Source of the DNA: Cytophagaceae bacterium
GTDB taxonomy: Bacteria > Bacteroidota > Bacteroidia > Flavobacteriales > Flavobacteriaceae
Length of the DNA stretch: 64,000 nucleotides
Assembly (NCBI GenBank): GCA_002710685.1
Contig: PALD01000045.1
Span: forward strand, 1-64,000
Direction: 5' to 3'
Shown here: piece by piece, positions 1-64,000 of the stretch
How the letters are laid out: the number at the start of each line of letters is the position of its first letter
Position numbering within the stretch: position 1 is the stretch's first letter
Made by a program: the position numbers and the translations under genes
Notes under the pieces: model-generated
The model's database searches: none
The model's input: only the letters and a program-made list of their open reading frames with translations
What the model was told of the DNA's origin: nothing

Positions 1-690
1 CAACTGTGGACTGCTAGATTATCTTCTCTAATTTCTTATTTCTACTTTCCACTTTTCGTGTCACTTCGAGTGATTCGCTGTGGCGAATTGTATCGAGAAG
101 TGATTGTTCGTCGCTCGTCGCTCATTATTCGTAACTCATCACTCTTTGCCTAGTTCTCGATACGACGGCTGTGCCGCCACTCGAACTGACAAAGCATCCA
201 AATTGCTTACTCAACTGTGGACTGCTAGATTATCTTCTCTAATTTCTTATTTCTACTTTCCACTTTTCGTGTCACTTCGAGTGATTCGCTATGTCGAATT
301 GTATCGAGAAGTGATTGTTTGTCACTCGTCGCTCATCATTCGTAACTCATCACTCTTTGCCTAGTTCTCGATACGTCAGGCTGCGCCGCCACTCGAACTG
401 ACAAAGCAGACTAACTTCTTTATAAAGTTCAAATATTTTTGACAGGTCTTGCGTCTTTCTTCTTTTCTACTTTCCACTTTTCGTGTCACTTCGAGTGATT
501 CGCTATGGCGAATTGTATCGAGAAGTGTTTGTTCGTCACTCGTCGCTCATCATTCGTAACTCATCACTCTTTGCCTAGTTCTCGATACGGCAGGCTGTGC
601 CGCCACTCGAACTGACAAAGCAGACTAACTTCTTTATAAAGTTCAAATATTTTTGACAGGTCTTGCGTCTTTCTATCTTAAGTCTTTATT
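1..690. repeat. Array of inverted REP-like elements in ~211-214 bp direct repeats
   Basis: No plausible gene lies in 1-807. Two element forms alternate. Form 1 starts TGTCACTTCGAGTG and ends TATCGAGAAGTG (59-102, 270-313, 484-527). Form 2 starts GTTCTCGATAC and ends CACTCGAACTGACA (153-191, 364-403, 578-617). The two forms are roughly reverse complements, and each has a small inner hairpin. Between them lie degenerate heptads of the type CGTCGCTCGTCGCTCATT. Larger direct repeats are superimposed: the stretch beginning CAACTGTGGACTGC recurs at 1 and 212, and the stretch beginning GACTAACTTCTTTATAAAG recurs about 214 bp apart (near 408 and 622). This looks like a chromosomal interspersed-repeat island; its function is unknown. 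Confidence 0.85.
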
Positions 691-807
691 TCCTCACTCG
701 TCACTCGTCACTCCTCACTCGTCGCTCGTACTTCATGAATCGTCTAATTTCTATTTTCTCATTTCTACTTTCGACATTTTAGTTAATTTAATACATATTT
801 TACGCAA

Positions 808-2157
808 ATGCTCACAGGAATTCCACTTTTACTTGTCATCGCGCTATCTATCGTGCTCATCGTGGTGCTGACTTCGCGGTTTAAAGCACACCCATTTCTC
901 GCGCTCATCATCGCCTGCTTTTTTGTGGGAATCGCCAGCGGGATGCCGCTTGACTTGATGATAGGTTCCATACAAAGCGGTTTTGGGAGCCTGATGCAAT
1001 ACATTGGGATTATCGTGATTTTTGGGAGTGTGATCGGGGTTTTCTTAGAAAAATCTGGCGGGGCGATGCGTATTGCACAACAAATTATTTCCCTTACGGG
1101 GAAAGGAAAAACCATCCCGGCCCTTTCCATTATCGGGGCGGTGGTGAGTGTGCCGGTGTATTGTGATAGCGGATTCATCCTGCTTTCTGGGCTGGCAGAT
1201 AAACTGGGGAAGTTGGGCAAGGTCAACAAGGCTAGCTTAAGTCTGGCGCTTGCTTCTGGCTTGTACACTTCGCACACGTTGATTCCGCCTACGCCAGGAC
1301 CTATTGCGGCAGCAGGAAACATCGGCGCATCAGCATATCTGGGGACGATTATCATTACAGGGATTTGTTTTTCAATCCCTATTCTGATTGTTACGCAATG
1401 GCTTTCTAAAAAACTAGGCAAAAACATCAAGACGGAAGACGTACTGGATGACGCTGAGACGCAAGAACCACGCGAACTGCCCTCTTTCGCGAAAGCGATA
1501 ACACCTGTAGTTCTGCCCATTTTGCTAATCGCGGTGGGAACGGTTTTCCGATTTCTCGAAATAGAAAATGCCATCATCGAATTTATCAGCAATCCCATGG
1601 TCGCTATTTTCATAGGAGCCTTGTCAGCGATGTTTTGGCTTAAGCCAAAGGGAAACAAAGCGGCCGGAAACTGGTTTGTGGAAGCCATAAAGATTTCTGG
1701 ACCTATCTTGATAATCACAGGTGCCGGAGGCGCTTTTGGCGGCGTTTTAAAAGCCACGCCTTTGCAGGATTTTATCGCACAATGGTTGGCCGAAGGAACC
1801 GGCGACCTGATGGTCATCGTAAGCATCTTTGTGATTTCGGCGATATTGAAGTCGGCGCAAGGGTCATCTACCAGTGCAATGGTGATAACCTCGTCCTTAC
1901 TGGCGTCAATTATTCCCACACTGGGTTGGGAAAATCCGTTGCAATTTGCTTTTGCCGTGATGGCGATAGGCGGCGGGGCGATGACGGTATCGCACTTTAA
2001 TGATAGTTATTTTTGGGTGGTTTCGCAGTTTAGCGGTATGAGTGCCAAGGATACTTCGCGGGGCTATACGTTGCTTACCGGCGTGCAGGGGCTGCTAGTG
2101 CTGGGGTTGTGTTTATTGGGTTGGTTGGTTTTTTTTATAAGTATTGGTGATGGCTAG
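808..2157 (+). CDS. GntP-family gluconate/organic acid:proton symporter
   Basis: This 449-residue, almost wholly hydrophobic protein fits the usual length of GntP permeases, inner-membrane proton symporters for gluconate or related sugar acids. Family-like segments are visible: an early glycine-rich helix pair (residues about 45-75), the conserved VPVYCDSGFILL region near 113-124, LIPPTPGPIAAA near 152-163, and AQGSSTSAMV near 351-360. The substrate cannot be read from sequence, and no sugar-acid kinase or dehydratase gene lies beside it. The start is the first ATG after the repeat array. A copy of the dispersed hairpin word (1484-1497) lies in the gene and encodes S-F-A-K-A in a hydrophilic loop. 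Confidence 0.88.
   Translation: MLTGIPLLLVIALSIVLIVVLTSRFKAHPFLALIIACFFVGIASGMPLDLMIGSIQSGFGSLMQYIGIIVIFGSVIGVFLEKSGGAMRIAQQIISLTGKGKTIPALSIIGAVVSVPVYCDSGFILLSGLADKLGKLGKVNKASLSLALASGLYTSHTLIPPTPGPIAAAGNIGASAYLGTIIITGICFSIPILIVTQWLSKKLGKNIKTEDVLDDAETQEPRELPSFAKAITPVVLPILLIAVGTVFRFLEIENAIIEFISNPMVAIFIGALSAMFWLKPKGNKAAGNWFVEAIKISGPILIITGAGGAFGGVLKATPLQDFIAQWLAEGTGDLMVIVSIFVISAILKSAQGSSTSAMVITSSLLASIIPTLGWENPLQFAFAVMAIGGGAMTVSHFNDSYFWVVSQFSGMSAKDTSRGYTLLTGVQGLLVLGLCLLGWLVFFISIGDG
1484..1497. repeat. Dispersed hairpin word (GCGNAAGC family), CGCG form
   Basis: CTTTCGCGAAAGCG lies inside gntP. Read as one strand it can fold as a CGC/GCG stem closing a GAAA loop. See the finding on the dispersed hairpin word. 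Confidence 0.6.
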
Positions 2158-3193
2158 AATAATTGGAGAACTAGGGACATGGGAAACTCTGAAAAGGAAA
2201 GTCAATATTTATAAAGAATGGGCATTTGAAGATTTAGATTCAATCCAAAATTTTAAGGTTAATTATCAATTCCACCGCAATTCTATACTAGAGAATTCAA
2301 GAAAAATTGTCGTTCAAAAATTTGAAACCTCGAAGAAACAATTAGAGTCAAATACAAGAAAAAGACAAAATAACGAAGACTTCCTTTTAAATTATAAACA
2401 TAAAAAAGAACAAGAGGTAAAGAAAAGTAGGGATGACATTTTTAAAGCAAATAATCCATCTTCTATTCAAAAATTAGAATCTTTTCTAGTTAGGCAATCT
2501 AAATACTTTTCAAATTTTTTCAAGAACCTTTCCATCAAATGGGAGGTGGCTAATTTGGACAAAAAAATCAATAGAGATTCCAGATACGTTTATGATTTTG
2601 AAACAAATAGAGAGATGTTGATTGAAAATGAAGCCAAATACGATTTGAGAAAGCTAGATAAGGTTCACGGAATAATAAATAATCTAAACTTGGAAATTGC
2701 CGGGCTCATCGGGGAAAAGGCAGTTTTAAATGAACTTAGTAAACTTCCGGATAACTATACTATAATCAATAACTTTAATATAAAATTTAAAAAGCCGCTA
2801 TATCATAAGAGAACCGATTCTTACATTAAAAGCGTTCAAATTGACCATTTGATAGTCTGCGCATCAGGAATCTTTGTTATTGAAACAAAAAATTGGAGTT
2901 TAGACTCTTTAGAAAATGAAAATCTATTTTCCCCTGTTAATCAAGTTCAACGCCATGGATATGCAATTTTCAGAATGGTTAGTGAAAATTTTAATTTTTG
3001 AGATAATTGGTCAAAGAAAAAAATTCCGATAAGAAATATTCTGACTTTTAAAACTTATGGTCCTATGAGTAGATATGAATTTGTAGCGATTAAACATCCA
3101 AAAGAATTAAATCGATATATAACGTATTTTAAACCTGTTTTGAAAACCACGGAGATTGAAAAATTAGTTAGTTATTTTTCAAAGTATAGGTAG
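2150..3193 (+). pseudogene. NERD-domain protein gene interrupted by an in-frame TGA
   Basis: The ATG at 2150 overlaps the end of gntP by 8 bp; the frame is also open to a TTG at 2144. The first 200 residues are lysine-rich and probably coiled coil. A NERD (nuclease-related) domain follows, seen as GEKAVLNEL and then the core IDHLIVCASGIFVIETKNW. The frame stops at TGA 2999-3001, in the middle of the domain. Beyond it the same frame stays open for 63 codons to TAG 3191-3193, and it continues with domain-like sequence (KKKIPIRNILTF, then YITYFKPVLKTTEIEKL). One nonsense change therefore splits an otherwise intact gene. NERD proteins are thought to act on nucleic acids. A sequencing error or readthrough remains possible. 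Confidence 0.72.
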
Positions 3194-3225
3194 GATGCGT
3201 TTAACTTGAAAAACTCATTTATATA

Positions 3226-4512
3226 TCACCTCAAATCCACAACCACCACCGGCTTCCTACTCGTCTTAGGAAAGCGAATTGCATCTAGCGTTTCTTTACT
3301 TTCAAAAACTACGTTGGGGCGTACGCGCAGCTTAGCCCTAAAATGGTCTTTTACTTCTTTCAATAATATGTCGTTTGCCGCTGGAGCATGAATGCGCAAC
3401 AAGATTTCGTCTGTTCCTAGTTCGTTATGGCGCAACTCAATAACATAGCCATCAATGCCGCTAAAGTCATTCAGCAGGTTAATCATCGCGGGCGGATACA
3501 ACGTGGTGCCTTTGTATTTTATCATTTGCTTTTTACGGCCCACCACGGGACCTAAGCGCAAGCTATTTCTACCGCAAGTGCAGGATTCATCGTGAGCTTG
3601 TACCATGTCGCCGGTTTTAAAGCGAAGTAGCGGCATGCCTTCCACGCCAAGTGTGGTAACAACAAGTTCACCAACTTCCCCAGCATTCACGGGCTGCTCG
3701 TTTTCATCAAGGATTTCTGCAATGATAAGTTCAGGATGCAGGTGGCCGCCCTGTTGTGCTGAGCATTCGTTAAATGCTGTCGCCATTTCGGTAGAGGCGT
3801 AGGTGCTGTATAAATCAATATCCCAATGCTCTTTGATTTTTTTGCCTAGCGTATTCAGTTGAAAATCCGGCTCGCGGATAGGTTCACCAATGCAAATCGC
3901 AGCTTTAACACTTGTCGCGTTGAGGTCATGACCGTTCTTTTCAGCGAAAGCGATAAGCTTCACCAAGAACGACGGCACGGCAATCAAATATGTAGGATTA
4001 AATTTCTCAATGCTGTCCCATTGCAACTCAGGTATCCCAGAACCCGTGCGGATGATGCCGGCGCCCAACTGGCGTGCGCCCAGAAAATAGGCCATGCCCG
4101 CCATAAAACGGCGGTCCATCGTGGTCATGAGTTGGATGGTGTCATCTGCCGTCACACCGCTGCACGCAAAAGAAATAGCCTCGTTATACGCCAGGCGGTT
4201 TAGGTCTTTATCGGTAAGATAAAAGCTCACCGGGTCGCCCAGCGTGCCGCTTGTGGTGACGTGGTCAATCACTTTGCTGCGCGGAACACAGAGAAAATCC
4301 TCGTTGTTTTTTTGCAAATCATCTTTGCTCACCGTGGGGATTTGCTGCAAATCTTCGAGCGTCTGGATTTGTGAAATATCAATCTTATTTTGCTCAAAAT
4401 GTCTCTTGTAAAAAGCAGAATCTTCCTGAAGATAGGGCAGCAGTTCACGCAGGCGTTTTTCCTGATATTCTTTGATTTCCTGTGGGGATTGTAACTCGAT
4501 TTCGGGAATCAT
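3226..4512 (-). CDS. AMP-forming acyl/aryl-CoA ligase, PaaK-like
   Basis: This 428-residue member of the phenylacetate-CoA ligase branch of the ANL superfamily would activate a carboxylic acid as an adenylate and then pass it to CoA or ACP. The phosphate loop reads TTSGTLGDP (near residue 87). The motif YASTEMATAF follows, then FKTGDM and a C-terminal lid domain. It is the last gene of the pigment operon, and its ATG overlaps the stop of the C45 gene (ATGA at 4509-4512). With a tyrosine ammonia-lyase in the same operon, the likely substrate is 4-coumarate, the starter unit of aryl polyenes; that assignment is inference from context. A 32-bp gap separates its end from the broken NERD gene, which is transcribed towards it. 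Confidence 0.82.
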   Translation of the reverse strand: MIPEIELQSPQEIKEYQEKRLRELLPYLQEDSAFYKRHFEQNKIDISQIQTLEDLQQIPTVSKDDLQKNNEDFLCVPRSKVIDHVTTSGTLGDPVSFYLTDKDLNRLAYNEAISFACSGVTADDTIQLMTTMDRRFMAGMAYFLGARQLGAGIIRTGSGIPELQWDSIEKFNPTYLIAVPSFLVKLIAFAEKNGHDLNATSVKAAICIGEPIREPDFQLNTLGKKIKEHWDIDLYSTYASTEMATAFNECSAQQGGHLHPELIIAEILDENEQPVNAGEVGELVVTTLGVEGMPLLRFKTGDMVQAHDESCTCGRNSLRLGPVVGRKKQMIKYKGTTLYPPAMINLLNDFSGIDGYVIELRHNELGTDEILLRIHAPAANDILLKEVKDHFRAKLRVRPNVVFESKETLDAIRFPKTSRKPVVVVDLR

Positions 4513-6194
4513 TTTCCTGACCTGCGTTTAGATTTTTTGATGTATTTGTCCAGCATTTTCTGGTCTGGCACGGTGGTGACGACTTTGGTATTTGCGATTT
4601 CAAACTGCTTTAAAGCCGCTGCATACCAACCGCGCTCAAAGTAATATTTTCCAGTTAAAAAATAGGCCTTCCAGTACTCCGGATTATTTTTGGCTAGAGC
4701 CAAAATCACATTTTTCTCAACATCTTCATTCTGCTCCAGCGTTTGCTCTACCTCACGTTCTAGCTTTCGGTAAGCTTCATAATCTTTAAATTCTTGTGTT
4801 TCCACGAAAGGGTCTCTGGCAATTGTAAGTGCATCATCAGCGAGTGTGGTCGCCGAGGGATTGCCCGCCCGATTTGCAAAAACAGCATCCAAATCATAGC
4901 ACACAAACGCACCCAATTGATACGGATTTGCCGAAACCCAAACCTTGCGCTCCTCAGGTTTAAACACGATGCCGTGGTGGGCGAGGAGTTGGTTAAGCGC
5001 CTTCTCATTGCCGTATCCCAGCGGTTCGCCGTCAATACCCTTAGTGTCTCTCAATATGGCAACGGCCTTTTCGGGAGTCATTTTATCTTCTTTGTCAACT
5101 AACTGGGTCAAACGTTCAAAACGATATTCGGTGTGGCTTTCTGCGATGGTTTTCTGGTTTCGGCGGTCGTCTTTGTACACCTCGCTCTGAAAGTGATTTG
5201 TGCACAACAATTCGTCGTTATTAGGCACTTCATACACACCAAAATTCTTCGGAGAAACTTCAATCAACACTGCGCGGCGCTCATTTGCACTGCCCACCAT
5301 GATAGATTCTGAGACAAAAACCTCACGTTTTTTCGCAATAGCGATAGCCTCATCAATGGTGCTTGCATGTTGCAGAATTTCGCGGGTAACAAGCGTGATA
5401 GGCGTTTTCGCGATAAGCGGAATCTTGGACTTCCCGGCATTGATGGTCACGGTGAGGCCGGCATCGTTCATACCACTCACCACACCCAGAAATCCGCCCC
5501 AAGTGATTTGCATAAACTTGTTGCCCTCGTCTGGCGCATAGAACGCGATAATCTTATTTTTTGCGAATTCATCGCCAGCGTAGAAGTCAAAATTTCGCGC
5601 AAGCAATAACTCGTCATCAGCAGTTTTATCGCCCCAAACTGCAAACGAAGAACAGCCCACGAGCATCAAATCCTGCAACGCATGACCTATGTCGTGCGCG
5701 CCGTGCATATACAGAACGCGCAGATATTGTGGCGCAAAATCATTGTAAGCAGGGTCAGCAAACTGGCTTACGCCAAAAATCTCAGCCTTGTATTCATTGG
5801 GAATATAGGTGTACATTTTTCGGTTGAACCAGCGGATGAACTTGGTCAAAAAGTTGCGCTGCCCTTTAGAAGGAACGAGGTCATAAATCTTGTCGAGAAA
5901 CACCTGTTCCTGATAATTGAAAAGTTCTTCGGTGAGGCTTCCGGTAAGCAATCCACGTTGTAAAGGGTCGCCTTCAACGTATAATTCCCAGAGGCCATAT
6001 TTATTTTTGGTAAGGAAATTATCGCCCGCAAAATAGGTAGAATCATTGATTTTTTCCCGCTGTGGAACCGCATCAGAATATGCAGATAAATCAGGCTTGT
6101 CTTCCAGCGATTTTTTGACTCCGCATGAAGACAGCAGGAAGAGAAAGCTCAGTAAAAAGAGGATATTCCAGCGAAAGCTATTGTTCTTCAGCAT
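4509..6194 (-). CDS. C45-type autoproteolytic acyltransferase/hydrolase lipoprotein
   Basis: 561 residues. The N-terminus is a lipoprotein signal ending LLSSC, with the lipidated Cys at about residue 24, so the protein should sit in a periplasm-facing membrane. The central domain resembles peptidase C45 / acyl-CoA:6-aminopenicillanate acyltransferase. The expected nucleophile after self-cleavage is Cys181 in GCSSFAVW, followed by LLLARNFDFY. The last about 80 residues look TPR-like. This family recurs in flexirubin/aryl polyene clusters, where an acyl-transfer or ester-forming step is plausible but unproven here. The start overlaps the upstream cupin gene by 17 bp. A copy of the dispersed hairpin word (5765-5779) writes F-G-V-S-Q at residues 140-144. 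Confidence 0.8.
   Translation of the reverse strand: MLKNNSFRWNILFLLSFLFLLSSCGVKKSLEDKPDLSAYSDAVPQREKINDSTYFAGDNFLTKNKYGLWELYVEGDPLQRGLLTGSLTEELFNYQEQVFLDKIYDLVPSKGQRNFLTKFIRWFNRKMYTYIPNEYKAEIFGVSQFADPAYNDFAPQYLRVLYMHGAHDIGHALQDLMLVGCSSFAVWGDKTADDELLLARNFDFYAGDEFAKNKIIAFYAPDEGNKFMQITWGGFLGVVSGMNDAGLTVTINAGKSKIPLIAKTPITLVTREILQHASTIDEAIAIAKKREVFVSESIMVGSANERRAVLIEVSPKNFGVYEVPNNDELLCTNHFQSEVYKDDRRNQKTIAESHTEYRFERLTQLVDKEDKMTPEKAVAILRDTKGIDGEPLGYGNEKALNQLLAHHGIVFKPEERKVWVSANPYQLGAFVCYDLDAVFANRAGNPSATTLADDALTIARDPFVETQEFKDYEAYRKLEREVEQTLEQNEDVEKNVILALAKNNPEYWKAYFLTGKYYFERGWYAAALKQFEIANTKVVTTVPDQKMLDKYIKKSKRRSGK
5765..5779. repeat. Dispersed hairpin word, GTAA loop form
   Basis: On the minus strand this reads TTTTTGGCGTAAGCC: a GGC/GCC stem with a GTAA loop. 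It encodes F-G-V-S-Q in the C45 lipoprotein. Confidence 0.55.
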
Positions 6195-7053
6195 ACTTTT
6201 TATTTGTCCTTCTCACCGCCAGTTCATCTTTATAATCCACCCATTTCTGACCCATTATCTTGCGCATGAGGTTTTCAAAATTACGCATCACGACCAGATT
6301 GTTCAGCAATTTTGCAACCCCTTTGCCATGTCTGGGAAAAGAGCGCAGCGTGAGCGAAAAACCAGCGTCCAGATATTTAATGTAATGCCAGTAACCGCTG
6401 GGCATGTAGAGCGCGTCGCCGTGTTCCATAAAGGCTTCTGTAGCGACAGCATTTTGCAACATGGGATAGGTGTCAAAATCCACATCATCCATGTCAATAC
6501 TTTCGTGATTATGAACGCTAAACGGGATTTTGTAAAGGTATTTGGTTTGCTCAGGTTCAAAGAGCATCACGCGTTTATGACCATGAAAGTGGAAGTGCAT
6601 ATTGTGCGCCACATCCATGTCATAATGCGTTAAAACCTTGCTTCCTGCACCACCAAAAAACATCACCGGTAATTTCTTAAAAAACGGCATTCCAATCTCT
6701 GGATAATCAAAATCCTTAGTGAGTTCGGGCATTTTGCTCAACACATTATAAAAGAACATGCGCAGGTCTGTGGGACCACTTTTTAGCAGTTCGATATAAT
6801 CGTATAATTTCATTTTTTGTGCAGGCGCATGCGAAGTCTTTTTACCACCCACGGGTTTGCTGTCATACAGCGGGACGATTTGCTCACCAGCACGCTCCTG
6901 GATATAATCGAGATTCCATTTTTTTACCGCTGGCCAATCCCTTGTCAGGTTCTTGATAAGCACTGGTTTTCTGGGTTTGTAGTACTTTTCTACAAACTCC
7001 TCAGCCGTAATATCAGTAACGATTGCTACAGGTTGCGTCTTGATTTGTCCCAT
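6178..7053 (-). CDS. Cupin-8 / JmjC-like 2-oxoglutarate oxygenase-like protein
   Basis: 291 residues with a cupin-8 fold. The iron-binding facial triad of this family is visible: His143 and Asp145 in THYDMD, and His223 in MPSGYWHYI. The segment before it, with RDWPAVKKW near residue 38, is also typical. Members are Fe(II)/2-oxoglutarate hydroxylases of proteins or small molecules. Here it lies between the C45 lipoprotein gene and the mobile-mystery cassette, on the pigment-operon strand, so a tailoring role on the pigment is possible but not shown. The start is the ATG at 7053. The 184 bp to the divergent gene at 7238 hold repeats and a promoter-like site. Confidence 0.8.
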   Translation of the reverse strand: MGQIKTQPVAIVTDITAEEFVEKYYKPRKPVLIKNLTRDWPAVKKWNLDYIQERAGEQIVPLYDSKPVGGKKTSHAPAQKMKLYDYIELLKSGPTDLRMFFYNVLSKMPELTKDFDYPEIGMPFFKKLPVMFFGGAGSKVLTHYDMDVAHNMHFHFHGHKRVMLFEPEQTKYLYKIPFSVHNHESIDMDDVDFDTYPMLQNAVATEAFMEHGDALYMPSGYWHYIKYLDAGFSLTLRSFPRHGKGVAKLLNNLVVMRNFENLMRKIMGQKWVDYKDELAVRRTNKKYAEEQ

Positions 7054-7134
7054 GGGTTAAATTTAGGTATAATATTTCTCAAAAATAATTTGGTCAAATT
7101 CAATAAAGTAATTCTTTGACTTTAATTTTATTGC

Positions 7135-7227
7135 AAAAAGTCAAGTTATAATTTTACTTATTATTATATTTGTAAATGTATAGATTTACTTTTATATCAA
7201 AAAGTCAATTTGTAATTTTACTTATTA
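7135..7227. promoter_or_regulatory. Promoter and direct-repeat operator of the mystery A/B cassette
   Basis: Two copies of a 29-bp sequence beginning AAAAAGTCAA and ending TTTTACTTATTA lie at 7135-7163 and 7199-7227, and differ at few bases. TTGACTTT (7116-7123) is the exact reverse complement of AAAGTCAA (7137-7144). TATATTTG at 7165-7172 matches the Bacteroidota -7 box TAnnTTTG and lies between the repeats. A repressor bound to both copies would cover this promoter. The product of the next gene, an HTH protein, is the obvious candidate. Confidence 0.55.
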
Positions 7228-7237
7228 ATTTTCCGCC

Positions 7238-7699
7238 ATGAGAAATAAAAAAAAATTATTGGTTGAACAACTTGATACTAAGTTGGAACCATTTTTTAGT
7301 ACTACAGGTATAGTGATTCCCCCACGTGGATGGATAAACGCCGTGCGAACAGCTATTAATATGACCATGGCTCAGTTAGGTTCTAAACTTGATATTACAA
7401 AGCAGGGAGTGAAAGGAATAGAAGATAGTGAAGCCGCAGGTACCATCAGTCTTAAAACGTTAAATGAAGCCGCAGAAGCATTAGATTTAAAGCTGGTTTA
7501 TGCTTTGGTGCCCAAGGATGGTTCATTTGAGAACTTGATTGATAAAAATGCACGGCGACTAGCTGAAAAAATTGTTTTGAGAACACATCAAAACATGCAG
7601 TTAGAAAATCAAGGTATTGAGGATAAAAAAATAAAAAAAACCATAGATGAATTAACTGATGAATTTAAAAGAGAGGTAAGAAGATCCTTATGGGATTAG
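7238..7699 (+). CDS. Mobile mystery protein A (HTH regulator/antitoxin-like)
   Basis: 153 residues. A helix-turn-helix of the Xre type spans about residues 35-80 (MAQLGSKLDITKQGVKGIEDSE), followed by a helical tail. The pattern, and the partner gene beside it, match the mobile mystery protein A family, which travels with protein B in many bacterial genomes. It probably represses its own promoter through the paired repeats upstream and may neutralise protein B. Its stop overlaps the start of protein B by 10 bp. The region is AT-rich compared with its neighbours and runs opposite to the surrounding operon, which suggests insertion. Confidence 0.85.
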   Translation: MRNKKKLLVEQLDTKLEPFFSTTGIVIPPRGWINAVRTAINMTMAQLGSKLDITKQGVKGIEDSEAAGTISLKTLNEAAEALDLKLVYALVPKDGSFENLIDKNARRLAEKIVLRTHQNMQLENQGIEDKKIKKTIDELTDEFKREVRRSLWD

Positions 7700-8286
7700 A
7701 ATTAAAATACATTAAAGGGCAAACCCTCATTGATGAAGAAGAAAAAGAAGGTTTAAAGATTAAGTCCATAACAATTCAAAGTGAGCTTGATGAATTTGAA
7801 CAGATGAATATTGAGAAAGCCGTGGAGTGGACCATGCGAACTAAGGTAAAACCAGAAAGGGTGCTTAGTCAAGAATATATAAAAACACTTCACAAAATGA
7901 TGTATGGTGAAGTATGGAAGTGGGCCGGTGAATTTCGCAAGACCGAAAAAAACATTGGAGTAAGATGGACCAATATAGAAATCGAGCTAAAAAAACTTAT
8001 CGATGATGCAAGATATTGGGTAGAAAATAAAACGTTCCCTGCCGAAGAAATAGCTATACGATTTAAACATAGACTTGTTTCCATTCACTGTTTTCCCAAC
8101 GGAAATGGCAGACATTCGAGAATGATGGCCGACATTATCATGGAATCAATTTTTAAGAAGGAAATATTCCCGTGGCATCAATCAAATATGGTCAAGCCCA
8201 ATGAAGTACGGGCAAATTACATAGGGGCGCTAAAAGTGGCAGATAAAGGAAACATTGAACCTTTGATTGCGTTTGCAATGCGCTAA
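7690..8286 (+). CDS. Mobile mystery protein B, Fic/DOC domain
   Basis: 198 residues with a Fic fold, by which related enzymes transfer AMP or other nucleotides to target proteins. The active loop is HCFPNGNGRHSR (near residue 136). It keeps the catalytic His, the anion-binding GNGR and the last Arg, but has Asn where classical Fic AMPylators have Asp or Glu. The flap segment W-x-G-E-F-R lies near residue 78. The gene overlaps protein A by 10 bp, so the two are co-translated as a toxin-antitoxin-like pair. Its end overlaps the convergent MMPL gene by 4 bp, so the cassette fits tightly against the pigment operon. The toxin role is inferred from the family. Confidence 0.85.
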   Translation: MGLELKYIKGQTLIDEEEKEGLKIKSITIQSELDEFEQMNIEKAVEWTMRTKVKPERVLSQEYIKTLHKMMYGEVWKWAGEFRKTEKNIGVRWTNIEIELKKLIDDARYWVENKTFPAEEIAIRFKHRLVSIHCFPNGNGRHSRMMADIIMESIFKKEIFPWHQSNMVKPNEVRANYIGALKVADKGNIEPLIAFAMR

Positions 8287-10724
8287 TTTGCTAATTTTTT
8301 CATTAGCTTATTCGCTAATTTGAATAAAATCGGTTGCACAACAAACACAACAAGTACCGCTGAAAAAATCCCAATTACTGATATTAGCGAGATACTTTGC
8401 AGCGCAGGATGTTTGGCGAAAGCCAAAACACCAATCCCCAGAATCGTCGTGAGCATAGAAAGCAAAATGCTCGATTTATACGTAGTCAGCTCCGTATTTT
8501 GCTTGTTTTTCAGCAGCAGGCCGTTTGTCATAAAAATGGCATAATCAATCCCCAAACCAAAAATGAAGGTCGTGATGATGATATTAAAAACATTAAAATG
8601 CAAGTCAAAAATGCCCATGATACCAAGAGTTAAAAACCACGTAATCCCAATAGGGATAAGCGTTACCAGCGTCACAAAAATATTGCGATAGGAGAGCAGC
8701 AGGATGAGTACAACCGCAATGAGCGAGTAGAGAATTAGCTTGTTAAAGTCTGAGGTGAGCGAACTCAAAAATGTCTCGTTGAGGTTTTCGCGGTCTACAA
8801 CAAGTATGTTTTGGCTTGCGCCAAAAGTGCTTGCGAGAAGTTTTGCGTTTTCTTCCTTAGTTTTTACCAAAGTCGTGATGATGGTGAGTCCGTTTTTTTG
8901 CGAAACAAAATCTTTGACGGGCAGCGTTTCTAAAGTGCTGTAATCGTCAAGCTGTAATGGTTTAAAATCTTTTGCCAATAGCGCATTGAACGCATCAAAA
9001 TCCTTTCTTCTAAATCCTATTGTTGTTCCGTAAACTTCAAGGTTTTGCTCTGTGTTTTGAATCTTCTCGTCAGTCCAGAAGGTGTTCCAAGCGTTGATTT
9101 TCTCTTTTTGCTTTTCAGCGGAAGGAACGAGGGCGGCAATTGAATTATAGCTAAGGATTTTTTGGTTTGCCTGAAGTTTTTCAAGTTTAGTTTTTACTAA
9201 ATCATTTGCTTTAAGCGCTTCTTCTTCGGTAGTACCATAACTGGCAATGTAAACCGACTTGTCTCCCATCTGGGTGATTTGTTCCAGATTCTTTTCCGCG
9301 GAAGCGATATCCTCTGGCATAAAGTTGAGCGCAGAAAGGTCTTTTTCAAACTTCACCTTGTTGAATGTGAAAACTGAAACAAGCACAAGCAATGCGAGAC
9401 CAGCTATCAGGATTTTATTTTTATGAAATTGGTACGCAGAAATGCGGTCTAACAAGGTTTGTTTTTTCGCCGGTTTGAGACCGCCACGATACGCCAGCGG
9501 AATAAAAATCAATGCAAAAATCGATGCGACAAGAACGCTCAAACCTGCAAAAAGCCCCAAGTCCTGCAACGCCGGACTGTCTAAAAACAGCAAGCAGAAA
9601 AACGCTAAGGCAGTCGTAAGACTGCTCATTAAAAGCGGTTTTGTGACATGTTCAAACATCGCTTTCACCGATGCGTTATTGCGTAAATGTGTGAGAATAT
9701 GCAGCGCATAATCAAGCGTGATTCCCAGTAAAACGGAGCCAATGCCCAATGAAATCGCAGAAATACTTTCTCTAACAAATCCTAGTATGACAATGGCCAG
9801 TAATCCCGCAAAAAGTGTGGGGATAAATAGAATAAGCGGTACTAAAAGTTTGCGGTAAAACAAGATGAAAATGAGCAGCAACACGGCAAGCGCAATGGTA
9901 ACTGTGTACTTAATATCGCTCTGAATTTGATCAGCATTTGCAACGCTTATCAGCATCCCGCCGAAATACGAAATGCTCGCTTGCCCCTCGAATTTAGTGT
10001 CTAATTCAGTTTTGAGTTGGTAGAGATAATCAGAGAAAATCTTGTTTTTGCCGGTTTCGCTCGTTGGGAATTTTGGCGAGATAAACAGCAGCAGATTTTT
10101 ATCGTTTTTAGTTACGAGAAAACCATCAACCAATTTAAACTGGTCTTGCTTCCCGAATTCTTGCAGCTCTTCCATTCCTAAAAAGGAAATGCCCAGCGGG
10201 TCTTGCAAAATCGTCCTGCGGGAAATCATCCCAAAAGGTGAATTCAAGTTTTTGTAACTCGACTCCAGTTGCAATTTTAAACTATCGGGTTGCAGTCTGT
10301 TTTCAATGGTTTTATAGTCAGCGCTATCCATAAAAACAGGTAGATTTTCATACACAAAATCAATAGCTTCAAAGGCAGAGCGATTACCGACTTTCCCCTG
10401 AATTTCGGTGAAATAATCGCTTGCATTTGTGTTGAGACTGTCAATAAAACTTTCCGCGTAAGCGATAAGATGTTCACTGTTAGCCACTGAATCTGCCTGA
10501 ATTGTAACGATAACTTTATCGGCAAAATTCATGTTTTGCAGCACCTCTTGTTTCGTCTTGTTCTGCTCATTTACAGGAACAAGTCTCGAGATATCTTCTT
10601 CAAATTTTATTTGGGTCACGCCCAAAATCATCAAAGTAAAAACAACGATTAGCCCGATTAATGCAGGGATTTTCCGTTGGCTCAGCCATTGATGCGTTTT
10701 GAAGAAAAACCTATGCATAGGCAA
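8283..10724 (-). CDS. MMPL/RND-family lipid exporter
   Basis: 813 residues with the two-fold RND layout: one N-terminal helix, a large periplasmic domain (about 45-240), a block of five or six helices (about 270-430), one further helix, a second periplasmic domain and a second helix block (about 660-810). MMPL proteins move lipids and hydrophobic products across or out of the inner membrane. In aryl polyene and flexirubin clusters they are paired with a LolA-like carrier, as here (12931-13536). Its start overlaps the GT2-DUF2062 stop by 14 bp. Two hairpin words lie in the gene: 8412-8427 (A-F-A-K-H) and 8809-8827 (F-G-A-S-Q). Confidence 0.87.
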   Translation of the reverse strand: MPMHRFFFKTHQWLSQRKIPALIGLIVVFTLMILGVTQIKFEEDISRLVPVNEQNKTKQEVLQNMNFADKVIVTIQADSVANSEHLIAYAESFIDSLNTNASDYFTEIQGKVGNRSAFEAIDFVYENLPVFMDSADYKTIENRLQPDSLKLQLESSYKNLNSPFGMISRRTILQDPLGISFLGMEELQEFGKQDQFKLVDGFLVTKNDKNLLLFISPKFPTSETGKNKIFSDYLYQLKTELDTKFEGQASISYFGGMLISVANADQIQSDIKYTVTIALAVLLLIFILFYRKLLVPLILFIPTLFAGLLAIVILGFVRESISAISLGIGSVLLGITLDYALHILTHLRNNASVKAMFEHVTKPLLMSSLTTALAFFCLLFLDSPALQDLGLFAGLSVLVASIFALIFIPLAYRGGLKPAKKQTLLDRISAYQFHKNKILIAGLALLVLVSVFTFNKVKFEKDLSALNFMPEDIASAEKNLEQITQMGDKSVYIASYGTTEEEALKANDLVKTKLEKLQANQKILSYNSIAALVPSAEKQKEKINAWNTFWTDEKIQNTEQNLEVYGTTIGFRRKDFDAFNALLAKDFKPLQLDDYSTLETLPVKDFVSQKNGLTIITTLVKTKEENAKLLASTFGASQNILVVDRENLNETFLSSLTSDFNKLILYSLIAVVLILLLSYRNIFVTLVTLIPIGITWFLTLGIMGIFDLHFNVFNIIITTFIFGLGIDYAIFMTNGLLLKNKQNTELTTYKSSILLSMLTTILGIGVLAFAKHPALQSISLISVIGIFSAVLVVFVVQPILFKLANKLMKKLAN
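8412..8427. repeat. Dispersed hairpin word, full TTTGGCGAAAGCCAAA
   Basis: A perfect 6-bp stem TTTGGC/GCCAAA closes a GAAA tetraloop on the plus strand. It lies within the MMPL gene. Confidence 0.65.
8809..8827. repeat. Dispersed hairpin word, GCAA loop form
   Basis: On the minus strand this reads TTTTGGCGCAAGCCAAAA, a 7-bp stem with a GCAA loop. It encodes F-G-A-S-Q in the second periplasmic domain of the MMPL protein. Confidence 0.65.
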
Positions 10725-11904
10725 GTTTTTTTCGCTGCAAAAGCAAGAAAATTAAAAGTGAGAGCAAATACATGAAAATCGCACCAAAGGTGGACAGAAA
10801 AAGACTCCCGATGATGTACGATTGTAATTGGTCGCCTATTTCGCCAATGATTTCGGTATTGCTAAAGTCAAACGAGAAGTCGTGACCCAGCAGCATATTT
10901 CCTGTTTGTACGCTCGCAAAAAGCACAAACGGGATGAACGGCGGCAAGCTCACATGACTAAAGGTAATCGAGATAATCTTGTTGAGTTTTAAAACGATTG
11001 CAAGTGCCAGAACAATAACGGTGTGAAAACCGTAAAGTGGCGTGAGCCCAATGAATACGCCCAGTGCAACGCTTAATGCTTTTTTATGCGGAGAATCATT
11101 AACGCCTAGAAATCCGTTGAGGAAGGCTTTCTTGATTCCTTTTTTTTTTAGGCCTTTTAGGTAGCGCGTGGGGCGCACAAACCAAAAACCCTTGATCACC
11201 GTGTAGCAACGGTATTTTATGATGAGCATCACATCTGTAAACGGTCTAAAATGCGATACGCGCTCCTCTGGGTCATACAGCACGCGGATGGGAATATTGC
11301 GCACTTCGGTGCCATTCCAGTCGGCTTTGACGATGACCTCAATCTCTAAAACATACAAATCTGTGTGCAAATCCCACTTCGCCAACTCCTGCAAAGGATA
11401 CAGTCTAAAACCGCTTTGCGTATCCGTCAGGCGTATTCCGGTTTCCATGCGATACCAGAAGTTTGAGACTTTGTTGCCAAATCCATTTTTGCCAGGAACG
11501 CCATCCGTAGTTTGTAGATTTCTTGCGCCTATTAATAGCAGGTTTTTGTTTTTGGCTGCAGCCAAATCCTCAATAAACAGTGGTATATCATCTGGAAAAT
11601 GCTGCCCGTCACTGTCTAGCGTGATGGCATAATCAAACCCTGAATCGAGTGCTCTTTTAAAACCAAGACGAAGTGCATTTCCTTTTCCGGCATTTTTTGC
11701 AAGGTCGATGCGGGTAATCTCAGGGTAACCATCAAGGATCGTGGCGGTGGCATCCAGGGAACCGTCATTGATAACGATAAGGTCATGGGTATAAACGAGA
11801 ATGCCATCAATTACCCTTGCCAGCGTCGCCGCATTGTTATACGTGGGCAGGATGACGCAGCAATTAAACCGCTTTATCTTATCTTGAATGGTCTCTGGGG
11901 GCAT
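10711..11904 (-). CDS. GT2 glycosyltransferase fused to DUF2062
   Basis: 397 residues. Residues about 13-240 form a GT-A glycosyltransferase like dolichol-phosphate-mannose synthases: CVILPTYNN, then VINDGS and the metal-binding LDSDGQH. The C-terminal about 140 residues are a DUF2062 membrane domain with two or three helices (SVALGVFIGLTPLYGFHTV and later helices). This fusion is common in flexirubin-type clusters. A sugar-lipid transfer linked to pigment anchoring is possible, but the substrate is unknown. It is tightly coupled to the MMPL gene downstream, with a 14-bp overlap. The start ATG at 11904 lies 32 bp after the dehydratase-like gene. Confidence 0.83.
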   Translation of the reverse strand: MPPETIQDKIKRFNCCVILPTYNNAATLARVIDGILVYTHDLIVINDGSLDATATILDGYPEITRIDLAKNAGKGNALRLGFKRALDSGFDYAITLDSDGQHFPDDIPLFIEDLAAAKNKNLLLIGARNLQTTDGVPGKNGFGNKVSNFWYRMETGIRLTDTQSGFRLYPLQELAKWDLHTDLYVLEIEVIVKADWNGTEVRNIPIRVLYDPEERVSHFRPFTDVMLIIKYRCYTVIKGFWFVRPTRYLKGLKKKGIKKAFLNGFLGVNDSPHKKALSVALGVFIGLTPLYGFHTVIVLALAIVLKLNKIISITFSHVSLPPFIPFVLFASVQTGNMLLGHDFSFDFSNTEIIGEIGDQLQSYIIGSLFLSTFGAIFMYLLSLLIFLLLQRKKLAYA

Positions 11905-11936
11905 TAGCAGATTTTTCGCGCCCGCAAGTTACTGTA

Positions 11937-12305
11937 TTATTTTTTCTTGTAGAGCATCGCGCCCTTGAGCACGATGGTCCCGTCGGGCAGGGTAATCAGG
12001 ATTTTGCTTTTCTGGCTTTCGCCAAAGAGGGTCAGGTCAAATTGAAAATGGAGTATTTCATGTTTCAGCGGGTTCACGGGTGCAAGAAACTTGATATTGG
12101 GTATTTTTTGAAGTAAAAACCCGGTTTTAAGGGCATCCTCCAGCACTTCGCGGCACATTTGTATCAAGCATACCCCAGGCACGATGGGCTCCCCAGGAAA
12201 ATGCCCGGCAAATATGGGGTGGTTTGGGTTGAGCTGGGTAGAGGCTTGTATTGTGGTTGCTACTTTTTCATTTGAGGTTATGAAATAAAAATCATCTTTT
12301 AACAT
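11937..12305 (-). CDS. FabZ-like hotdog 3-hydroxyacyl-ACP dehydratase homologue
   Basis: 122 residues with one hotdog fold. The core reads HPIFAGHFPGEPIVPGVC, matching the catalytic-His region of FabZ (GHFPG-x-P-x-x-PGV). The catalytic Glu expected seven or eight residues later appears as Gln (VCLIQMCREVL), so dehydration may be weak or absent, or the reaction may differ. It belongs to the pigment operon, where repeated keto-reduction and dehydration build the polyene; the second hotdog protein (18887-19321) keeps both residues. A hairpin word at 12013-12026 gives F-G-E-S-Q near the C-terminus. Downstream is the GT2-DUF2062 gene; upstream is the DUF2442/DUF4160 cassette. Confidence 0.8.
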   Translation of the reverse strand: MLKDDFYFITSNEKVATTIQASTQLNPNHPIFAGHFPGEPIVPGVCLIQMCREVLEDALKTGFLLQKIPNIKFLAPVNPLKHEILHFQFDLTLFGESQKSKILITLPDGTIVLKGAMLYKKK

Positions 12306-12344
12306 ACCATGAAACGCTCAAGGATTGGCTTATTCACAAGGTTA

Positions 12345-12581
12345 TTAGACAATGAGATTTTCAACAGAAATATCCTCATCGAGTTCTTCCCAGTGCAAAC
12401 CTTCCCCATTTCCAATAAATCGCCAGTTTTTAAGTTGTTCAGGGCTGGCATTTCTTAATCGCGGAAACCAGTCTAAAGGGATGGCAAGTTCACGACCATC
12501 TTCAAGCAGAATAATCATTTTATTTTGGGAAAATGATACTTCTACTGCTTGCCTAGATTTATTTATTGTTGAAATACTCAT
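12345..12581 (-). CDS. DUF2442 small protein
   Basis: 78 residues, matching DUF2442: a short all-beta start (VEVSFSQNKMIILLEDGRELAIPL), then WFPRL and a C-terminal ISVENLIV. DUF2442 genes commonly sit beside DUF4160 genes, as here, in what is suspected to be a toxin-antitoxin-like pair, with this member the likelier partner or antitoxin. It overlaps the DUF4160 gene by 23 bp. It interrupts the pigment operon but keeps the same strand, so it could be transcribed with it. Biochemical function is unknown. Confidence 0.8.
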   Translation of the reverse strand: MSISTINKSRQAVEVSFSQNKMIILLEDGRELAIPLDWFPRLRNASPEQLKNWRFIGNGEGLHWEELDEDISVENLIV

Positions 12582-12795
12582 GCCATTTTTGGATTAAAAA
12601 CTCTGCATTTTCATTGACTAAATTACGAATTTCCGCAATTTTGGAAGCCTTAAAACGTCTAGAAATAACTAGGGTAACAGGTTCAAGATTAAATTTAGCT
12701 GTCATATTTGCCTTTTCAATATGCACATGAACAGGAAGATGTTCATTTGAGTAAAAGAAAAATCTGTAACCATTTATTCTTAAAACTGTAGGCAT
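12559..12795 (-). CDS. DUF4160 small protein
   Basis: 78 residues with the DUF4160 pattern: PTVLRINGYRFFFYSNEH followed by a metal- or nucleic-acid-like HVHIEKANMTAKF segment and a helical end (FLIQKWHEYF). It is the upstream member of a pair with DUF2442. The 135 bp between it and the LolA-like gene are AT-rich, with no clear promoter. The pair looks like a small cassette that entered the pigment operon between the dehydratase-like and LolA-like genes. Toxin activity is only a guess from gene context. Confidence 0.8.
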   Translation of the reverse strand: MPTVLRINGYRFFFYSNEHLPVHVHIEKANMTAKFNLEPVTLVISRRFKASKIAEIRNLVNENAEFLIQKWHEYFNNK

Positions 12796-12930
12796 ATCCT
12801 ATAACGTTTAAGACTTTAAATAAGTAAATTAAGGATTTTATCACTTAAATCGTGCAAAAATATTGAGCGTCTATAAGTATGCGTCTTGTTGTCGAGGGTG
12901 CTGCGTAGTTTTGATGGTCTATTGAACTCT

Positions 12931-13536
12931 TTACAATTTAAACGCACTTTCATGGATGGGCGTATTATAAATGGGCATTTTTAGGTCGATTATTATTTGT
13001 GCCTTATTATTTTCAACTAACCGGATACTTTTTATAATCCCCAGGCTTTTTTCAAAATACAGGTATATTTCCATGGATTTAAAAGGTCCCTCACGTGGTT
13101 TGATACCAAAAATGTGTGAATCAAAGTCATTCATATAATCCAGCACATATTTTGAGTCGTCAAGGTAAACCCCATTGATGATGTCCATCAACAGTTTGTA
13201 TGCGGGTAGTAGCGCACTGCTGCGTTCAAGATCGTAGTTCACCTCTTTTTGATTTTCTTCAATGGTAAGCAGGTTATCATTGATGACCCATTCTTGACGC
13301 GGGGCATCAATCAGCTCGCATTTAAGTTTGTCAGGGGCCATGTAAAAGAACAGTCCATCCTGAGTGGTCGTATCCTTTTCGCTGATTTTATGGAGGGTAA
13401 AATCAACGGTAATGGTCTCTGGCCTTTCAGAAATCGTACCTAGAATCCTAGCCATATCCCTACGTTCCCAAAAGTTGAGCTCTTCCTGCGCACAAACAGG
13501 AGATGCAAGTAATATAAAAACGATTAGGAGTCTCAT
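12931..13536 (-). CDS. LolA-like periplasmic lipid/lipoprotein carrier
   Basis: 201 residues. A cleavable signal peptide (MRLLIVFILLASPVCAQ) is followed by a mostly beta protein resembling outer-membrane lipoprotein carrier LolA. Such carriers accompany MMPL exporters in aryl polyene clusters and probably ferry the hydrophobic product across the periplasm. Visible features include ETITVDFTLHKI near residue 40 and a late FEKSLGIIKSIRL strand pair. Its ATG overlaps the stop of the polysaccharide-deacetylase-like gene by 4 bp (13533-13536), so the two are translationally coupled. The general carrier role is family-based; the cargo is inferred from the cluster. Confidence 0.75.
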   Translation of the reverse strand: MRLLIVFILLASPVCAQEELNFWERRDMARILGTISERPETITVDFTLHKISEKDTTTQDGLFFYMAPDKLKCELIDAPRQEWVINDNLLTIEENQKEVNYDLERSSALLPAYKLLMDIINGVYLDDSKYVLDYMNDFDSHIFGIKPREGPFKSMEIYLYFEKSLGIIKSIRLVENNKAQIIIDLKMPIYNTPIHESAFKL

Positions 13537-14273
13537 GCTTGCTGCAGTTGTGAAATGGTGACCAATTTATGACCGCTAAGTCTTGGTAATATAACTTTCA
13601 ACGCTTCAAGTGTTTGCGGCCGTGTGTCGTGCATCAAGATTATACTTCCAGGTTTTACCTTATTTAGTATCCTTTTTGTGATTGTTTGAGGATTTTTTAT
13701 CACAGTGTCAAAGCTGCGCACGTTCCACCCAATGACCTGATGACCGGTTTCTTTGACAACTTTTGCGATAGTGGGATTTGTCACCCCAAAAGGCGGCCTG
13801 AACAATGTATTCGCCTGTTTGAGAATGGCATCCGTTTGTTCCAGTTCTGTTTTTATCTGGCTTTCGCCAAAAAAAGGAAACGTGTTTTTATGTGAGTAAC
13901 TGTGATTTCCCACTCCATGTCCTTCTTCAAGAATACGTTTTAGGATTTCAGGATGCTTTTCAGCATGTTGACCGATACAGAAGAATGTCGCTTTTGCATT
14001 GTGCTTTTTGAGCAAATCAAGAATTTGCGGTGTGATTTCAGGATGTGGGCCATCATCAAAAGTGAGCGCTAAAACCTTCTGTGAAGTTCTCTTGTAATTG
14101 AAAGCTTCCAGGAAGAAATTCCATTGTATTTGAAACGAAATCACAAAGAAAATCAATGGCAGTACTAAAAATGAAAAGACCGCAAACCAGATGGATAATC
14201 CCAGCATCAAACCCATGGCTACGATAGCGGCAAAAATCAAAATGAGCCAGATTTGTTTGTTTGACCTTAGCAT
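13533..14273 (-). CDS. Polysaccharide deacetylase-family (NodB) protein
   Basis: 246 residues. Two membrane helices (about 8-50) precede a NodB homology domain. Motif 1 is LTFDDGPHPE (first Asp and metal Asp), motif 2 is HSYSHKNTF (near residue 123; its HSxSH spacing is the usual metal-binding pair), motif 3 is LFRPPFG, and a late IILMHD holds the catalytic His. All metal-dependent deacetylase residues seem present, so it is probably an active amide or ester hydrolase at the outer face of the inner membrane. In pigment clusters its substrate is not established. The hairpin word at 13859-13872 gives F-G-E-S-Q. It overlaps both neighbours by a few bases. Confidence 0.83.
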   Translation of the reverse strand: MLRSNKQIWLILIFAAIVAMGLMLGLSIWFAVFSFLVLPLIFFVISFQIQWNFFLEAFNYKRTSQKVLALTFDDGPHPEITPQILDLLKKHNAKATFFCIGQHAEKHPEILKRILEEGHGVGNHSYSHKNTFPFFGESQIKTELEQTDAILKQANTLFRPPFGVTNPTIAKVVKETGHQVIGWNVRSFDTVIKNPQTITKRILNKVKPGSIILMHDTRPQTLEALKVILPRLSGHKLVTISQLQQA

Positions 14274-15244
14274 GATTTCAGTAGCGTGAAGGTGTGATTC
14301 TCGCCTTTAAATTGATTGTAAATTAAAACTGTATTTGCTTCATTGTACTTCAGTTTTTCAACTGCCATCCAGAAAGCAACTACTGAAGCTGTGTGAAATT
14401 CACCGCTGTATTCTTTAAAATTCAAGCGCTTTGCAGAAGAAAGTTGTTCAGAAACCTTATCAAAGAATCCATCAAATTCATCGCCGTTATTTCCGGAGAG
14501 AAGCAAGTCGATTTCCCCAGCTGAAACTTTATTTTCAGTTAAGAAATCATTCAGTTTTTCCTCAACTTCTTCAGATTTGATTTTGCTGTAAATTGCTACA
14601 TCTGTTAGCTGAGCGATGGCGTTTTTCTTTTCGCTGCCAAGCATAAAAAAACCAGCGCCTTCACTAAATGGAACTTTGATTTTTTCCTGCTGTAACTCAT
14701 TTTGCAAAATCACATAATCGATGAATTCATCGCCTAATTCGTCTACCCCGCCCACTAAAATGTTTTGAGCTTCTTCAGCAAGAATCAGCAATTGCGCATC
14801 TATCACCGCCGACTCAAAAGAAGCCGCGCCGTGCACGTGATTGTTATTGTAACCATGGCATTTTAACGCAAGCGCAATTTGCGCCGCCACGGTGTTATGC
14901 GTGCTTTGAATAAAAGCGGTAGGCGTGAGGTATTGCTCATCATCAGCGATGAGTTTGTTAAGAAATTTCTCAGTATCCTCGTTACAACCCATCCCCGTGC
15001 CGGTGATGATGGCATCTGGGATTTCGAGATTGACTTGCGCTAGCGATTTTTTCGCGGCAGCGAAACCCATTTTAACACTAGTTGCCATACGACGCGCTTG
15101 CGCCGGCGGGATGAATTCGCGATAGTTGGGGTGAATTGCTTCAACCTTTTTATCTGTTATGTTTAGCTTGTTTAGAATCTGGCTTTCGCCAAAAGTATCC
15201 TGTGCCGATATCAACGCTGCGCTATGTATAAAAATGGGTTTCAT
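14267..15244 (-). CDS. Ketosynthase-like chain-length-factor homologue (no catalytic Cys)
   Basis: 325 residues from the ATG at 15244, which overlaps the stop of the upstream ketosynthase gene as ATGA; the frame is open to 15271, but the coupled ATG is preferred. The fold is thiolase-like. Where active ketosynthases have TACSS or TACAS, this one reads HGAASFESA, so the Cys is gone. The AHGT histidine region reads SGNNGDE. The second His is kept (GEFHTASV). This pattern fits a chain-length factor that partners an active ketosynthase in type II polyketide or aryl polyene systems. The neighbour at 15241-16455 is the obvious partner. A hairpin word at 15181-15194 gives F-G-E-S-Q near the start. 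Confidence 0.78.
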   Translation of the reverse strand: MKPIFIHSAALISAQDTFGESQILNKLNITDKKVEAIHPNYREFIPPAQARRMATSVKMGFAAAKKSLAQVNLEIPDAIITGTGMGCNEDTEKFLNKLIADDEQYLTPTAFIQSTHNTVAAQIALALKCHGYNNNHVHGAASFESAVIDAQLLILAEEAQNILVGGVDELGDEFIDYVILQNELQQEKIKVPFSEGAGFFMLGSEKKNAIAQLTDVAIYSKIKSEEVEEKLNDFLTENKVSAGEIDLLLSGNNGDEFDGFFDKVSEQLSSAKRLNFKEYSGEFHTASVVAFWMAVEKLKYNEANTVLIYNQFKGENHTFTLLKSC

Positions 15245-16455
15245 GCGCGTGAAAAAATGAGCGTTGAACAATTACCACCGAAGCCAAATGAATTAGAAAG
15301 TACGTGCTCTAATTGTTGCAATTTGAGTTCGGTTTGTGGGATAAGCCCTGTTTCTTCTATAGGATTTTCAAAATTGAGATTCGGGAAAACCAGGTTGTTT
15401 TGTAATGCCAAAATAGAGAACACAGCTTCTACAGCGCCTGCCGGAGCTAGCGTGTGCCCCGTAAAAGGTTTAGTTGAACTAAATGCTGGCATTTGTTCGC
15501 CAAAAATGCGTTTTAAAGCAACACTTTCAGACAAATCGTTGTTTGGGGTTGCAGTGCCGTGCGCGTTGATATAGCTTATTTCTTTTGGCGAAAGCCCAGC
15601 AATATCTAATGCTTTTTGCATGGCGAGAAATGCGCCTTCACCTTCTGGTGACGAAGCTGTTTGATGATGCGCATCGTTTGCATTGCCATAACCAGAGAGA
15701 TAGGCAAGTACTTCCCGATTTTCTTTTTGAATTACTTCCTCAGATTCCAGAACCAGAAACGCCGCGGCTTCGCCCAGGTTGAGTCCGTTGCGGGACTGGT
15801 CAAACGGTTTGCAATGTGCATCGCTCATGATCATCAGCGATTTAAAACCGTTAAGCGTGAATTTTGACAAGGCGTCAACTCCGCCCACAATCACGCGGTC
15901 CAGCTTACCTGCTTTAATCATACGGGCGCCTAGCATAATTGCATTAACCGCTGAGGAACATGCCGTGCTAATTGTGGAAACAAAATCAGTTAAGCCCAGC
16001 TGCTCTGCGATTTTCTGCGAACTGTCGCCAGCGTTGTGACTGTTGATGTATTTTCGGTATTCTGGTGACGCGGAATATGTTTTAAGAAATTGTTCCGTCA
16101 TGTCCATCCCGCCCACGGTGGTGCTAGAGATGAGACCGGTTTTGTAACCATCATTGAGGTTCAATCCAGTAGTAGCTTCTTTCGCCGCAAGGCAACCCAA
16201 AAGCGCGGTACGCGTATAATTATGACTTGCCGGGAGATTAAGTTCTGTAGCAATTTCTTGATTTGTGCGTTTTACTTCGCCTACAAAAACTTCGCTAGCA
16301 TGATGGGTTTGCAAAAGTTGCGGTCTTGCGATACCCGTTTTGCTATTTTTTAATGCAGAAAGTGTGGGCGAGAGGCCTATACCCAGCGCCGATGCAATTC
16401 CCATCCCGGTGATGGCAACTCCTCGTGACGCTTTATTTGGTGCGGTTTTCGGCAA
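15241..16455 (-). CDS. 3-oxoacyl-ACP synthase (FabF-like), active
   Basis: 404 residues, full length for KAS II. The catalytic triad is complete: Cys in STACSSAVNA, first His in NAHGTATPNND and second His in TKPFTGHTLAPAGA. It would extend the ACP-bound aryl chain with malonyl units in the cytosol. It overlaps the ACP gene (23 bp) upstream and the chain-length-factor-like gene (ATGA) downstream, so all three are likely made in step and may form a complex. A hairpin word at 15584-15597 encodes L-S-P-K just before the AHGT motif. Confidence 0.88.
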   Translation of the reverse strand: MPKTAPNKASRGVAITGMGIASALGIGLSPTLSALKNSKTGIARPQLLQTHHASEVFVGEVKRTNQEIATELNLPASHNYTRTALLGCLAAKEATTGLNLNDGYKTGLISSTTVGGMDMTEQFLKTYSASPEYRKYINSHNAGDSSQKIAEQLGLTDFVSTISTACSSAVNAIMLGARMIKAGKLDRVIVGGVDALSKFTLNGFKSLMIMSDAHCKPFDQSRNGLNLGEAAAFLVLESEEVIQKENREVLAYLSGYGNANDAHHQTASSPEGEGAFLAMQKALDIAGLSPKEISYINAHGTATPNNDLSESVALKRIFGEQMPAFSSTKPFTGHTLAPAGAVEAVFSILALQNNLVFPNLNFENPIEETGLIPQTELKLQQLEHVLSNSFGFGGNCSTLIFSRA

Positions 16456-16699
16456 TATAAGCTGCTAAAACATTAATGGATTCAAAGATTTCCTTGCCCT
16501 TCTCTGGGTCTGTAAGCTTGATGCCATAATCTTTGTCGAGCATCACGATAAGCTCAAGCGCATCAATTGAATCGAGGCCTAGGCCTTCGCCAAAAAGTGC
16601 GTCATCATCCTCAATGTCTTCAACGGTAAACTCGTCAAGGCTCAACTGCTCGATGATGTTCTCCTTTAAATCCCGCTTCAATTCTTCCATATGTTGCAT
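16433..16699 (-). CDS. Acyl carrier protein of the pigment cluster
   Basis: 88 residues, acidic and helical. The phosphopantetheine attachment Ser lies in GLGLDSIDALELIV, a clear ACP signature. It is the only ACP in the cluster, and would carry the growing aryl polyene chain among the three ketosynthase-fold proteins, FabG and the dehydratases. The ATG at 16699 overlaps the stop of the KS-like gene by 22 bp; the second in-frame ATG, at 16690, is as good a start. A phosphopantetheinyl transferase is not encoded in the window and would have to come from elsewhere. Confidence 0.9.
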   Translation of the reverse strand: MQHMEELKRDLKENIIEQLSLDEFTVEDIEDDDALFGEGLGLDSIDALELIVMLDKDYGIKLTDPEKGKEIFESINVLAAYIAENRTK

Positions 16700-17298
16700 G
16701 CGTATAGGTAATCTAGATTATTTGAGGTGTGTTCCAGCTGGCCAGAACGGGTGAGCAAATATAAAAAGGATTTCGCGTTTACGCCGTCAAAATCTGCCCA
16801 ACCGCACAACACTTGTTCACATTTACCCGTTTGCAACAAGCTCTCGCAATAAGCGTGCAAAAGTTGAGCATTGAAGTTTTTTGATACAAAAAAAGCGTTC
16901 TCCCCCTGTATTTTATGGCGTATGCAAATCTCACCCATGCCTATATTGGGCAAGGTATACACAAAGTTTGCCGGGCTGGGATAAAAATTTTCAGGGTCAT
17001 TGATACTTTCTTGGTGCAAGCGGTCAATATCCAGGCTAGAACTGTGGTTTGACAGAACAATGGCCATATTGTTGTCAAATTCAAGCTCCCTTGATAAGAC
17101 TTCCGTAGACAGGAAGCACAGCTTGCTCAGGTTATCCATTTTGTGAAACTTGGGGTAAGCAAGCTTCAGGTGCTTGTACAATGCTTTCGCGAAAGCGTTA
17201 AAATCATGGTTCTTGGTCTGTTCAAAGACCGGCTCTCCATTGATGTAAAGTACGTTGTCTTCTATCCTACAGTAACCGTTGATATAACTGTTGCTCAT
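16678..17298 (-). CDS. Small ketosynthase-like protein of the pigment cluster
   Basis: 206 residues from the ATG at 17298, which overlaps the TGA of the upstream ketosynthase gene (17295-17298). The frame is open further upstream but the coupled ATG is the natural start. It has half the length of a ketosynthase. A stretch near residues 80-130 (AIVLSNHSSSLDIDRL, then FVYTLPNIGMGEICIRH) resembles an N-terminal thiolase fold, but no catalytic Cys can be assigned. Proteins of this type sit at the same place in flavobacterial aryl polyene clusters and are often labelled ketosynthase. A scaffold or partner role is likelier than catalysis. The perfect word at 17183-17197 encodes A-F-A-K-A. Confidence 0.6.
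   Translation of the reverse strand: MSNSYINGYCRIEDNVLYINGEPVFEQTKNHDFNAFAKALYKHLKLAYPKFHKMDNLSKLCFLSTEVLSRELEFDNNMAIVLSNHSSSLDIDRLHQESINDPENFYPSPANFVYTLPNIGMGEICIRHKIQGENAFFVSKNFNAQLLHAYCESLLQTGKCEQVLCGWADFDGVNAKSFLYLLTRSGQLEHTSNNLDYLYACNIWKN
17183..17197. repeat. Dispersed hairpin word, palindromic GCTTTCGCGAAAGC
   Basis: A perfect 14-bp palindrome plus one base, inside the small KS-like gene. Confidence 0.65.
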
Positions 17299-18431
17299 GC
17301 TTTTTGAAAGATTACGGCCGTGTTGCACCCTCCAAAACCAGAGGCTGTCTTGAGAAAATTATCAATAGAGACCTTTTTGTTTTCCTTGATGACATTGATG
17401 GGCTTTGAGACTCCTGGCTCATCATAACCCACCGAGGCCAAAACCTCGTCGTTCTTCATGGCCTCAAGCCCCAAGATTGCTTCAAGCAGGCCTGATGCGC
17501 CCAGGGTATGGCCATAAATGCCCTTAAAACTGTTGAGGGGCACGTGTGTCATGTTACAGCGGTTGAGGGCAATGCCCTCCATCTCATCATTGAATATCGT
17601 TGCGGTACCGTGTGCCGAGATATAATCAATATCATTGGCCTGTAGGCCGGCATCATCCAGGGCCCTGGTAATGCTTTTAAACAGTCCCTCTCCCGTGCGG
17701 GAAGGTCCTGAGATATGGTTGGCATCATTGCAGGAAGCATCCCCCACGATCTTGATGGAATTTTTTGCATTGCCTGTTGAAGTGACCACGAGAGATGCCG
17801 CGGCCTCTCCCAGTGATATGCCATCCCTGTACTTAGAATAGGGTTTGCAGGGGTTATGGCTCAAGGCCTGAAATGAATAAAATCCGGATAACGTGAACTG
17901 TGAGATGATGTCGCCCGCCACGATAACGGCATTGTCATAGGTGCCCGCCATGATAAGCCGCTTGGCCACCGCCACTGCCAGAATACCTGATACGCACGCA
18001 TTTGAAACCACGATGGGCTCATGGGGAAACTTAAAGAACTCCTGTATCTTACCTGCCAGCGATGAAAGATGAACACGTTCTTTGTCAAAGGGGCTGTCTT
18101 TTTCAAGTACATCAATGTTGCCCTTTGTGGTCGATATGATAAGCGCCGTGCGTTCATTGATCTCAATGTCCTGCTGAGACAGGGTCTCGGCAATGCTGAG
18201 CATCATCATCTTTTCCAGGCGGGTGTATCCCTTGGGGTTGGCCAGTGTTGCAAAGTTTTGGTTGAGCAATTCTGTCTCCATGAGGGAGGCATAGAATGCC
18301 AGGGGTAGTTTGCGATGGTCCCTTTGTAGGGTTATGCTGGTATTTCCTTTTGCGGAAGCGTTATAATTACTTGCCGTATTATAGCCTAACGGCGAAATAA
18401 TATTGCTTGCTGTGGCGTAAATGTATTTCAA
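17295..18431 (-). CDS. 3-oxoacyl-ACP synthase (FabB/F-like), active
   Basis: 378 residues. The catalytic residues of a condensing enzyme are present: Cys in VVSNACVSGILAV, His in SAHGTATIFNDE and His in FKGIYGHTLGASG. It would share polyene elongation or initiation with the FabF-like protein at 15241-16455. Which one accepts the coumaroyl starter cannot be told from sequence. It lies 6 bp after the thioesterase-like gene and is coupled to the small KS-like gene by an ATGA overlap. The base composition of this part (17300-22600) seems richer in G+C than the downstream half of the operon. Confidence 0.87.
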   Translation of the reverse strand: MKYIYATASNIISPLGYNTASNYNASAKGNTSITLQRDHRKLPLAFYASLMETELLNQNFATLANPKGYTRLEKMMMLSIAETLSQQDIEINERTALIISTTKGNIDVLEKDSPFDKERVHLSSLAGKIQEFFKFPHEPIVVSNACVSGILAVAVAKRLIMAGTYDNAVIVAGDIISQFTLSGFYSFQALSHNPCKPYSKYRDGISLGEAAASLVVTSTGNAKNSIKIVGDASCNDANHISGPSRTGEGLFKSITRALDDAGLQANDIDYISAHGTATIFNDEMEGIALNRCNMTHVPLNSFKGIYGHTLGASGLLEAILGLEAMKNDEVLASVGYDEPGVSKPINVIKENKKVSIDNFLKTASGFGGCNTAVIFQKA

Positions 18432-18437
18432 ACTTGC

Positions 18438-18884
18438 CTAATCTAGATTATGCTGGGCCTTCCAGGTCTTGAAAAAAGCAGGGGCTATGATGGCCAGGTC
18501 TTTTTTAGTATCTATGAATACCTGTGTCGTCTCTCCCTTGCATACCAGTGTATCGTGCTGGTCATTGATCTCATACCTGAAAATAAGCTTTGCGGCCCTG
18601 GTATTTATAAGTGTTGTCTTAATGGTTGCAATATCGCCAAACTTTAACGGGGCAAGATGTTCAATCATGGATTTAACAATAGGGGTATAGAACCCGTTTT
18701 GCTCAATATCCAGGTATGAAAGCCCATGTTTTCTGCCAAAGGCTTCCCGGCCATCTTCAAAATACTTGAGGTAATTGCCGTGCCATACAATGCCCAGGGC
18801 ATCTGTTTCATTAAACCTTACCCTTGTTTCATGGGTAACGGTCAAATGTGATGGTTGCGTATCTCTATTGACCTTTGATTTCAT
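18438..18884 (-). CDS. Acyl-CoA/ACP thioesterase, 4HBT (YbgC-like) hotdog
   Basis: 148 residues with a 4-hydroxybenzoyl-CoA thioesterase pattern: VRFNETDALGIVWHGNYLKYFEDGREAF, in which the Asp (TDALG) is the usual catalytic acid. It probably hydrolyses a thioester in the pigment pathway, either to release the finished polyene acid or to remove stalled chains. It lies 2 bp from the hotdog dehydratase and 6 bp from the ketosynthase. The predicted start is the ATG at 18884, giving a short polar leader before the domain. Confidence 0.85.
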   Translation of the reverse strand: MKSKVNRDTQPSHLTVTHETRVRFNETDALGIVWHGNYLKYFEDGREAFGRKHGLSYLDIEQNGFYTPIVKSMIEHLAPLKFGDIATIKTTLINTRAAKLIFRYEINDQHDTLVCKGETTQVFIDTKKDLAIIAPAFFKTWKAQHNLD

Positions 18885-18886
18885 TG

Positions 18887-19321
18887 TTAAGGTTTAGTTG
18901 CGGTCTTGAGCACACCTGAGGCAATAAGCTTTGTCCCCAGGTAAACTTCGGCATGGGACAACCGCATGCCCATGAACTCCTGGGTGACCTCCACCTGGGT
19001 TTCAAGGGTCTTGCCCATATGGGGAAGCTCATAGATTTCAAAATCCTTGATGCCGCCTATGTAGCCCACGGTGGGTTCATTGACCCCTTTTTTAACATGG
19101 CCGGTAAGCAGTGCGATGCTCTGCGCGATATGCTCTATGATACCGGCTTCGCTCAAGTGGCCTTTTTCAACAAATACATTTTCATGTCTTATGGTAAGTG
19201 CCGTCTTGATTTTCTTGCTGTCAAAATAGTCTAGTCTGTCCACCATGATCATAGGTTCCCGCTGGGGCAATAACTTCTGGATTTCTCTGGGATCAGTGAT
19301 TGTCTTGATGGTCTGGCTCAT
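18887..19321 (-). CDS. Hotdog 3-hydroxyacyl-ACP dehydratase (ApeP/FabZ-like)
   Basis: 144 residues. The start of the fold reads LPQREPMIMVDRL, typical of FabZ/ApeP-type enzymes. The catalytic pair seems intact: His in KGHLSEAG and Glu in GIIEHIAQSIAL. It should remove water from 3-hydroxyacyl-ACP after FabG, giving the trans double bonds of the polyene. The other hotdog member, at 11937-12305, has Gln in place of the Glu, so this is the better candidate for the working dehydratase. It sits 7 bp from the acyltransferase gene. Confidence 0.85.
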   Translation of the reverse strand: MSQTIKTITDPREIQKLLPQREPMIMVDRLDYFDSKKIKTALTIRHENVFVEKGHLSEAGIIEHIAQSIALLTGHVKKGVNEPTVGYIGGIKDFEIYELPHMGKTLETQVEVTQEFMGMRLSHAEVYLGTKLIASGVLKTATKP

Positions 19322-19328
19322 CTATTGA

Positions 19329-20285
19329 TTATTGGTTTGTTTTCCAAAAATCGTAATAATTAAACCATTGCAAAGGATATTTTTGCAAAATCTGCTCTAG
19401 ATGGGTGCGATATTTGTCAAAAAGGTCGTTTTCGTCGCCAACTTTAAATGCCGCTTTTTTAGCATAAAGATTGTATTTTTTATATCCTCCACGCATAACA
19501 TATACAAACAGGACGGGAACATTTAACTTGGCCCCGAGTAAAAAGGGACCGGCAGGGAACAATGCCTTTTTGCCCAGAAAATCACCCTCGAGGCATTTAG
19601 AGATGTTCATGAACCTATCTCCTGAAATACAGACGATTTCATTGCGCATCAGCGCAGCATTTATCTCAAAGATATGGGAGATATTATCTTCTACGAGTAT
19701 GAAGTTAACCTCCGTTTTTTGCAGGTAATTATCCAGGTATTCCTTGATTTCCCTTTTTTCCCTATCGGTCACGATGAGGTTTACCGTGAGGGCTTTTTTA
19801 AGGGCGGCAAAGAAAAATTCTGAAAGTTGAAAATTACCCACGTGCGCACTTATCAGGAGGGCACCTTTTTTTTGCTCTAGGACCTTTTCTATCTCTTCAC
19901 GACCGTCAAACGAGAAGCTGTACCATCTTTTAAGACCAGATGCAATCGCAAACTTGTCAATAAGTGACTGTCCAAAAACATAATACCCTCGATATACGTT
20001 GATCCAGCTCTTAAAATATGTATATCCCTGTCTTTTGTGCAGATAATAAAAAAGGGCCTTTACATTTTTGCGTGATGTAAAGCAAAAATATAGAACCACG
20101 GGATAGAGCAGGGTATAGGCAAAACGCAGGCCCAGCTTATGCATCAAGTATACATAGATCCTGTAACCCAGCACGCTGCCGCGCGATTTACCTTCCCATG
20201 GTGTTCCCAGTTCTTCCGGTTCTACCGTATCTAGGACACTGGGTTCCTGTGATTGTTTTTGAAGTGGTTTTTCTTGCAAATGCAC
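19329..20285 (-). CDS. LpxL/HtrB-like acyltransferase
   Basis: 318 residues. After a proline-rich N-terminal segment there is a membrane stretch (LRFAYTLLYPVVLYFCF) and an acyltransferase domain with the motif GALLISAHVGNFQLSE. Its His plus a later acidic residue suits the LPLAT/LpxL superfamily. Such enzymes move acyl groups from ACP to lipid acceptors at the inner membrane. In aryl polyene clusters a relative attaches the pigment to a lipid anchor, which fits the lack of dialkylresorcinol genes here. Its upstream neighbour is FabG, 59 bp away; downstream is the dehydratase, 7 bp away. Confidence 0.83.
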   Translation of the reverse strand: MHLQEKPLQKQSQEPSVLDTVEPEELGTPWEGKSRGSVLGYRIYVYLMHKLGLRFAYTLLYPVVLYFCFTSRKNVKALFYYLHKRQGYTYFKSWINVYRGYYVFGQSLIDKFAIASGLKRWYSFSFDGREEIEKVLEQKKGALLISAHVGNFQLSEFFFAALKKALTVNLIVTDREKREIKEYLDNYLQKTEVNFILVEDNISHIFEINAALMRNEIVCISGDRFMNISKCLEGDFLGKKALFPAGPFLLGAKLNVPVLFVYVMRGGYKKYNLYAKKAAFKVGDENDLFDKYRTHLEQILQKYPLQWFNYYDFWKTNQ

Positions 20286-20344
20286 TTGTTTCGGGGGATG
20301 AATTTAAAGATTTAGGTCTGGCTTTTGTCAAAATTTAACTGTTT

Positions 20345-21091
20345 CTAGGAATATAGCCCACCATTGATATTGATGACTTCGCCCGTGATATATGAAGCCT
20401 TTCCCGAAGCTAAAAAGCTGGCAAGGTCGGCCACTTCATCCACCGTGCCAAAACGGCCAGCGGGAATATGCTTGACCCATTGTTCTTCATCCATACCCGC
20501 GGTCATGTCAGTCTCTATGAAACCCGGGGCAATGGCATTTACCGTTACGTTGCGCTTTGCGATTTCCTGTGCAAGGGCCTTTGTGGCACCTATCATCGCG
20601 GCCTTTGCCGCAGAATAGTTGACCTGCCCGGGATTTCCCTTTAGGCCAGCCAGTGATACGATATTCACGATACGGCCGTACCGGTTTCTCAAAATATCCT
20701 TGAGCAGGGTGTTCGTGACATTGTAAAACCCATTAAGGCTGGTGTTGATGACATCATGCCAATCCTCTGGTTTCATCCACATAAAAAGCCCGTCGCGGGC
20801 TATGCCGGCATTGTTCACGATAACCTCAATGATGCCATCGGGATTTTCTTTTTTCCAGCTTTGCAGGCCGGTGGCAGTAGCAGCGGCATCCCCTACGTTA
20901 AACTGTAATATACTGGCCTTGCCTCCCGTAGATTCTATTGCCTTCACCGTTTCTTTGGCAGCAGTCCCATTACTGTTGTAATTGATAAGCACATGATAGT
21001 TGAGGTCACTGGCGATTTTAAGGGCAATTGCCCTACCTATACCCCGTGAACCGCCCGTAATGAGGGCAAATTTCTCTTTTTCTTTTTTCAT
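20345..21091 (-). CDS. fabG: 3-oxoacyl-ACP reductase, FabG-like
   Basis: 248 residues, a classical short-chain dehydrogenase. The NADPH-binding motif is LITGGSRGIGRAIA, NNAG follows at about residue 92, and the catalytic Tyr and Lys are in VNYSAAKAAMIG. It would reduce the 3-oxo group after each condensation in polyene building. It starts 2 bp after the ammonia-lyase stop, so the two are surely cotranscribed. Whether this copy also serves housekeeping fatty acid synthesis cannot be judged, but its place inside the pigment operon argues for a dedicated role. Confidence 0.88.
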   Translation of the reverse strand: MKKEKEKFALITGGSRGIGRAIALKIASDLNYHVLINYNSNGTAAKETVKAIESTGGKASILQFNVGDAAATATGLQSWKKENPDGIIEVIVNNAGIARDGLFMWMKPEDWHDVINTSLNGFYNVTNTLLKDILRNRYGRIVNIVSLAGLKGNPGQVNYSAAKAAMIGATKALAQEIAKRNVTVNAIAPGFIETDMTAGMDEEQWVKHIPAGRFGTVDEVADLASFLASGKASYITGEVININGGLYS

Positions 21092-21093
21092 AA

Positions 21094-22617
21094 TTATTTG
21101 ATTTTCATCAAAAAATCCTTGACCATGGCCAGTTTTTCATGCATGGGTTCATCTTCTTTAAATGTGGGGAATATCTCCCGGATGTCATCATGGATTTTTC
21201 TTGACCTTGAGGAGACCTTGTCCCGTACTGCAAGGAAATCAATGGCCTGCACGATGGTAACCATCTCAATGCTCATGATCTCAAATGCATTATCAATCAC
21301 CTTTTTTGTCATTAGCGCGGCGTTTGTGCCCATGCTCACGATGTCCTGGTTGTCATTGTTGTTAGGTATGCTATGTACATACAAGGAAGTGGAAAGTGCC
21401 TGATTCTCGGCAGTGGTGGAAGTTGCCGTGAACTGAGCGCCCTGCATCCCAAAATTGAGCCCCAGTTCTCCCATGTTCACAAACGGTGGAAGGATATCGT
21501 TAAGTTTGGGGTTCAGTAGATAATTGAGCTGGCGCTCGGCCAGCATGCTCACTTTTGTCACCACGAGCTTGAGCTTGTCCATCTCCAGGGAGATATAATC
21601 CCCATGAAAATTACCGCCATGATAGACCTGTTGTTTTTCAACATCAACAATGGGGTTGTCGTTAGCAGAATTGATTTCTTCCAGCAGGGTTTTTTCAACG
21701 CTGTTCATGGTATCAAGCACGGGGCCCAGGATTTGTGGTACACAACGTATGGAATAATATTCCTGTACCTTTTCCTTAAATATGTTTTCCTTGTTGTGCC
21801 CAGAGTAGAGGTGGTGCTCCCGCTTTCGCGAAAGCGTGCTATCATGCAGGTGCTCGCGCATCATTTGTGCAATTTTTTGCTGGCCCTCATGTTTTTTTGC
21901 AGCGTTGAGCTCTATTGAGAGGTGGTCGTCATAGGCGTTGACTATTTCGGTGATCATGGTTGAGGCGGCAATAGACCAGTCGAGCAGTTTTTTTGCCATC
22001 AGGCTATTGACCATCCCCACGCCGCTCATCGCGCTGGTCCCGTTCATCAGGGCAAGGCCTTCCCGCAGGTGGATTTTCAGGGGTCGAAGGCCGTTTTCGG
22101 CAAAGGCATCCGCAGTTTTCTTTATTTTTTGATCATAGACCACGTGTGACTCGCCTATGAGCACCAGGGCAAGGTGTGCCAGTTGTACCAGGTCACCGCT
22201 GGCGCCCACGCCGCCATGCTCATAGATGACGGGCACGATGTTCTTGTTGAGCATCGCCGTCATAAGCTTCAATGCTTGTGGGTGAATCGCGCTCTTGCCC
22301 AGTGCTAATGAGTTGAGGCGTGCCAGCAGGGTTGCCTTTGCATAAAGTGCATTGAATTTATTGCCCATTCCCGTGGCATGGCTGCGTATAAGGTTGTATT
22401 GTAGCTGGTTGCGCTTCTCATCGCTAATGCGGTATTGCGCCATGGGGCCAAAACCGGTATTCACGCCATAAATCACCTTGTCTTCTGCAAATTGCTTAAG
22501 GAAGTCAAAGCTTTGTTGGGCCCGTTCAATAATTTTTTCATCCAGGTTGATGGGCTCGTCGTGTATGACGATTTTTACAAAATCGCTAAGGCTTAGATTG
22601 TCAGATAGGGTGGGCAT
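21094..22617 (-). CDS. Tyrosine ammonia-lyase (HAL/PAL family)
   Basis: 507 residues. The MIO cofactor tripeptide Ala-Ser-Gly is at 139-141 within GGVGASGDLVQ. The catalytic Tyr lies in VIYGVNTGFGP (near 50) and the substrate-pocket pair in LIRSHATG (near 79-80). Long stretches, such as EKVQEYYSIRCVPQILGP and VHSIPNNNDNQDIVSMG, match what I recall of the characterised F. johnsoniae tyrosine ammonia-lyase, so tyrosine to 4-coumarate is preferred over histidine deamination. It is the first gene of the operon and supplies the aryl starter. The hairpin word at 21821-21836 is a full CGCTTTCGCGAAAGCG and encodes L-S-R-K-R. Confidence 0.9.
   Translation of the reverse strand: MPTLSDNLSLSDFVKIVIHDEPINLDEKIIERAQQSFDFLKQFAEDKVIYGVNTGFGPMAQYRISDEKRNQLQYNLIRSHATGMGNKFNALYAKATLLARLNSLALGKSAIHPQALKLMTAMLNKNIVPVIYEHGGVGASGDLVQLAHLALVLIGESHVVYDQKIKKTADAFAENGLRPLKIHLREGLALMNGTSAMSGVGMVNSLMAKKLLDWSIAASTMITEIVNAYDDHLSIELNAAKKHEGQQKIAQMMREHLHDSTLSRKREHHLYSGHNKENIFKEKVQEYYSIRCVPQILGPVLDTMNSVEKTLLEEINSANDNPIVDVEKQQVYHGGNFHGDYISLEMDKLKLVVTKVSMLAERQLNYLLNPKLNDILPPFVNMGELGLNFGMQGAQFTATSTTAENQALSTSLYVHSIPNNNDNQDIVSMGTNAALMTKKVIDNAFEIMSIEMVTIVQAIDFLAVRDKVSSRSRKIHDDIREIFPTFKEDEPMHEKLAMVKDFLMKIK
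21821..21836. repeat. Dispersed hairpin word, perfect 16-bp palindrome
   Basis: CGCTTTCGCGAAAGCG is a perfect palindrome inside the tyrosine ammonia-lyase gene and the fullest CGCG-form copy in the window. Confidence 0.7.
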
Positions 22618-22716
22618 TGATGAATTTGCTTTGATAAAAGTTTTGGGGTTTCTACTGCATAGATTTGCGCAAAGTAATTATTTTGGGCCTAATTAATTTG
22701 TATTCATAATAAACTT

Positions 22717-23949
22717 TTGACCACCGTGACCTCACATACTGATGTTCTCGTTATAGGGGCTGGGCCTTCGGGCTGTGTCGCTTCTGCCTATTTAAACAAA
22801 AAGGGGATTAAGGTTAAGGTGGTGGAGAAAAATCATTTTCCGCGGTTTGTCATTGGCGAAAGCCTACTGCCACGTTGCATGGAGCACTTTGAAGAAGCAG
22901 GTTTGCTGGACGTGTTGATGCAACAGGGCTATGAAATCAAGAGGGGGGCTCGCTTTACGCGAAATGAACAGGTGTGCGAATTCCACTTTGACGACAAGCA
23001 CGGGGAAGGCTGGGACTGGACCTGGCAGGTGCCCCGGGCAGATTTTGATAATGTGCTTGCGCAGGAAGTGTTACGTCAAGGGGTTGATTTACAGTTTGGT
23101 GCCGCGGTAACGGGTGTTGCTTTTGATAAAATGGGTAATTCAAGCACGACCGTGCACCATGAAGACGGTACCACCGAAACAATTCACGCAAAATTCATCA
23201 TAGATTCCAGTGGATGGGGGAGGGTGCTTCCCAGGATCTTGGACCTGGACAAGCCCAGTAAATTGCCCAGGCATTCTTCAATCTTTACCCACGTCAAGGA
23301 TGAACTACGGCCAGCGGGTTTTGAAGGTTGCCGCATATCATTTGATATCCTTGATAAAGATACCTGGTTGTGGATCATACCTTTTTCTAACGGCATCACC
23401 AGTGTGGGCGTGGTGGGGGGCACGACGTTTTTTAATGGTCTTGTGGGCACAAATACCCAGGTTCTCCGGGAGCTATTGGCACGTTTTGACCGCTCCCGGG
23501 ATAGGTTTGCCACAACTGATTTTCTTTTTGAACCGGTAATACTCAAAAATGTCGCACAGTCAGTAAAGCAAACCCACGGTAAGGGATTTGCCCTTACGGG
23601 AAACAGTGCAGAATTTCTTGATCCCGTTTTTTCATCTGGGGTGACCTTTGCAACAGAGTCTGGGTTACTTGCCGCAAAATTGATTGCCAAGGAACTCAAT
23701 GGCGGTGCCATTGACTGGCAAAAAGATTACAGTGACTATATCTCTAGGGGAGTAGATGTATTTGCCACTTATGTAAAAGAATGGTATTCGGGCAATCTTC
23801 AAAAGCTTTTTTTTGCCCCAAATGTCAATGCTGATATCAAAAGACAGATTTGTGCAGTTCTTGCAGGTTATGTGTGGGATGAGACCAACCCATTTGTTAC
23901 CAAGCACGATAGGGTGGTCAAGGCGCTGGCACATGTCATCAGCTTATAA
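22717..23949 (+). CDS. FAD-dependent halogenase-like monooxygenase
   Basis: 410 residues, divergent from the ammonia-lyase gene with 99 bp between. The start is probably TTG at 22717, since no ATG lies close by. The FAD-binding fingerprint is VIGAGPSGCVASA (residues about 11-23), followed by GESLLPRCMEHF. The flavin-halogenase signature W-x-W-x-I-P is present as WLWIIPF near residue 220. The family includes halogenases and related hydroxylases or reductases acting on carrier-bound substrates. In this context it could chlorinate or hydroxylate the aryl head group. The catalytic Lys cannot be confirmed by eye. The hairpin word at 22853-22865 falls in the conserved GES motif. Confidence 0.82.
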   Translation: MTTVTSHTDVLVIGAGPSGCVASAYLNKKGIKVKVVEKNHFPRFVIGESLLPRCMEHFEEAGLLDVLMQQGYEIKRGARFTRNEQVCEFHFDDKHGEGWDWTWQVPRADFDNVLAQEVLRQGVDLQFGAAVTGVAFDKMGNSSTTVHHEDGTTETIHAKFIIDSSGWGRVLPRILDLDKPSKLPRHSSIFTHVKDELRPAGFEGCRISFDILDKDTWLWIIPFSNGITSVGVVGGTTFFNGLVGTNTQVLRELLARFDRSRDRFATTDFLFEPVILKNVAQSVKQTHGKGFALTGNSAEFLDPVFSSGVTFATESGLLAAKLIAKELNGGAIDWQKDYSDYISRGVDVFATYVKEWYSGNLQKLFFAPNVNADIKRQICAVLAGYVWDETNPFVTKHDRVVKALAHVISL

Positions 23950-23957
23950 AACATATA

Positions 23958-23974
23958 TTGTTATCGATAATATA
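23958..23974. promoter_or_regulatory. Palindrome TTATCGATAA in the 5' region of the light-sensing operon
   Basis: TTATCGATAA (23961-23970) is a perfect palindrome with AT-rich arms just after the flavoprotein stop. It could be an operator or a weak stem for transcript ending; nothing in the sequence decides. Confidence 0.25.
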
Positions 23975-24133
23975 CGCTATACCTAATTCTTAAAATTTTC
24001 ACAAAGAAAATTTAACATTCTTAAAAATTATACGAAATGTTTTATTTTGGAGGTTGATCTGTTAAGCTGGGCGATTTTATTATTTTAAATAATATGATTT
24101 TCTTTGCTATCATCAAGATAATCTTCATAATCT

Positions 24134-27100
24134 ATGCAACAACATATTACTGTGGGCATTGGGGCAAGTGCCGGAGGGCTACAGGCCTTGAGCAGTTTTT
24201 TTGATAATGTACCTTCAAACTCAAAATATTCATATGTTGTTGTTCAACATCTGTCCCCAGACCACAAGAGTCTAATGGGTGAGTTGCTTGCCAAGAGTAC
24301 CACGATTCCCATAAAGGTGGTCGAGGAGGGCGAGGTGATGTATGGCAATCATATCTACCTCATACCTCCCAGCAAGATACTTACCATTGAAAATGGCAAG
24401 TTCATCCTCGAAGAAAAGCCCAGGGACAAACAGTTGTCACTTCCCATTGATCTATTTTTTAACTCCCTTGCCAGGGATTGTGGAGAGAATTGCGTTGCCA
24501 TTGTTCTCAGCGGTACGGGCAGTGATGGCTCAAAGGGCATACGGTCCATCAAGGAGAAGGGGGGGCTGGTGCTGGTCCAGGATGTTGATCAGGCTAAGTT
24601 CAACGGGATGCCACAGAGTGCCATTGATACGGGTATAGTAGATAAGGTGCTCAAGGTAGAGCATATGTATGATGAGGTACGCGGGCACTTTGACACCAGT
24701 AGCGATTCTCCCTTTGGCAGTGATTTTAAGATAAACGAAGCAAAACTGGAAAACCTCCTGACCAGCCTAAAAAACATTTCAGGTATGGATTTTAGCCAGT
24801 ATAAACGTGCGACACTCTTCCGTAGGATTGCACGTAGGATGAACACGCTAAAACTCAGTACCATTGAGGAGTATATAGATTACATCGGGCAAACCCCAGA
24901 TGAAGGCCACTTGCTTTATGAAGAACTGCTCATAGGTGTCACACGTTTTTTTAGGGATAAGAAATTATGGGAGATACTTCAGGACAAGGTCGTGCCATCA
25001 ATCGTGCGAAGAAAAAAAGATGATGATTTCATAAAGGTATGGGACGTGGGCTGTTGCAGTGGTGAAGAACCATATTCACTGGCCATGATGTTCCTGGAAG
25101 AAATCAAGAAACAAAACAAAAAGGTAACCCTAAAGATTTTTGCCACTGATATTGCTAAAAAGAGCCTTGAAACAGGAAGCAAGGGCATATACAAGCACAG
25201 TATTATTGATGATTTTCCTGATAAAAAATTCTCAAAATACTTTAAGGAAAACAAGAATAAGCTTCAGGTAACTGATGGATTACGGCAGAGCATAATATTT
25301 TCTCCACATAACATCATCAATGACCCACCCTTTAGAAACATGGACATGGTGATGTGCCGCAACCTGCTCATCTACCTGCAGCCCGAGCTGCAAGAAAGGG
25401 TGATGCAAATACTACATCATGGCCTGGGCGACCAGGGATATCTTGTATTGGGCGCAAGCGAGAACATAGGTGTTGATGATGGCAGGTTTGACATCATTGA
25501 CCGCAAATGGAAGGTTTTTAAAAATACGCACTTCGTCAATAGGTTGCGATCAGATTTTTTTGAAAAAATGGGTAAATCCAGCAAGCCCAGGTATAGGATA
25601 CCTGGATCAATCAAAACATCTAGCGACCCTGCCACGTTAAAGAACAGTTTTAAGGCAGAAATAGGTCAGGCAGTCATAGAGCAGTTTAATGCAACGAGTA
25701 TACTTATTGATGAAGATCAAAATATCATTGAGGCCATGGGCTCCTTCTCAAAGTATGCCTCACTGCCACAATCAGGTTTTAGCACAAACCTCATAAGTAT
25801 GCTGCCAGACTCCATGGAGACCGTGGTGCTCAATTCCATACGCCGGGCTGCGCGGTCTAACAATACGGTTTTTACAAAAAATATCAAGGTGACCTTAGAA
25901 GGAGGTAAAACCACCATCCTGGACCTTCTGGTAAAGCCCATACGCAAGGGTAGCAGCACGGCAAATAATTATATAATCACCATGATGGATGGTGAGCCGT
26001 CAGAAAATGAAATCCCCATCGTGGAGCATAAGGACTATGATACCTCTGCCCAAAACAGGATCAAGGACCTGGAAGATGAACTGAAGGCCACACAATTTGA
26101 GCTAAGCCAGGCCCTGGAAGAAGCTGAGACCAGCAATGAAGAACTACAGGCATCAAACGAGGAACTCCTGGCCTCAAATGAAGAATTGCAGAGCACTAAC
26201 GAAGAACTACAGAGCGTTAATGAAGAATTACATACCGTTAACACTGAGCATATTCAAAAAATGGAAGACCTGGCCCTGCTCAATGCAGATATGGAAAACC
26301 TCCTGGACAGCTCTAAGATAGGCACGGTCTTTTTAGATAAAAACCTTATCATACGCAAGTTTACCCCAGCCATCAAAGAACATTTTAACCTGATGCGCCA
26401 AGACCTGGGAAGAAGCATAGAAAACTTTATATCAAACTTTGGCATCAAGCGCAGGCGCACCATAGTTGACAATGCAAAAAAAGTGATGGAGACAGGCATC
26501 CCCTTTGAAAAACGCATCGTCAGCAAGAGCGGTAAGCACTACATCCAGAGGATAACCCCGTTCATTGTGGGCAATGGCAAGGTAGATGGCACCGTCATAA
26601 CCTTTGTGGATATCACAAAAGTGCACAGGAGCCAGGAACAATTGAGGCTCAGCGAGGAGAAGTTCAGGTCATTTTATGAAGATGACCCCGTCATGCACGT
26701 GAGTGTTGACCTCAACAGTGCAAAGGTGATAGATTGTAACAGGCTGTTTTCTGAAACGCTGGGACATGATGAAAAATCAAGGGTCATCGGGAGGTCAATC
26801 TTTGAGTTTTATGATGAGGACAGCAAGATAAGGTCAGCAGAATTCATTGATATGCTCAAGGCAAAAAAGAACATCAAGAACCAGATGATGACCCTTGTTG
26901 ACGCTCAAGGCGAAAAAATTAGCGTCATCCTCAATTCAGGTGGTGTGGAGGATGAAAAGGGCAACATTGTACGCTCACGCTCAACCATGATGGACATTAC
27001 CGAATTGAAACAGGTACAGGAAGAGCTGAAACAGCAAAAGGAAGACCTGGAACGCATCAACAAAGACCTGGAACAGTTTGTCTCAATCTGTTCACACGAT

Positions 27101-27724
27101 TTGCAGGAGCCCTTGTCGACAATAAGGTTCAGTAGTGATTTTATAGTCAAGAAATACAGTGATGACCTCAATGAAAAGGCACGGGAATACCTGGGCTACA
27201 TCCATAGCGCGGCAGGCAGGATGGCAAACCAAATCAAGGCCCTGTTAGAGCATAGCCGTATAGGTCAAAACCTAGAAAGGACCAAAGTGGATATACAAGA
27301 ACTCGTCGAGGTCGTAAAATATGACCTTAACAGGAGTATCAAGGAGAAGGATGCCGTGCTCACCGTGGGCAAGATGCCCACGATACCAGCATATCAAACG
27401 GAGCTGCGGCTACTGTTTCAAAACCTGATCAGCAACGCGCTAAAATACTCCAGGGAAGGTATACCGCCCGTGGTGCGCATATCAGCCTTTAAAGACGATG
27501 GATCCTGGACCTTTGCCATTACTGACAACGGCAAGGGGATCAAAGAAGAAGATTTGTCTAGCATATTTCATATTTTCAGCAGGTCTTCAGATTCTGATAA
27601 ATATGAAGGTACCGGCGTGGGGCTGGCACATTGTGAAAAAATCGTAAAACTCCATGAAGGTAAAATATGGGTGGATTCTCAATATGGTGTGGGAAGTACC
27701 TTTTACTTTAAAATCAAAGAATAA
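24134..27724 (+). CDS. CheB-CheR-PAS hybrid histidine kinase
   Basis: 1196 residues in one chain. CheB methylesterase spans about 1-185, with triad Ser12 (GASAGG), His39 (VQHLSPDH) and Asp131 (GTGSDG), but without the usual receiver domain. CheR methyltransferase spans about 200-470, with the SAM motif [16 protein letters not shown] and [12 protein letters not shown]-like segments lie at about 510-620. A coiled coil rich in SNEELQ-type repeats follows (about 650-715), then two PAS domains (about 715-960). A HisKA box reads [15 protein letters not shown], followed by a HATPase domain ([25 protein letters not shown]). No receptor gene is nearby, so the modifying domains probably tune the kinase or other signalling. 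The phytochrome gene starts directly after its stop. Confidence 0.9.
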
Positions 27725-29938
27725 ATGTCAAGCCCGTCACAGTTATATCCTAAAAAAGTTGATTTGACAAATTGCGATAAGGAGCCCATCCATATCCTGG
27801 GGAAGATCCAGGCGCATGGTGTACTTATGGTATGCGATTCCGCGAAAGCGGTAACACAGCATAGTGATAATATCGATATGATTTTTGGCGAAAGCCATAA
27901 AGACATCCTGGGCAGGAGCATCTGGGAACTTTTTAAAGCCGATGCTATGGAGAAGATTGAACTTTCCATTGCAAAGGGCAAGGCAAAATCAGTTGAAGTT
28001 AAGGTCAACGATAAAGAGTGGCTGTTGATAGGCCATGAGAACAAGGGGCATTACCTGCTGGAGTTTGAACCGCTGGATGAAGCGGCAAGTGCACTAGACC
28101 AGCAGCAAAACCTTTCTACCGTGGTTTCAGAACTCTCTGAGGCTGAAGATGGCTATGCCATGTGCAGGGCAACGGCCCGGTTGATCAAGGATTTTATGGG
28201 CTATGACCGGGTCATGGTCTACAGGTTTGATGCAGACTGGAACGGTACCGTGGTGGCTGAGGAGCGGGAAGATCACCTGGAGAGTTGGCTGGGATTGCAT
28301 TATCCATCGACTGATATCCCACAGCAGGCCAGAAAATTGTTCCTTAGTCAGGGAGAGCGTATCATCGTGGATGTAAACGCCATGCCTGTGCCCATACTGC
28401 CACAGCTTTCTCCCATTGACAATGCACCACTTGACCTGTCAAACAGTGAGTTGAGGGCGGCTTCACCCATACACATTGAATACCTCAAGAACATGGGCGT
28501 GGGCGGCACATTAACGGCGGCCATAGTCACAAATGGTACCTTATGGGGCCTGATTGCCTGTCATCACTATTCACCTAAATTTCTCAATTACCATAAACGG
28601 CTGTATGTAAAATTTCTATCTCAGGTTTTTGCGGCTCAGCTGGTACTGCGGCAGTCAAACACGACCTTGCAGAAAATAAACAAGAGCAGTGATGTGCGTA
28701 GCAAACTTATAGAGCAGGTAAGCCACAACTGGGACCTTCATGGTGGCTTGATGGATGATGAGGTTACCATCCTGGATGTATGTGATGCCAGTGGTGCGGC
28801 ACTCATCCTGGAAAACAAGATAAGCCTCATAGGCAAAACCCCGTCCCGGGAGGAGATACAATCACTAATAGCACACGTGCGTAACAATATTGAAGGAGAT
28901 GTTTTTCATACATCGGAAATAGCAAGAAAATTACCTGAAGCATCTTCATATAAAGAAATGGCCTCTGGAGTGATGGCCATTTTTATGGGTATTGACAAGA
29001 AAAGGGGGGATGCCTTGATATGGTTTAAACCAGAAGTTTTACAGACCGTGACCTGGGCTGGCAATCCTGATAAGCCCATTGAAGACAACGGGGAGCGGTT
29101 ATCACCCAGAAAGTCCTTTGAAAAATGGTCAGTTGAGCAAGCGGGAAAATCCATGCCCTGGGAAGACCATGAAGTGGCTGCTGCGGCGGCGCTCAAGAAG
29201 AGCATAAGCGACATCATCATTGAAAAGTATGAAGAGGTAAGGGAGCTCAACAACAAGCTTAAGAATGCGTATGCTGAGCTGGAGACCTTTAGCTACAGTA
29301 TCTCCCATGACCTGCGCGCGCCCTTGCGCGGCATTGATGGTTTTGCACAGATTATCAAAGAAGATTATTTTGAATCTCTTGACACCTATGGTAAAAATGC
29401 CATTGAGACCATCATCAAGTCTGCACAGTCCATGAACGTGCTTATTGACGATATCCTAGAATTTTCTAGCTTGAGCCAGAAGAAGCCCAAAAGGCAAAAA
29501 CTGGAGATGGATAAGATGGTCAAAGAAGCGCTAGACCTTGTACAGCATCAAGCAGATTATCCCAGGACGATGATAAAGGTTGAGCCTGACCTACCTTCCT
29601 TTGAAGGAGATAGGTCATTGATAATCCAGCTGCTCACAAACTTGATTGTCAATGCGCTTAAATATTCTTCAAAAAAGGAAAATCCACAGGTTATAATAGG
29701 CCATAATGATAATGGATATTTCGTAAAGGATAATGGGATTGGTTTTAAAAAGGAACATGCAAAAAAAATCTTTGGTATCTTTCACCGCTTGGCGGGTACT
29801 GATTTTCAAGGGTCAGGAATAGGCCTTGCAATTGCTGAGCGTGTGGTGCAAAAGCATGATGGCAGGATATGGGCAGAAGGTTCACCGGGCAATGGCGCGG
29901 TCTTCTATTTTACATTGAACCAGCAAGAACATCAATAA
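27725..29938 (+). CDS. Bacteriophytochrome histidine kinase
   Basis: 737 residues: PAS (about 10-110), GAF (about 130-300), PHY (about 310-500), HisKA (SYSISHDLRAPLRGIDGF near 525) and HATPase (LLTNLIVNALKYS, DNGIGF, GSGIGLAIAE). The N-terminal TNCDKEPIHILGKIQAHG holds Cys17, the usual biliverdin attachment site, and the GAF motif reads HYPSTDIPQQAR. All points to a red/far-red light-sensing kinase. Its ATG abuts the previous stop with no gap, so the two kinases are cotranscribed. The response regulator and heme oxygenase genes follow. Two hairpin words lie in the PAS domain (27842-27849 and 27884-27896), the second giving F-G-E-S. Confidence 0.93.
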   Translation: MSSPSQLYPKKVDLTNCDKEPIHILGKIQAHGVLMVCDSAKAVTQHSDNIDMIFGESHKDILGRSIWELFKADAMEKIELSIAKGKAKSVEVKVNDKEWLLIGHENKGHYLLEFEPLDEAASALDQQQNLSTVVSELSEAEDGYAMCRATARLIKDFMGYDRVMVYRFDADWNGTVVAEEREDHLESWLGLHYPSTDIPQQARKLFLSQGERIIVDVNAMPVPILPQLSPIDNAPLDLSNSELRAASPIHIEYLKNMGVGGTLTAAIVTNGTLWGLIACHHYSPKFLNYHKRLYVKFLSQVFAAQLVLRQSNTTLQKINKSSDVRSKLIEQVSHNWDLHGGLMDDEVTILDVCDASGAALILENKISLIGKTPSREEIQSLIAHVRNNIEGDVFHTSEIARKLPEASSYKEMASGVMAIFMGIDKKRGDALIWFKPEVLQTVTWAGNPDKPIEDNGERLSPRKSFEKWSVEQAGKSMPWEDHEVAAAAALKKSISDIIIEKYEEVRELNNKLKNAYAELETFSYSISHDLRAPLRGIDGFAQIIKEDYFESLDTYGKNAIETIIKSAQSMNVLIDDILEFSSLSQKKPKRQKLEMDKMVKEALDLVQHQADYPRTMIKVEPDLPSFEGDRSLIIQLLTNLIVNALKYSSKKENPQVIIGHNDNGYFVKDNGIGFKKEHAKKIFGIFHRLAGTDFQGSGIGLAIAERVVQKHDGRIWAEGSPGNGAVFYFTLNQQEHQ

Positions 29939-29988
29939 AAAGTGGGATTGACAGCAATCAACTGCTGGATTTTTAATAAAATTGTCGC

Positions 29989-30555
29989 ATGAGTACAGAT
30001 TTGATCAAGATATTACTGGTTGAGGACAATCCTTCTGATGAGGAGCTTATTAAAAGACAGATTGGCAAGACCGGTTTCAATACAGATGTGAAAGTTGCCT
30101 GTGACCTGGATAGCATCAAGCATATCATTGATGAGAATACCATGGATATCGTTATTTCAGATTATAACCTGCCAGAGTGTACCGGCCTTGATGTACTAGA
30201 ACTCATAAAACAAATTTCACCGTTCACAAAATTCATCTTTGTAACAGGCACATTGCAGGATGAAGAACTTGCTGCCGAAACCATCCTGAATGGTGCATCC
30301 GGTTACATGCTCAAGAACAACATAAATCAGTTGCATACCAAGCTTGTTCCTCATTTTGAGGCCATAAAAAAACATACCGAGGTCATGAATCCAGTGCGCG
30401 AACGCATCAACAAGAGCAAGAAACTGGTAAGTGAGATTGAAGATTTTCTTGAGAATTTTTCTAAAGAAAACCTCGCCCACCGCGAAGGAATCGAGAAGAT
30501 AAAAAAGGAAATAGAACGCATGAAACAGCAAAATGATCTTAAAAAACCTAGCTGA
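29989..30555 (+). CDS. Single-domain response regulator with C-terminal coiled coil
   Basis: 188 residues. A receiver domain fills about 1-130: LLVEDNPSDEEL holds the acidic pocket, SDYNLP the phospho-accepting Asp, VTGT the switch Thr, and YMLKNN the conserved Lys. The last about 55 residues are a charged helix with no DNA-binding or enzyme domain. It likely receives phosphate from the phytochrome kinase 50 bp upstream, as in other bacteriophytochrome operons, and passes it on by protein contact. Its end overlaps the heme oxygenase gene by 23 bp. Confidence 0.9.
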   Translation: MSTDLIKILLVEDNPSDEELIKRQIGKTGFNTDVKVACDLDSIKHIIDENTMDIVISDYNLPECTGLDVLELIKQISPFTKFIFVTGTLQDEELAAETILNGASGYMLKNNINQLHTKLVPHFEAIKKHTEVMNPVRERINKSKKLVSEIEDFLENFSKENLAHREGIEKIKKEIERMKQQNDLKKPS

Positions 30556-31111
30556 AGAAACAAGGCCCATACATGAAAAAGTAGAACGTGAAAACGTTGC
30601 TTCAAAGATCATGGACCACACAATCTCGCTTTATCAATACGGTAAATTACTGGTGGATAATTATATAGCGTATTCTACATTAGAAGCCTATGTGCTTGCG
30701 CATAAAGCTAAGCTACCACATGTCCTGCTGCCATTTGTGGGAGAGGATAAGTCCACCGCCCTGATGCACGATTTGAACAACCTGCATGAAACCCTGCCAG
30801 AAACCTACCCATTCAACCCTGTTGACAATAGCTGGCCAGCACTCGCAGGGATGATTTATGTCATGGAGGGGAGCATGCTGGGAGGTATGCTCATGGCAAA
30901 AAACATAAAGCAATGTCCCAGTCTTGCAAATCTTGGAGAACAGTATTTTTTTACGGGGGATACTGCCTCAAAGGCCACAAGATGGAAGCAATTTAAAGAG
31001 GTCATGGGTTCAATAGGTTTTGATGAAGCTCAAACGCGGTCAGCCATTACGGGAGCAAAGGAGGCCTTTGCATATTTTGAGACGGTCTATGCCCGGGGAA
31101 GCAGCCGCTAG
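30533..31111 (+). CDS. Biliverdin-producing heme oxygenase
   Basis: 192 residues, the usual size of bacterial heme oxygenases. The heme-ligating His is His14 in ETRPIHEKVE. The distal helix appears as YVMEGSMLGGMLMA. It cleaves heme to biliverdin, iron and CO, supplying the phytochrome chromophore encoded in the same operon (BphO-type arrangement). The start at 30533 overlaps the response regulator by 23 bp, suggesting coupled translation. The stop overlaps the convergent methyltransferase gene by 4 bp. Confidence 0.9.
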   Translation: MILKNLAEETRPIHEKVERENVASKIMDHTISLYQYGKLLVDNYIAYSTLEAYVLAHKAKLPHVLLPFVGEDKSTALMHDLNNLHETLPETYPFNPVDNSWPALAGMIYVMEGSMLGGMLMAKNIKQCPSLANLGEQYFFTGDTASKATRWKQFKEVMGSIGFDEAQTRSAITGAKEAFAYFETVYARGSSR

Positions 31112-32286
31112 GCCTTCTTGCAAAAGAGGACCACGGGTTTGTCCCGCAGGTCTGTGGTAAAAAAGACATAATCGTCGCCACCATCCTTCACCTTGAATTT
31201 TTGACGTACCTGCTCCACGGTAAGTTTAAAGTTTCTGGTGGTGATATTAGCTTTCTTGCCCTTGAGCCTTCGGGATATGGCTTTCGCCGAAAAGGCAACG
31301 ACCTCCTCAACCTCAAACCTCCTTCCAGGAAATTCAATACAGGAATCGCTGGTGTACAGGTGTGAATTCTTATGTAGTTTTTGCAGCCCATACGCTTCTC
31401 CCACATAATCAAACATCCCACTTTTCATCACTGCGGCATTGGGCTCGTACACGTAGTTTTTTGGGGTGTCCAGTTCTGCAATCGCAGCCGCGGCCAGCGC
31501 ATAGGGCATTTTAAATTCTTCTAATCCACTTGCCGTGATATTATAGGTTTCAAGGTGCAGGCCCGTGGCCGTGGGATCAATCAGAAAGAGGAGTTCCTTG
31601 ACCTCATTGTGCAGTGCGACAATAAATACCTTGGCCACATGTGCCAGTTCATTGAGGGCACTTGTGATATCCAGGATGGGGCTTGTCTTTATCAAGATTT
31701 TTTTGGCTTTCGCCAAAAGAAATCCCATATGTTCGGGCACGTTGGGTTCACAGTCTTTCAACATGAAGACCTTGCCCTTGACATTGCTTCTTCGGGAGGG
31801 GTCAATATAGATTGCATCATAGTATTTTTGGCCTTGAGCCATATAATCCATGGCATCGCCTTGATGCAGGTCAATATTCTTTGCACCCAGTACTTTGAGG
31901 TTGTGGCGGGCAATTTCAAACAGGGCCGCGTTGAGCTCGCAATATGTCACGCTTGAGAATTGCTTTGCAAAAAAATAAGCGTCAACCCCCAGGCCGCCGG
32001 TCATGTCCAGCAAGGTGGCGCCTTGCACAAACGTGCTCTTCAACATTGCGGTGGCAGCTGAGGATGCTTGCTCCAGATTGACCTTGGGAGGAAAATAGAT
32101 GCCATTACCCGCATACCATTCCGGTAGTTTTTTCTTTGTTTTTTTACGGCCTTCAACCTGCTGGGCAAGTTCCTGGGGCGTGATGTCCTTAAATGGGCTT
32201 CCAGATAATATCAGGCGGGCAATGTCAACATTTTCATTGTCCTTGATAAATTGTTGTACTTCAGGATTTAGCAGGTGGAGGTTCAA
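31108..32286 (-). CDS. THUMP-like / PG_1098-type class I methyltransferase
   Basis: 392 residues. A helical N-terminal part precedes a Rossmann methyltransferase with the SAM motif LLDMTGGLGVDAYFFA (near 92-107), YCELNAALFEIA, and the motif IYIDPSRR. The C-terminal about 130 residues are a ferredoxin-like/THUMP-like domain, as in the Porphyromonas PG_1098 family. RNA methylation is likely; the target is unknown. A long hairpin word (31701-31718) lies within the catalytic domain and encodes L-L-A-K-A. It ends convergently on the heme oxygenase gene and begins 7 bp after the AI-2E transporter gene. Confidence 0.82.
   Translation of the reverse strand: MNLHLLNPEVQQFIKDNENVDIARLILSGSPFKDITPQELAQQVEGRKKTKKKLPEWYAGNGIYFPPKVNLEQASSAATAMLKSTFVQGATLLDMTGGLGVDAYFFAKQFSSVTYCELNAALFEIARHNLKVLGAKNIDLHQGDAMDYMAQGQKYYDAIYIDPSRRSNVKGKVFMLKDCEPNVPEHMGFLLAKAKKILIKTSPILDITSALNELAHVAKVFIVALHNEVKELLFLIDPTATGLHLETYNITASGLEEFKMPYALAAAAIAELDTPKNYVYEPNAAVMKSGMFDYVGEAYGLQKLHKNSHLYTSDSCIEFPGRRFEVEEVVAFSAKAISRRLKGKKANITTRNFKLTVEQVRQKFKVKDGGDDYVFFTTDLRDKPVVLFCKKA
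31701..31718. repeat. Dispersed hairpin word with 7-bp stem
   Basis: TTTTGGC and GCCAAAA flank TTTC (GAAA on the minus strand), a perfect 7-bp stem inside the methyltransferase gene. Confidence 0.65.
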
Positions 32287-32292
32287 ACCGGG

Positions 32293-33393
32293 CTAGAGGT
32301 TTTTGGTAAGCTTGCGCACTATTTTATATTCAGATAAAAACTCTTTTGACACAACTTTTATTGCCGTGTAGGTAGGAACGGCAACCACCATGCCCAGGAT
32401 GCCAAAAAGTGTTCCTGCTATGATGATGACAAGAAAAATCTCCAGCGGGTGCGATTTTACGCTATTGCCAAAAATCAATGGCTGCAGGATAAAGTTGTCT
32501 ATAAGCTGAGCGATGCAATATCCTATGAACACGTAGATGAGCTTAGGTAAGATCACGGCTTCCCAGTCTTCCATAAAATAACCGGAAATCACCAGTATCA
32601 TCATGAGGAAGCCCCCCACTGTGGGACCTATGTAGGGCACCACGTTGAGCATGGCGCAAAACAGTGCAATGGCAAACGCATTGGGTATCTGAAAGCTGAA
32701 AAGCAGGATGCTGTACAGTATAAAAAGAATAAGCAACTGGCAGAAAATCCCTATGAAGTAGCGGGATAGTAGATGTTTTGTCTTGTCAAAGACGCCTTTA
32801 AAGCGTTCTTCTTCACCTTTGTTTGCAAAAGCTAAAAAAGTATCCAGGAGCAACCTGCTGTCCTTGAGGAAAAAGAAGGAAATAAAGATTACCGAGAGCA
32901 GCCCCACCACCATGGAACTCATGTTGCCCAGCAGGCTGTTTATGGCCATGGGTATGACGGAGATATCAAAGTTCCTTATAAATTCTGACTGTCGCAGCCC
33001 CTCGATAAGTGTTACTTGATCTACACCCAGTGACCGTGACAATTCTACATTGAGCCTATTGACATTGTGTTTTACCTCTTCAAAATTAATGTGGCTGAGG
33101 TGTTCTCCTTGATCAATAAGTATGGGTATGAAAAGGCTTAATATACCGGCAATTACAAGTATGACGATAAGTATGGTGCTTATCGCGGCACCGGCATCGT
33201 TGAATTTCAACCTGTATTTTAAAAAATTTACAATGGGCCTGCCAATGAGCGAGATGACCGCGGCGATGATCACAAAGGCAATGACCGCTTGAAGTTCATA
33301 TAGCAGCCACAGCAAGAGGACAATGCCCACGATGATCCCCACCGCGCGGAGGATACCATTGGCAATGATTTTTGATTTGGGGTCAATTAACAT
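32293..33393 (-). CDS. AI-2E family transporter (PerM-like)
   Basis: 366 residues with about eight membrane helices. Two N-terminal helix pairs are followed by a soluble stretch (about 100-150), then helix blocks containing FISFFFLKDSR and the family motif NVVPYIGPTVGG near 239-250. Members export small molecules such as AI-2 or sodium ions; the substrate here is unknown. It lies 6 bp from the DUF4159 gene and 6 bp from the methyltransferase gene, probably as one transcript. Confidence 0.87.
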   Translation of the reverse strand: MLIDPKSKIIANGILRAVGIIVGIVLLLWLLYELQAVIAFVIIAAVISLIGRPIVNFLKYRLKFNDAGAAISTILIVILVIAGILSLFIPILIDQGEHLSHINFEEVKHNVNRLNVELSRSLGVDQVTLIEGLRQSEFIRNFDISVIPMAINSLLGNMSSMVVGLLSVIFISFFFLKDSRLLLDTFLAFANKGEEERFKGVFDKTKHLLSRYFIGIFCQLLILFILYSILLFSFQIPNAFAIALFCAMLNVVPYIGPTVGGFLMMILVISGYFMEDWEAVILPKLIYVFIGYCIAQLIDNFILQPLIFGNSVKSHPLEIFLVIIIAGTLFGILGMVVAVPTYTAIKVVSKEFLSEYKIVRKLTKNL

Positions 33394-33399
33394 GGATGA

Positions 33400-34044
33400 T
33401 CAATTTTCAAAAGCGTATTTAATAATGTTAGCACCCATTCTTAGTGCCTTGAGGCGTACTTCTTCAGGGTCGTTGTGCACCTCTGCTGTCTCCCATCCAT
33501 CGCCTATATCACTTTCTGTGGTGTAGAGTATAACGAGCCTACCGTCTTTAAAAAGCCCATAGGCCTGAGGTCTTAGGCCATCGTGTTCATGGATTTTTGG
33601 CAATCCTTCAGGAAAGCTGTAAGCCGTTGAAAATATGGGGTGGTTTGCCGGTAGTTCCCTCAGTTCTTCATCTGGGAAAATCTTTTTAAGTTCACCGCGT
33701 ATGAATTTATCCAATCCATAATTATCGTCAATATGTAAAAAGCCGCCGCTTTCAAGATAACTTTTGAGGTTTGCGACCGCATCAGGCGAAAAAAACACAT
33801 TGCCATGCCCCGTCATGTGCACAAAGGGGTATTGCATGATCCCCACATCAGTAGTGGAGACCGTTGCAGGTTTTGTAGCAAGTGCCGTACCAATGTTTTG
33901 ATTGCAGAACTTGACCAGGTTGGGCAGCGCCGTGGGGTTTGCATACCAGTCACCACCACCTTCATATTGCAAAAGTGCAATCTCCTGCGACCTGCAAAAA
34001 AGGCCGGTAAAAACCAGTATCACAAAAAGGAAAAAGCTCCTCAA
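33400..34044 (-). CDS. Secreted DUF4159 protein
   Basis: 214 residues with a signal peptide (MRSFFLFVILVFTGLFCRSQ). The DUF4159 domain follows: LLQYEGGGDWYANPTALP, then YPFVHMTGHGNVFFS and LESGGFLHIDDNYGLDKF, an arrangement related to class-I glutamine amidotransferase-like folds. The protein should act in the periplasm. The family is common in Bacteroidota and often near glycan or membrane-protein genes; its function is not known. It shares a short-spaced strand run with the AI-2E transporter downstream. Confidence 0.82.
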   Translation of the reverse strand: MRSFFLFVILVFTGLFCRSQEIALLQYEGGGDWYANPTALPNLVKFCNQNIGTALATKPATVSTTDVGIMQYPFVHMTGHGNVFFSPDAVANLKSYLESGGFLHIDDNYGLDKFIRGELKKIFPDEELRELPANHPIFSTAYSFPEGLPKIHEHDGLRPQAYGLFKDGRLVILYTTESDIGDGWETAEVHNDPEEVRLKALRMGANIIKYAFEN

Positions 34045-34113
34045 GGGTATTTTTTTAATATTGAACGAATGTAAAGTTTTTAGGGCAAAACCCCTATTTT
34101 TTAATAGTATCTG

Positions 34114-35136
34114 TTAATATTTATTCTGGCTTGCGCCAAAACTACTCAGCTGCGAGAACCTCTTTTTGCCTTGAGCAAAATGCTGCCAAATGACAGAATT
34201 GAGGATATAATACCGGGTATCGCGGGCATGTATTTTCCGTTGTTTTTTAAGGGTGTTGAAGTGTGTATAAAAACTCATGTGTGCCTTTAATATTGCAAAA
34301 AAATGACCAGGCCTGCCCTGAAGCAGGAACTGGAAAGCAGCGACGCCGTCAAGGAGCATCCTTTTAAAAATTCTGGCGTAAGCCTTAAAACCAGTAACGT
34401 TTTTGAGCAATGAAAACAGCGAATTCCTAAAGTTGTAGAATGTCTTCTTGGGATTCATTGTTTGCAAGGTCGCGCCCCCCACATGATACACTTTTGAAGT
34501 GCCAATGCATTGTATGGAGTAACCCAGGTTCTTGATGCGCCAGCAAAGATCAATCTCTTCCTGATGCGCAAAATAGAGTTCATCCAGTTTTCCCGCTTTC
34601 GCGAAAACGTCTCTGGTCACCGCAAGACAAGCCCCGCTCGCCCAGAATATTTCAGCATCCTCATCATACTGACCTTTATCTTTTTCTAGTTCCTGAAAAA
34701 TGCGTCCACGGCAAAAAGGATAACCCAACTTGTCCAGATAACCACCCGCGGCACCGGCATATTCAAAATAGTCCTTGTTTTTATAATCCAGGATTTTGGG
34801 CTGTGCCGCGCCTAGGTTCTTGTCTTTTTCAAAGGCATTTATAATTGGCGCAAGCCAACCTGCTGGCGTTTCAATATCGCTGTTAAGCAGGATGAATAGG
34901 TCTTCGGTTAGATGCTCCAGCGCGTTATTATAGCCTTTTGCATAACCGCCATTCACTGCGTTTTGAATCACGCCAACTTCAGGAAAATCACTTTTTACAA
35001 ATGCGACGGAATCATCTGTAGAGGCATTGTCCGCAACGTAGATATTTGCGCCGGGACTGTTGGCCACCACACTGGGAAGAAATTTTTCCAGCAGGGATTT
35101 ACCGTTCCAGTTGAGTATGACGATGGCGGTTTTCAC
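34114..35136 (-). CDS. GT2 family glycosyltransferase (rhamnosyltransferase-like)
   Basis: 340 residues. The GT-A fold is clear: TAIVILNWNGKSLLEKFLPS at the start, VADNASTDDS, then LLNSDIETP as the metal-binding motif and WASGACLAVTRDVF near 165-178. This subgroup adds sugars, often rhamnose, to cell-surface glycans. No other glycan gene is adjacent, so the substrate is open. Three hairpin words fall in the gene (34376-34383, 34595-34609, 34845-34858), and a fourth forms its C-terminal F-G-A-S-Q-N-K-Y tail (34128-34142), which suggests the tail was shaped by the repeat. Confidence 0.87.
   Translation of the reverse strand: MKTAIVILNWNGKSLLEKFLPSVVANSPGANIYVADNASTDDSVAFVKSDFPEVGVIQNAVNGGYAKGYNNALEHLTEDLFILLNSDIETPAGWLAPIINAFEKDKNLGAAQPKILDYKNKDYFEYAGAAGGYLDKLGYPFCRGRIFQELEKDKGQYDEDAEIFWASGACLAVTRDVFAKAGKLDELYFAHQEEIDLCWRIKNLGYSIQCIGTSKVYHVGGATLQTMNPKKTFYNFRNSLFSLLKNVTGFKAYARIFKRMLLDGVAAFQFLLQGRPGHFFAILKAHMSFYTHFNTLKKQRKIHARDTRYYILNSVIWQHFAQGKKRFSQLSSFGASQNKY
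34128..34142. repeat. Dispersed hairpin word at a protein C-terminus
   Basis: GGCTTGCGCCAAAAC, which on the minus strand has a GCAA loop, encodes the final F-G-A-S-Q of the GT2 protein, a few codons before its stop. Confidence 0.6.
34845..34858. repeat. Dispersed hairpin word, GCAA loop form
   Basis: TTGGCGCAAGCCAA has a perfect 5-bp stem and a GCAA loop. It lies in the GT2 gene and encodes W-L-A-P. Confidence 0.6.
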
Positions 35137-35145
35137 AGGTGCAAT

Positions 35146-35592
35146 TTACAGGGAATAAGCGGGAATTTCACGTAAGAAGTTGTATTTGCCGTTCTCATAA
35201 TCCATCTGGCAAAAGTAATGTTCCAGTCCGTTTGTGATCATGAGGAAAGTAGCATCCGTTTTTAAATTGTACCGCGCAACCTGGTCAAAGGTTTCCTGGG
35301 TGATTTTTACCTTGGGCGCTTTACACTCCACGATAAGGTGGATGCTTCCGTTGCTGTTAAAAACCACGATGTCGTAGCGTTTTTTGGTCCCGTTCAGCAG
35401 GATTTCCTTCTCCACATTGATCAATGAAAGTGGATATCCCAGGCTTTCATTGAGATATTTTACCGTGTGCGCACGTACCCATTCTTCCGGCGTAAGCCGC
35501 ACAAACTTTTTACGGATCGTGTCAAAGATGAGGGTTTTATTTTCGCTATTTTTGAGCCTAAACGAGTAGGCAGGAAAATTGAGTTTCTGCAT
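35146..35592 (-). CDS. HsdR_N-like PD-(D/E)XK domain protein
   Basis: 148 residues forming one domain like the N-terminus of type I restriction HsdR subunits (HSDR_N_2). The nuclease core reads RYDIVVFNSNGSIHLIVECKAPK, giving the D...E-x-K pattern, with an earlier Glu in EKEILLNG. Stand-alone copies of this length lie next to holA in many flavobacteria, so a housekeeping DNA-repair or nuclease role is as likely as defence; neither is shown. It is divergent from holA, with only about 20 bp between the starts, so the promoters must lie within coding DNA or overlap. Confidence 0.82.
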   Translation of the reverse strand: MQKLNFPAYSFRLKNSENKTLIFDTIRKKFVRLTPEEWVRAHTVKYLNESLGYPLSLINVEKEILLNGTKKRYDIVVFNSNGSIHLIVECKAPKVKITQETFDQVARYNLKTDATFLMITNGLEHYFCQMDYENGKYNFLREIPAYSL

Positions 35593-35613
35593 CGTTTCAA
35601 AAGTACAGAAGTT

Positions 35614-36618
35614 TTGGAAGAAGCCGCACAGATAGTTAACGACATCAAGAAAGGAAATATCAAACCCATCTATCTTTTAATGGGCGAAGAGGCGTATTTT
35701 ATTGACAAGATTGCCGATTATATTGATGATAACCTGCTCAGCGAAGAAGAAAAAGGCTTTAACCAGATGACGCTGTATGGTCGTGATGTAAGTATGGAGG
35801 ATGTTGTGGCACAGGCCAAGAGATACCCCATGATGGCAGAGCGCCAAGTGGTGATCGTTAAGGAAGCGCAAGACTTGTCCCGTCAAATAGATAAGCTTGA
35901 GGCTTACGCCGAAAACCCGCAGCCTACAACAGTTCTTGTGATTTGCTACAAATACAAAAAAGTTGATGGCCGCAAAAAAGTGTTGAAGCACATTCGCAAG
36001 AACGGATTGGTTTTTGAAAGTAAAAAGCTCTATGAAAATCAAGTAGGTGACTGGATACGGCGGGTGATGAGCGGAAAAGGGTATAAAGTTGACCCCAAAG
36101 CGGCATATATGCTCGTGGAATTTTTAGGGACTGATCTTGCCAAAATCAATAACGAGTTAGAGAAGTTAATGCTCATCATGCCCAAAGGGTCTACCATAAC
36201 TCCCCTTGCCATTGAAGAAAACATAGGGATCAGTAAAGACTTCAACAATTTTGAACTGCGCAGGGCGGTGGGGGAGCACGACGTGGTAAAAGCGCACCGC
36301 ATCATCAATTATTTTGCCCAAAACCCCAAGGATAACCCCACGGTGGTGACCATTGCGCTGCTCTTTGGTTTCTTTCAAAATGTGATGACCTATCACGGGT
36401 TGCCCAGCAAGGATAAAGGCTCGGTGGCCAAAGCGCTAAAAGTGAATCCGTTTTTTGTGGGTGAATATGTGACAGCCGCAAAACACTATCCCATGAAAAA
36501 AGTGAGCCAGGTAATCAACCTGCTGCGGGATGCTGATGTAAAAAGCAAAGGGGTGGGTGCTGCAAATCTTGCACAAGGTGATTTATTAAAGGAGTTGCTG
36601 GTGAGGATTATGAATTAA
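35614..36618 (+). CDS. holA: DNA polymerase III subunit delta
   Basis: About 334 residues, the clamp-loader subunit that opens the beta clamp. The N-terminal pattern IVNDIKKGNIKPIYLLMGEEAYFIDKI is typical of flavobacterial HolA, followed by an AAA+-like fold without a working P-loop and a C-terminal collar (YVTAAKHYPMKKVSQVINLL). The frame is open back to 35467, but that part overlaps the divergent HsdR_N-like gene and reads as non-protein. Family alignment from memory places the start at TTG 35614, giving M-E-E-A-A-Q-I-V. The exact start is unproven. Confidence 0.87.
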   Translation: MEEAAQIVNDIKKGNIKPIYLLMGEEAYFIDKIADYIDDNLLSEEEKGFNQMTLYGRDVSMEDVVAQAKRYPMMAERQVVIVKEAQDLSRQIDKLEAYAENPQPTTVLVICYKYKKVDGRKKVLKHIRKNGLVFESKKLYENQVGDWIRRVMSGKGYKVDPKAAYMLVEFLGTDLAKINNELEKLMLIMPKGSTITPLAIEENIGISKDFNNFELRRAVGEHDVVKAHRIINYFAQNPKDNPTVVTIALLFGFFQNVMTYHGLPSKDKGSVAKALKVNPFFVGEYVTAAKHYPMKKVSQVINLLRDADVKSKGVGAANLAQGDLLKELLVRIMN

Positions 36619-36660
36619 AGGAAAATGGAAATCTGGAAATTAGAAAGTAGAGTTATACAA

Positions 36661-36689
36661 GTGACGAGTGACGAGTGATGAATGACGAG
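36661..36689. repeat. Degenerate heptad repeat (TGACGAG/TGATGAA)
   Basis: About four tandem 7-bp units (GTGACGAGTGACGAGTGATG...) in the gap after holA. A like array lies at 37399-37430, and the inverted version occurs within 1-730. GCTAATT words follow. Confidence 0.6.
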
Positions 36690-36745
36690 TTTTCTTGACT
36701 CCATTTGCTAATTATCATATTTGCTAATTGTTTAATTGATTATTG

Positions 36746-36798
36746 GTTCTCGATACAATTTTCCAGCTTTTCAATCTGAAAAACCACTCAAACTGACA
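36746..36798. repeat. REP-like inverted element, copy flanking ParDE (3' side of toxin)
   Basis: It starts GTTCTCGATACAATTTTCC and ends CACTCAAACTGACA. The ends match the elements in 1-690; the inner part can pair TTTTC with GAAAA. It lies 28 bp beyond the end of the broken parE. Confidence 0.7.
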
Positions 36799-36825
36799 TT
36801 AGGGATTCAATAGCTGATAGAAAAT

Positions 36826-37114
36826 CTATAATATTTCCTTTAAATCTTGTCTACCAACAATTGCCATTATTTCAATTTTCTCATCACCTATTTTAAAATA
36901 AATACTATCCACTCCGCAAACGCATCGCCGGTATCCTTTGACAATATGATCAACAGACTCAAATGAAAAAAGGATTTTTAGCAATAGCTTCAAAATAATC
37001 AAAGAAGCTGTAGAAATATTTATCGGCTTGCTGCATGCCAAACCTCTGAATACCGTATTGGTGAATTCTAATCAAGTCTTCTTTAGCGACATTGCTTAGA
37101 ATATAATTAGCCAT
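36826..37114 (-). pseudogene. parE: ParE-family toxin gene with a +1 frameshift in an A6/T6 run
   Basis: The minus strand from ATG 37114 reads MANYILSNVAKEDLIRIHQY, then GIQRFGMQQADKYF and EAIAKNPF, a normal ParE beginning. It then hits TGA in frame because of a run of six T (plus-strand A run 36966-36971). With five T the reading continues as NPFSFESVDHIVKGYRR and CVCGVDSIYFKIGDEK to TAG at 36826-36828, the conserved ParE C-terminus. One base in a homopolymer therefore separates a full toxin of about 95 residues from a dead one. ParE toxins poison DNA gyrase. The start overlaps the parD stop by 8 bp. A sequencing error in the run is possible. Confidence 0.8.
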
Positions 37115-37346
37115 TAAGTAATGCTTTTGACTGTTTTAATATTTCTTCTTTAGAATTATCTGTGAAACCGCTAGCTTCCGCTTTTGCAAGTTTTGCTCTC
37201 AGCCAGTCCACTTCGGCTTGCTGTTTTCTTGCTTGTCTAATGAGGTCGTTGACAAGTTCACTTTTGCTAGAATATTCTTTGCTGTCCAGTTGTTCTTTTA
37301 ACCAAGCGTCATTAGGTTCTGTAATAGAAATGCTTTGTCGTGCCAT
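37107..37346 (-). CDS. parD: ParD-family antitoxin
   Basis: 79 residues. The N-terminal half is a ribbon-helix-helix DNA-binding fold (RQSISITEPNDAWLKEQL then YSSKSELVNDLIRQAR). The C-terminal half is a charged helix that would wrap the toxin. It lies directly upstream of the parE frame, with an 8-bp overlap, the normal order. The RHH domain should repress the operon promoter in the roughly 190 bp before rsmE. The antitoxin is intact while the toxin frame is broken. The locus is AT-rich and bracketed by two REP-like elements and heptad repeats, suggesting an acquired unit. Confidence 0.88.
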   Translation of the reverse strand: MARQSISITEPNDAWLKEQLDSKEYSSKSELVNDLIRQARKQQAEVDWLRAKLAKAEASGFTDNSKEEILKQSKALLNG

Positions 37347-37398
37347 GAAAGATTATTTGATGTAAATATACACCAAAAACGCACCAGATTGAAATTTA

Positions 37399-37430
37399 CG
37401 AATGATGAATGATGAATGACGAATGACGAG
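37399..37430. repeat. Degenerate heptad repeat upstream of parD
   Basis: Tandem units of the type GAATGAT/GAATGAC, ending GACGAG, immediately before the REP-like element at 37439-37491. It mirrors the array at 36661-36689. Confidence 0.6.
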
Positions 37431-37438
37431 TTTGTTTA

Positions 37439-37491
37439 GTTCTCGATACAATTTTCCAGATTTACAATCTAGAAAATCACTCGAACTGACA
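37439..37491. repeat. REP-like inverted element, copy flanking ParDE (5' side)
   Basis: It starts GTTCTCGATACAATTTTCC and ends CACTCGAACTGACA, with ATTTTC and GAAAAT arms inside. Same family and same orientation as 36746-36798, so the two form direct repeats about 693 bp apart around parDE. Confidence 0.72.
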
Positions 37492-37538
37492 GAAGAGATT
37501 CATTCGCTAATTATCAAATAGGCTAATTAACCAACTAA

Positions 37539-38255
37539 CTATTCTTCATTCACAAAAGCGGCATAACTTGTGGCAACCACCGCAGCGGTTTCCGTGCGCA
37601 ATCTTGATTCTCCCAGGGTTACCGGTTCAAAACCTTTGGCTTTAGCCAGATTGATTTCTTCCGAAGAAAAATCACCTTCTGGACCTATTAGAATGAGGAT
37701 TTTGTTTTTTGGCGCAAGCCTGTTTTTTAAAGAAAAGCGTTGCTGGCCTTCTTCACAATGTGCGATGAATTTCTGGTCATAATCGCTAAAATCCCGTGCA
37801 CAAAATTCCTTGAACGGGATTTCCTCATCCAGTTTCGGCATATAGGCTTTAAGCGACTGCTTCATGGCGCTTTGCAAGATGCGGTCATAGCGGTCGTTCT
37901 TGATGACCTTGCGCTCGCTGTGATCACAGATTATGGGCGTGACATGGTCCAGGCCTATTTCGGTGGCTTTCTCGAGGAACCATTCATAACGGTCATTGAG
38001 TTTTGTGGGCGCGACCGCCATGTGTATAAAGTATTCATGCTTTTTTTGCGCTTCCGCGGAAACAATTTTAGCAGCACATTTACTTGGGCTGGGCACGGTA
38101 ATCTCTACCTGAAAAAAGTACCCCTTCCCATTGGTGACATCCAGAATATCGCCGGTTTTTTTACGCAGCACTTTTATGATATGCTTGCTCTCGTCCTTGG
38201 GGAAAATAACCTCCTGGTCGTTAGCTTCAATCTCTGGATGGTAAAAAAGTTGCAT
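37539..38255 (-). CDS. rsmE: 16S rRNA (uracil-1498-N3)-methyltransferase
   Basis: 238 residues, SPOUT class. An N-terminal PUA-like domain (HIIKVLRKKTGDILDVTNGKG) is followed by the trefoil-knot methyltransferase with VAPTKLNDRYEWFLEKATEIG, then LILIGPEGDFSSEEI and LGESRLRTETAA, all RsmE signatures. It modifies 16S rRNA in the 30S subunit. It begins 2 bp before the tsaD stop and is probably cotranscribed with it. A hairpin word at 37708-37720 encodes L-A-P-K just before the knot motif. Confidence 0.93.
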   Translation of the reverse strand: MQLFYHPEIEANDQEVIFPKDESKHIIKVLRKKTGDILDVTNGKGYFFQVEITVPSPSKCAAKIVSAEAQKKHEYFIHMAVAPTKLNDRYEWFLEKATEIGLDHVTPIICDHSERKVIKNDRYDRILQSAMKQSLKAYMPKLDEEIPFKEFCARDFSDYDQKFIAHCEEGQQRFSLKNRLAPKNKILILIGPEGDFSSEEINLAKAKGFEPVTLGESRLRTETAAVVATSYAAFVNEE

Positions 38256-38257
38256 GC

Positions 38258-39295
38258 TTAGATTTTGAGACGTGCGGTTGCGGTGACGTTATTTTCCGTG
38301 TAGCCTTTTTGGGGAAAATCGTCTTGAATGTATTTAAGATAGCCCACAATGCCTATCATCGCAGCATTGTCTGTGGTATATTCAAACTTGGGCACATAGG
38401 TTTTCCAGCCCCATTTGGCCTCAGCTTCTTTTAGCGCTTTTCGTATTCCGCTATTCGCGGAAACGCCACCACCTATGGCCACCTGGTTGATACCGGTTTG
38501 CTTGACGGCTTTTTTCAGTTTGTCCATCACGATATTGATGATGGTATATTGAATTGAGGCGCAAATGTCCCTTAAATTCTTCTCGATAAAATCAGGGTCC
38601 TTTTGTGTCTCTCGCTGCACAAAATAGAGGATGGAGGTCTTTAGGCCGCTAAAGCTAAAGTTGAGTCCGTCAATCTTGGGCTTGGGAAATTTAAATGCCG
38701 TGGGGTTTCCTTCACCGGCCAGTTTATCAACAAGGGGGCCTCCAGGATAGGGCATGCCCAGGATTTTTGCGCTCTTGTCATACGCTTCGCCAATGGCATC
38801 ATCCAGCGTTTGACCTATGACTTCCATCTTAAAATAGTCATCCACACGCACGATTTGTGTATGCCCGCCAGAAATGGTCATCGCCAGAAAAGGAAAAGTA
38901 GGTTTGTCAAAACCTTCTTCAGTTATAAAATGTGCCAAAATATGTGCCTGCATATGGTTCACATCAATCAATGGAATATCAAGGCCCATGGCAAATGATT
39001 TTGCAAAACTTGTGCCCACGAGGAGGCTTCCCATGAGTCCGGGCCCGCTGGTAAACGCCACGGCATTCAACTCATCTTTAGTGATGCCGGCTTCTTTTAG
39101 AGCCTCGTGGACCACGGGTACGATATTCTGTTGATGCGCACGTGAGGCAAGCTCAGGAACAACACCGCCATATTTGCGGTGAACTTCTTGACCGGCCACA
39201 ACATTGCTCAACTTTGTGTCGTTATGAAGCACAGCGGCAGCAGTGTCATCACAAGAAGATTCAATGGCGAGGATGTAGGTATTATTTTCTGGCAT
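38258..39295 (-). CDS. tsaD: tRNA threonylcarbamoyladenosine transferase
   Basis: 345 residues. ASKHA-fold enzyme that, with TsaB/TsaE, attaches threonylcarbamoyl to A37 of ANN-decoding tRNAs. Hallmarks: ILAIESSCDDTAAAV at the start, the metal-binding HMQAHILAHF, MTISGGHTQI, and VAIGGGVSANSGIR. Full length, with a start at ATG 39295. The tamB gene runs divergently, and its probable start region overlaps or abuts this one. Confidence 0.95.
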   Translation of the reverse strand: MPENNTYILAIESSCDDTAAAVLHNDTKLSNVVAGQEVHRKYGGVVPELASRAHQQNIVPVVHEALKEAGITKDELNAVAFTSGPGLMGSLLVGTSFAKSFAMGLDIPLIDVNHMQAHILAHFITEEGFDKPTFPFLAMTISGGHTQIVRVDDYFKMEVIGQTLDDAIGEAYDKSAKILGMPYPGGPLVDKLAGEGNPTAFKFPKPKIDGLNFSFSGLKTSILYFVQRETQKDPDFIEKNLRDICASIQYTIINIVMDKLKKAVKQTGINQVAIGGGVSANSGIRKALKEAEAKWGWKTYVPKFEYTTDNAAMIGIVGYLKYIQDDFPQKGYTENNVTATARLKI

Positions 39296-42200
39296 AAAAT
39301 AAGCCGTAGTTATGTACTTTTACGGTCGGCGAGCAAAGTTAAAACTAAAAAGCGTATCAAAAAATTCGGTAAAATACTAAGAAGGGTCCTTCTTGTGCTT
39401 ATAGGGCTGTTTGTGCTGCTCGTCATCATCTTTTCCATTCCTGCCGTTCAGACCTTTGTTGCCAAGAAAGTCACGGATTCAATCAACGATACCTATGGCA
39501 CTTCAATACAGGTTGAGGGCATCCGCTTAAAATATAACGGCAAAGTTGCCCTGAACAGGGTCTATATCCAGGACCATCATCAAGATACCCTTATTTATTC
39601 TGAAACCACCGAAACAAGCCTGCTTAGCTTTAAGTCAATCTTTAACAACAAGCTTGACCTGGGGCCCGTGCTTTTTAAAAACGCCAGGTTTTTTATCAAG
39701 AAATATAAGGATGAAGAGAATGATAACCTGTATATATTTTCCCAAAAGTTCAACACGGGCAAGAAGTCAACCTCGGTCTTTGAACTCAAGGCAGATTATG
39801 TGGAGATGCAGGATTCACACTTCAGGTTTCAGGATGAAAACCTGGACAATCCAGATGTTGTAGATTACATAGACCTGCACCTCGAGGCCGAGGACCTGGA
39901 TATTTATGGTGATGAAGTAAGGGCCCAGGTTCATGACCTGCAGTTTGATGCAGATAGGAGTTATAAGCTTAGGGGGCTTTCGGGTAAATTTTTATATACA
40001 CCAGAGGCCATGGAGCTTGAGGATATGGTGCTCAAGGCCCCCCAAAGTGAAATAAAGGGTTCGCTGCACCTTAATATTGCTGATGACGCTTTCGCGGATT
40101 TTAACAACCGTGTGGTCTTTGACTTCAAGGTTGAAGAAGCAAATATATCAACCACTGACCTGAAAACCCTCTATGAAGAATTTGGCGCAAGCCAAAACAT
40201 AAATTTCTCAGGTCAACTGGATGGTACGCTCAATGATTTTAAGGTCTCAGGCCTGGATATGCAGGGTCTGGGCGTGAGCAGGATAAATGGTGACATCAGG
40301 TTTCAAAACCTGCTGGGCGATGATAATACATTCAAGATCACGGGAGATTATAGCCAGCTACAAACCAGTTATGATGACTTGATCAGGCTGTTGCCAAATA
40401 TTCTCAAACCTGCCCTGCCCGTTGCGCTGAAGGATGTGGGGGCGGCAAACCTACGGGGGCGCGGTACCGTGACACAAAATTCGGTCTATATAAAGGCGGA
40501 TATCAACACCTCCATGGGCGAGCTGGTCGCTGATATGAACATGGATAATACCAGCAATGCAAAGAACGTGACTTACCGCGGGAAGGTCCAGGCCTTTAAC
40601 TTTAACGTGGGCAAGCTTCTCGATGTCAAGAAACTGGGAGAGACCAGTTTTAACCTTGAGTTCAATGGGGCTGGTTTTGAGCAGGAAAGTCTCAATACCC
40701 GCATACGCGGAAACATCACGAGCCTGGCATACAACAAGTATAACTATAGGGATATTGCGGTTTCGGGCAATTTTAAAAGCCCTGTTTTTGACGGGCGCAT
40801 CCAGATCAGTGATCCTAATGCCACGGCAGATTTTAATGGTATTGCAGACCTCTCCAGCGATATCAACAATTATGATTTTACGGCCTACATAGATTATCTA
40901 GACCTAGCGAAGCTCAACTTTTTAAAAGACAGTACGGCCGTTCTCAAGGGGCGCGTGGTGATGAACATTACCGGCAAGAACATCGATGATGCGGCCGGAA
41001 GGATACAGTTTGACAACGCGAGTTTTCAAAACGAGAACGAACTTTATGAATTTACTGACTTTAGGGTGGTCTCCACCTTTGACGATAACAACATCAGGAC
41101 GATAGAGATCAATTCGCCAGATATCATAAGCGGTGAGATGCGGGGCAATTTCAGGATGGGGGACCTGGGTTCGCTCTTTAGAAATGCCATAGGCAGTTTA
41201 TATACAAATTATGAACCTGAGGTGATCACGACAGACCAGTTCATGGAGTTTGATTTTAATATCTACAGCAAGATTGTTGAGGTGCTTGTGCCACAGGTAA
41301 AACTGGAGCCCGAGACTTTTATACGCGGTAAGGTGGTCTCAGATGATTCAGAGTTTAAGCTCAACTTTAGATCACCACAAATCGAGGCCTTTGGCATCCT
41401 GGCCCAAAAGATAAACATACAGGTAGATAACAAGAACCCACTGTTCAACACCTTTGTGGAAGCTGACAGTATAGGCAGCGGTATCTATGGTGTTTCAGAT
41501 TTCAACTTGATCAATGTGACCTTAAAGGATACACTGTTCATGCGCTCAGAGTTTAAGGGTGGGCCCAAAAAAGAAGACACCTATGACCTAAGCTTTTACC
41601 ACACCATCAATGAAGATAACCAGTCAGTGGTTGGTTTTCGCCGTTCAGGCTTAAACTTCAAGAACAACCAGTGGTACCTCAATGAGGCAAACGATAACAG
41701 GAACAGGATTGTTTTTGACAACAATTTTGAAGAATTTGATATTGAAGAATTCATGCTCACCCATGACAATGAAGAAATAAGCCTCCAGGGCGTGATACGC
41801 GATTCTACCTATAAGGATATCAAGGCAAGGTTCAATAAAGTGCGGCTCTCGCACATAACGCCATACATAGACAGCCTTGACCTTGCGGGAGAGGTCAATG
41901 GCAACCTGGACCTTTTGCAAGAAAATGGTGCGTACCTTCCCGTTAGCAACCTCGTGATAGACAGTTTTGCCGTCAACGATATCACCCTGGGCCGTTTAGA
42001 CCTTAAGGTTGAAGGCAATGAAAGCCTGACCAACTATGATATAGACACGCGCCTGGTAAGCGATGGTTTTGAATCACTGGGGGCAACGGGCAATATCAAT
42101 GTAACCCAGGATGCCCCATCCATAGATATGGATGTCAATCTAAGAAGGTTAAACATGGCGGCTTTTAGTCCGCTGGGGGGTATAGTGCTCAGTGATATAC

Positions 42201-43780
42201 GGGGCTTGGCCAGTGGCCGGGCAAAGGTAACGGGCGATTATAGAAACCCCAGTATTGATGGCGAATTGCTCTTGCGCAACGCAGGCCTTAGGGTTCCCTA
42301 TCTCAATACAGATTATGATTTTAGGGGCACAGCCCGGGTGGAGCTCAATGAGCAACAGTTTAAGTTCATCCCCATAGAACTGGAAGATACCAAGTATCAA
42401 ACCCGGGGAACACTTTCAGGAACCATAAGCCATCGCGCCTTTAGGGACTGGAACCTGGACCTGGATATCAATACAGATAGGATGCTGGTGCTTGATACTG
42501 AAAAAGATGAATTTTCACTCTACTATGGTACTGCATTTATAAGTGGAGAAGCAAAGATTGCAGGGCCCGCCGATGAACTAGTGATCGACGTGGTGGCCAC
42601 TACTGAAAAAGGAACGGTGTTTAATGTACCGCTTGATGATACTGAATCCTTTGGGGATGATAGTGTCATCTACTTTTTAAGTCCAGAGGAAAAGGCAGCG
42701 CGCCTGGCCGGTGAGGAAATTAAAATCAATGAGGTCAAGGGGCTGGAGCTTAACTTTGACCTCGAGGTAACCCGGGATGCCCTGGTGGAAATCGTGGTTG
42801 ACCCCATAAACGGAAGCACCCTACGGGGCAGGGGAGCGGGATTCCTACTTATACAGATCAATACAAACGGCAAGTTCAATATGTTTGGTGACTTTACTCC
42901 CTATGAGGGGAGCTTCAACTTTCGCTATAGCGGAGTGGTTCAAAAACAGTTTGATATCCTGCCACAGGGTAGTATCGTGTGGGATGGTGACCCAGAACAG
43001 GCCTTGCTTGATATAAGTGCTGCTTACAGGGCACAGGCAAATCCCGCGGTATTGCTTGAAAACCCGTCCATTAACCGTAAGATACCCGTGGATGTGATCA
43101 TCAATCTTGATGGTAACCTCATACAGCCAGATATTACGTTTGACTTTAATTTTCCCAATGCAAGCTCTACGGTGACGGCAGAGCTTGAATACAGGCTGGA
43201 TGACCGGGCAACACGTGAATATCAAGCTTTCTCATTGATTACCCAGAATACGTTCTATACCCAGAACATTGATGCGGCAACCGTTGCCACGGGCAACCTT
43301 ATAGAAACCGCATCAGGAATATTTAATCAAATCCTCTCTGACGAAGATGGTAAGTTTACCGTGGGGCTGGATTATGTACAGGCAGATAGGTCACCAGACC
43401 TGCAGACATCTGGAAGGTTTGGCTTTACCCTCTCCACACAGATTTCTAACAAGGTTATCATCAATGGTAAAGTGGGCGTCCCCACCGGTGGGGTAACAGA
43501 ATCTGCCGTTGTGGGCGATGTGGAGATAAGCTTCCTGCTCAATGAAGATGGTACGCTCAGGGCAACAATCTTCAACCGGCAAACTGATTTTCAGTTCATA
43601 GGTGAGCAAATAGGGTACACACAAGGAGCTGGCCTAACCTATTCAGTAGACTTTAACAGCCTTAAGGACCTGTTTCAAAAAATACTTCAGGGCAAGGCGA
43701 GGAGGGTTGAAGAAGATGAGCTGGAATTTGTGCCTGCAGACTCAGAAATACCCTACGACGGACCACAAAACTTTAATTGA
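39224..43780 (+). CDS. tamB: TamB-like translocation/assembly or lipid-transport protein
   Basis: About 1518 residues. One membrane anchor lies near the N-terminus (VLLVLIGLFVLLVIIFSI), then a very long repetitive beta structure of AsmA/TamB type, ending in the TamB C-terminal domain (DUF490). This protein bridges the periplasm and helps outer-membrane protein assembly or phospholipid transfer. Start choice is difficult: no ATG, GTG or TTG lies in frame between ATG 39224 (inside antisense tsaD) and a GTG within the membrane helix. A hairpin word at 40181-40196 writes F-G-A-S-Q. Codon use and length are otherwise normal. Confidence 0.85.
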   Translation: MKHSGSSVITRRFNGEDVGIIFWHKISRSYVLLRSASKVKTKKRIKKFGKILRRVLLVLIGLFVLLVIIFSIPAVQTFVAKKVTDSINDTYGTSIQVEGIRLKYNGKVALNRVYIQDHHQDTLIYSETTETSLLSFKSIFNNKLDLGPVLFKNARFFIKKYKDEENDNLYIFSQKFNTGKKSTSVFELKADYVEMQDSHFRFQDENLDNPDVVDYIDLHLEAEDLDIYGDEVRAQVHDLQFDADRSYKLRGLSGKFLYTPEAMELEDMVLKAPQSEIKGSLHLNIADDAFADFNNRVVFDFKVEEANISTTDLKTLYEEFGASQNINFSGQLDGTLNDFKVSGLDMQGLGVSRINGDIRFQNLLGDDNTFKITGDYSQLQTSYDDLIRLLPNILKPALPVALKDVGAANLRGRGTVTQNSVYIKADINTSMGELVADMNMDNTSNAKNVTYRGKVQAFNFNVGKLLDVKKLGETSFNLEFNGAGFEQESLNTRIRGNITSLAYNKYNYRDIAVSGNFKSPVFDGRIQISDPNATADFNGIADLSSDINNYDFTAYIDYLDLAKLNFLKDSTAVLKGRVVMNITGKNIDDAAGRIQFDNASFQNENELYEFTDFRVVSTFDDNNIRTIEINSPDIISGEMRGNFRMGDLGSLFRNAIGSLYTNYEPEVITTDQFMEFDFNIYSKIVEVLVPQVKLEPETFIRGKVVSDDSEFKLNFRSPQIEAFGILAQKINIQVDNKNPLFNTFVEADSIGSGIYGVSDFNLINVTLKDTLFMRSEFKGGPKKEDTYDLSFYHTINEDNQSVVGFRRSGLNFKNNQWYLNEANDNRNRIVFDNNFEEFDIEEFMLTHDNEEISLQGVIRDSTYKDIKARFNKVRLSHITPYIDSLDLAGEVNGNLDLLQENGAYLPVSNLVIDSFAVNDITLGRLDLKVEGNESLTNYDIDTRLVSDGFESLGATGNINVTQDAPSIDMDVNLRRLNMAAFSPLGGIVLSDIRGLASGRAKVTGDYRNPSIDGELLLRNAGLRVPYLNTDYDFRGTARVELNEQQFKFIPIELEDTKYQTRGTLSGTISHRAFRDWNLDLDINTDRMLVLDTEKDEFSLYYGTAFISGEAKIAGPADELVIDVVATTEKGTVFNVPLDDTESFGDDSVIYFLSPEEKAARLAGEEIKINEVKGLELNFDLEVTRDALVEIVVDPINGSTLRGRGAGFLLIQINTNGKFNMFGDFTPYEGSFNFRYSGVVQKQFDILPQGSIVWDGDPEQALLDISAAYRAQANPAVLLENPSINRKIPVDVIINLDGNLIQPDITFDFNFPNASSTVTAELEYRLDDRATREYQAFSLITQNTFYTQNIDAATVATGNLIETASGIFNQILSDEDGKFTVGLDYVQADRSPDLQTSGRFGFTLSTQISNKVIINGKVGVPTGGVTESAVVGDVEISFLLNEDGTLRATIFNRQTDFQFIGEQIGYTQGAGLTYSVDFNSLKDLFQKILQGKARRVEEDELEFVPADSEIPYDGPQNFN
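40181..40196. repeat. Dispersed hairpin word, full GCAA loop form
   Basis: TTTGGCGCAAGCCAAA has a 6-bp stem with a GCAA loop. It is in frame as F-G-A-S-Q in TamB. Confidence 0.65.
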
Positions 43781-44030
43781 GAGATCCCTTGTGCTTAACT
43801 TTGGCTTAAAGCCAAAAAAAGGGCCGATCCCCACATTCACAATTTACCCCCATCATTTTTTTTGATACGTTAAAATGGGCTTATTCAGATTAAGAAATCA
43901 TGAATTTTTCAACAATGAAAAAAATATTTGTTAACGAAAACGATTGATTTTATGAATACCTGGAAATTACCTCCAATGCACCATTGAAAATTCAATTCAA
44001 TTACTATTTTTACCTGCCTTATTTCAAAAA

Positions 44031-45017
44031 ATGAGTAAAAAAATTAAGAAAATAGCGGTTTTGACTTCTGGGGGAGATTCTCCAGGGATGAATGCTGCCG
44101 TTAGATCGGTTGTACGTACGTGTGCATATCACAATATAGAATGCCTAGGGGTTTATCGTGGCTATGAGGGTCTTATTGATTCAGATTTTGAGCCCATGAA
44201 CGCCCGTAGTGTTAGGGACATCATAAACAGGGGGGGCACCATATTGAAATCTGCCCGTTCTAAACGTTTTATGACCCCAGAAGGCAGAAAGGTGGCCCAC
44301 GATAACCTGGTCAGGGAAGGCGTGGATGCCATGGTGCTCATAGGAGGTGATGGTACATTTACCGGTGGCCTTGTGTTTAACAGGGAATATGACTTCCCCG
44401 TGATGGGAATCCCAGGGACCATAGACAATGACATTGCCGGTACTGATTTTACACTGGGCTATGACACGGCACTCAACACGGCCGTTGAGGCAATTGATAA
44501 AATAAGGGATACGGCAAGTTCACACAACAGGCTCTTCTTTATCGAGGTAATGGGGCGCGACGTGGGCCATATCGCATTAAATGCAGGTATAGGCGCAGGT
44601 GCTGAGCAAATCATGATCCCAGAAGAAAGCATAGGCATAGAACGCCTGCTGGAATCCCTTGAACGTAGCCGTAAAAGCGGTAAACTTTCAAGCATCGTCA
44701 TCGTTGCCGAAGGGGACAAGACCGGTAAGAACGTCTTTGAGCTCAAGGATTATATCGATGACCTAGATCAAGGATATGATGTACGCGTCATGGTCCTGGG
44801 ACACATGCAACGTGGTGGTTCGCCCACCTGTTTTGACAGGGTACTGGCAAGCCGTATGGGTGTTAAGGCCGTTGAGAGCCTTATGGAGGGAAAGAGCAAC
44901 TTCATGGTAGGTACTGTCCATGATAAGATGACCCTGTGCCCCATTGATGAAGCCCTGAAGGGAGAATCAAAAATCAACAAAGAATTAATACGGGTGTCTG
45001 AAATAATGACTACTTAA
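44031..45017 (+). CDS. pfkA: 6-phosphofructokinase, ATP-dependent
   Basis: 328 residues, standard length for bacterial PfkA. Motifs: LTSGGDSPGMNAAVR at the ATP site, IGGDGTFTGG for the phosphate, PGTIDNDIAGTDFTLGYDTA with the catalytic TIDND, and VLGHMQRGGSPTCFDR. It phosphorylates fructose 6-phosphate in glycolysis. GAPDH follows 28 bp later on the same strand, so the two form a glycolytic operon. The 250 bp before it hold no other gene. Confidence 0.96.
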   Translation: MSKKIKKIAVLTSGGDSPGMNAAVRSVVRTCAYHNIECLGVYRGYEGLIDSDFEPMNARSVRDIINRGGTILKSARSKRFMTPEGRKVAHDNLVREGVDAMVLIGGDGTFTGGLVFNREYDFPVMGIPGTIDNDIAGTDFTLGYDTALNTAVEAIDKIRDTASSHNRLFFIEVMGRDVGHIALNAGIGAGAEQIMIPEESIGIERLLESLERSRKSGKLSSIVIVAEGDKTGKNVFELKDYIDDLDQGYDVRVMVLGHMQRGGSPTCFDRVLASRMGVKAVESLMEGKSNFMVGTVHDKMTLCPIDEALKGESKINKELIRVSEIMTT

Positions 45018-45027
45018 ATTTTAATAA

Positions 45028-46047
<1,020 letters not shown>

Positions 46048-46072
46048 CCTACGGTCTTACATAAGTTTTACT

Positions 46073-46110
46073 GACCCTTTTCTATGTAAATATGAAAAGG
46101 GTCCTTTTTC
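46073..46110 (+). terminator. Intrinsic terminator after gap
   Basis: A perfect 9-bp stem (GACCCTTTT with AAAAGGGTC), a 13-base loop and then CTTTTTC. It would end the pfkA-gap transcript. Confidence 0.85.
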
Positions 46111-46128
46111 TAATCTTAAAGGGTTTAT

Positions 46129-46992
46129 ATGATTTTAGTAGTAGATAGCGGTTCTACCAAGACGGACTGGATCGCACTTAACGAAGAGGGAGAGCAGATT
46201 TTCCAGACACAGACGTTTGGCCTCAATCCTCAAGTACTTTCGGCAGAAATCCTTACAGAGCGCATAATCAACAATTATGAACTCTATAAACATCGCCATG
46301 AAGTAACACATGTATTTTTTTATGGAGCTGGTTGTGGAACAATCAAGCCCCGTGAACTTATCAGGGAAGTATTCAAGGATTTCTTTGACAAGGCCACGAA
46401 CATTGACATCAAGGAAGATACACATGCCGCCCTTTATGCTACTACAAAAAAATCTGAAGCTGGTATTGTGTGCATCATAGGCACGGGCTCTAACTGCAGT
46501 ATGTATGATGGAGAAGAAATCGTGCAAAAGGTAACCTCCCTGGGGTACATACTTATGGATGATGGCAGTGGCAACTATTATGGCCGCCAGCTGTTGCGTG
46601 ATTTCCATTTCAATAAGATACCAAAGGACCTGGCATATGAGTTTGCAAAAGAATTTGACCTTACGGCAGAGACCATAAAGAACCAGTTGTACAAAATGCC
46701 AAACCCTAATACATACCTGGCACAGTTTGCACGCTTTCTTATCACTAACAAAGATCATGACTATTGCCAGAAATTGATAGAAAAAGGCCTAAGGCTGTTT
46801 ATTGAAAATCAAATCCTTCAGTTTGAGGAAGAGGCTAAAACGGTTCCCGTACATTTTGTGGGGTCCATAGCATTCTACCTACAGGATGAACTCAAGCGGT
46901 TGCTCAAGGAATATGACCTCAAGCTGGGCAGGATCCTCAAGCGTCCCATTGAGGGGCTGGTAGCATACCATCGCAGTTATATCATGATCTAG
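46129..46992 (+). CDS. BadF/BcrA-type ATPase, N-acetylglucosamine kinase-like
   Basis: 287 residues. ASKHA-fold kinase: LVVDSGSTKTDWIAL for the phosphate loop, then FFYGAGCGT, IGTGSNCSMYDG, and LMDDGSGNYYGRQLLRDF. These fit the N-acetylglucosamine-kinase-like members common in Bacteroidota. It may recycle amino sugars from cell-wall turnover. It follows the gap terminator and ends convergently with ridA, overlapping by 4 bp. Confidence 0.85.
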   Translation: MILVVDSGSTKTDWIALNEEGEQIFQTQTFGLNPQVLSAEILTERIINNYELYKHRHEVTHVFFYGAGCGTIKPRELIREVFKDFFDKATNIDIKEDTHAALYATTKKSEAGIVCIIGTGSNCSMYDGEEIVQKVTSLGYILMDDGSGNYYGRQLLRDFHFNKIPKDLAYEFAKEFDLTAETIKNQLYKMPNPNTYLAQFARFLITNKDHDYCQKLIEKGLRLFIENQILQFEEEAKTVPVHFVGSIAFYLQDELKRLLKEYDLKLGRILKRPIEGLVAYHRSYIMI

Positions 46993-47369
46993 AGTATCGC
47001 GATCATCGATATCTCAACATTGACAAATTTGGGCAAGTTTGCCACTTCAACCGTCTCTCTTGCAGGGGCGGTTTTTTCGTTGAAAAACTCACCATATACA
47101 GCGTTCACATCAGCAAAGGTATTCATATCGCTCAAAAAGATCGAGCTCTTCACCACATGTTCAAAGGTTAGGTCAGCGGCGGCCAGGATAGCCCTGAGGT
47201 TGTGCATTACCATGCGTGTCTCCTCTTTTATATCACCGCTCACAAGTTCACCAGTTTCAGGGTTCATGGGTATCTGTCCACTTATGTAGAGCGTATCGCC
47301 TGATAGGATAGCCTGGTTGTATGGCCCTATGGGTGCCGGCGCGAGGGGGGTACTTATGATTTGTTTCAT
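46989..47369 (-). CDS. ridA: RidA-family enamine/imine deaminase
   Basis: 126 residues, typical RidA/YjgF length. Motifs: PIGPYNQAILSGDTLYISGQIP at the start, NLRAILAAADLTFEHVVKSS in the middle, and APARETVEVANLPKFVNVEI, holding the conserved Arg that binds the substrate carboxylate. It removes reactive 2-aminoacrylate-type intermediates. Alone on its strand between two converging and diverging genes. Confidence 0.94.
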   Translation of the reverse strand: MKQIISTPLAPAPIGPYNQAILSGDTLYISGQIPMNPETGELVSGDIKEETRMVMHNLRAILAAADLTFEHVVKSSIFLSDMNTFADVNAVYGEFFNEKTAPARETVEVANLPKFVNVEISMIAIL

Positions 47370-47427
47370 GGTTGTCGTTAGCGTTAAGTTAGACTGCTAA
47401 ATTAAACCATCTTCCTTTTTTGAGTAT

Positions 47428-47442
47428 GGCTTTCGCCAAAAG
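47428..47442. repeat. Dispersed hairpin word, intergenic copy
   Basis: GGCTTTCGCCAAAAG lies in the gap after the lptD stop, one of the few copies outside genes. Confidence 0.6.
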
Positions 47443-47455
47443 AAATCATCACACG

Positions 47456-50188
47456 TTACAACCTCTCATCAGGAGAACGCCGTTTCTCATATTTCAGGTC
47501 GCTCAGCACGCTCGATTTGATGCCTATGAAGAAATTCCATGAAGAATAGGTGCCAAAGGGCGTCCAACTAAAGGTCATGTTGAAACTCTCCAGGTCACGC
47601 CTAAAGCGCAACTGTGTGGGCGTAAAGCGCAGGTTTGTGAAATCAACACCAGATGATGCGCCCACAAACCATCGTTCGCCCAACTCCACATCCCCACTAA
47701 AGTTGAGTGCATGCGAGGTAATACTGTTCTGCCGGGTAGCGTTGCCGTAGTTCACGTTATAGTTGACCCTCAGGTTCCACGGTATCTTGTAGTTGTAAAA
47801 GGGCTGGGGTTCCTTCTCTTCTTCCTCATCGCCCGGCACCTGTGAATCATCATAAAACTCACCATTGATCTCATCCATGCTTTTACCAAACATCCCATCG
47901 TTGGTACCCCCATTTCTACGGGTCTGGTTTTCCATGGGGTCATCGTTCTCGGTTTCCTTGTCAAAGTCCTTGCTGGAAAAAGAATATCCAAAACTCGCAA
48001 AGGCATTGGTCATCCTGAAGAGGCTCCCGCCGTTATCAATATTCCATTTGTTGATTCTCCTATTGTTGTTGTTCAGCGCATAGGGGTCAAGGGTCATCCC
48101 AAAGTTCACGTTCAGTTTCTTTTGTACTAGAGGTATGGAACCGCGTACCTGTACGGGGCTTAGCTTTAAACTGTCTGCCGCAAAGTTGTAGGATGTTGAA
48201 ATGCCAAAGTTATCCAGCAGTGATATTTTCTTGGGCTCAAGGGCGGTACTGTCCCTGTCCCTTACCTTGGCCTCGATGGTCTGGTTGATGCTCAGGCTTA
48301 TTCCGCTTGAGCGAAAGTTACTGGGGGCACCATAAAAACCGCCATCAAACCTGGAGTACTCTATTTCTTCGGTTAGCGGACCATTGGGGTTGTCAGCCTC
48401 TGGGGCCAGATAGGTTTCATAATACTGGTCAAACGCCGGGTTGTAGCTGTACGAGATACTTGGCTTGATCACGTGCCGTATGGCCTGTATCTTCTTGTCT
48501 TCGCCAAAGGGAAAGTTACCATAGATCGTTGTCCCCACGCTCGCGCTAAAGTTATATGTCCTAAAGGCATCAAAACCCTGTATGGTATCTGTGACCACCT
48601 CGCGCTCCACCTCGTCAAAGCTTCGGTTGATGGTCTCAAACACCCAGCTCTCCTGGTAATTTGTACTTGCCGAAACACTAAAATGGTTCAGCACCTTGAA
48701 GTTTGTGGTAAGCGGTATGCTGTGGCGTATGCCCATTTCGGCATCCCTGAACATTTTAGCGGTAAAGAATTCCTCATCTGTGGTGACAAAGCGGTTCTCG
48801 CCCCGGCCACTATAGTTAAGGTTGATATTCTGGATAATCCCCTTCTTGGTACCGCTGCTGGGCGCAAATGGATAAATCCTGTCCACGTTGACCTGCATGG
48901 TGGGCAGTGTCATGTTTATCGCCCCGGTGCGTGAATTTTGCTGGTGTGTTGCCGTTAGCGACAGGTTGACCTGGGGTACCGTTTGAAAGGTTTTTGAATA
49001 AGATATTGATGAACTGAAGTTGTTCTGGATACGGTTACCTATGTTGTTGATGTTAAGGCTCTGGTTAAAATAATCGCTGCTCCCCAAGTTTACCGAAGCC
49101 GAGAACCTGGAGTTGGGGCTCGATTTGGTATCCTGCTGGTGCGACCACTGGATGTTGTAGATGTTCGTTCGGCTATAATCGGGCAGGCCCAGCTCGCTGG
49201 TGATCTGCCGCTCGTAGCGTATGTTTACGTTACCACTGTATTTATATCGTTTTTTATAAGAGGTCGCCCCCCTTATTCCATAACTTCCATTGGTATAATA
49301 GTCACCGGTAAGGGTAAGGTCAAAATAATCGCTCAAGGCAAAATAATACCCTCCATTCTGCAAGAAATAGCCCCGCTGGTTGGACTCTCCCGGCGAGGGC
49401 AGTATAAAGCCGGAAACGGCTCTCTTCTTCTCCATGGGAAAATAGGCAAAGGGCACACCGATGGGTGTGGGCACATCGGCAATGAACATGTTCACCAGCC
49501 CGGTGACGATTTTTTTGCCAGGTATGAACTTCACCCTGCGGGCATAAAAATAATATTCCGGGTCTTCTTCATTGCTACTGGTGGTAAACCGTACGTTGCG
49601 CATAAAGACAACACTGTCATTTACCCGTTTGCTTACTTCATTTTTAATGAAAAATTCCTGCTGTTGTGTACGCGACCCATAAATAATGGCCTTTTCTGTC
49701 TTAAAGTTAAAGATGATACTATCTGGCTTGACTTCATTTTCTGCCTGCACAAAAACCGGTATCTGTGTATAGGTGCCGCTGGTATCCACGATTCCACGGG
49801 CAAAAACGGTGTTTGTTTTATTGTCAAGTATGATTTCCCCGGCATTTATGGTCATGTCCTGATAGGCAATCTGGGCCTCGTTGTAGAGGTATAGCCTTTC
49901 GGTCTTGCGTTCAAAGTGGGTATAATCTGTCGCGTTGTAGTTTACGATGTCCGTGAGTGGTTCCCGCGGTCCGGGTATTGAGTCGGTCTTTGTAGAATCC
50001 TGTTGTAGCGAGGGTGTCCTCTCCAGCACCAGGGCATCCTCGATAGAAGTTGGCATACTGTTTGAACTTGTGTCAACCTCTGGTTTTATGGAGGTTGGCT
50101 CAAGGGGGATTTCCTGTCCATGAACAGTAAATTTGCAAAGCATGAAAAGGCTTAAGGCAATAAGGATTTTCAGACCGTTTGTTTGCAA
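47456..50188 (-). CDS. lptD: LPS-assembly protein LptD
   Basis: 910 residues. A signal peptide (MQTNGLKILIALSLFMLC...) is followed by an OstA-like jellyroll (about 85-190, with YLYNEAQIAYQDMTINAGEI) and a long outer-membrane beta barrel rich in alternating aromatic strands. It inserts LPS into the outer leaflet. Bacteroidota LptD proteins look like this one in size and layout. An acidic insert (DDSQVPGDEEEEKEPQPF, near 790) lies in a loop. Divergent from the amidase gene. Confidence 0.87.
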   Translation of the reverse strand: MQTNGLKILIALSLFMLCKFTVHGQEIPLEPTSIKPEVDTSSNSMPTSIEDALVLERTPSLQQDSTKTDSIPGPREPLTDIVNYNATDYTHFERKTERLYLYNEAQIAYQDMTINAGEIILDNKTNTVFARGIVDTSGTYTQIPVFVQAENEVKPDSIIFNFKTEKAIIYGSRTQQQEFFIKNEVSKRVNDSVVFMRNVRFTTSSNEEDPEYYFYARRVKFIPGKKIVTGLVNMFIADVPTPIGVPFAYFPMEKKRAVSGFILPSPGESNQRGYFLQNGGYYFALSDYFDLTLTGDYYTNGSYGIRGATSYKKRYKYSGNVNIRYERQITSELGLPDYSRTNIYNIQWSHQQDTKSSPNSRFSASVNLGSSDYFNQSLNINNIGNRIQNNFSSSISYSKTFQTVPQVNLSLTATHQQNSRTGAINMTLPTMQVNVDRIYPFAPSSGTKKGIIQNINLNYSGRGENRFVTTDEEFFTAKMFRDAEMGIRHSIPLTTNFKVLNHFSVSASTNYQESWVFETINRSFDEVEREVVTDTIQGFDAFRTYNFSASVGTTIYGNFPFGEDKKIQAIRHVIKPSISYSYNPAFDQYYETYLAPEADNPNGPLTEEIEYSRFDGGFYGAPSNFRSSGISLSINQTIEAKVRDRDSTALEPKKISLLDNFGISTSYNFAADSLKLSPVQVRGSIPLVQKKLNVNFGMTLDPYALNNNNRRINKWNIDNGGSLFRMTNAFASFGYSFSSKDFDKETENDDPMENQTRRNGGTNDGMFGKSMDEINGEFYDDSQVPGDEEEEKEPQPFYNYKIPWNLRVNYNVNYGNATRQNSITSHALNFSGDVELGERWFVGASSGVDFTNLRFTPTQLRFRRDLESFNMTFSWTPFGTYSSWNFFIGIKSSVLSDLKYEKRRSPDERL

Positions 50189-50208
50189 ATTGATTAGTGC
50201 TATTTTTG
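50178..50208 (+). promoter_or_regulatory. Bacteroidota-type promoter of the amidase gene
   Basis: TTTG (50178-50181), 19 bases, then TATTTTTG (50201-50208), matching TTTG-N19-TAnnTTTG. Transcription would start near 50213, after the first in-frame ATG at 50210, which supports a downstream start codon. Confidence 0.6.
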
Positions 50209-50317
50209 TATGGATTTAACGCCTCAATTAAAGTGCCAAAAGTACATCATTTTTTCAAAGGCATCTTTCCTATTGAGCAAAAATGCCATGTACCAAAATC
50301 TATTGATTTACGTTAAG

Positions 50318-51415
50318 ATGCTTATGAAAACGAGATTTATTTATATCATAGTATGTACAATATTTCTTTTTGGCGGGCTTTCGCCAAATGGGATTCACGC
50401 GCAGTCCAGCCAGAAGTTTGTTGTTGTCCTGGACGCCGGCCATGGTGGCAAGGACCCCGGGAAGCCCTCTAAATATGGCTATCGCGAGAAGGATATCGCG
50501 CTCAAGATCGTGCTTGATGTGGGCAAGGAACTTGAGAAGCATAAAGATATCAAGGTCATCTATACCCGCAAGACAGACGTTTTTGTTGACCTTTTTGAAC
50601 GGGGCAAGATTGCAAACAAGGCTGATGCTGACTTATTCGTATCCGTGCATTGCAATGCGCATACCTCGCAGGCCCATGGTGCCGAGACCTATGTGCTGGG
50701 GCTGCATAGGAACAAGACAAACTTTGAAGTGGCAAAGGCAGAGAACGAGGTTATTTTCCTGGAGGATAACTATGAAGAAAAATATGCCCAGTATGATATC
50801 AATTCGCCAGAGTCTGTCATTGGGCTGACGATGATGCAAGAAGAATTCCTGGACCAGAGCATTCAGCTGGCGAGCTTGATACAGGATAACTTTCGCGAAA
50901 AGCTAAAAAGAAAAGACCGCAGTGTCAAACAGGCCGGGTTTATCGTACTGCATCAAACGGTGATGCCCAGCGTGCTTATCGAGACCGGTTTTATAACCAA
51001 TACCGAAGAAGGAAAATACCTCAATTCTTCAAGGGGCCAGGCGGCCATTGCCGGTGCCATATCTTCTGCAATAAGTGATTACAAGACCAATGTTGATACT
51101 AATGACGTGCTGCATATAAGCGATGTGGTCCCTGCGGTTCAAGTGGATGACAAGGTGTATGAGGGCGTGACCTTTAAGGTGCAGATTGCCGCCAGCAGCA
51201 AGGACCTGGATACAAAACCGTACAATTTTAAAGGGCTCAGGGATATTTCAAAAGCCAAGGAGGGCAAACTCTTTAAATACTACTACGGGGCGACCTCAAA
51301 CTATACACAAATCAGTGAAAAATTGGCGGAGGCAAAAAGAAAGGGATATAGCACCGCGTACATTGTTTCTTTTAAAAATGGGATCAAAACACCTGTGAAG
51401 AATATATTAAATTAA
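50318..51415 (+). CDS. N-acetylmuramoyl-L-alanine amidase with C-terminal SPOR-like domain
   Basis: About 365 residues from ATG 50318 (MLMKTRFIYIIVC; the next ATG, at 50324, is equally good). The frame is open from 50210, but the signal peptide (ending GIHAQ) begins here. The amidase-3 domain shows VVLDAGHGGKDPG (zinc His), then EKDIALKIV (zinc Glu), VSVHCNAH (second zinc His) and VLIETGFITN (catalytic Glu). The last about 90 residues resemble a SPOR/peptidoglycan-binding tail (FKVQIAASSKDL). It cleaves septal peptidoglycan. The hairpin word at 50375-50388 falls in the signal peptide. Confidence 0.88.
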   Translation: MLMKTRFIYIIVCTIFLFGGLSPNGIHAQSSQKFVVVLDAGHGGKDPGKPSKYGYREKDIALKIVLDVGKELEKHKDIKVIYTRKTDVFVDLFERGKIANKADADLFVSVHCNAHTSQAHGAETYVLGLHRNKTNFEVAKAENEVIFLEDNYEEKYAQYDINSPESVIGLTMMQEEFLDQSIQLASLIQDNFREKLKRKDRSVKQAGFIVLHQTVMPSVLIETGFITNTEEGKYLNSSRGQAAIAGAISSAISDYKTNVDTNDVLHISDVVPAVQVDDKVYEGVTFKVQIAASSKDLDTKPYNFKGLRDISKAKEGKLFKYYYGATSNYTQISEKLAEAKRKGYSTAYIVSFKNGIKTPVKNILN

Positions 51416-51449
51416 ACCTAGGGCGGGAATGGTAACCAAAATTAATTCC

Positions 51450-51457
51450 TAAATTTG
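51450..51457 (+). promoter_or_regulatory. Promoter -7 box before mlaD
   Basis: TAAATTTG matches TAnnTTTG, 23 bp before the TTG start of the MCE gene. Confidence 0.45.
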
Positions 51458-51479
51458 TTGCTATATCAAAAAAAATACT

Positions 51480-52430
51480 TTGAAATTTTCTAAAGAGGTT
51501 AAAACTGGTCTTCTTGCCCTTGTCGCAATCCTCCTGCTTATTTTTGGCTACAGCTTTTTAAAGGGCCGTAACCTGCTGGACAACGACCGTACATTTTATG
51601 CTGTTTATGATAATGTTGAGGGCCTCGCGCCATCTTCAAGCGTTACCATTAATGGCCTTGAGGTAGGTAAGGTTGTTGCTATCGACTTCTTTGGGAGAGA
51701 AGGTAAACTGCTTGTTACCTTTAAGGTGAGCAACGATTTTGCATTTTCAAAACAGTCTGTCGCACAGATTTATGGCGGTGGGCTTATAGGGGGTAAATCA
51801 CTGGCCATCCTGCCAGAGTATGAGCAGGGCAATATGGCGCAAAGCGGTGACACGCTTCCCAGTAATGTGGAAGAGGGTATCATGGAGCTGGTAAACGAGC
51901 GCCTTACACCTTTGCAGAAAAAGGTTGAAAGTGCCATCACAGATGCAGACTCCGTACTTACGGCGGTGGTTGATGTGCTTGATAAGGACACGCGTAGAAA
52001 CCTAAGGGTCGCCGTGGCTGATATAAGCACGATGGCCTCTGAGTTCAAGAATGCCTCTCAAGAATTAAATGGACTTATCTCAAAGAATAGCCCAAAACTG
52101 GACAGGACATTCTCTAACCTTGACGAGATGTCGGGCAACTTCAACAAGTTGAGCGATTCTCTTGCCAGGCTTGAATTGAGCCCCATGATAGAAAAGCTGG
52201 AAAATGCAATAACAGATTTTGAGACCGTGGCCAGCAGGCTGGAAAAGGGAGAAGGTACCGCCGGTAAACTGCTCAAGGATGAAAAGATGTATGATAACCT
52301 AGAAGGTGCTACCCGCCAACTGGAGCAGCTTTTACAGGATATAAAACTCAACCCAAAAAGATATATTCATTTCTCGGTCTTCGGTAAGCGCCCAGGCCCT
52401 TATGCGCCACCACTGGATTCTCTTAGATAG
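51480..52430 (+). CDS. MlaD/MCE-family lipid-binding protein
   Basis: 316 residues starting with TTG at 51480 (TTG AAA TTT TCT), since no ATG lies close. One N-terminal helix (LLALVAILLLIFGYSFL) anchors it; the MCE domain follows (VEGLAPSSSVTINGLEVGKV, then GGGLIGGKSLAIL), and then a long coiled coil (about 130-270). MCE proteins bind phospholipids and work with Mla-type ABC transporters between the membranes. The ABC partners (MlaE/MlaF) are not in this window. It lies 64 bp after the amidase and 6 bp before the iron-sulfur protein gene. Confidence 0.88.
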   Translation: MKFSKEVKTGLLALVAILLLIFGYSFLKGRNLLDNDRTFYAVYDNVEGLAPSSSVTINGLEVGKVVAIDFFGREGKLLVTFKVSNDFAFSKQSVAQIYGGGLIGGKSLAILPEYEQGNMAQSGDTLPSNVEEGIMELVNERLTPLQKKVESAITDADSVLTAVVDVLDKDTRRNLRVAVADISTMASEFKNASQELNGLISKNSPKLDRTFSNLDEMSGNFNKLSDSLARLELSPMIEKLENAITDFETVASRLEKGEGTAGKLLKDEKMYDNLEGATRQLEQLLQDIKLNPKRYIHFSVFGKRPGPYAPPLDSLR

Positions 52431-52436
52431 ATTAAA

Positions 52437-53774
52437 ATGCACTATTTGCCCAATATACTTTTTGTAATTGCCCTGGCAGCAGGGATAGGATTTTTTGCGT
52501 TTAACGTTAAAAAACTTATCAGGAATATAAAATTGGGCAAGGCAGAAAACCGCAATGACAACCCTGCCATCCGCTTTAAGAATATGGCAAAGATTGCGCT
52601 AGGGCAATATAAGATGGTTAGGCGGCCCGTATCTGGTATTATACACGTGGCGGTATATTTAGGGTTTATCATTATAAACATAGAAGTCCTGGAAATTATC
52701 ATTGATGGCATCGTTGGGACACACAGGATTTTTTCTTTCATGGGCGGCTTTTATGATTTTCTCATTGCCGTTTTTGAGGTCTTTGCTTTACTTGTTTTCG
52801 TGGGGGTTATTATTTTTTGGCTCCGCCGAAACATCATGCATATCTGGCGGTTCTCACAAGGGGAACTCAAGGGCTGGCCCAAGCTTGATGCAAACCTTAT
52901 TCTGTATTTTGAATTTGTGCTGATGCTGCTATTTCTTACTATGAATGCAGCAGACCTAGAACTGCAATTACGCGGTGCTGAGCATTATGCCAGTGAAGCA
53001 GGTCTTATGGGGGCATTTCCCGTGAGTCAATTCATAGCTCCACTTTTTCAGGATGTTGCTACGAGTAGTTTGATTGTCATCGAAAGAACAGCCTGGTGGT
53101 TACATATCTTGGGTATTTTAGTATTTCTCAACTACTTATATTATTCAAAGCATCTTCATATTCTTCTGGCCTTCCCCAATACCTATTATGGTAAGATTGA
53201 GCCCCAGGGAAAATTTGACAACCTTGATGCGGTAACACAAGAGGTGAAGCTGATGATGGACCCAGCGGCAGACCCTTATGCCGCGCCAGCAGAAGATGCC
53301 GCCGAGCCAGAGAAATTTGGCGCAAGCGATGCCACAGATTTATCATGGGTACAGTTGATGAATGCATACACCTGTACAGAGTGTGGCCGTTGTACAAATG
53401 AATGCCCAGCAAACAGGACCGGCAAAAAATTAAGTCCACGTAAGATTATGATGGACACCCGCGATAGAATCGAGGAGATAGGTCATAATATTGATAAAAA
53501 TAAAGGTAACTTTGAACCAGATGGTAAGCAATTACTTGATGATTATATAACTAGGGAAGAACTATGGGCATGTACCACTTGCAATGCCTGTGTAGAGGCC
53601 TGCCCCGTAAGTATAAATCCCTTGTCAATCATCATGAGCATGCGTCAATATCTTGTGATGGAGCAGAGTGCTGCGCCTAACGAGCTTAACAATGCCATGA
53701 CAAACATTGAGAACAATGCCGCACCATGGCCCTACAACCAGATGGACAGGGCAAACTGGATTAATGAAAACTAA
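52437..53774 (+). CDS. Membrane-bound 4Fe-4S oxidoreductase (HdrD/GlpC-like)
   Basis: 445 residues. Five or so membrane helices (about 1-240, resembling a NarI-type heme b domain) are followed by a ferredoxin-like domain with two cluster motifs, CTECGRCTNECP and CTTCNACVEACP. Together with the cysteine-rich protein at 54243-55034 it forms a two-subunit quinone-linked electron carrier like GlpC/HdrBD or LldEF; the electron donor is not encoded nearby. A hairpin word at 53316-53328 writes F-G-A-S between the two domains. Confidence 0.85.
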   Translation: MHYLPNILFVIALAAGIGFFAFNVKKLIRNIKLGKAENRNDNPAIRFKNMAKIALGQYKMVRRPVSGIIHVAVYLGFIIINIEVLEIIIDGIVGTHRIFSFMGGFYDFLIAVFEVFALLVFVGVIIFWLRRNIMHIWRFSQGELKGWPKLDANLILYFEFVLMLLFLTMNAADLELQLRGAEHYASEAGLMGAFPVSQFIAPLFQDVATSSLIVIERTAWWLHILGILVFLNYLYYSKHLHILLAFPNTYYGKIEPQGKFDNLDAVTQEVKLMMDPAADPYAAPAEDAAEPEKFGASDATDLSWVQLMNAYTCTECGRCTNECPANRTGKKLSPRKIMMDTRDRIEEIGHNIDKNKGNFEPDGKQLLDDYITREELWACTTCNACVEACPVSINPLSIIMSMRQYLVMEQSAAPNELNNAMTNIENNAAPWPYNQMDRANWINEN

Positions 53775-53801
53775 ACAATCAAACCGATAAACGTTTCAGG
53801 A

Positions 53802-54236
53802 ATGAAAAAAGAAGAGGTAGAAAAAATGTTACACGATAAAGTTGAAGGAGGAGAGCACGTAAGCCCCGTATTGCCAGAAGGTATCAAGAATTATCTTATT
53901 GATATTGATGGTACCATTACAGAAGACGTGCCTAACGAGGAGCCAGAACGTATGGTAACTTGTGAGCCATTTCCTGATGCGCTAGAAACATTGAACAAAT
54001 GGTATGATGAAGGTCATATGATTTGCTTTTTCACTTCAAGAACAGAGGAGCACAGGGGAGTAACTGAAACCTGGTTGGACAAAAATGGTTTTAAATACCA
54101 CAGCCTGCTTATGGGTAAGCCACGTGGGGGCAACTACCACTGGATTGATAATCACCTCGTGCGTGCTACACGATACAAGGGTAAGTTTACAGACCTTGTG
54201 GAAAAAGAAACTACTATTGAAGTTTTCAAAGATTAA
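53802..54236 (+). CDS. Small HAD-like phosphatase
   Basis: 144 residues. The HAD nucleophile motif is IDIDGTITED (near residue 33), followed by CFFTSRTEEH (motif II Ser/Thr) and a late HWIDNHLV; the acidic residues expected in motif III are only partly clear. The length suits a compact HAD phosphatase, and databases sometimes mislabel relatives as phosphoheptose isomerase. It sits exactly between the two iron-sulfur protein genes (27 and 6 bp gaps), so it is cotranscribed with them. The substrate is unknown. Confidence 0.75.
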   Translation: MKKEEVEKMLHDKVEGGEHVSPVLPEGIKNYLIDIDGTITEDVPNEEPERMVTCEPFPDALETLNKWYDEGHMICFFTSRTEEHRGVTETWLDKNGFKYHSLLMGKPRGGNYHWIDNHLVRATRYKGKFTDLVEKETTIEVFKD

Positions 54237-54242
54237 TATTTC

Positions 54243-55034
54243 ATGTCTCAAAGTTTGACCGTACCTACAATGGCCGAATGCATGGCGCAGGGCAAGACTC
54301 CAGAAGTGTTGTTCTGGGTGGGCTGTGCAGGTAGCTTTGATGATAGGGCAAAAAAGATTACCAAGGCTTTTGTAAAGCTGCTCAATAAGGCAAACGTTGA
54401 TTTTGCCGTGCTGGGGGCTGAAGAAAGTTGTACGGGTGACCCCGCTAAACGTGCCGGGAACGAATTCCTGTTTCAGATGCAGGCTGTCACGAACATTGAA
54501 GTACTTAATGGTTATGAGGTCAAGAAAATAGTGACCGCATGCCCGCATTGCTTCAATACCATAAAAAATGAATATCCAGGGCTGGGAGGCAATTACGAGG
54601 TTCTTCATCATACCCAGTTTTTAAAATCGCTTATCGCGGAAGGTAAACTTACCGTAGAGGGTGGCAAATACAAGGGCAAGCGCATTACTTTTCATGACCC
54701 TTGTTATTTGGCCAGGGCCAATAGAATATATGAAGCACCACGTGAACTCTTAGAAAAGCTAGAAGTTGAACTCGTCGAGATGAAACGCTGCAAGACCAAA
54801 GGTTTTTGCTGCGGTGCGGGAGGAGCACAGATGTTTAAAGAGCCTGAGAAAGGTAATCAAGACGTCAACGTGGCCCGTACAGAAGAAGCGCTGGAAGTCA
54901 AGCCTGAAGTCATTGCGGCAGGATGTCCGTTCTGCAATACCATGATGACTGATGGTGTCAAGGCAAAGCATAAGGAGAGCGAGATTGAGGTGCTTGATGT
55001 TGCCGAGATGATTGCCAATGCCGAGGATTTATAG
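54243..55034 (+). CDS. CCG-domain iron-sulfur protein (HdrB/GlpC/LldE-like)
   Basis: 263 residues. Two cysteine-rich CCG domains: WVGCAGSFDDRA with VTACPHCFNTI, and FHDPCYLARANRIYE with GFCCGAGGAQMF. They likely bind a noncubane cluster, as in heterodisulfide reductase subunit B, and pass electrons to the membrane partner encoded 0.5 kb upstream. Operon: mlaD, membrane Fe-S protein, HAD protein, this gene. Confidence 0.85.
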   Translation: MSQSLTVPTMAECMAQGKTPEVLFWVGCAGSFDDRAKKITKAFVKLLNKANVDFAVLGAEESCTGDPAKRAGNEFLFQMQAVTNIEVLNGYEVKKIVTACPHCFNTIKNEYPGLGGNYEVLHHTQFLKSLIAEGKLTVEGGKYKGKRITFHDPCYLARANRIYEAPRELLEKLEVELVEMKRCKTKGFCCGAGGAQMFKEPEKGNQDVNVARTEEALEVKPEVIAAGCPFCNTMMTDGVKAKHKESEIEVLDVAEMIANAEDL

Positions 55035-55083
55035 TGGGGCATTTCGCTCAATTTTTCCAATAACATCTTTAAAAATCTAGAAT

Positions 55084-55971
55084 ATGGCTTCACGTAAGTA
55101 TAAGATTGCTGTAATTCAACTTAATTTAAATAATACACCCCAGTATAATTTAGAGAAATGCATGCAGTGGGTGCGTGATGCCGCTGCTCAGGGAGCAGAG
55201 GTTATCAGCCTGCCAGAGCTGTATGGTAGTCATTATTTTTGTCAAAGTGAGGACACTGCAAACTTTGACCTGGCTGAACCACTTTATGGTGTTTCTTTCA
55301 AAGCTTTTTCCGCTTTAGCGAAAGAACTGGGCGTGGTAATCGTCGTGCCATTCTTTGAGAAGCGCATGAACGGGATTTATCATAACAGCGCCTATATTCT
55401 AGATACTGATGGTACTGAAGCTGGCCTGTACCGCAAGATGCACATCCCAGATGACCCGCACTATTATGAGAAATTTTACTTCACGCCTGGTGACATAGGT
55501 TTTAAGGCCTTCCAGACTAAAAAGGCTAAGGTGGGAACACTCATCTGCTGGGACCAGTGGTATCCAGAGGCTGCCAGGCTCACTGCTTTGCAGGGCGCAG
55601 AAGTTTTGTTTTATCCCACGGCCATAGGCTGGCACCCGCATGAGAAAGAGCAGTATGGCACAAATCAACACGGTGCCTGGATGAACGTTATGAAAGGTCA
55701 TGCCGTGGCAAACGGAATTTATGTAGCTGCTGCCAATCGTATCGGGCTGGAGCAATACCTGCCAGATACCGCGGGAATTGAATTTTGGGGTGCATCATTT
55801 ATTTGTGGGCCGCAGGGCGAAATTTTGGCGCAAGCCTCACATGACAAAGAAGAGATACTTATCGCCGAGATTGACATGAACCTCATGGAAGATGTGCGTC
55901 GCAACTGGCCATTTTTTAGGGACAGGCGAATTGAGAATTATGGAGACATCACAAAACGCGCAATAGATTAA
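55084..55971 (+). CDS. aguB: N-carbamoylputrescine amidase
   Basis: 295 residues of the nitrilase superfamily. The Glu-Lys-Cys triad appears in ISLPELYGSHYF, YRKMHIPDDPHYYEKFYF and LICWDQWYPEAARL. The DQWYPE segment is characteristic of N-carbamoylputrescine amidase. It makes putrescine, CO2 and ammonia. Its stop TAA shares one base with the start of the agmatine deiminase gene, so both steps are translated together. A hairpin word at 55824-55836 lies near the C-terminus (L-A-Q-A-S). Confidence 0.92.
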   Translation: MASRKYKIAVIQLNLNNTPQYNLEKCMQWVRDAAAQGAEVISLPELYGSHYFCQSEDTANFDLAEPLYGVSFKAFSALAKELGVVIVVPFFEKRMNGIYHNSAYILDTDGTEAGLYRKMHIPDDPHYYEKFYFTPGDIGFKAFQTKKAKVGTLICWDQWYPEAARLTALQGAEVLFYPTAIGWHPHEKEQYGTNQHGAWMNVMKGHAVANGIYVAAANRIGLEQYLPDTAGIEFWGASFICGPQGEILAQASHDKEEILIAEIDMNLMEDVRRNWPFFRDRRIENYGDITKRAID

Positions 55972-57008
55972 TGGCCGTCCAGAGACGCTTTCCGGCAGAG
56001 TGGGAGAAGCAGGAGGGAATTTTGCTGGCTTTTCCGCACAACGGCAATGACTGGCCAGGTAAATTTCAAGCGATAAAGTTTGCCTTTGTAGAGTTTATTA
56101 AAAAAGTATCTACCTATGAGCAGGTTTTTTTGGTGGTCGCAAGCAAGGAGCATCAAGACAATGTGCAAGAACTATTAAAGTTGGCACATGTGGACCTGGA
56201 TAAGATCACATTTATCATTCAAAAGACAAACCGTAGCTGGATGCGTGATTCTGGGCCTATTATCGTTTACACGAAAGAAGGTCGAGAGGCACTCAACTTC
56301 AATTTTAACGGGTGGGCAAAGTATACAAATTATCAGCTTGATAAAGCCATTCCTGAGGCTGTTGCCAAAACTTTAAAACTTAAAACCACACAAGTAACTT
56401 ACAAAGGCAAACCGGTAATTCTTGAAGGTGGAGCGATTGATGTAAATGGAAAAGGAACATTGATAACTTCTGAAGAATGCCTGCTTCACCCGGAAATCCA
56501 AGTGCGTAATGCAGGATTTACCAAAGCAGATTATGAAGCAATCTTTAAAGAATATTTGGGCATTACAAATACCATCTGGATGGATTGTGGCATCGTGGGT
56601 GATGATACCCACGGGCATATTGATGACCTCTGTAGGTTTGTAGATGAAAAAACAATTGTCACCGTTGTTGAAGAGGATAAAAACGATGATAATTATAAGG
56701 TTCTTCAGGTTAACCTGAACAGGTTGAAAAATGCAAAACTTGAAGATGGAAGTTCACCAAAAATCGTGACCTTGCCCATGCCCAGAAAAATTCTTTTTGA
56801 TGGGTTGCGTCTACCTGCGAGCTACGCAAATTTCTTGATTTTAAACAACTGTGTGCTTGTTCCGGTGTTTAATGATGCACAAGACCGTATAGCGCTAAAT
56901 ACTCTTGCCAGCTGTTTTCCGGGTAGGGAAATCATCGGTATTTCGGCGATAGATTTAATCTGGGGTTTTGGTACACTGCATTGCTTGAGTCAGCAAATTC
57001 CGGCGTAA
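55971..57008 (+). CDS. aguA: Agmatine deiminase
   Basis: 345 residues, PAD-fold guanidine-modifying enzyme. Visible motifs: NRSWMRDSGPI (substrate Asp), DCGIVGDDTHGHIDDLCRF with the catalytic His and Asp, and the C-terminal catalytic Cys in GFGTLHCLSQQIPA. Converts agmatine to N-carbamoylputrescine, the substrate of the preceding gene. No arginine decarboxylase is present here. A hairpin word overlaps the stop region (57002-57011, GTAA loop). Confidence 0.92.
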   Translation: MAVQRRFPAEWEKQEGILLAFPHNGNDWPGKFQAIKFAFVEFIKKVSTYEQVFLVVASKEHQDNVQELLKLAHVDLDKITFIIQKTNRSWMRDSGPIIVYTKEGREALNFNFNGWAKYTNYQLDKAIPEAVAKTLKLKTTQVTYKGKPVILEGGAIDVNGKGTLITSEECLLHPEIQVRNAGFTKADYEAIFKEYLGITNTIWMDCGIVGDDTHGHIDDLCRFVDEKTIVTVVEEDKNDDNYKVLQVNLNRLKNAKLEDGSSPKIVTLPMPRKILFDGLRLPASYANFLILNNCVLVPVFNDAQDRIALNTLASCFPGREIIGISAIDLIWGFGTLHCLSQQIPA

Positions 57009-57024
57009 GCCAAATATGGTTTAC

Positions 57025-57405
57025 TTAAACCTGGCTGGCAATTGACCACATATTTCCGGCAAAATCTTTAAAGGTTCCACGTTTATCATCATCCTCGTTA
57101 AGTTGCGTGGGTTCCTTATACCCCTCACAGCCTAGCTCAAGTGCTTTTTTATAAACAGCATCAGGATTAGGGACATACACATGAAGTATTGTTGAGTTTT
57201 GCGGGTATTGCGCTGTGCTATCTGCCAGCATGATTACACTGTCACCTATCTGCACCTCTGCATGCATGATTTTATCCTTGCGGTGAAATTTCCTCAGTTC
57301 CTTGCCCTCAAATAGTTCAACCAAAAGGTCAATCATTTGCTGCGCACCATCTACAATAAGGTAGGCAGATAAATCATTATATCCTTCTGGTTTGTATGGT
57401 TTCAT
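57025..57405 (-). CDS. VOC/glyoxalase-fold protein (PhnB-like)
   Basis: 126 residues forming a single VOC module: GYNDLSAYLIVDGAQQMIDLL, then MHAEVQIGDSVIMLAD and the C-terminal KRGTFKDFAGNMWSIASQ. A metal His and Glu may be present but cannot be fully assigned. Function uncertain; the start is 1 bp from the end of the fumarylacetoacetase gene, so they share a transcript. Confidence 0.82.
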   Translation of the reverse strand: MKPYKPEGYNDLSAYLIVDGAQQMIDLLVELFEGKELRKFHRKDKIMHAEVQIGDSVIMLADSTAQYPQNSTILHVYVPNPDAVYKKALELGCEGYKEPTQLNEDDDKRGTFKDFAGNMWSIASQV

Positions 57406-58695
57406 CTATTTTTTCTTGGGCTCAAAAACGGGGAGGAGCTTGGTAGAACACTCTCCAAAGCCTATGCGTACACCATCATTTTGACAATAACCACGCATGA
57501 CGACCGTATCATTATCTTCTATAAACTTTCGGTCACCGCCATCTTTAAGCTTTACAGGTTTTGAACCTTTCCAGCTTAGCTCAAGCATGGAGCCAAATGA
57601 CTTTGGCGTAGGCCCACTTATTGTCCCGCTTCCCATCATGTCGCCACTGTTAACAGGACAACCATTAATGGTATGGTGGGCAAGCTGCTGGCTCATGTTC
57701 CAGTACAGGTGTTTAAAATTTGATTTACATACAACTGTCTCCTTTTTCCCATCTGGTTGCAGGGCAACCTCAAGGTTGATGTCAAAACTTTTCTTACCGG
57801 TGTATTGCAAGTATGGTAGAAGCTCTTCTTCGGGTTTAGGACTTTCAGTCCTAAAGGGTTCAAGCGCATCAAGCGTTACAATCCAGCAGGATATGGTAGA
57901 GGCAAAGTTTTTTGCAAGGAACGGGCCCAGCGGGACATATTCCCAGCTTTGAATGTCTCTCGCGCTCCAGTCATTAAAAAGTACCAGCCCAAAAATATAA
58001 TCCTCTGCCTCGTCCACGGGAATAGGTTGTCCCAGTTCATTGGCATCGGTAGTGATAAAAGCCATTTCCAGCTCAAAGTCCACAAGGCGGCTGGGGCCAA
58101 AAATAGGTTTTGTGGCACCATTGGGCAATTTTTGCCCTTGAGGCCTATGAACGGGGATTCCTGATGGTATGATACTGCTGCTCCTACCGTGGTAGGCCAC
58201 GGGAAGGTGAAGCCAGTTGGGCAACAAGGCATTGTCTGGATCGCGGAACATGGAGCCCACGTTAGTCGCGTGCTCCTTGCTGCTATAAAAGTCAGTATAA
58301 TCCCCTATTTGTACAGGAAGTTGCATCTCAATCTCATCCATGCTAAAAATCACACGGTCCAGGTGCTCCTTGTTATCCTTAAGGGCGGTGTTGCTCTTTT
58401 CAAAAATATCAGAAATCCTATCGCGTACCAGCCTCCAGGTCTTTCTGCCGTCAGCGATAAAATCGTTGAGTGTGTCCTGCAGGAAAATATCGTCAGTAAG
58501 TGGTATACCTTCAAAGTAGCCCAGTTGGTGCAGGGCACCCAGGTCTATCGCATAATCCCCTATACGCGTTCCTATCGTGATAATATCGTCGCGGGTCAAG
58601 AATACACCAAAGGGAATATTCTGAATGGGGAAATCAGTATTCTTTGGTATTTCAAGCCAAGTTTTGCGTTTCGGGTCGTTTGCTTTTGAAGGCAT
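57406..58695 (-). CDS. fahA: Fumarylacetoacetase
   Basis: 429 residues. The N-terminal SH3-like part contains NIPFGVFLTRDD; the catalytic domain has DYTDFYSSKEHATNVGSMFR (metal and proton-relay residues), FELEMAFITT, LVLFNDWSARDIQ, and MMGSGTISGP. Last enzyme of tyrosine breakdown, releasing fumarate and acetoacetate. The window also has tyrosine ammonia-lyase, so tyrosine feeds two competing routes. Divergent from glyA with promoters for each between. Confidence 0.93.
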   Translation of the reverse strand: MPSKANDPKRKTWLEIPKNTDFPIQNIPFGVFLTRDDIITIGTRIGDYAIDLGALHQLGYFEGIPLTDDIFLQDTLNDFIADGRKTWRLVRDRISDIFEKSNTALKDNKEHLDRVIFSMDEIEMQLPVQIGDYTDFYSSKEHATNVGSMFRDPDNALLPNWLHLPVAYHGRSSSIIPSGIPVHRPQGQKLPNGATKPIFGPSRLVDFELEMAFITTDANELGQPIPVDEAEDYIFGLVLFNDWSARDIQSWEYVPLGPFLAKNFASTISCWIVTLDALEPFRTESPKPEEELLPYLQYTGKKSFDINLEVALQPDGKKETVVCKSNFKHLYWNMSQQLAHHTINGCPVNSGDMMGSGTISGPTPKSFGSMLELSWKGSKPVKLKDGGDRKFIEDNDTVVMRGYCQNDGVRIGFGECSTKLLPVFEPKKK

Positions 58696-58727
58696 ATTTT
58701 TAATAATCTGTTAGTAATTCTTGTGTT

Positions 58728-58757
58728 CAAATATAGAATTTATATAGTACTGACCAA
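58728..58757 (-). promoter_or_regulatory. Promoter of fahA
   Basis: Read on the minus strand: TTG (58757-58755), 19 bases, TATATTTG (58735-58728), matching the Bacteroidota consensus TTG-N19-TAnnTTTG. The -7 box lies about 33 bp before the fahA start. Confidence 0.6.
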
Positions 58758-58767
58758 TTGTTATCAT

Positions 58768-58775
58768 TACTTTTG
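58768..58775 (+). promoter_or_regulatory. Promoter -7 box of glyA
   Basis: TACTTTTG matches TAnnTTTG, about 26 bp before the glyA ATG. No clear -33 TTG is seen at the usual distance. Confidence 0.45.
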
Positions 58776-58801
58776 AACCTAATTTAACAAACTTTAATAC
58801 A

Positions 58802-60076
58802 ATGCTAAAGGATACCGAAATCTTTGACCTGATTGAGCAGGAAAAACAACGGCAAATAAATGGTTTAGAGCTTATTGCATCTGAAAATTTTGTGAGTGAA
58901 GAAGTGCTCGCGGCAGCAGGTTCTGTATTGACTAACAAATATGCTGAGGGGTATCCTGGCAAAAGATATTATGGAGGTTGCGAAGTCGTTGACCAGATTG
59001 AAGATATTGCCCGCGATAGGGCCAAGGAACTTTTTGACGCTGAGTATGTAAACGTGCAGCCACACTCTGGCTCGCAGGCTAACGCAGCCGTATTTCATAC
59101 CTGCCTTAAGCCGGGAGATACTTTCCTAGGCTTTGACCTGGCGCATGGCGGTCACCTAACACACGGTTCACCCGTTAACTTTTCAGGAAAGTTCTACAAC
59201 GCCGTTTTCTATGGCGTTGATAAAGAAACTGGGCGTCTCGACTATGATAAGATTGAGCAAATTGCCCTGGAGACCAAACCCAAAATGATTATCGCCGGTG
59301 CATCTGCTTACAGCCGTGAGATAGATTATGCCCGCTTTCGCGAAATAGCCGACAAGGTAAACGCTATCCTGTTTTGTGACATGGCCCACCCAGCGGGATT
59401 GATTGCTAAAGGTGTTATAGGTGACCCGGTGCCGCATTGCCATGTTTGTACAACAACGACCCATAAGACCCTGCGCGGCCCACGCGGTGGGATGATTCTC
59501 ATGGGCAAGGATTTTGAAAATCCATTTGGCATCAAACTAAAAAATGGAAACTTGCGCATGATGTCTTCTTTACTGGACAGCGGAATCTTCCCGGGGAATC
59601 AAGGTGGACCATTAGAGCATATCATTGCTGCTAAGGCAATCGCCTTTGGTGAAGCCCTTACAGATGAATTTTTACACTACGCAGTGCAGGTAAAGAAAAA
59701 TGCAGCGGTAATGGCCAGGGCATTCGTGGCAAAGGGGTATGACATCATTTCTGGAGGTACAGACAATCACATGATGCTCATTGACCTGCGCAATAAAGAT
59801 GTTTCTGGTAAGGAGGCTGAAGAGGCATTGGGCAAAGCGCACATAACCGTGAATAAGAACATGGTACCCTTTGACACCCGTTCTCCATTTGTTACTTCAG
59901 GAATGCGCATAGGTGTTGCGGCCGTGACCACGCGCGGTCTTAAAGAGGCTGATATGGAGAAAATAGTTGACTTTATCGACGCGGTAATCACAAATTTTGA
60001 CAATGATGAAAAACTTGCGGCGATAGGAGAAGAGGTGAAAGCGATGATGCAAGACAAGCCTCTATTTGTGATGTAA
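58802..60076 (+). CDS. glyA: Serine hydroxymethyltransferase
   Basis: 424 residues. [19 protein letters not shown] and [15 protein letters not shown] at the start, then the PLP-binding Lys in [16 protein letters not shown], and [15 protein letters not shown] near the end. Makes glycine and methylene-tetrahydrofolate. Followed by a strong terminator. A hairpin-word copy in the Tyr-Ser-Arg region (59333-59346) encodes R-F-R-E. Confidence 0.96.
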
Positions 60077-60104
60077 AATAATTTGCCTTTCGGCGAAAAG
60101 AAAA

Positions 60105-60128
60105 CCCCGCGATCTTGCGGGGTTTTTT
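60105..60128. terminator. Bidirectional terminator between glyA and the GreA/B-like gene
   Basis: CCCCGC and GCGGGG arms with a six-base loop, flanked by AAAA and TTTTTT. It can end transcripts from either side; the converging genes stop within a few bases of it. Confidence 0.88.
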
Positions 60129-60579
60129 ATTCTATAGCTGTTATCTGTATGGTCTTGCCTCTAAAGGTGATATTTTCACCAATGCTTTTTCCTTTTAATA
60201 ATTCTCCTATGGGAGAGGAAAGTGAAATGCAAAAAATGTCCTGTCCCTCAAGTGACAGGGCACCTAGGCTAATAGCCAAAAAGTAAATGCCTTGTTGCGT
60301 ATGGACCAAACTGCCAAAATGAGCCCTGTCATGGTTGTTTGGCGAAAGCCTACTTAATTCTTGTTTTTGATTCAAAGTCTGATTTAGCTGCCGCTCCACA
60401 TTACCAAGTTCAATATCTGCCATGGCACGGCCGGTTTCAAACTTGTCTCCCGCGCTACTTTTTGTGTCACTGTCGCGAGATTCCTGAATGCTGGCAATGT
60501 GCTGCTTGAAAGCATCTATTTTTTCATCGAGATACTCATGCAGGTGCAGGGTAAGCCTTTCTTTAAATGTTGATTGCAT
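60127..60579 (-). CDS. GreA/GreB-family protein
   Basis: 150 residues. A coiled-coil N-terminal half (about 1-75, SAGDKFETGRAMADIELGNV) is followed by an FKBP-like C-terminal domain (GIYFLAISLGAL, then ISLSSPIGELLKGKSIGENI), the layout of transcript-cleavage factors. The SPIG(E/K)ALLGK-type signature of GreA is recognisable. Relatives are sometimes mislabelled 3-oxoacyl-ACP synthase in this group. It may act on RNA polymerase. A hairpin word at 60338-60350 gives L-S-P-N in the linker between the two domains. Confidence 0.78.
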   Translation of the reverse strand: MQSTFKERLTLHLHEYLDEKIDAFKQHIASIQESRDSDTKSSAGDKFETGRAMADIELGNVERQLNQTLNQKQELSRLSPNNHDRAHFGSLVHTQQGIYFLAISLGALSLEGQDIFCISLSSPIGELLKGKSIGENITFRGKTIQITAIE

Positions 60580-60585
60580 ACGTGT

Positions 60586-61149
60586 TTAAGAAGCTGGCTT
60601 CCATTTAATGCCGCAACCTATACTGGGCTTTTGAATGTTATTTTGTGGCCTGCTGTTCAAGACGTTGTCCAGGGCTTCGCGTAAATCCCTTCCGTTAACG
60701 GGGATACCATTTCCTGGTCTTGAATCATCAAGCTGACCGCGATACACAAGTTGTAGCGCATCGTCAAAAAGGTAGAAGTCTGGAGTGCAGGCAGCGTCGT
60801 AGTCTTTGGCGACAGCCTGGCTTTCATCATAAAGGTATGGGAAGGTAAAATTGTATTTGCGTGCATTTTGCCACATCAATTCTGGGCCATCCTGCGGATA
60901 ATTTTCAACGTCATTGCTGCTTATGGCCACAAAACCAAAACCCAGCACACGATAATCATTTGCAACACGCACCATCTCATCGTTCACGTGTTTTACAAAA
61001 GGGCAGTGGTTGCAGATAAACATAATGACCGTGCCGCGCTCACCTTGTATATCCTCCAGTGAAACAAATTTCTTGGTTACCGTGTCAAGCAGGTTAAAAT
61101 GGGGAGCCTTTGTGCCCAGCGGAATCATATTAGAAGGTGTTCTTGCCAT
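60586..61149 (-). CDS. Thioredoxin-fold (AhpC/TSA-like) protein
   Basis: 187 residues from ATG 61149 (MARTPSNMIPLGTKAP); the frame is open to 61263, but that extension is hydrophobic and overlaps the divergent gene's region. The redox motif is CNHCPF, then FVAISSNDVENYPQDGP and CTPDFYLFD. This matches the thioredoxin/peroxiredoxin-like family with a CxxC-P active site. Likely a periplasmic-independent, cytosolic reductant or peroxidase; the partner is unknown. Confidence 0.83.
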   Translation of the reverse strand: MARTPSNMIPLGTKAPHFNLLDTVTKKFVSLEDIQGERGTVIMFICNHCPFVKHVNDEMVRVANDYRVLGFGFVAISSNDVENYPQDGPELMWQNARKYNFTFPYLYDESQAVAKDYDAACTPDFYLFDDALQLVYRGQLDDSRPGNGIPVNGRDLREALDNVLNSRPQNNIQKPSIGCGIKWKPAS

Positions 61150-61261
61150 GGGGATTTTAGAAATAAGACGTAAAATGAGCGGTAAAGTTACAAATACTAA
61201 AGTTGTTTTAAAGTTGGGGCCTACCCGCATGGGGTTTTGTAATTTTAAGAAAAACGAAATC

Positions 61262-61567
61262 ATGAAAAATACATATCCATCATTAAGTGTAGCTATTGAA
61301 GACCTTCAAAAAAAAGGTTATGATACTGATTTTAACCTTATTGATGAGGGCATAGAATCAAAGCATCAAAAAAAATCCTGGAAAGCTGAAGAAATAGAAG
61401 TGGAAGATGCCATGCGCTTTGAGGGGATGACAAATCCTGATGATAGCAGTGTACTTTATGTGATCAATACAAAGGATGGCGTCAAGGGTTTACTTGTAGA
61501 TGCTTACGGTGCTTATAGTGGTCAGATTTCTCAAGAGATGATTGAAAAATTGAGGATCACACACTAA
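61262..61567 (+). CDS. Small PRPP-synthetase-like domain protein
   Basis: 101 residues from ATG 61262 (MKNTYPSLSVAIEDL). The frame is open back to 61010, but that part is antisense to the thioredoxin-fold gene. Flavobacterial proteins of this type are often labelled phosphoribosylpyrophosphate synthetase, yet no PRPP-binding loop or kinase motif is visible, so the label is doubtful. Two segments (FNLIDEGIESK, and DGVKGLLVDAYGAYSGQI) look conserved. Function unknown. Confidence 0.65.
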   Translation: MKNTYPSLSVAIEDLQKKGYDTDFNLIDEGIESKHQKKSWKAEEIEVEDAMRFEGMTNPDDSSVLYVINTKDGVKGLLVDAYGAYSGQISQEMIEKLRITH

Positions 61568-62070
61568 AATTTTCCTTTTACATGACCAATCAATAATTTT
61601 TAGGTAAATACCCATCTTTACACAATCGATAAAATACTGATTTTTAAGATGAAATGCTTTGTAATCTTTTGTTTTAGAATTTTATTTAAAAAATTTTCAT
61701 AAAATCATCGGCTATTCAATTTCTTGTATTAAAACATGGCACCCCGTCCCAGCTCAATGTTCATGGGGTGTTACTGATTTTGATAATTATCAATAATTAG
61801 ATTTTTTAATAGAATTGATGATTTATTTTTATAGTTAAATCGTTTTTGCTTCTAAATACGAGGTATTCACCCTTTTTTATTACGAATATTTTTTTAATCT
61901 TTATTGAAGGAAAACTTTTATGTTTTCTACTTCATTTAACTAGCCATTAAGATTTCCCCAATTTCTATCATTAGCAATTGGGGTATCTTTTATGTATACA
62001 TCTCTGCTCAACAAGTAAAAAAGATTGATTGTAATTTGTGCAATAATGTGCCTTTGTATATAGAAAAACA
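61568..62070. other. AT-rich non-coding stretch with two stem-loops
   Basis: No gene is seen in about 500 bp. Two stem-loops occur: CACCCCG/TGGGGTG (61740-61746 with 61764-61770, no T run) and CCCCAATT/AATTGGGG (61956-61963 with 61976-61983, followed by TATCTTTTA, terminator-like). A small RNA or a long leader is possible but unsupported. Confidence 0.5.
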
Positions 62071-62105
62071 AAAAAGCCGCAGGTTTAAATACCAGCGGCT
62101 TTTTT
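62071..62105. terminator. Terminator downstream of the PUR gene
   Basis: AAAAAGCCGC and GCGGCTTTTT arms with a short loop. A-run and T-run on opposite sides make it usable on both strands; it lies about 30 bp after the stop of the minus-strand PUR gene. Confidence 0.85.
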
Positions 62106-62136
62106 GATGAACGTTTCTTTTGAAGTATCTGCTGTA

Positions 62137-62520
62137 TTAGATATCGTCAAAGCTTACATCCGTAAAAGATTTGGGAGAAGCATCTGCCAGTTCTTCTACC
62201 TCTTCTTCTTTTTTCTCTGTTTCTTTTGTAAAATCACTTTGATGGCGTTCACTTATCACTTCTTCTCCCTTTTCATCAAGGATAAAAGAGGTCATCTCGT
62301 TGAATATTTCACTGAAACCTTCAAAATCTTCCTTGTAAAGATAGATTTTGTGCTTTTTGTAGTGAAATGAACCATCATCATTTGTGAACTTCTTACTTTC
62401 TGTAATGGTCAAGTAATAATCTCCAGCACGAGTGGCCCTTACATCAAAAAAATAAGTTCTTCTTCCTGCTCTTAGTACTTTTGAGAATATTTCATCATTC
62501 CCCTGCATTCCGTTACTCAT
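62137..62520 (-). CDS. PUR-family (DUF3276) nucleic-acid-binding protein
   Basis: 127 residues. One PUR repeat: EIFSKVLRAGRRTYFFDVRATRAGDYYLTITESKK, then KKHKIYLYKEDFEGF, and an acidic tail rich in Glu and Asp. Binds single-stranded DNA or RNA in related proteins. Bacteroidota genomes carry one or two copies. It is alone between the AT-rich gap and the ABC exporter gene. Confidence 0.85.
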   Translation of the reverse strand: MSNGMQGNDEIFSKVLRAGRRTYFFDVRATRAGDYYLTITESKKFTNDDGSFHYKKHKIYLYKEDFEGFSEIFNEMTSFILDEKGEEVISERHQSDFTKETEKKEEEVEELADASPKSFTDVSFDDI

Positions 62521-62593
62521 AATTACATTTTATAGTTAAGGTCTTGTTAACGTCAAAAATGATAAAAATTCTTATTGTGCCAAAATTTTTATT

Positions 62594-64000
62594 CTATTTC
62601 TTTTCCTCGAGCTGTTTTTCATAAAGCTCCTTGTAGTAGCCATCTACCTTGATGAGTTGCTCGTGCTTGCCCTGTTGGATGATTTTTCCATCTTCGAGTA
62701 TGATGATGTTGTCAGCATTCTTGGCAGATGATATCCTGTGGCTTACCAAAATCGTGGTCTTGTGCTGTGAAACCTTGTTGATATTTGAGAGGATTTCCTC
62801 CTCGGTTTCCGTGTCAACGGCACTGAGGCTATCGTCAAAAAGGAGGATTTGAGGGTCCTTGATAAGTGCCCGGGCAATGCTCACGCGCTGTTTTTGTCCA
62901 CCAGAGAGGGTGATACCGCGTTCCCCCAGAATGGTTTCATATCCTTTACTAAAGCCTTCAATGTTAGTGTGCACTGCAGCCGCTTTCGCGGAAGCGATGA
63001 CTTCATCATCACTGGCGTCATATTTGCCAAATTTTATATTCTCCTTGATTGAGTCACTAAAGAGAAAGGCATCTTGCGGGACATAGCCTATGTTGCTGCG
63101 CAGCTCGTTAAGGTTGAGGTTTTTAATGGGTTTGCCGCCTATAAGTATCTCGCCGCCGGTGACATCATAGAGACGGGTGATGAGTTCAAGTATGGTGGAT
63201 TTGCCAGAACCCGTCTTGCCGATGACGGCCAGGGTCTCACCTACGGCCACCTTGAAGCTTATGTTTTTAAGGGCTGTAATATTTGTGTCACTATAGGTAA
63301 ATGTCACATTGTTGAATTCTATATCGCCGGTAACGGGGGTGTGTTCCTGTGTGGGGTTCTTGATTTCTGGTTTTTCCTTGAGGAACTCGTTGATGCGTTT
63401 TTGTGAGGCCTCTGCCTGTTGTACAAGGGAGGTAATCCATCCCACTGAGGCTACGGGCCAGGTGAGCATATTGACATAGATCAAGAACTCAACGATGACT
63501 CCTAGGTCAGGGATGGTGCCATTGAGATATTGCCTACCACCTATGTAGATCACAAGGAGGTTACTGGCGCCTATGAGTGCCACCATCAATGGAAAGAAAA
63601 ATGCCTGTACCTTGACCAGGTCAAGGTTTTTGTTACGGTTTTCTTCTGACAGGTCAGCAAACTTTAATCCGGTCTGTGGCTCTAGGCCATAGGCTTTTAT
63701 AACCCCAATACCGCTAAAGGATTCTTGCGTGAATGTGCTGAGGTGTGACAGATATTGCTGTACCACGGTGCTGCGCTTATGGATCAACCTGCTCAATTGA
63801 TAGATGGCCACGCTCAATATGGGCAAAGGTATGAGTACGTAGAGTGTAAGTGATGGCGCGGTGATATACATGTAGGGTATCACCGTTGCAAAAAGCACGA
63901 GCGTGGTCACCCCGTACATGATGGCGGGGCCTAGGTACATGCGCACTTTGGACACATCCTCGCTTATCCTGTTCATCAGGTCACCGGTACGGTTTCTTTT
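62594..64000 (-). CDS. ABC exporter, MsbA/MdlB-like, truncated by the window edge
   Basis: The C-terminal about 468 residues of a fused membrane/ATPase exporter; the 5' part lies beyond 64000 (the frame is open to the edge and reads RTGDLMNRISED, the usual intracellular loop). After the second half of the membrane domain come Walker A GKTGSGKST, the Q-loop, signature LSGGQKQR, Walker B LLFDDSLSAVD and the switch VSHR. Probably exports lipid or drug-like substrates. A hairpin word at 62981-62996 has a GGAA loop. Confidence 0.9.
   Translation of the reverse strand, partial: KRNRTGDLMNRISEDVSKVRMYLGPAIMYGVTTLVLFATVIPYMYITAPSLTLYVLIPLPILSVAIYQLSRLIHKRSTVVQQYLSHLSTFTQESFSGIGVIKAYGLEPQTGLKFADLSEENRNKNLDLVKVQAFFFPLMVALIGASNLLVIYIGGRQYLNGTIPDLGVIVEFLIYVNMLTWPVASVGWITSLVQQAEASQKRINEFLKEKPEIKNPTQEHTPVTGDIEFNNVTFTYSDTNITALKNISFKVAVGETLAVIGKTGSGKSTILELITRLYDVTGGEILIGGKPIKNLNLNELRSNIGYVPQDAFLFSDSIKENIKFGKYDASDDEVIASAKAAAVHTNIEGFSKGYETILGERGITLSGGQKQRVSIARALIKDPQILLFDDSLSAVDTETEEEILSNINKVSQHKTTILVSHRISSAKNADNIIILEDGKIIQQGKHEQLIKVDGYYKELYEKQLEEKK
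62981..62996. repeat. Dispersed hairpin word, GGAA loop form
   Basis: CGCTTTCGCGGAAGCG: read on the plus strand, CGC-GGAA-GCG forms the same stem-loop with G at the variable loop position. Inside the ABC exporter gene. Confidence 0.55.

Follow-up and report, generated by a model that had tools for sequence, protein, structure and literature searches.

The 64,000 nucleotides analyzed here (the window) are 93% covered by called open reading frames (ORFs), and 46 of the 49 exact copies of GCGNAAGC/GCTTNCGC that they contain each lie within one called ORF. Dinucleotide shuffling of the window gave a mean of 7.42 copies (sd 2.47, maximum 14), and none of 100 shuffles reached 49. An earlier note on this DNA had put the numbers at about forty copies and about five expected, which is near these counts, and every range it gave as an example holds a copy. 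In 33 of the 49 copies the outer stem pair is Watson-Crick and TT lies in the three bases that precede the stem; eight have only the outer pair, six only the TT and two neither. A scan for the hairpin described below returned 43 matches in the window. Most are collected in Table 1, which leaves off the other-stem matches at 1549, 4796, 25262, 30693 and 44701, as well as GCGNAAGC copies without a full stem or TT.

Table 1. Hairpin sites in the window, written as T's, stem, loop and matching stem.
Site	Coordinates	Strand	Evidence
TTC CCC-GTAA-GGG	1091..1103	-	hairpin scan
TTT CGC-GAAA-GCG	1485..1497	+	word count + hairpin scan
TTT GGC-GTAA-GCC	5765..5777	-	word count + hairpin scan
TTT GGC-GAAA-GCC	8412..8424	+	word count + hairpin scan
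TTT GGC-GCAA-GCC	8813..8825	-	word count + hairpin scan
TTC CGC-GGAA-GCG	9294..9306	+	word count + hairpin scan
TTC CGC-GTAA-GCG	10452..10464	+	word count + hairpin scan
TTT GGC-GAAA-GCC	12014..12026	-	word count + hairpin scan
TTT GGC-GAAA-GCC	13859..13871	-	word count + hairpin scan
TTT GGC-GAAA-GCC	15181..15193	-	word count + hairpin scan
TTT GGC-GAAA-GCC	15584..15596	+	word count + hairpin scan
TTC GCC-GCAA-GGC; inverted stem, missed by GCGNAAGC	16181..16193	+	hairpin scan
Overlapping GCGAAAGC pair, both strands (GCTTTCGCGAAAGC); full 3-bp stem only in + copy 17185-17197	17183..17197	.	word count + hairpin scan
Full palindrome CGCTTTCGCGAAAGCG in flxA, hairpin on either strand	21821..21836	.	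word count + hairpin scan
ATT GGC-GAAA-GCC	22852..22864	+	word count + hairpin scan
TTT CCC-GTAA-GGG	23591..23603	-	hairpin scan
TTC CGC-GAAA-GCG	27838..27850	+	word count + hairpin scan
TTT GGC-GAAA-GCC	27884..27896	+	word count + hairpin scan
TTC GGC-GAAA-GCC	31279..31291	-	word count + hairpin scan
TTT GGC-GAAA-GCC	31705..31717	-	word count + hairpin scan
TTT GGC-GCAA-GCC	34128..34140	-	word count + hairpin scan
TTT CGC-GAAA-GCG; created by codon differences from relatives	34594..34606	-	alignment + hairpin scan
ATT GGC-GCAA-GCC	34844..34856	+	alignment + hairpin scan
TTC GGC-GTAA-GCC; possibly chance, since several relatives have identical codons	35901..35913	-	alignment + hairpin scan
TTT GGC-GCAA-GCC	37708..37720	+	alignment + hairpin scan
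TTC CGC-GGAA-GCG	38049..38061	-	alignment + hairpin scan
TTC GCG-GAAA-CGC; candidate site	38454..38466	+	hairpin scan
TTT GGC-GCAA-GCC; TamB-like gene	40181..40193	+	alignment + hairpin scan
TTT GGC-GAAA-GCC; not in any called ORF	47428..47440	-	ORF overlap + hairpin scan
TTT GGC-GAAA-GCC	50376..50388	-	word count + hairpin scan
TTT GGC-GCAA-GCC	55824..55836	+	word count + hairpin scan
TTT CGT-GTAA-ACG; inner pair compensated	56264..56276	-	hairpin scan
TTT CGC-GAAA-GCG	59333..59345	-	word count + hairpin scan
TTC GCC-GAAA-GGC	60085..60097	-	hairpin scan
TTT GGC-GAAA-GCC	60338..60350	+	word count + hairpin scan
Two overlapping hairpin sites, opposite strands	62981..62996	.	word count + hairpin scan

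Counts across the genome confirm that the word is over-represented. The whole assembly holds 2,204 copies of GCGNAAGC (1073 + 1131 by strand) compared to 578 of the reversed word (286 + 292), and TTTSGCGNAAGCS occurs 391 + 448 times against 0 + 2 for its reversal. The excess also holds against a codon-aware expectation, a kind of control called for in the earlier note. Synonymous-codon shuffling predicts 5.1 sense and 2.8 antisense genic copies of GCGNAAGC in the window, where we found 25 and 22, and 548 sampled genes hold 187 copies of TTYSGCGNAAGC compared to 3.7 after shuffling, with a sense:antisense ratio of 93:94. The assembly is flagged as 8.79% contaminated, and three of its pieces with G+C above 0.6 (L001, L003 and L009) were omitted from the covariation, loop and cleaned-sample counts, with a line of their own in the hairpin scan, but retained in the figures for density in and between genes, for the 152:155 strand ratio and for TT conservation. 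In the cleaned sample, genic GCGNAAGC copies number 145 + 146 against 45 + 24 after synonymous-codon shuffling, and the reversed control word 25 + 22 against 38 + 22. The shuffles of both the window and the 548 genes thus reject codon usage as the origin of the word.

The repeated unit is TTY followed by a 3-bp stem, a GNAA loop and the matching stem. Stem covariation, a test suggested by the earlier note, supports the view that the hairpin shape is kept and not a fixed string of letters. The outer stem pair is Watson-Crick in 222 of 334 sites, compared to 108 expected, and none of 10,000 permutations gave a value as high. The same is true of the 279 non-overlapping (monomer) sites, which lack the overlapping CTTNC form (183 versus 97.6 expected). 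A count of GNAA loops that are flanked by complementary stems of any kind and have TT among the three bases 5' of the stem, with a strict TT condition that cannot overlap the first stem base, gave 384 against 98.8 expected; leaving aside the three main stems, the count is 169 against 85.9. Interchangeable stems include GGC/GCC, GCC/GGC, CGT/ACG and CCC/GGG.

The loop is similarly constrained. Among all 256 tetraloops ranked by covariation, the four GNAA loops fall in the top 8, covariation is absent from GNGA and GNTA loops, and of the GNCA loops only GTCA covaries, weakly. The 5' TT is conserved at 80% and 76%, the 3' A at 33-53%, and there is little pairing past the third base pair (for pair -2/+9, 123 sites were observed versus 110 expected). 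The compensated stem and the GNAA constraint proposed in the earlier note therefore stand, while the long TTTGGC...GCCAAA arms do not form the unit, and copies do not generally extend to the full TTTGGCGNAAGCCAAA. Stable DNA mini-hairpins of the d(GCGAAAGC) type and the hairpin promoters of phage N4 have a similar loop class and a C-G closing pair, but they belong to biophysics or to a phage promoter and not to a genome-wide signal.

Mutation might generate such a pattern if transient single-stranded hairpins templated their own correction (quasipalindrome repair), with the stable GNAA mini-hairpin as attractor. Compensated stems would follow, as would the lack of insertions at alignable sites in the window. 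However, templated copying would lengthen the stem, whereas the 5' TT, kept at 76-80%, pairs little with the 3' A. In a DNA folding model, GAGA and GATA fold as well as GNAA (-3.4 kcal/mol), yet GNGA and GNTA loops do not covary, and the strong effect is limited to a few genera. We regard a mutational origin as improbable.

The GNAA loops are a subset of the GNRA tetraloops of RNA, and the word could in principle form hairpins in transcripts that affect stability, processing or regulation. Mismatches of the outer pair, present in 96 of the 279 monomer sites, include somewhat more G.T wobbles (24) than A.C (14), a point in favor of this reading. Sense and antisense copies are equally frequent, however, both in the genome sample (152:155) and among the TTYSGCGNAAGC copies (93:94); in RNA the antisense copy would carry a UUNC loop, and GNGA loops show no covariation. 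Equal sense and antisense numbers make a role in DNA likelier than one in RNA, and we consider the GNRA parallel raised in the earlier note very unlikely to explain the word. The word also does not match an intrinsic terminator: the T's lie 5' of the hairpin, and copies are spread along genes.

The earlier note described the word as mostly inside genes, but this is not a preference. In an 826 kb genome sample, the extended word YTTYSGCGNAAGC is equally dense in genes (0.222/kb) and between them (0.237/kb), and bare GCGNAAGC, with its chance background included, reaches 0.439/kb and 0.323/kb, respectively. Spacing in the genome sample is near-random (CV 0.90, median/mean 0.68). Measured piece by piece against local GC skew, orientation in the sample is balanced (124:125; 85:82 in pieces with stronger skew), and this crude test on sampled pieces of a draft assembly found no Chi/KOPS-type replichore bias, which rejects an oriented motif of that kind. 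Site density does vary with the G+C of the genome's own pieces: 0.041/kb below 0.38 (3 sites in 73 kb), 0.209/kb at 0.38-0.41 and 0.319/kb at 0.41-0.55 (203 sites in 636 kb). The low-G+C pieces are presumably acquired DNA. At motif codons, the genome's residue matches the majority of relatives in 0.61 of 46 cases, compared to 0.69 of 2,840 other codons, a weak test of amino-acid cost.

Hundreds of sites, genic and intergenic, might be expected if a nucleoid or segregation protein bound the word as duplex DNA or as an extruded cruciform, and the palindromic form in other genera would suit such a protein. The balanced orientation and near-random spacing in the sample speak against this explanation, and base-pair covariation is unexpected if duplex DNA is read; we think it unlikely.

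Strong forms of the word are patchy, occurring in 5 of 299 family genomes and 4 of 236 genera. Three other genera of the family carry a palindromic form, and one genus of another family carries the hairpin form. A 16-bp palindrome, which holds the hairpin on both strands, dominates in genera g11 and g206, where it is near-fixed, and less strictly in g190. Its intergenic density is 5-9 times the genic density in G217 and g11 and twice in G201. Covariation beyond the CGC stem is absent in g11 (108 versus 99.1) and G217 (46 versus 38.8) and small in G201 (42 versus 26.5). Among congeners, bare GCGNAAGC mildly exceeds the reversed word in 12 of 12 (1.9-2.6 times), and the longer word exceeds its control (35 versus 5) in G067, the one congener in which it was counted; in 234 kb taken from these 12, the nine highest-ranking loops do not include GNAA. 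Genus g128 shows a weaker excess of the longer word (up to 70 versus 10). A check of 80 named loci (1.6 Mb) yielded no palindrome and no hairpin of the TTT-SSC form.

The comparison with cyanobacterial HIP1 (GCGATCGC) drawn in the earlier note is a fair one. Like HIP1 and the alternate HIPs, this is a very high-copy, short, GC-rich word, patchy by lineage and with other words substituted in some. HIP1, however, is a perfect palindrome tied to orphan methyltransferases, whereas most copies here are hairpins that follow 5' T's and are not palindromes, 279 of 334 sites lacking the overlapping CTTNC form. One account describes the function of HIP1 as unsettled and mentions a proposed methylase/repair model (PMC4390886). 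By extension, an orphan methyltransferase and biased mismatch repair could keep a fixed palindrome in other genera (CGCTTTCGCGAAAGCG) that has degenerated here. The dominance of the palindrome in g11, g206 and g190, its intergenic enrichment and its conservation at some g11 sites agree with this. One would nevertheless expect a methylase to recognize a single fixed duplex word and not to accept GGC/GCC, GCC/GGC, CGT/ACG and CCC/GGG alike, and the non-palindromic sites covary. This makes maintenance by methylation and repair a doubtful explanation.

We compared sites with relatives in two settings. At the nine alignable sites among 18 examined in the window, no insertion or deletion falls within the word, and a small inserted element is rejected there. 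The suggestion in the earlier note that selection or spread acts on a hairpin thus survives in that the hairpin is kept, but spread as an inserted element is contradicted at these sites. Site conservation was assessed in another genus, g11, whose palindrome has no stem variation. Of 27 site groups, only two are genic and common to several species: one is kept in 18 of 18 species and the second in 9 of 10, the exception being one base off. Two more genic sites are each found in one species; in the others the aligned sequence is either unrelated, with 5-9 mismatches, or gapped. For one shared group between genes, the alignment shows gaps in 5 of 5.

These alignments also bear on REP/RAYT (TnpA-REP) elements, in which a Y1 (HUH) transposase mobilizes or binds a 5' tag and hairpin of the same architecture. 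REPs are described as extragenic and 20-40 bp long, whereas here the extended word is as dense in genes as between them and the alignable sites sit in genes without insertion. Although the palindrome-rich genomes G010, G253 and G217 have matches to the Y1 transposase profile PF01797, a search at E <= 0.001 gave none in G000 (this genome), G201 or G344. The lack of a match here makes this origin most improbable, and we largely reject it for this genome.

Known DNA uptake sequences (DUS and USS) of Neisseriaceae and Pasteurellaceae are fixed words, recognized in duplex DNA. The word resembles them in copy number, which runs to hundreds or more and far exceeds what composition and codon usage predict, and in the use of both orientations. 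It may also resemble them in being sparse in presumed acquired DNA. A further likeness may lie in the palindrome-form genus g11, where species share some sites and losses by a single base occur. It differs in that no one fixed word exists outside near-fixed g11 and g206: the stem letters vary with compensation, and only the loop and the T's are fixed. It also belongs to another phylum. Recognition of duplex DNA is at odds with covarying stems, which count against a DUS/USS-like signal. ComEC, considered as a competence marker, was dropped as uninformative, since 12 of 12 genomes have it, motif-rich and motif-poor alike.

With these reservations, we tentatively favor a DUS-like recognition signal in DNA, present genome-wide, that serves uptake or recombination and is read as a hairpin, while holding its probability to be well short of even. 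This reading draws on the excess of copies, their near-random spacing and strand balance, the covarying stems, the loop constraint, the 5' T's that pair little, the lack of insertions at the nine alignable window sites, the low density in the sampled low-G+C pieces, the patchy strong forms and the sites kept in g11. A single strand would be read as 5'-TTY plus a mini-hairpin with a 3-bp GC-rich stem and GNAA loop. A protein may bind the T's and the hairpin on transiently single-stranded DNA that is incoming, recombining or replicating. If fragments bearing the signal were favored, copies would accumulate and be kept at any permissive position, much as DUS and USS accumulate via biased uptake and recombination; the 16-bp palindrome would fill the same role in the three other genera of the family. 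Comparable behavior is described for neisserial DUS (PMC2397512).

In more general terms, TTY, varied GC-rich 3-bp stems and GNAA may constitute a structure-encoded signal, read by a protein on single-stranded chromosomal DNA, that arose or was transferred separately in two Bacteroidota families. We judge this a serious possibility, approaching but not reaching an even chance.

The highly iterated genome words known to us (DUS, USS, HIP1 and Chi) are fixed sequences, and a hairpin kept as a shape rather than an exact sequence is unusual among known repeated genome signals. A literature search, judged partly by title, found no paper on such a word in Bacteroidota. Covariation makes a direct test possible with short oligonucleotides: TTTGGCGAAAGCC, the compensated stem TTTGCCGAAAGGC and the broken stem TTTGGCGAAAGGC. 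A word that conserves its pairing as its letters vary implies a chromosome-wide reader of single-stranded DNA structure, and it would provide Bacteroidota with a candidate for a signal that acts in exchanging DNA or maintaining the genome.

The bare hairpin word, GCGNAAGC, and its complement occur 49 times in the window, compared to a shuffle mean of 7.42 (sd 2.47; maximum 14 in 100 shuffles). Two further words also exceed expectation there: TTCTCGATAC has 8 copies (expected 0.06) and CCTTGAGC has 18 (expected 2.0). The genome (G000) is a draft of 4,988,172 bases in 80 contigs, flagged 8.79% contaminated; it probably belongs to Flavobacteriaceae, judging by NCBIfam and the names of relatives. 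Across this assembly GCGNAAGC occurs 1073 + 1131 times, compared to 286 + 292 for its reversed control. The excess that the earlier note had estimated by eye holds genome-wide.

The detailed analysis sampled the window and 40 other stretches, together some 0.83 Mb of the 4.99 Mb, with simple ORF calls as genes. Contigs C27, C31 and C43 (L001, L003, L009), with 64-68% G+C in an assembly of 44%, are probable contamination. In the 548 genes of the cleaned sample, GCGNAAGC appears 145 times in sense and 146 in antisense, compared to 45 and 24 when synonymous codons were shuffled. The longer TTYSGCGNAAGC also withstands this codon-aware control, with 93 + 94 copies compared to 2.3 + 1.4 (top total 9 in 100 shuffles). 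The reversed word shows no excess in these genes (25 + 22 compared to 38 + 22).

We tallied the flanks of 351 unique sites, numbering positions -4 to +11 around the word. On the 5' side, T occupies -4 in 80% and -3 in 76%, -2 is T or C, and -1 is G or C; on the 3' side, A reaches 44% at +9, 33% at +10 and 53% at +11. The compensated stem changes proposed earlier are present: among 334 sites of the cleaned sample, 222 have Watson-Crick bases at the outer pair, -1/+8, compared to 108 (sd 7.9) under permutation, and 0 of 10,000 permutations reached 222. Farther out the counts are 123 versus 110 (-2/+9), 117 versus 109 (-3/+10) and 176 versus 163 (-4/+11), and four slid control pairings show little or no covariation. 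Without the overlapping palindromic form, -1/+8 still pairs in 183 of 279 sites (expected 97.6). A strict test, taking any GNAA with TT within three bases 5' of a 3-bp flank, found 384 complementary flanks (expected 98.8), or 169 (expected 85.9) excluding GGC, CGC and GCC stems; a looser version gave 439 versus 140. Minor stems contribute as well: CGT/ACG (10 versus 0.4), GCT/AGC (10 versus 1.4), CCC/GGG (8 versus 0.9) and GGT/ACC (6 versus 0.8).

The loop is likewise constrained, as had been suggested. Among all 256 tetraloops, GAAA, GTAA, GCAA, GGAA and their complements make up eight of the top nine, the remaining place going to CGCG, which forms the middle of the palindromic form. Covariation is absent for GNGA and GNTA loops and weak for GNCA, where it is confined to GTCA. 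In the genus relatives and in 80 named loci, GNAA is absent from the nine top loops. A DNA folding model gives GNAA hairpins -3.4 to -3.6 kcal/mol, GAGA and GATA loops -3.4, and ACAC and TTTT -3.2 to -3.3; modelled stability therefore fails to single out GNAA.

Placement is nearly indifferent to genes. YTTYSGCGNAAGC occurs at 0.222/kb in genes and 0.237/kb between them, and GCGNAAGC lies 152 times sense and 155 antisense. The 249 sites with TT at -4 and -3 show no orientation bias relative to the GC skew of their own piece (124:125), and their spacing is near-random (CV 0.90) once 21 overlapping pairs, offset by 6 bases, are excluded. They occur along the entire gene, the last fifth being poorer (23 of 192). 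Density varies with base composition: TTYSGCGNAAGC occurs 3 times in 73 kb of own pieces below 0.38 G+C, 16 times in 76 kb at 0.38-0.41, 203 times in 636 kb at 0.41-0.55, and zero times in 39 kb of contaminant pieces above 0.6. The low-G+C pieces are presumed to be acquired DNA; ten of their proteins that we examined include a type I restriction subunit, a YobI-like NTPase, a sugar epimerase and a glycosyltransferase, but also a fructose-bisphosphatase, a fucose isomerase and AcrB-type pumps. Word-poor pieces (L002, L005, L008, L015, L017) carry 0-2 GCGNAAGC per 13-20 kb; L008, which encodes a type I restriction subunit, L015 and L017 have 36% G+C.

A second word, SGCTTWAAGCS with TTT 5' and AAA 3', was seen in the G000 sample (L001-L020, L101-L120). 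It has the SGC stem in common with the hairpin word and lies largely between genes (68 of 106 both-strand counts; 0.536/kb compared to 0.054/kb in genes). Elsewhere it is rare, with 0-1 per set; the named loci contained 4 in 1.6 Mb.

The earlier note had allowed for spread of the element. We checked 18 window sites against stretches of 12 genus relatives, of which 9 were alignable (59-78% amino-acid identity), and none of the 9 has an indel within the word, which speaks against spread by insertion. An amino-acid cost test gave a small effect in the expected direction.

Window features compared with relatives
Position	Feature	Observation
21094-22617	Flexirubin tyrosine ammonia-lyase FlxA	Above NCBIfam cut-off; 66% identity to its best named relatives, from which records closest to G000 were possibly excluded
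34594-34606	Word site	Own codons unlike relatives', residues partly changed
34844-34856	Word site	Own codons unlike relatives', residues partly changed
35482-35508	Word site 35490	Stop codons in relatives' aligned frame, so probably 5' of true gene start; stretch similar in some congeners, as if a conserved non-coding element preceding the gene
35902	Word site	Common to several relatives; insertion adjoins it in two
37708-37720	Word site	Own codons unlike relatives', residues partly changed
38049-38061	Word site	Own codons unlike relatives', residues partly changed
40181-40193	Word site	Own codons unlike relatives', residues partly changed

Few genomes carry the word at this level. With palindromic sites scored on both strands, TTTSGCGNAAGCS counts 839 in G000 (controls 2). 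Comparable levels occur in just four others of 299 family genomes (236 genera): G010 and G253, which share a genus, G201 and G217 (722-1,782 versus 3-8). The next counts are 32-47, including the sole sampled congener, G067 (35 versus 5); bare GCGNAAGC exceeds the reversed word 1.9- to 2.6-fold in 12 of 12 congeners. Among 395 phylum genomes, G344, from another family of the same class, joins with 156 versus 5, and genus g128 reaches 70 versus 10. Across 395 class genomes, TTTSSCGNAAGSS gives 908 versus 10 in G000 and 541 versus 12 in G344, followed by G969 (91 versus 35) and G374 (72 versus 10). G344 and its congener G708 share this grammar: their stems are GGC and GCC (TGC too in G708) and T's lie on the 5' side; the 3' A is not strong. 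In the single gene compared between them (68% protein identity), 2 of 4 G344 sites are identical in G708; both code for LSAN, so repeats or constraint on the protein may play a part.

In genera g11 and g206 the form is a palindrome, CGCTTTCGCGAAAGCG, enriched intergenically and lacking variable stems; the g190 form is less strict. Across 18 g11 species we found 27 orthologous site groups. Of the genic groups, one is preserved in all 18 species and a second in 9 of 10, with a single-base difference in the remaining species. The largest intergenic group spans 9 species, and 6 others are alignable (3 one base off, 2 gapped, 1 identical). Other sites count against such conservation: one group of 5 has gaps opposite it in 5 species, and opposite two genic sites, each present in a single species, lie gaps or unrelated sequence. 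With comparisons binned by flank identity (60-69, 70-79 and 80-89%), species agree exactly at genic palindromes in 214/214, 109/121 and 33/36 cases and at intergenic ones in 10/23, 15/21 and 7/10; random genic 14-mers agree in 0.7, 1.9 and 5.3%. The same small number of sites recurs in these comparisons, which are therefore not independent. Palindrome-poor genomes carry clusters of 2-8 palindromes in spans of a few kb up to roughly 60 kb (L214-L216, L222 and L223 in G226, G090 and G113; L217-L221 in G114 and G105), as if they were islands derived from palindrome-rich donors. An identical 933-bp palindrome spacing recurs within a 405-aa gene in three genera.

Taken together, the equal strands favor action at the DNA level, stem covariation favors a single-stranded reading, and the combination of conserved T's and an unchanging loop favors a protein reader. 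A putative protein would read the T's and hairpin on single-stranded DNA. Among words whose function is unsettled, the nearest case is HIP1 (PMC4390886). ComEC is present in 12 of 12 genomes tested, and this ubiquity leaves it neutral for an uptake-type case. PF01797 has no match in G000. Because the word is found in few genera, in many copies, with no insertions at the alignable sites and sparsely in DNA presumed to be new, a signal maintained through biased exchange, as described for DUS (PMC2397512), would fit better than REP elements.
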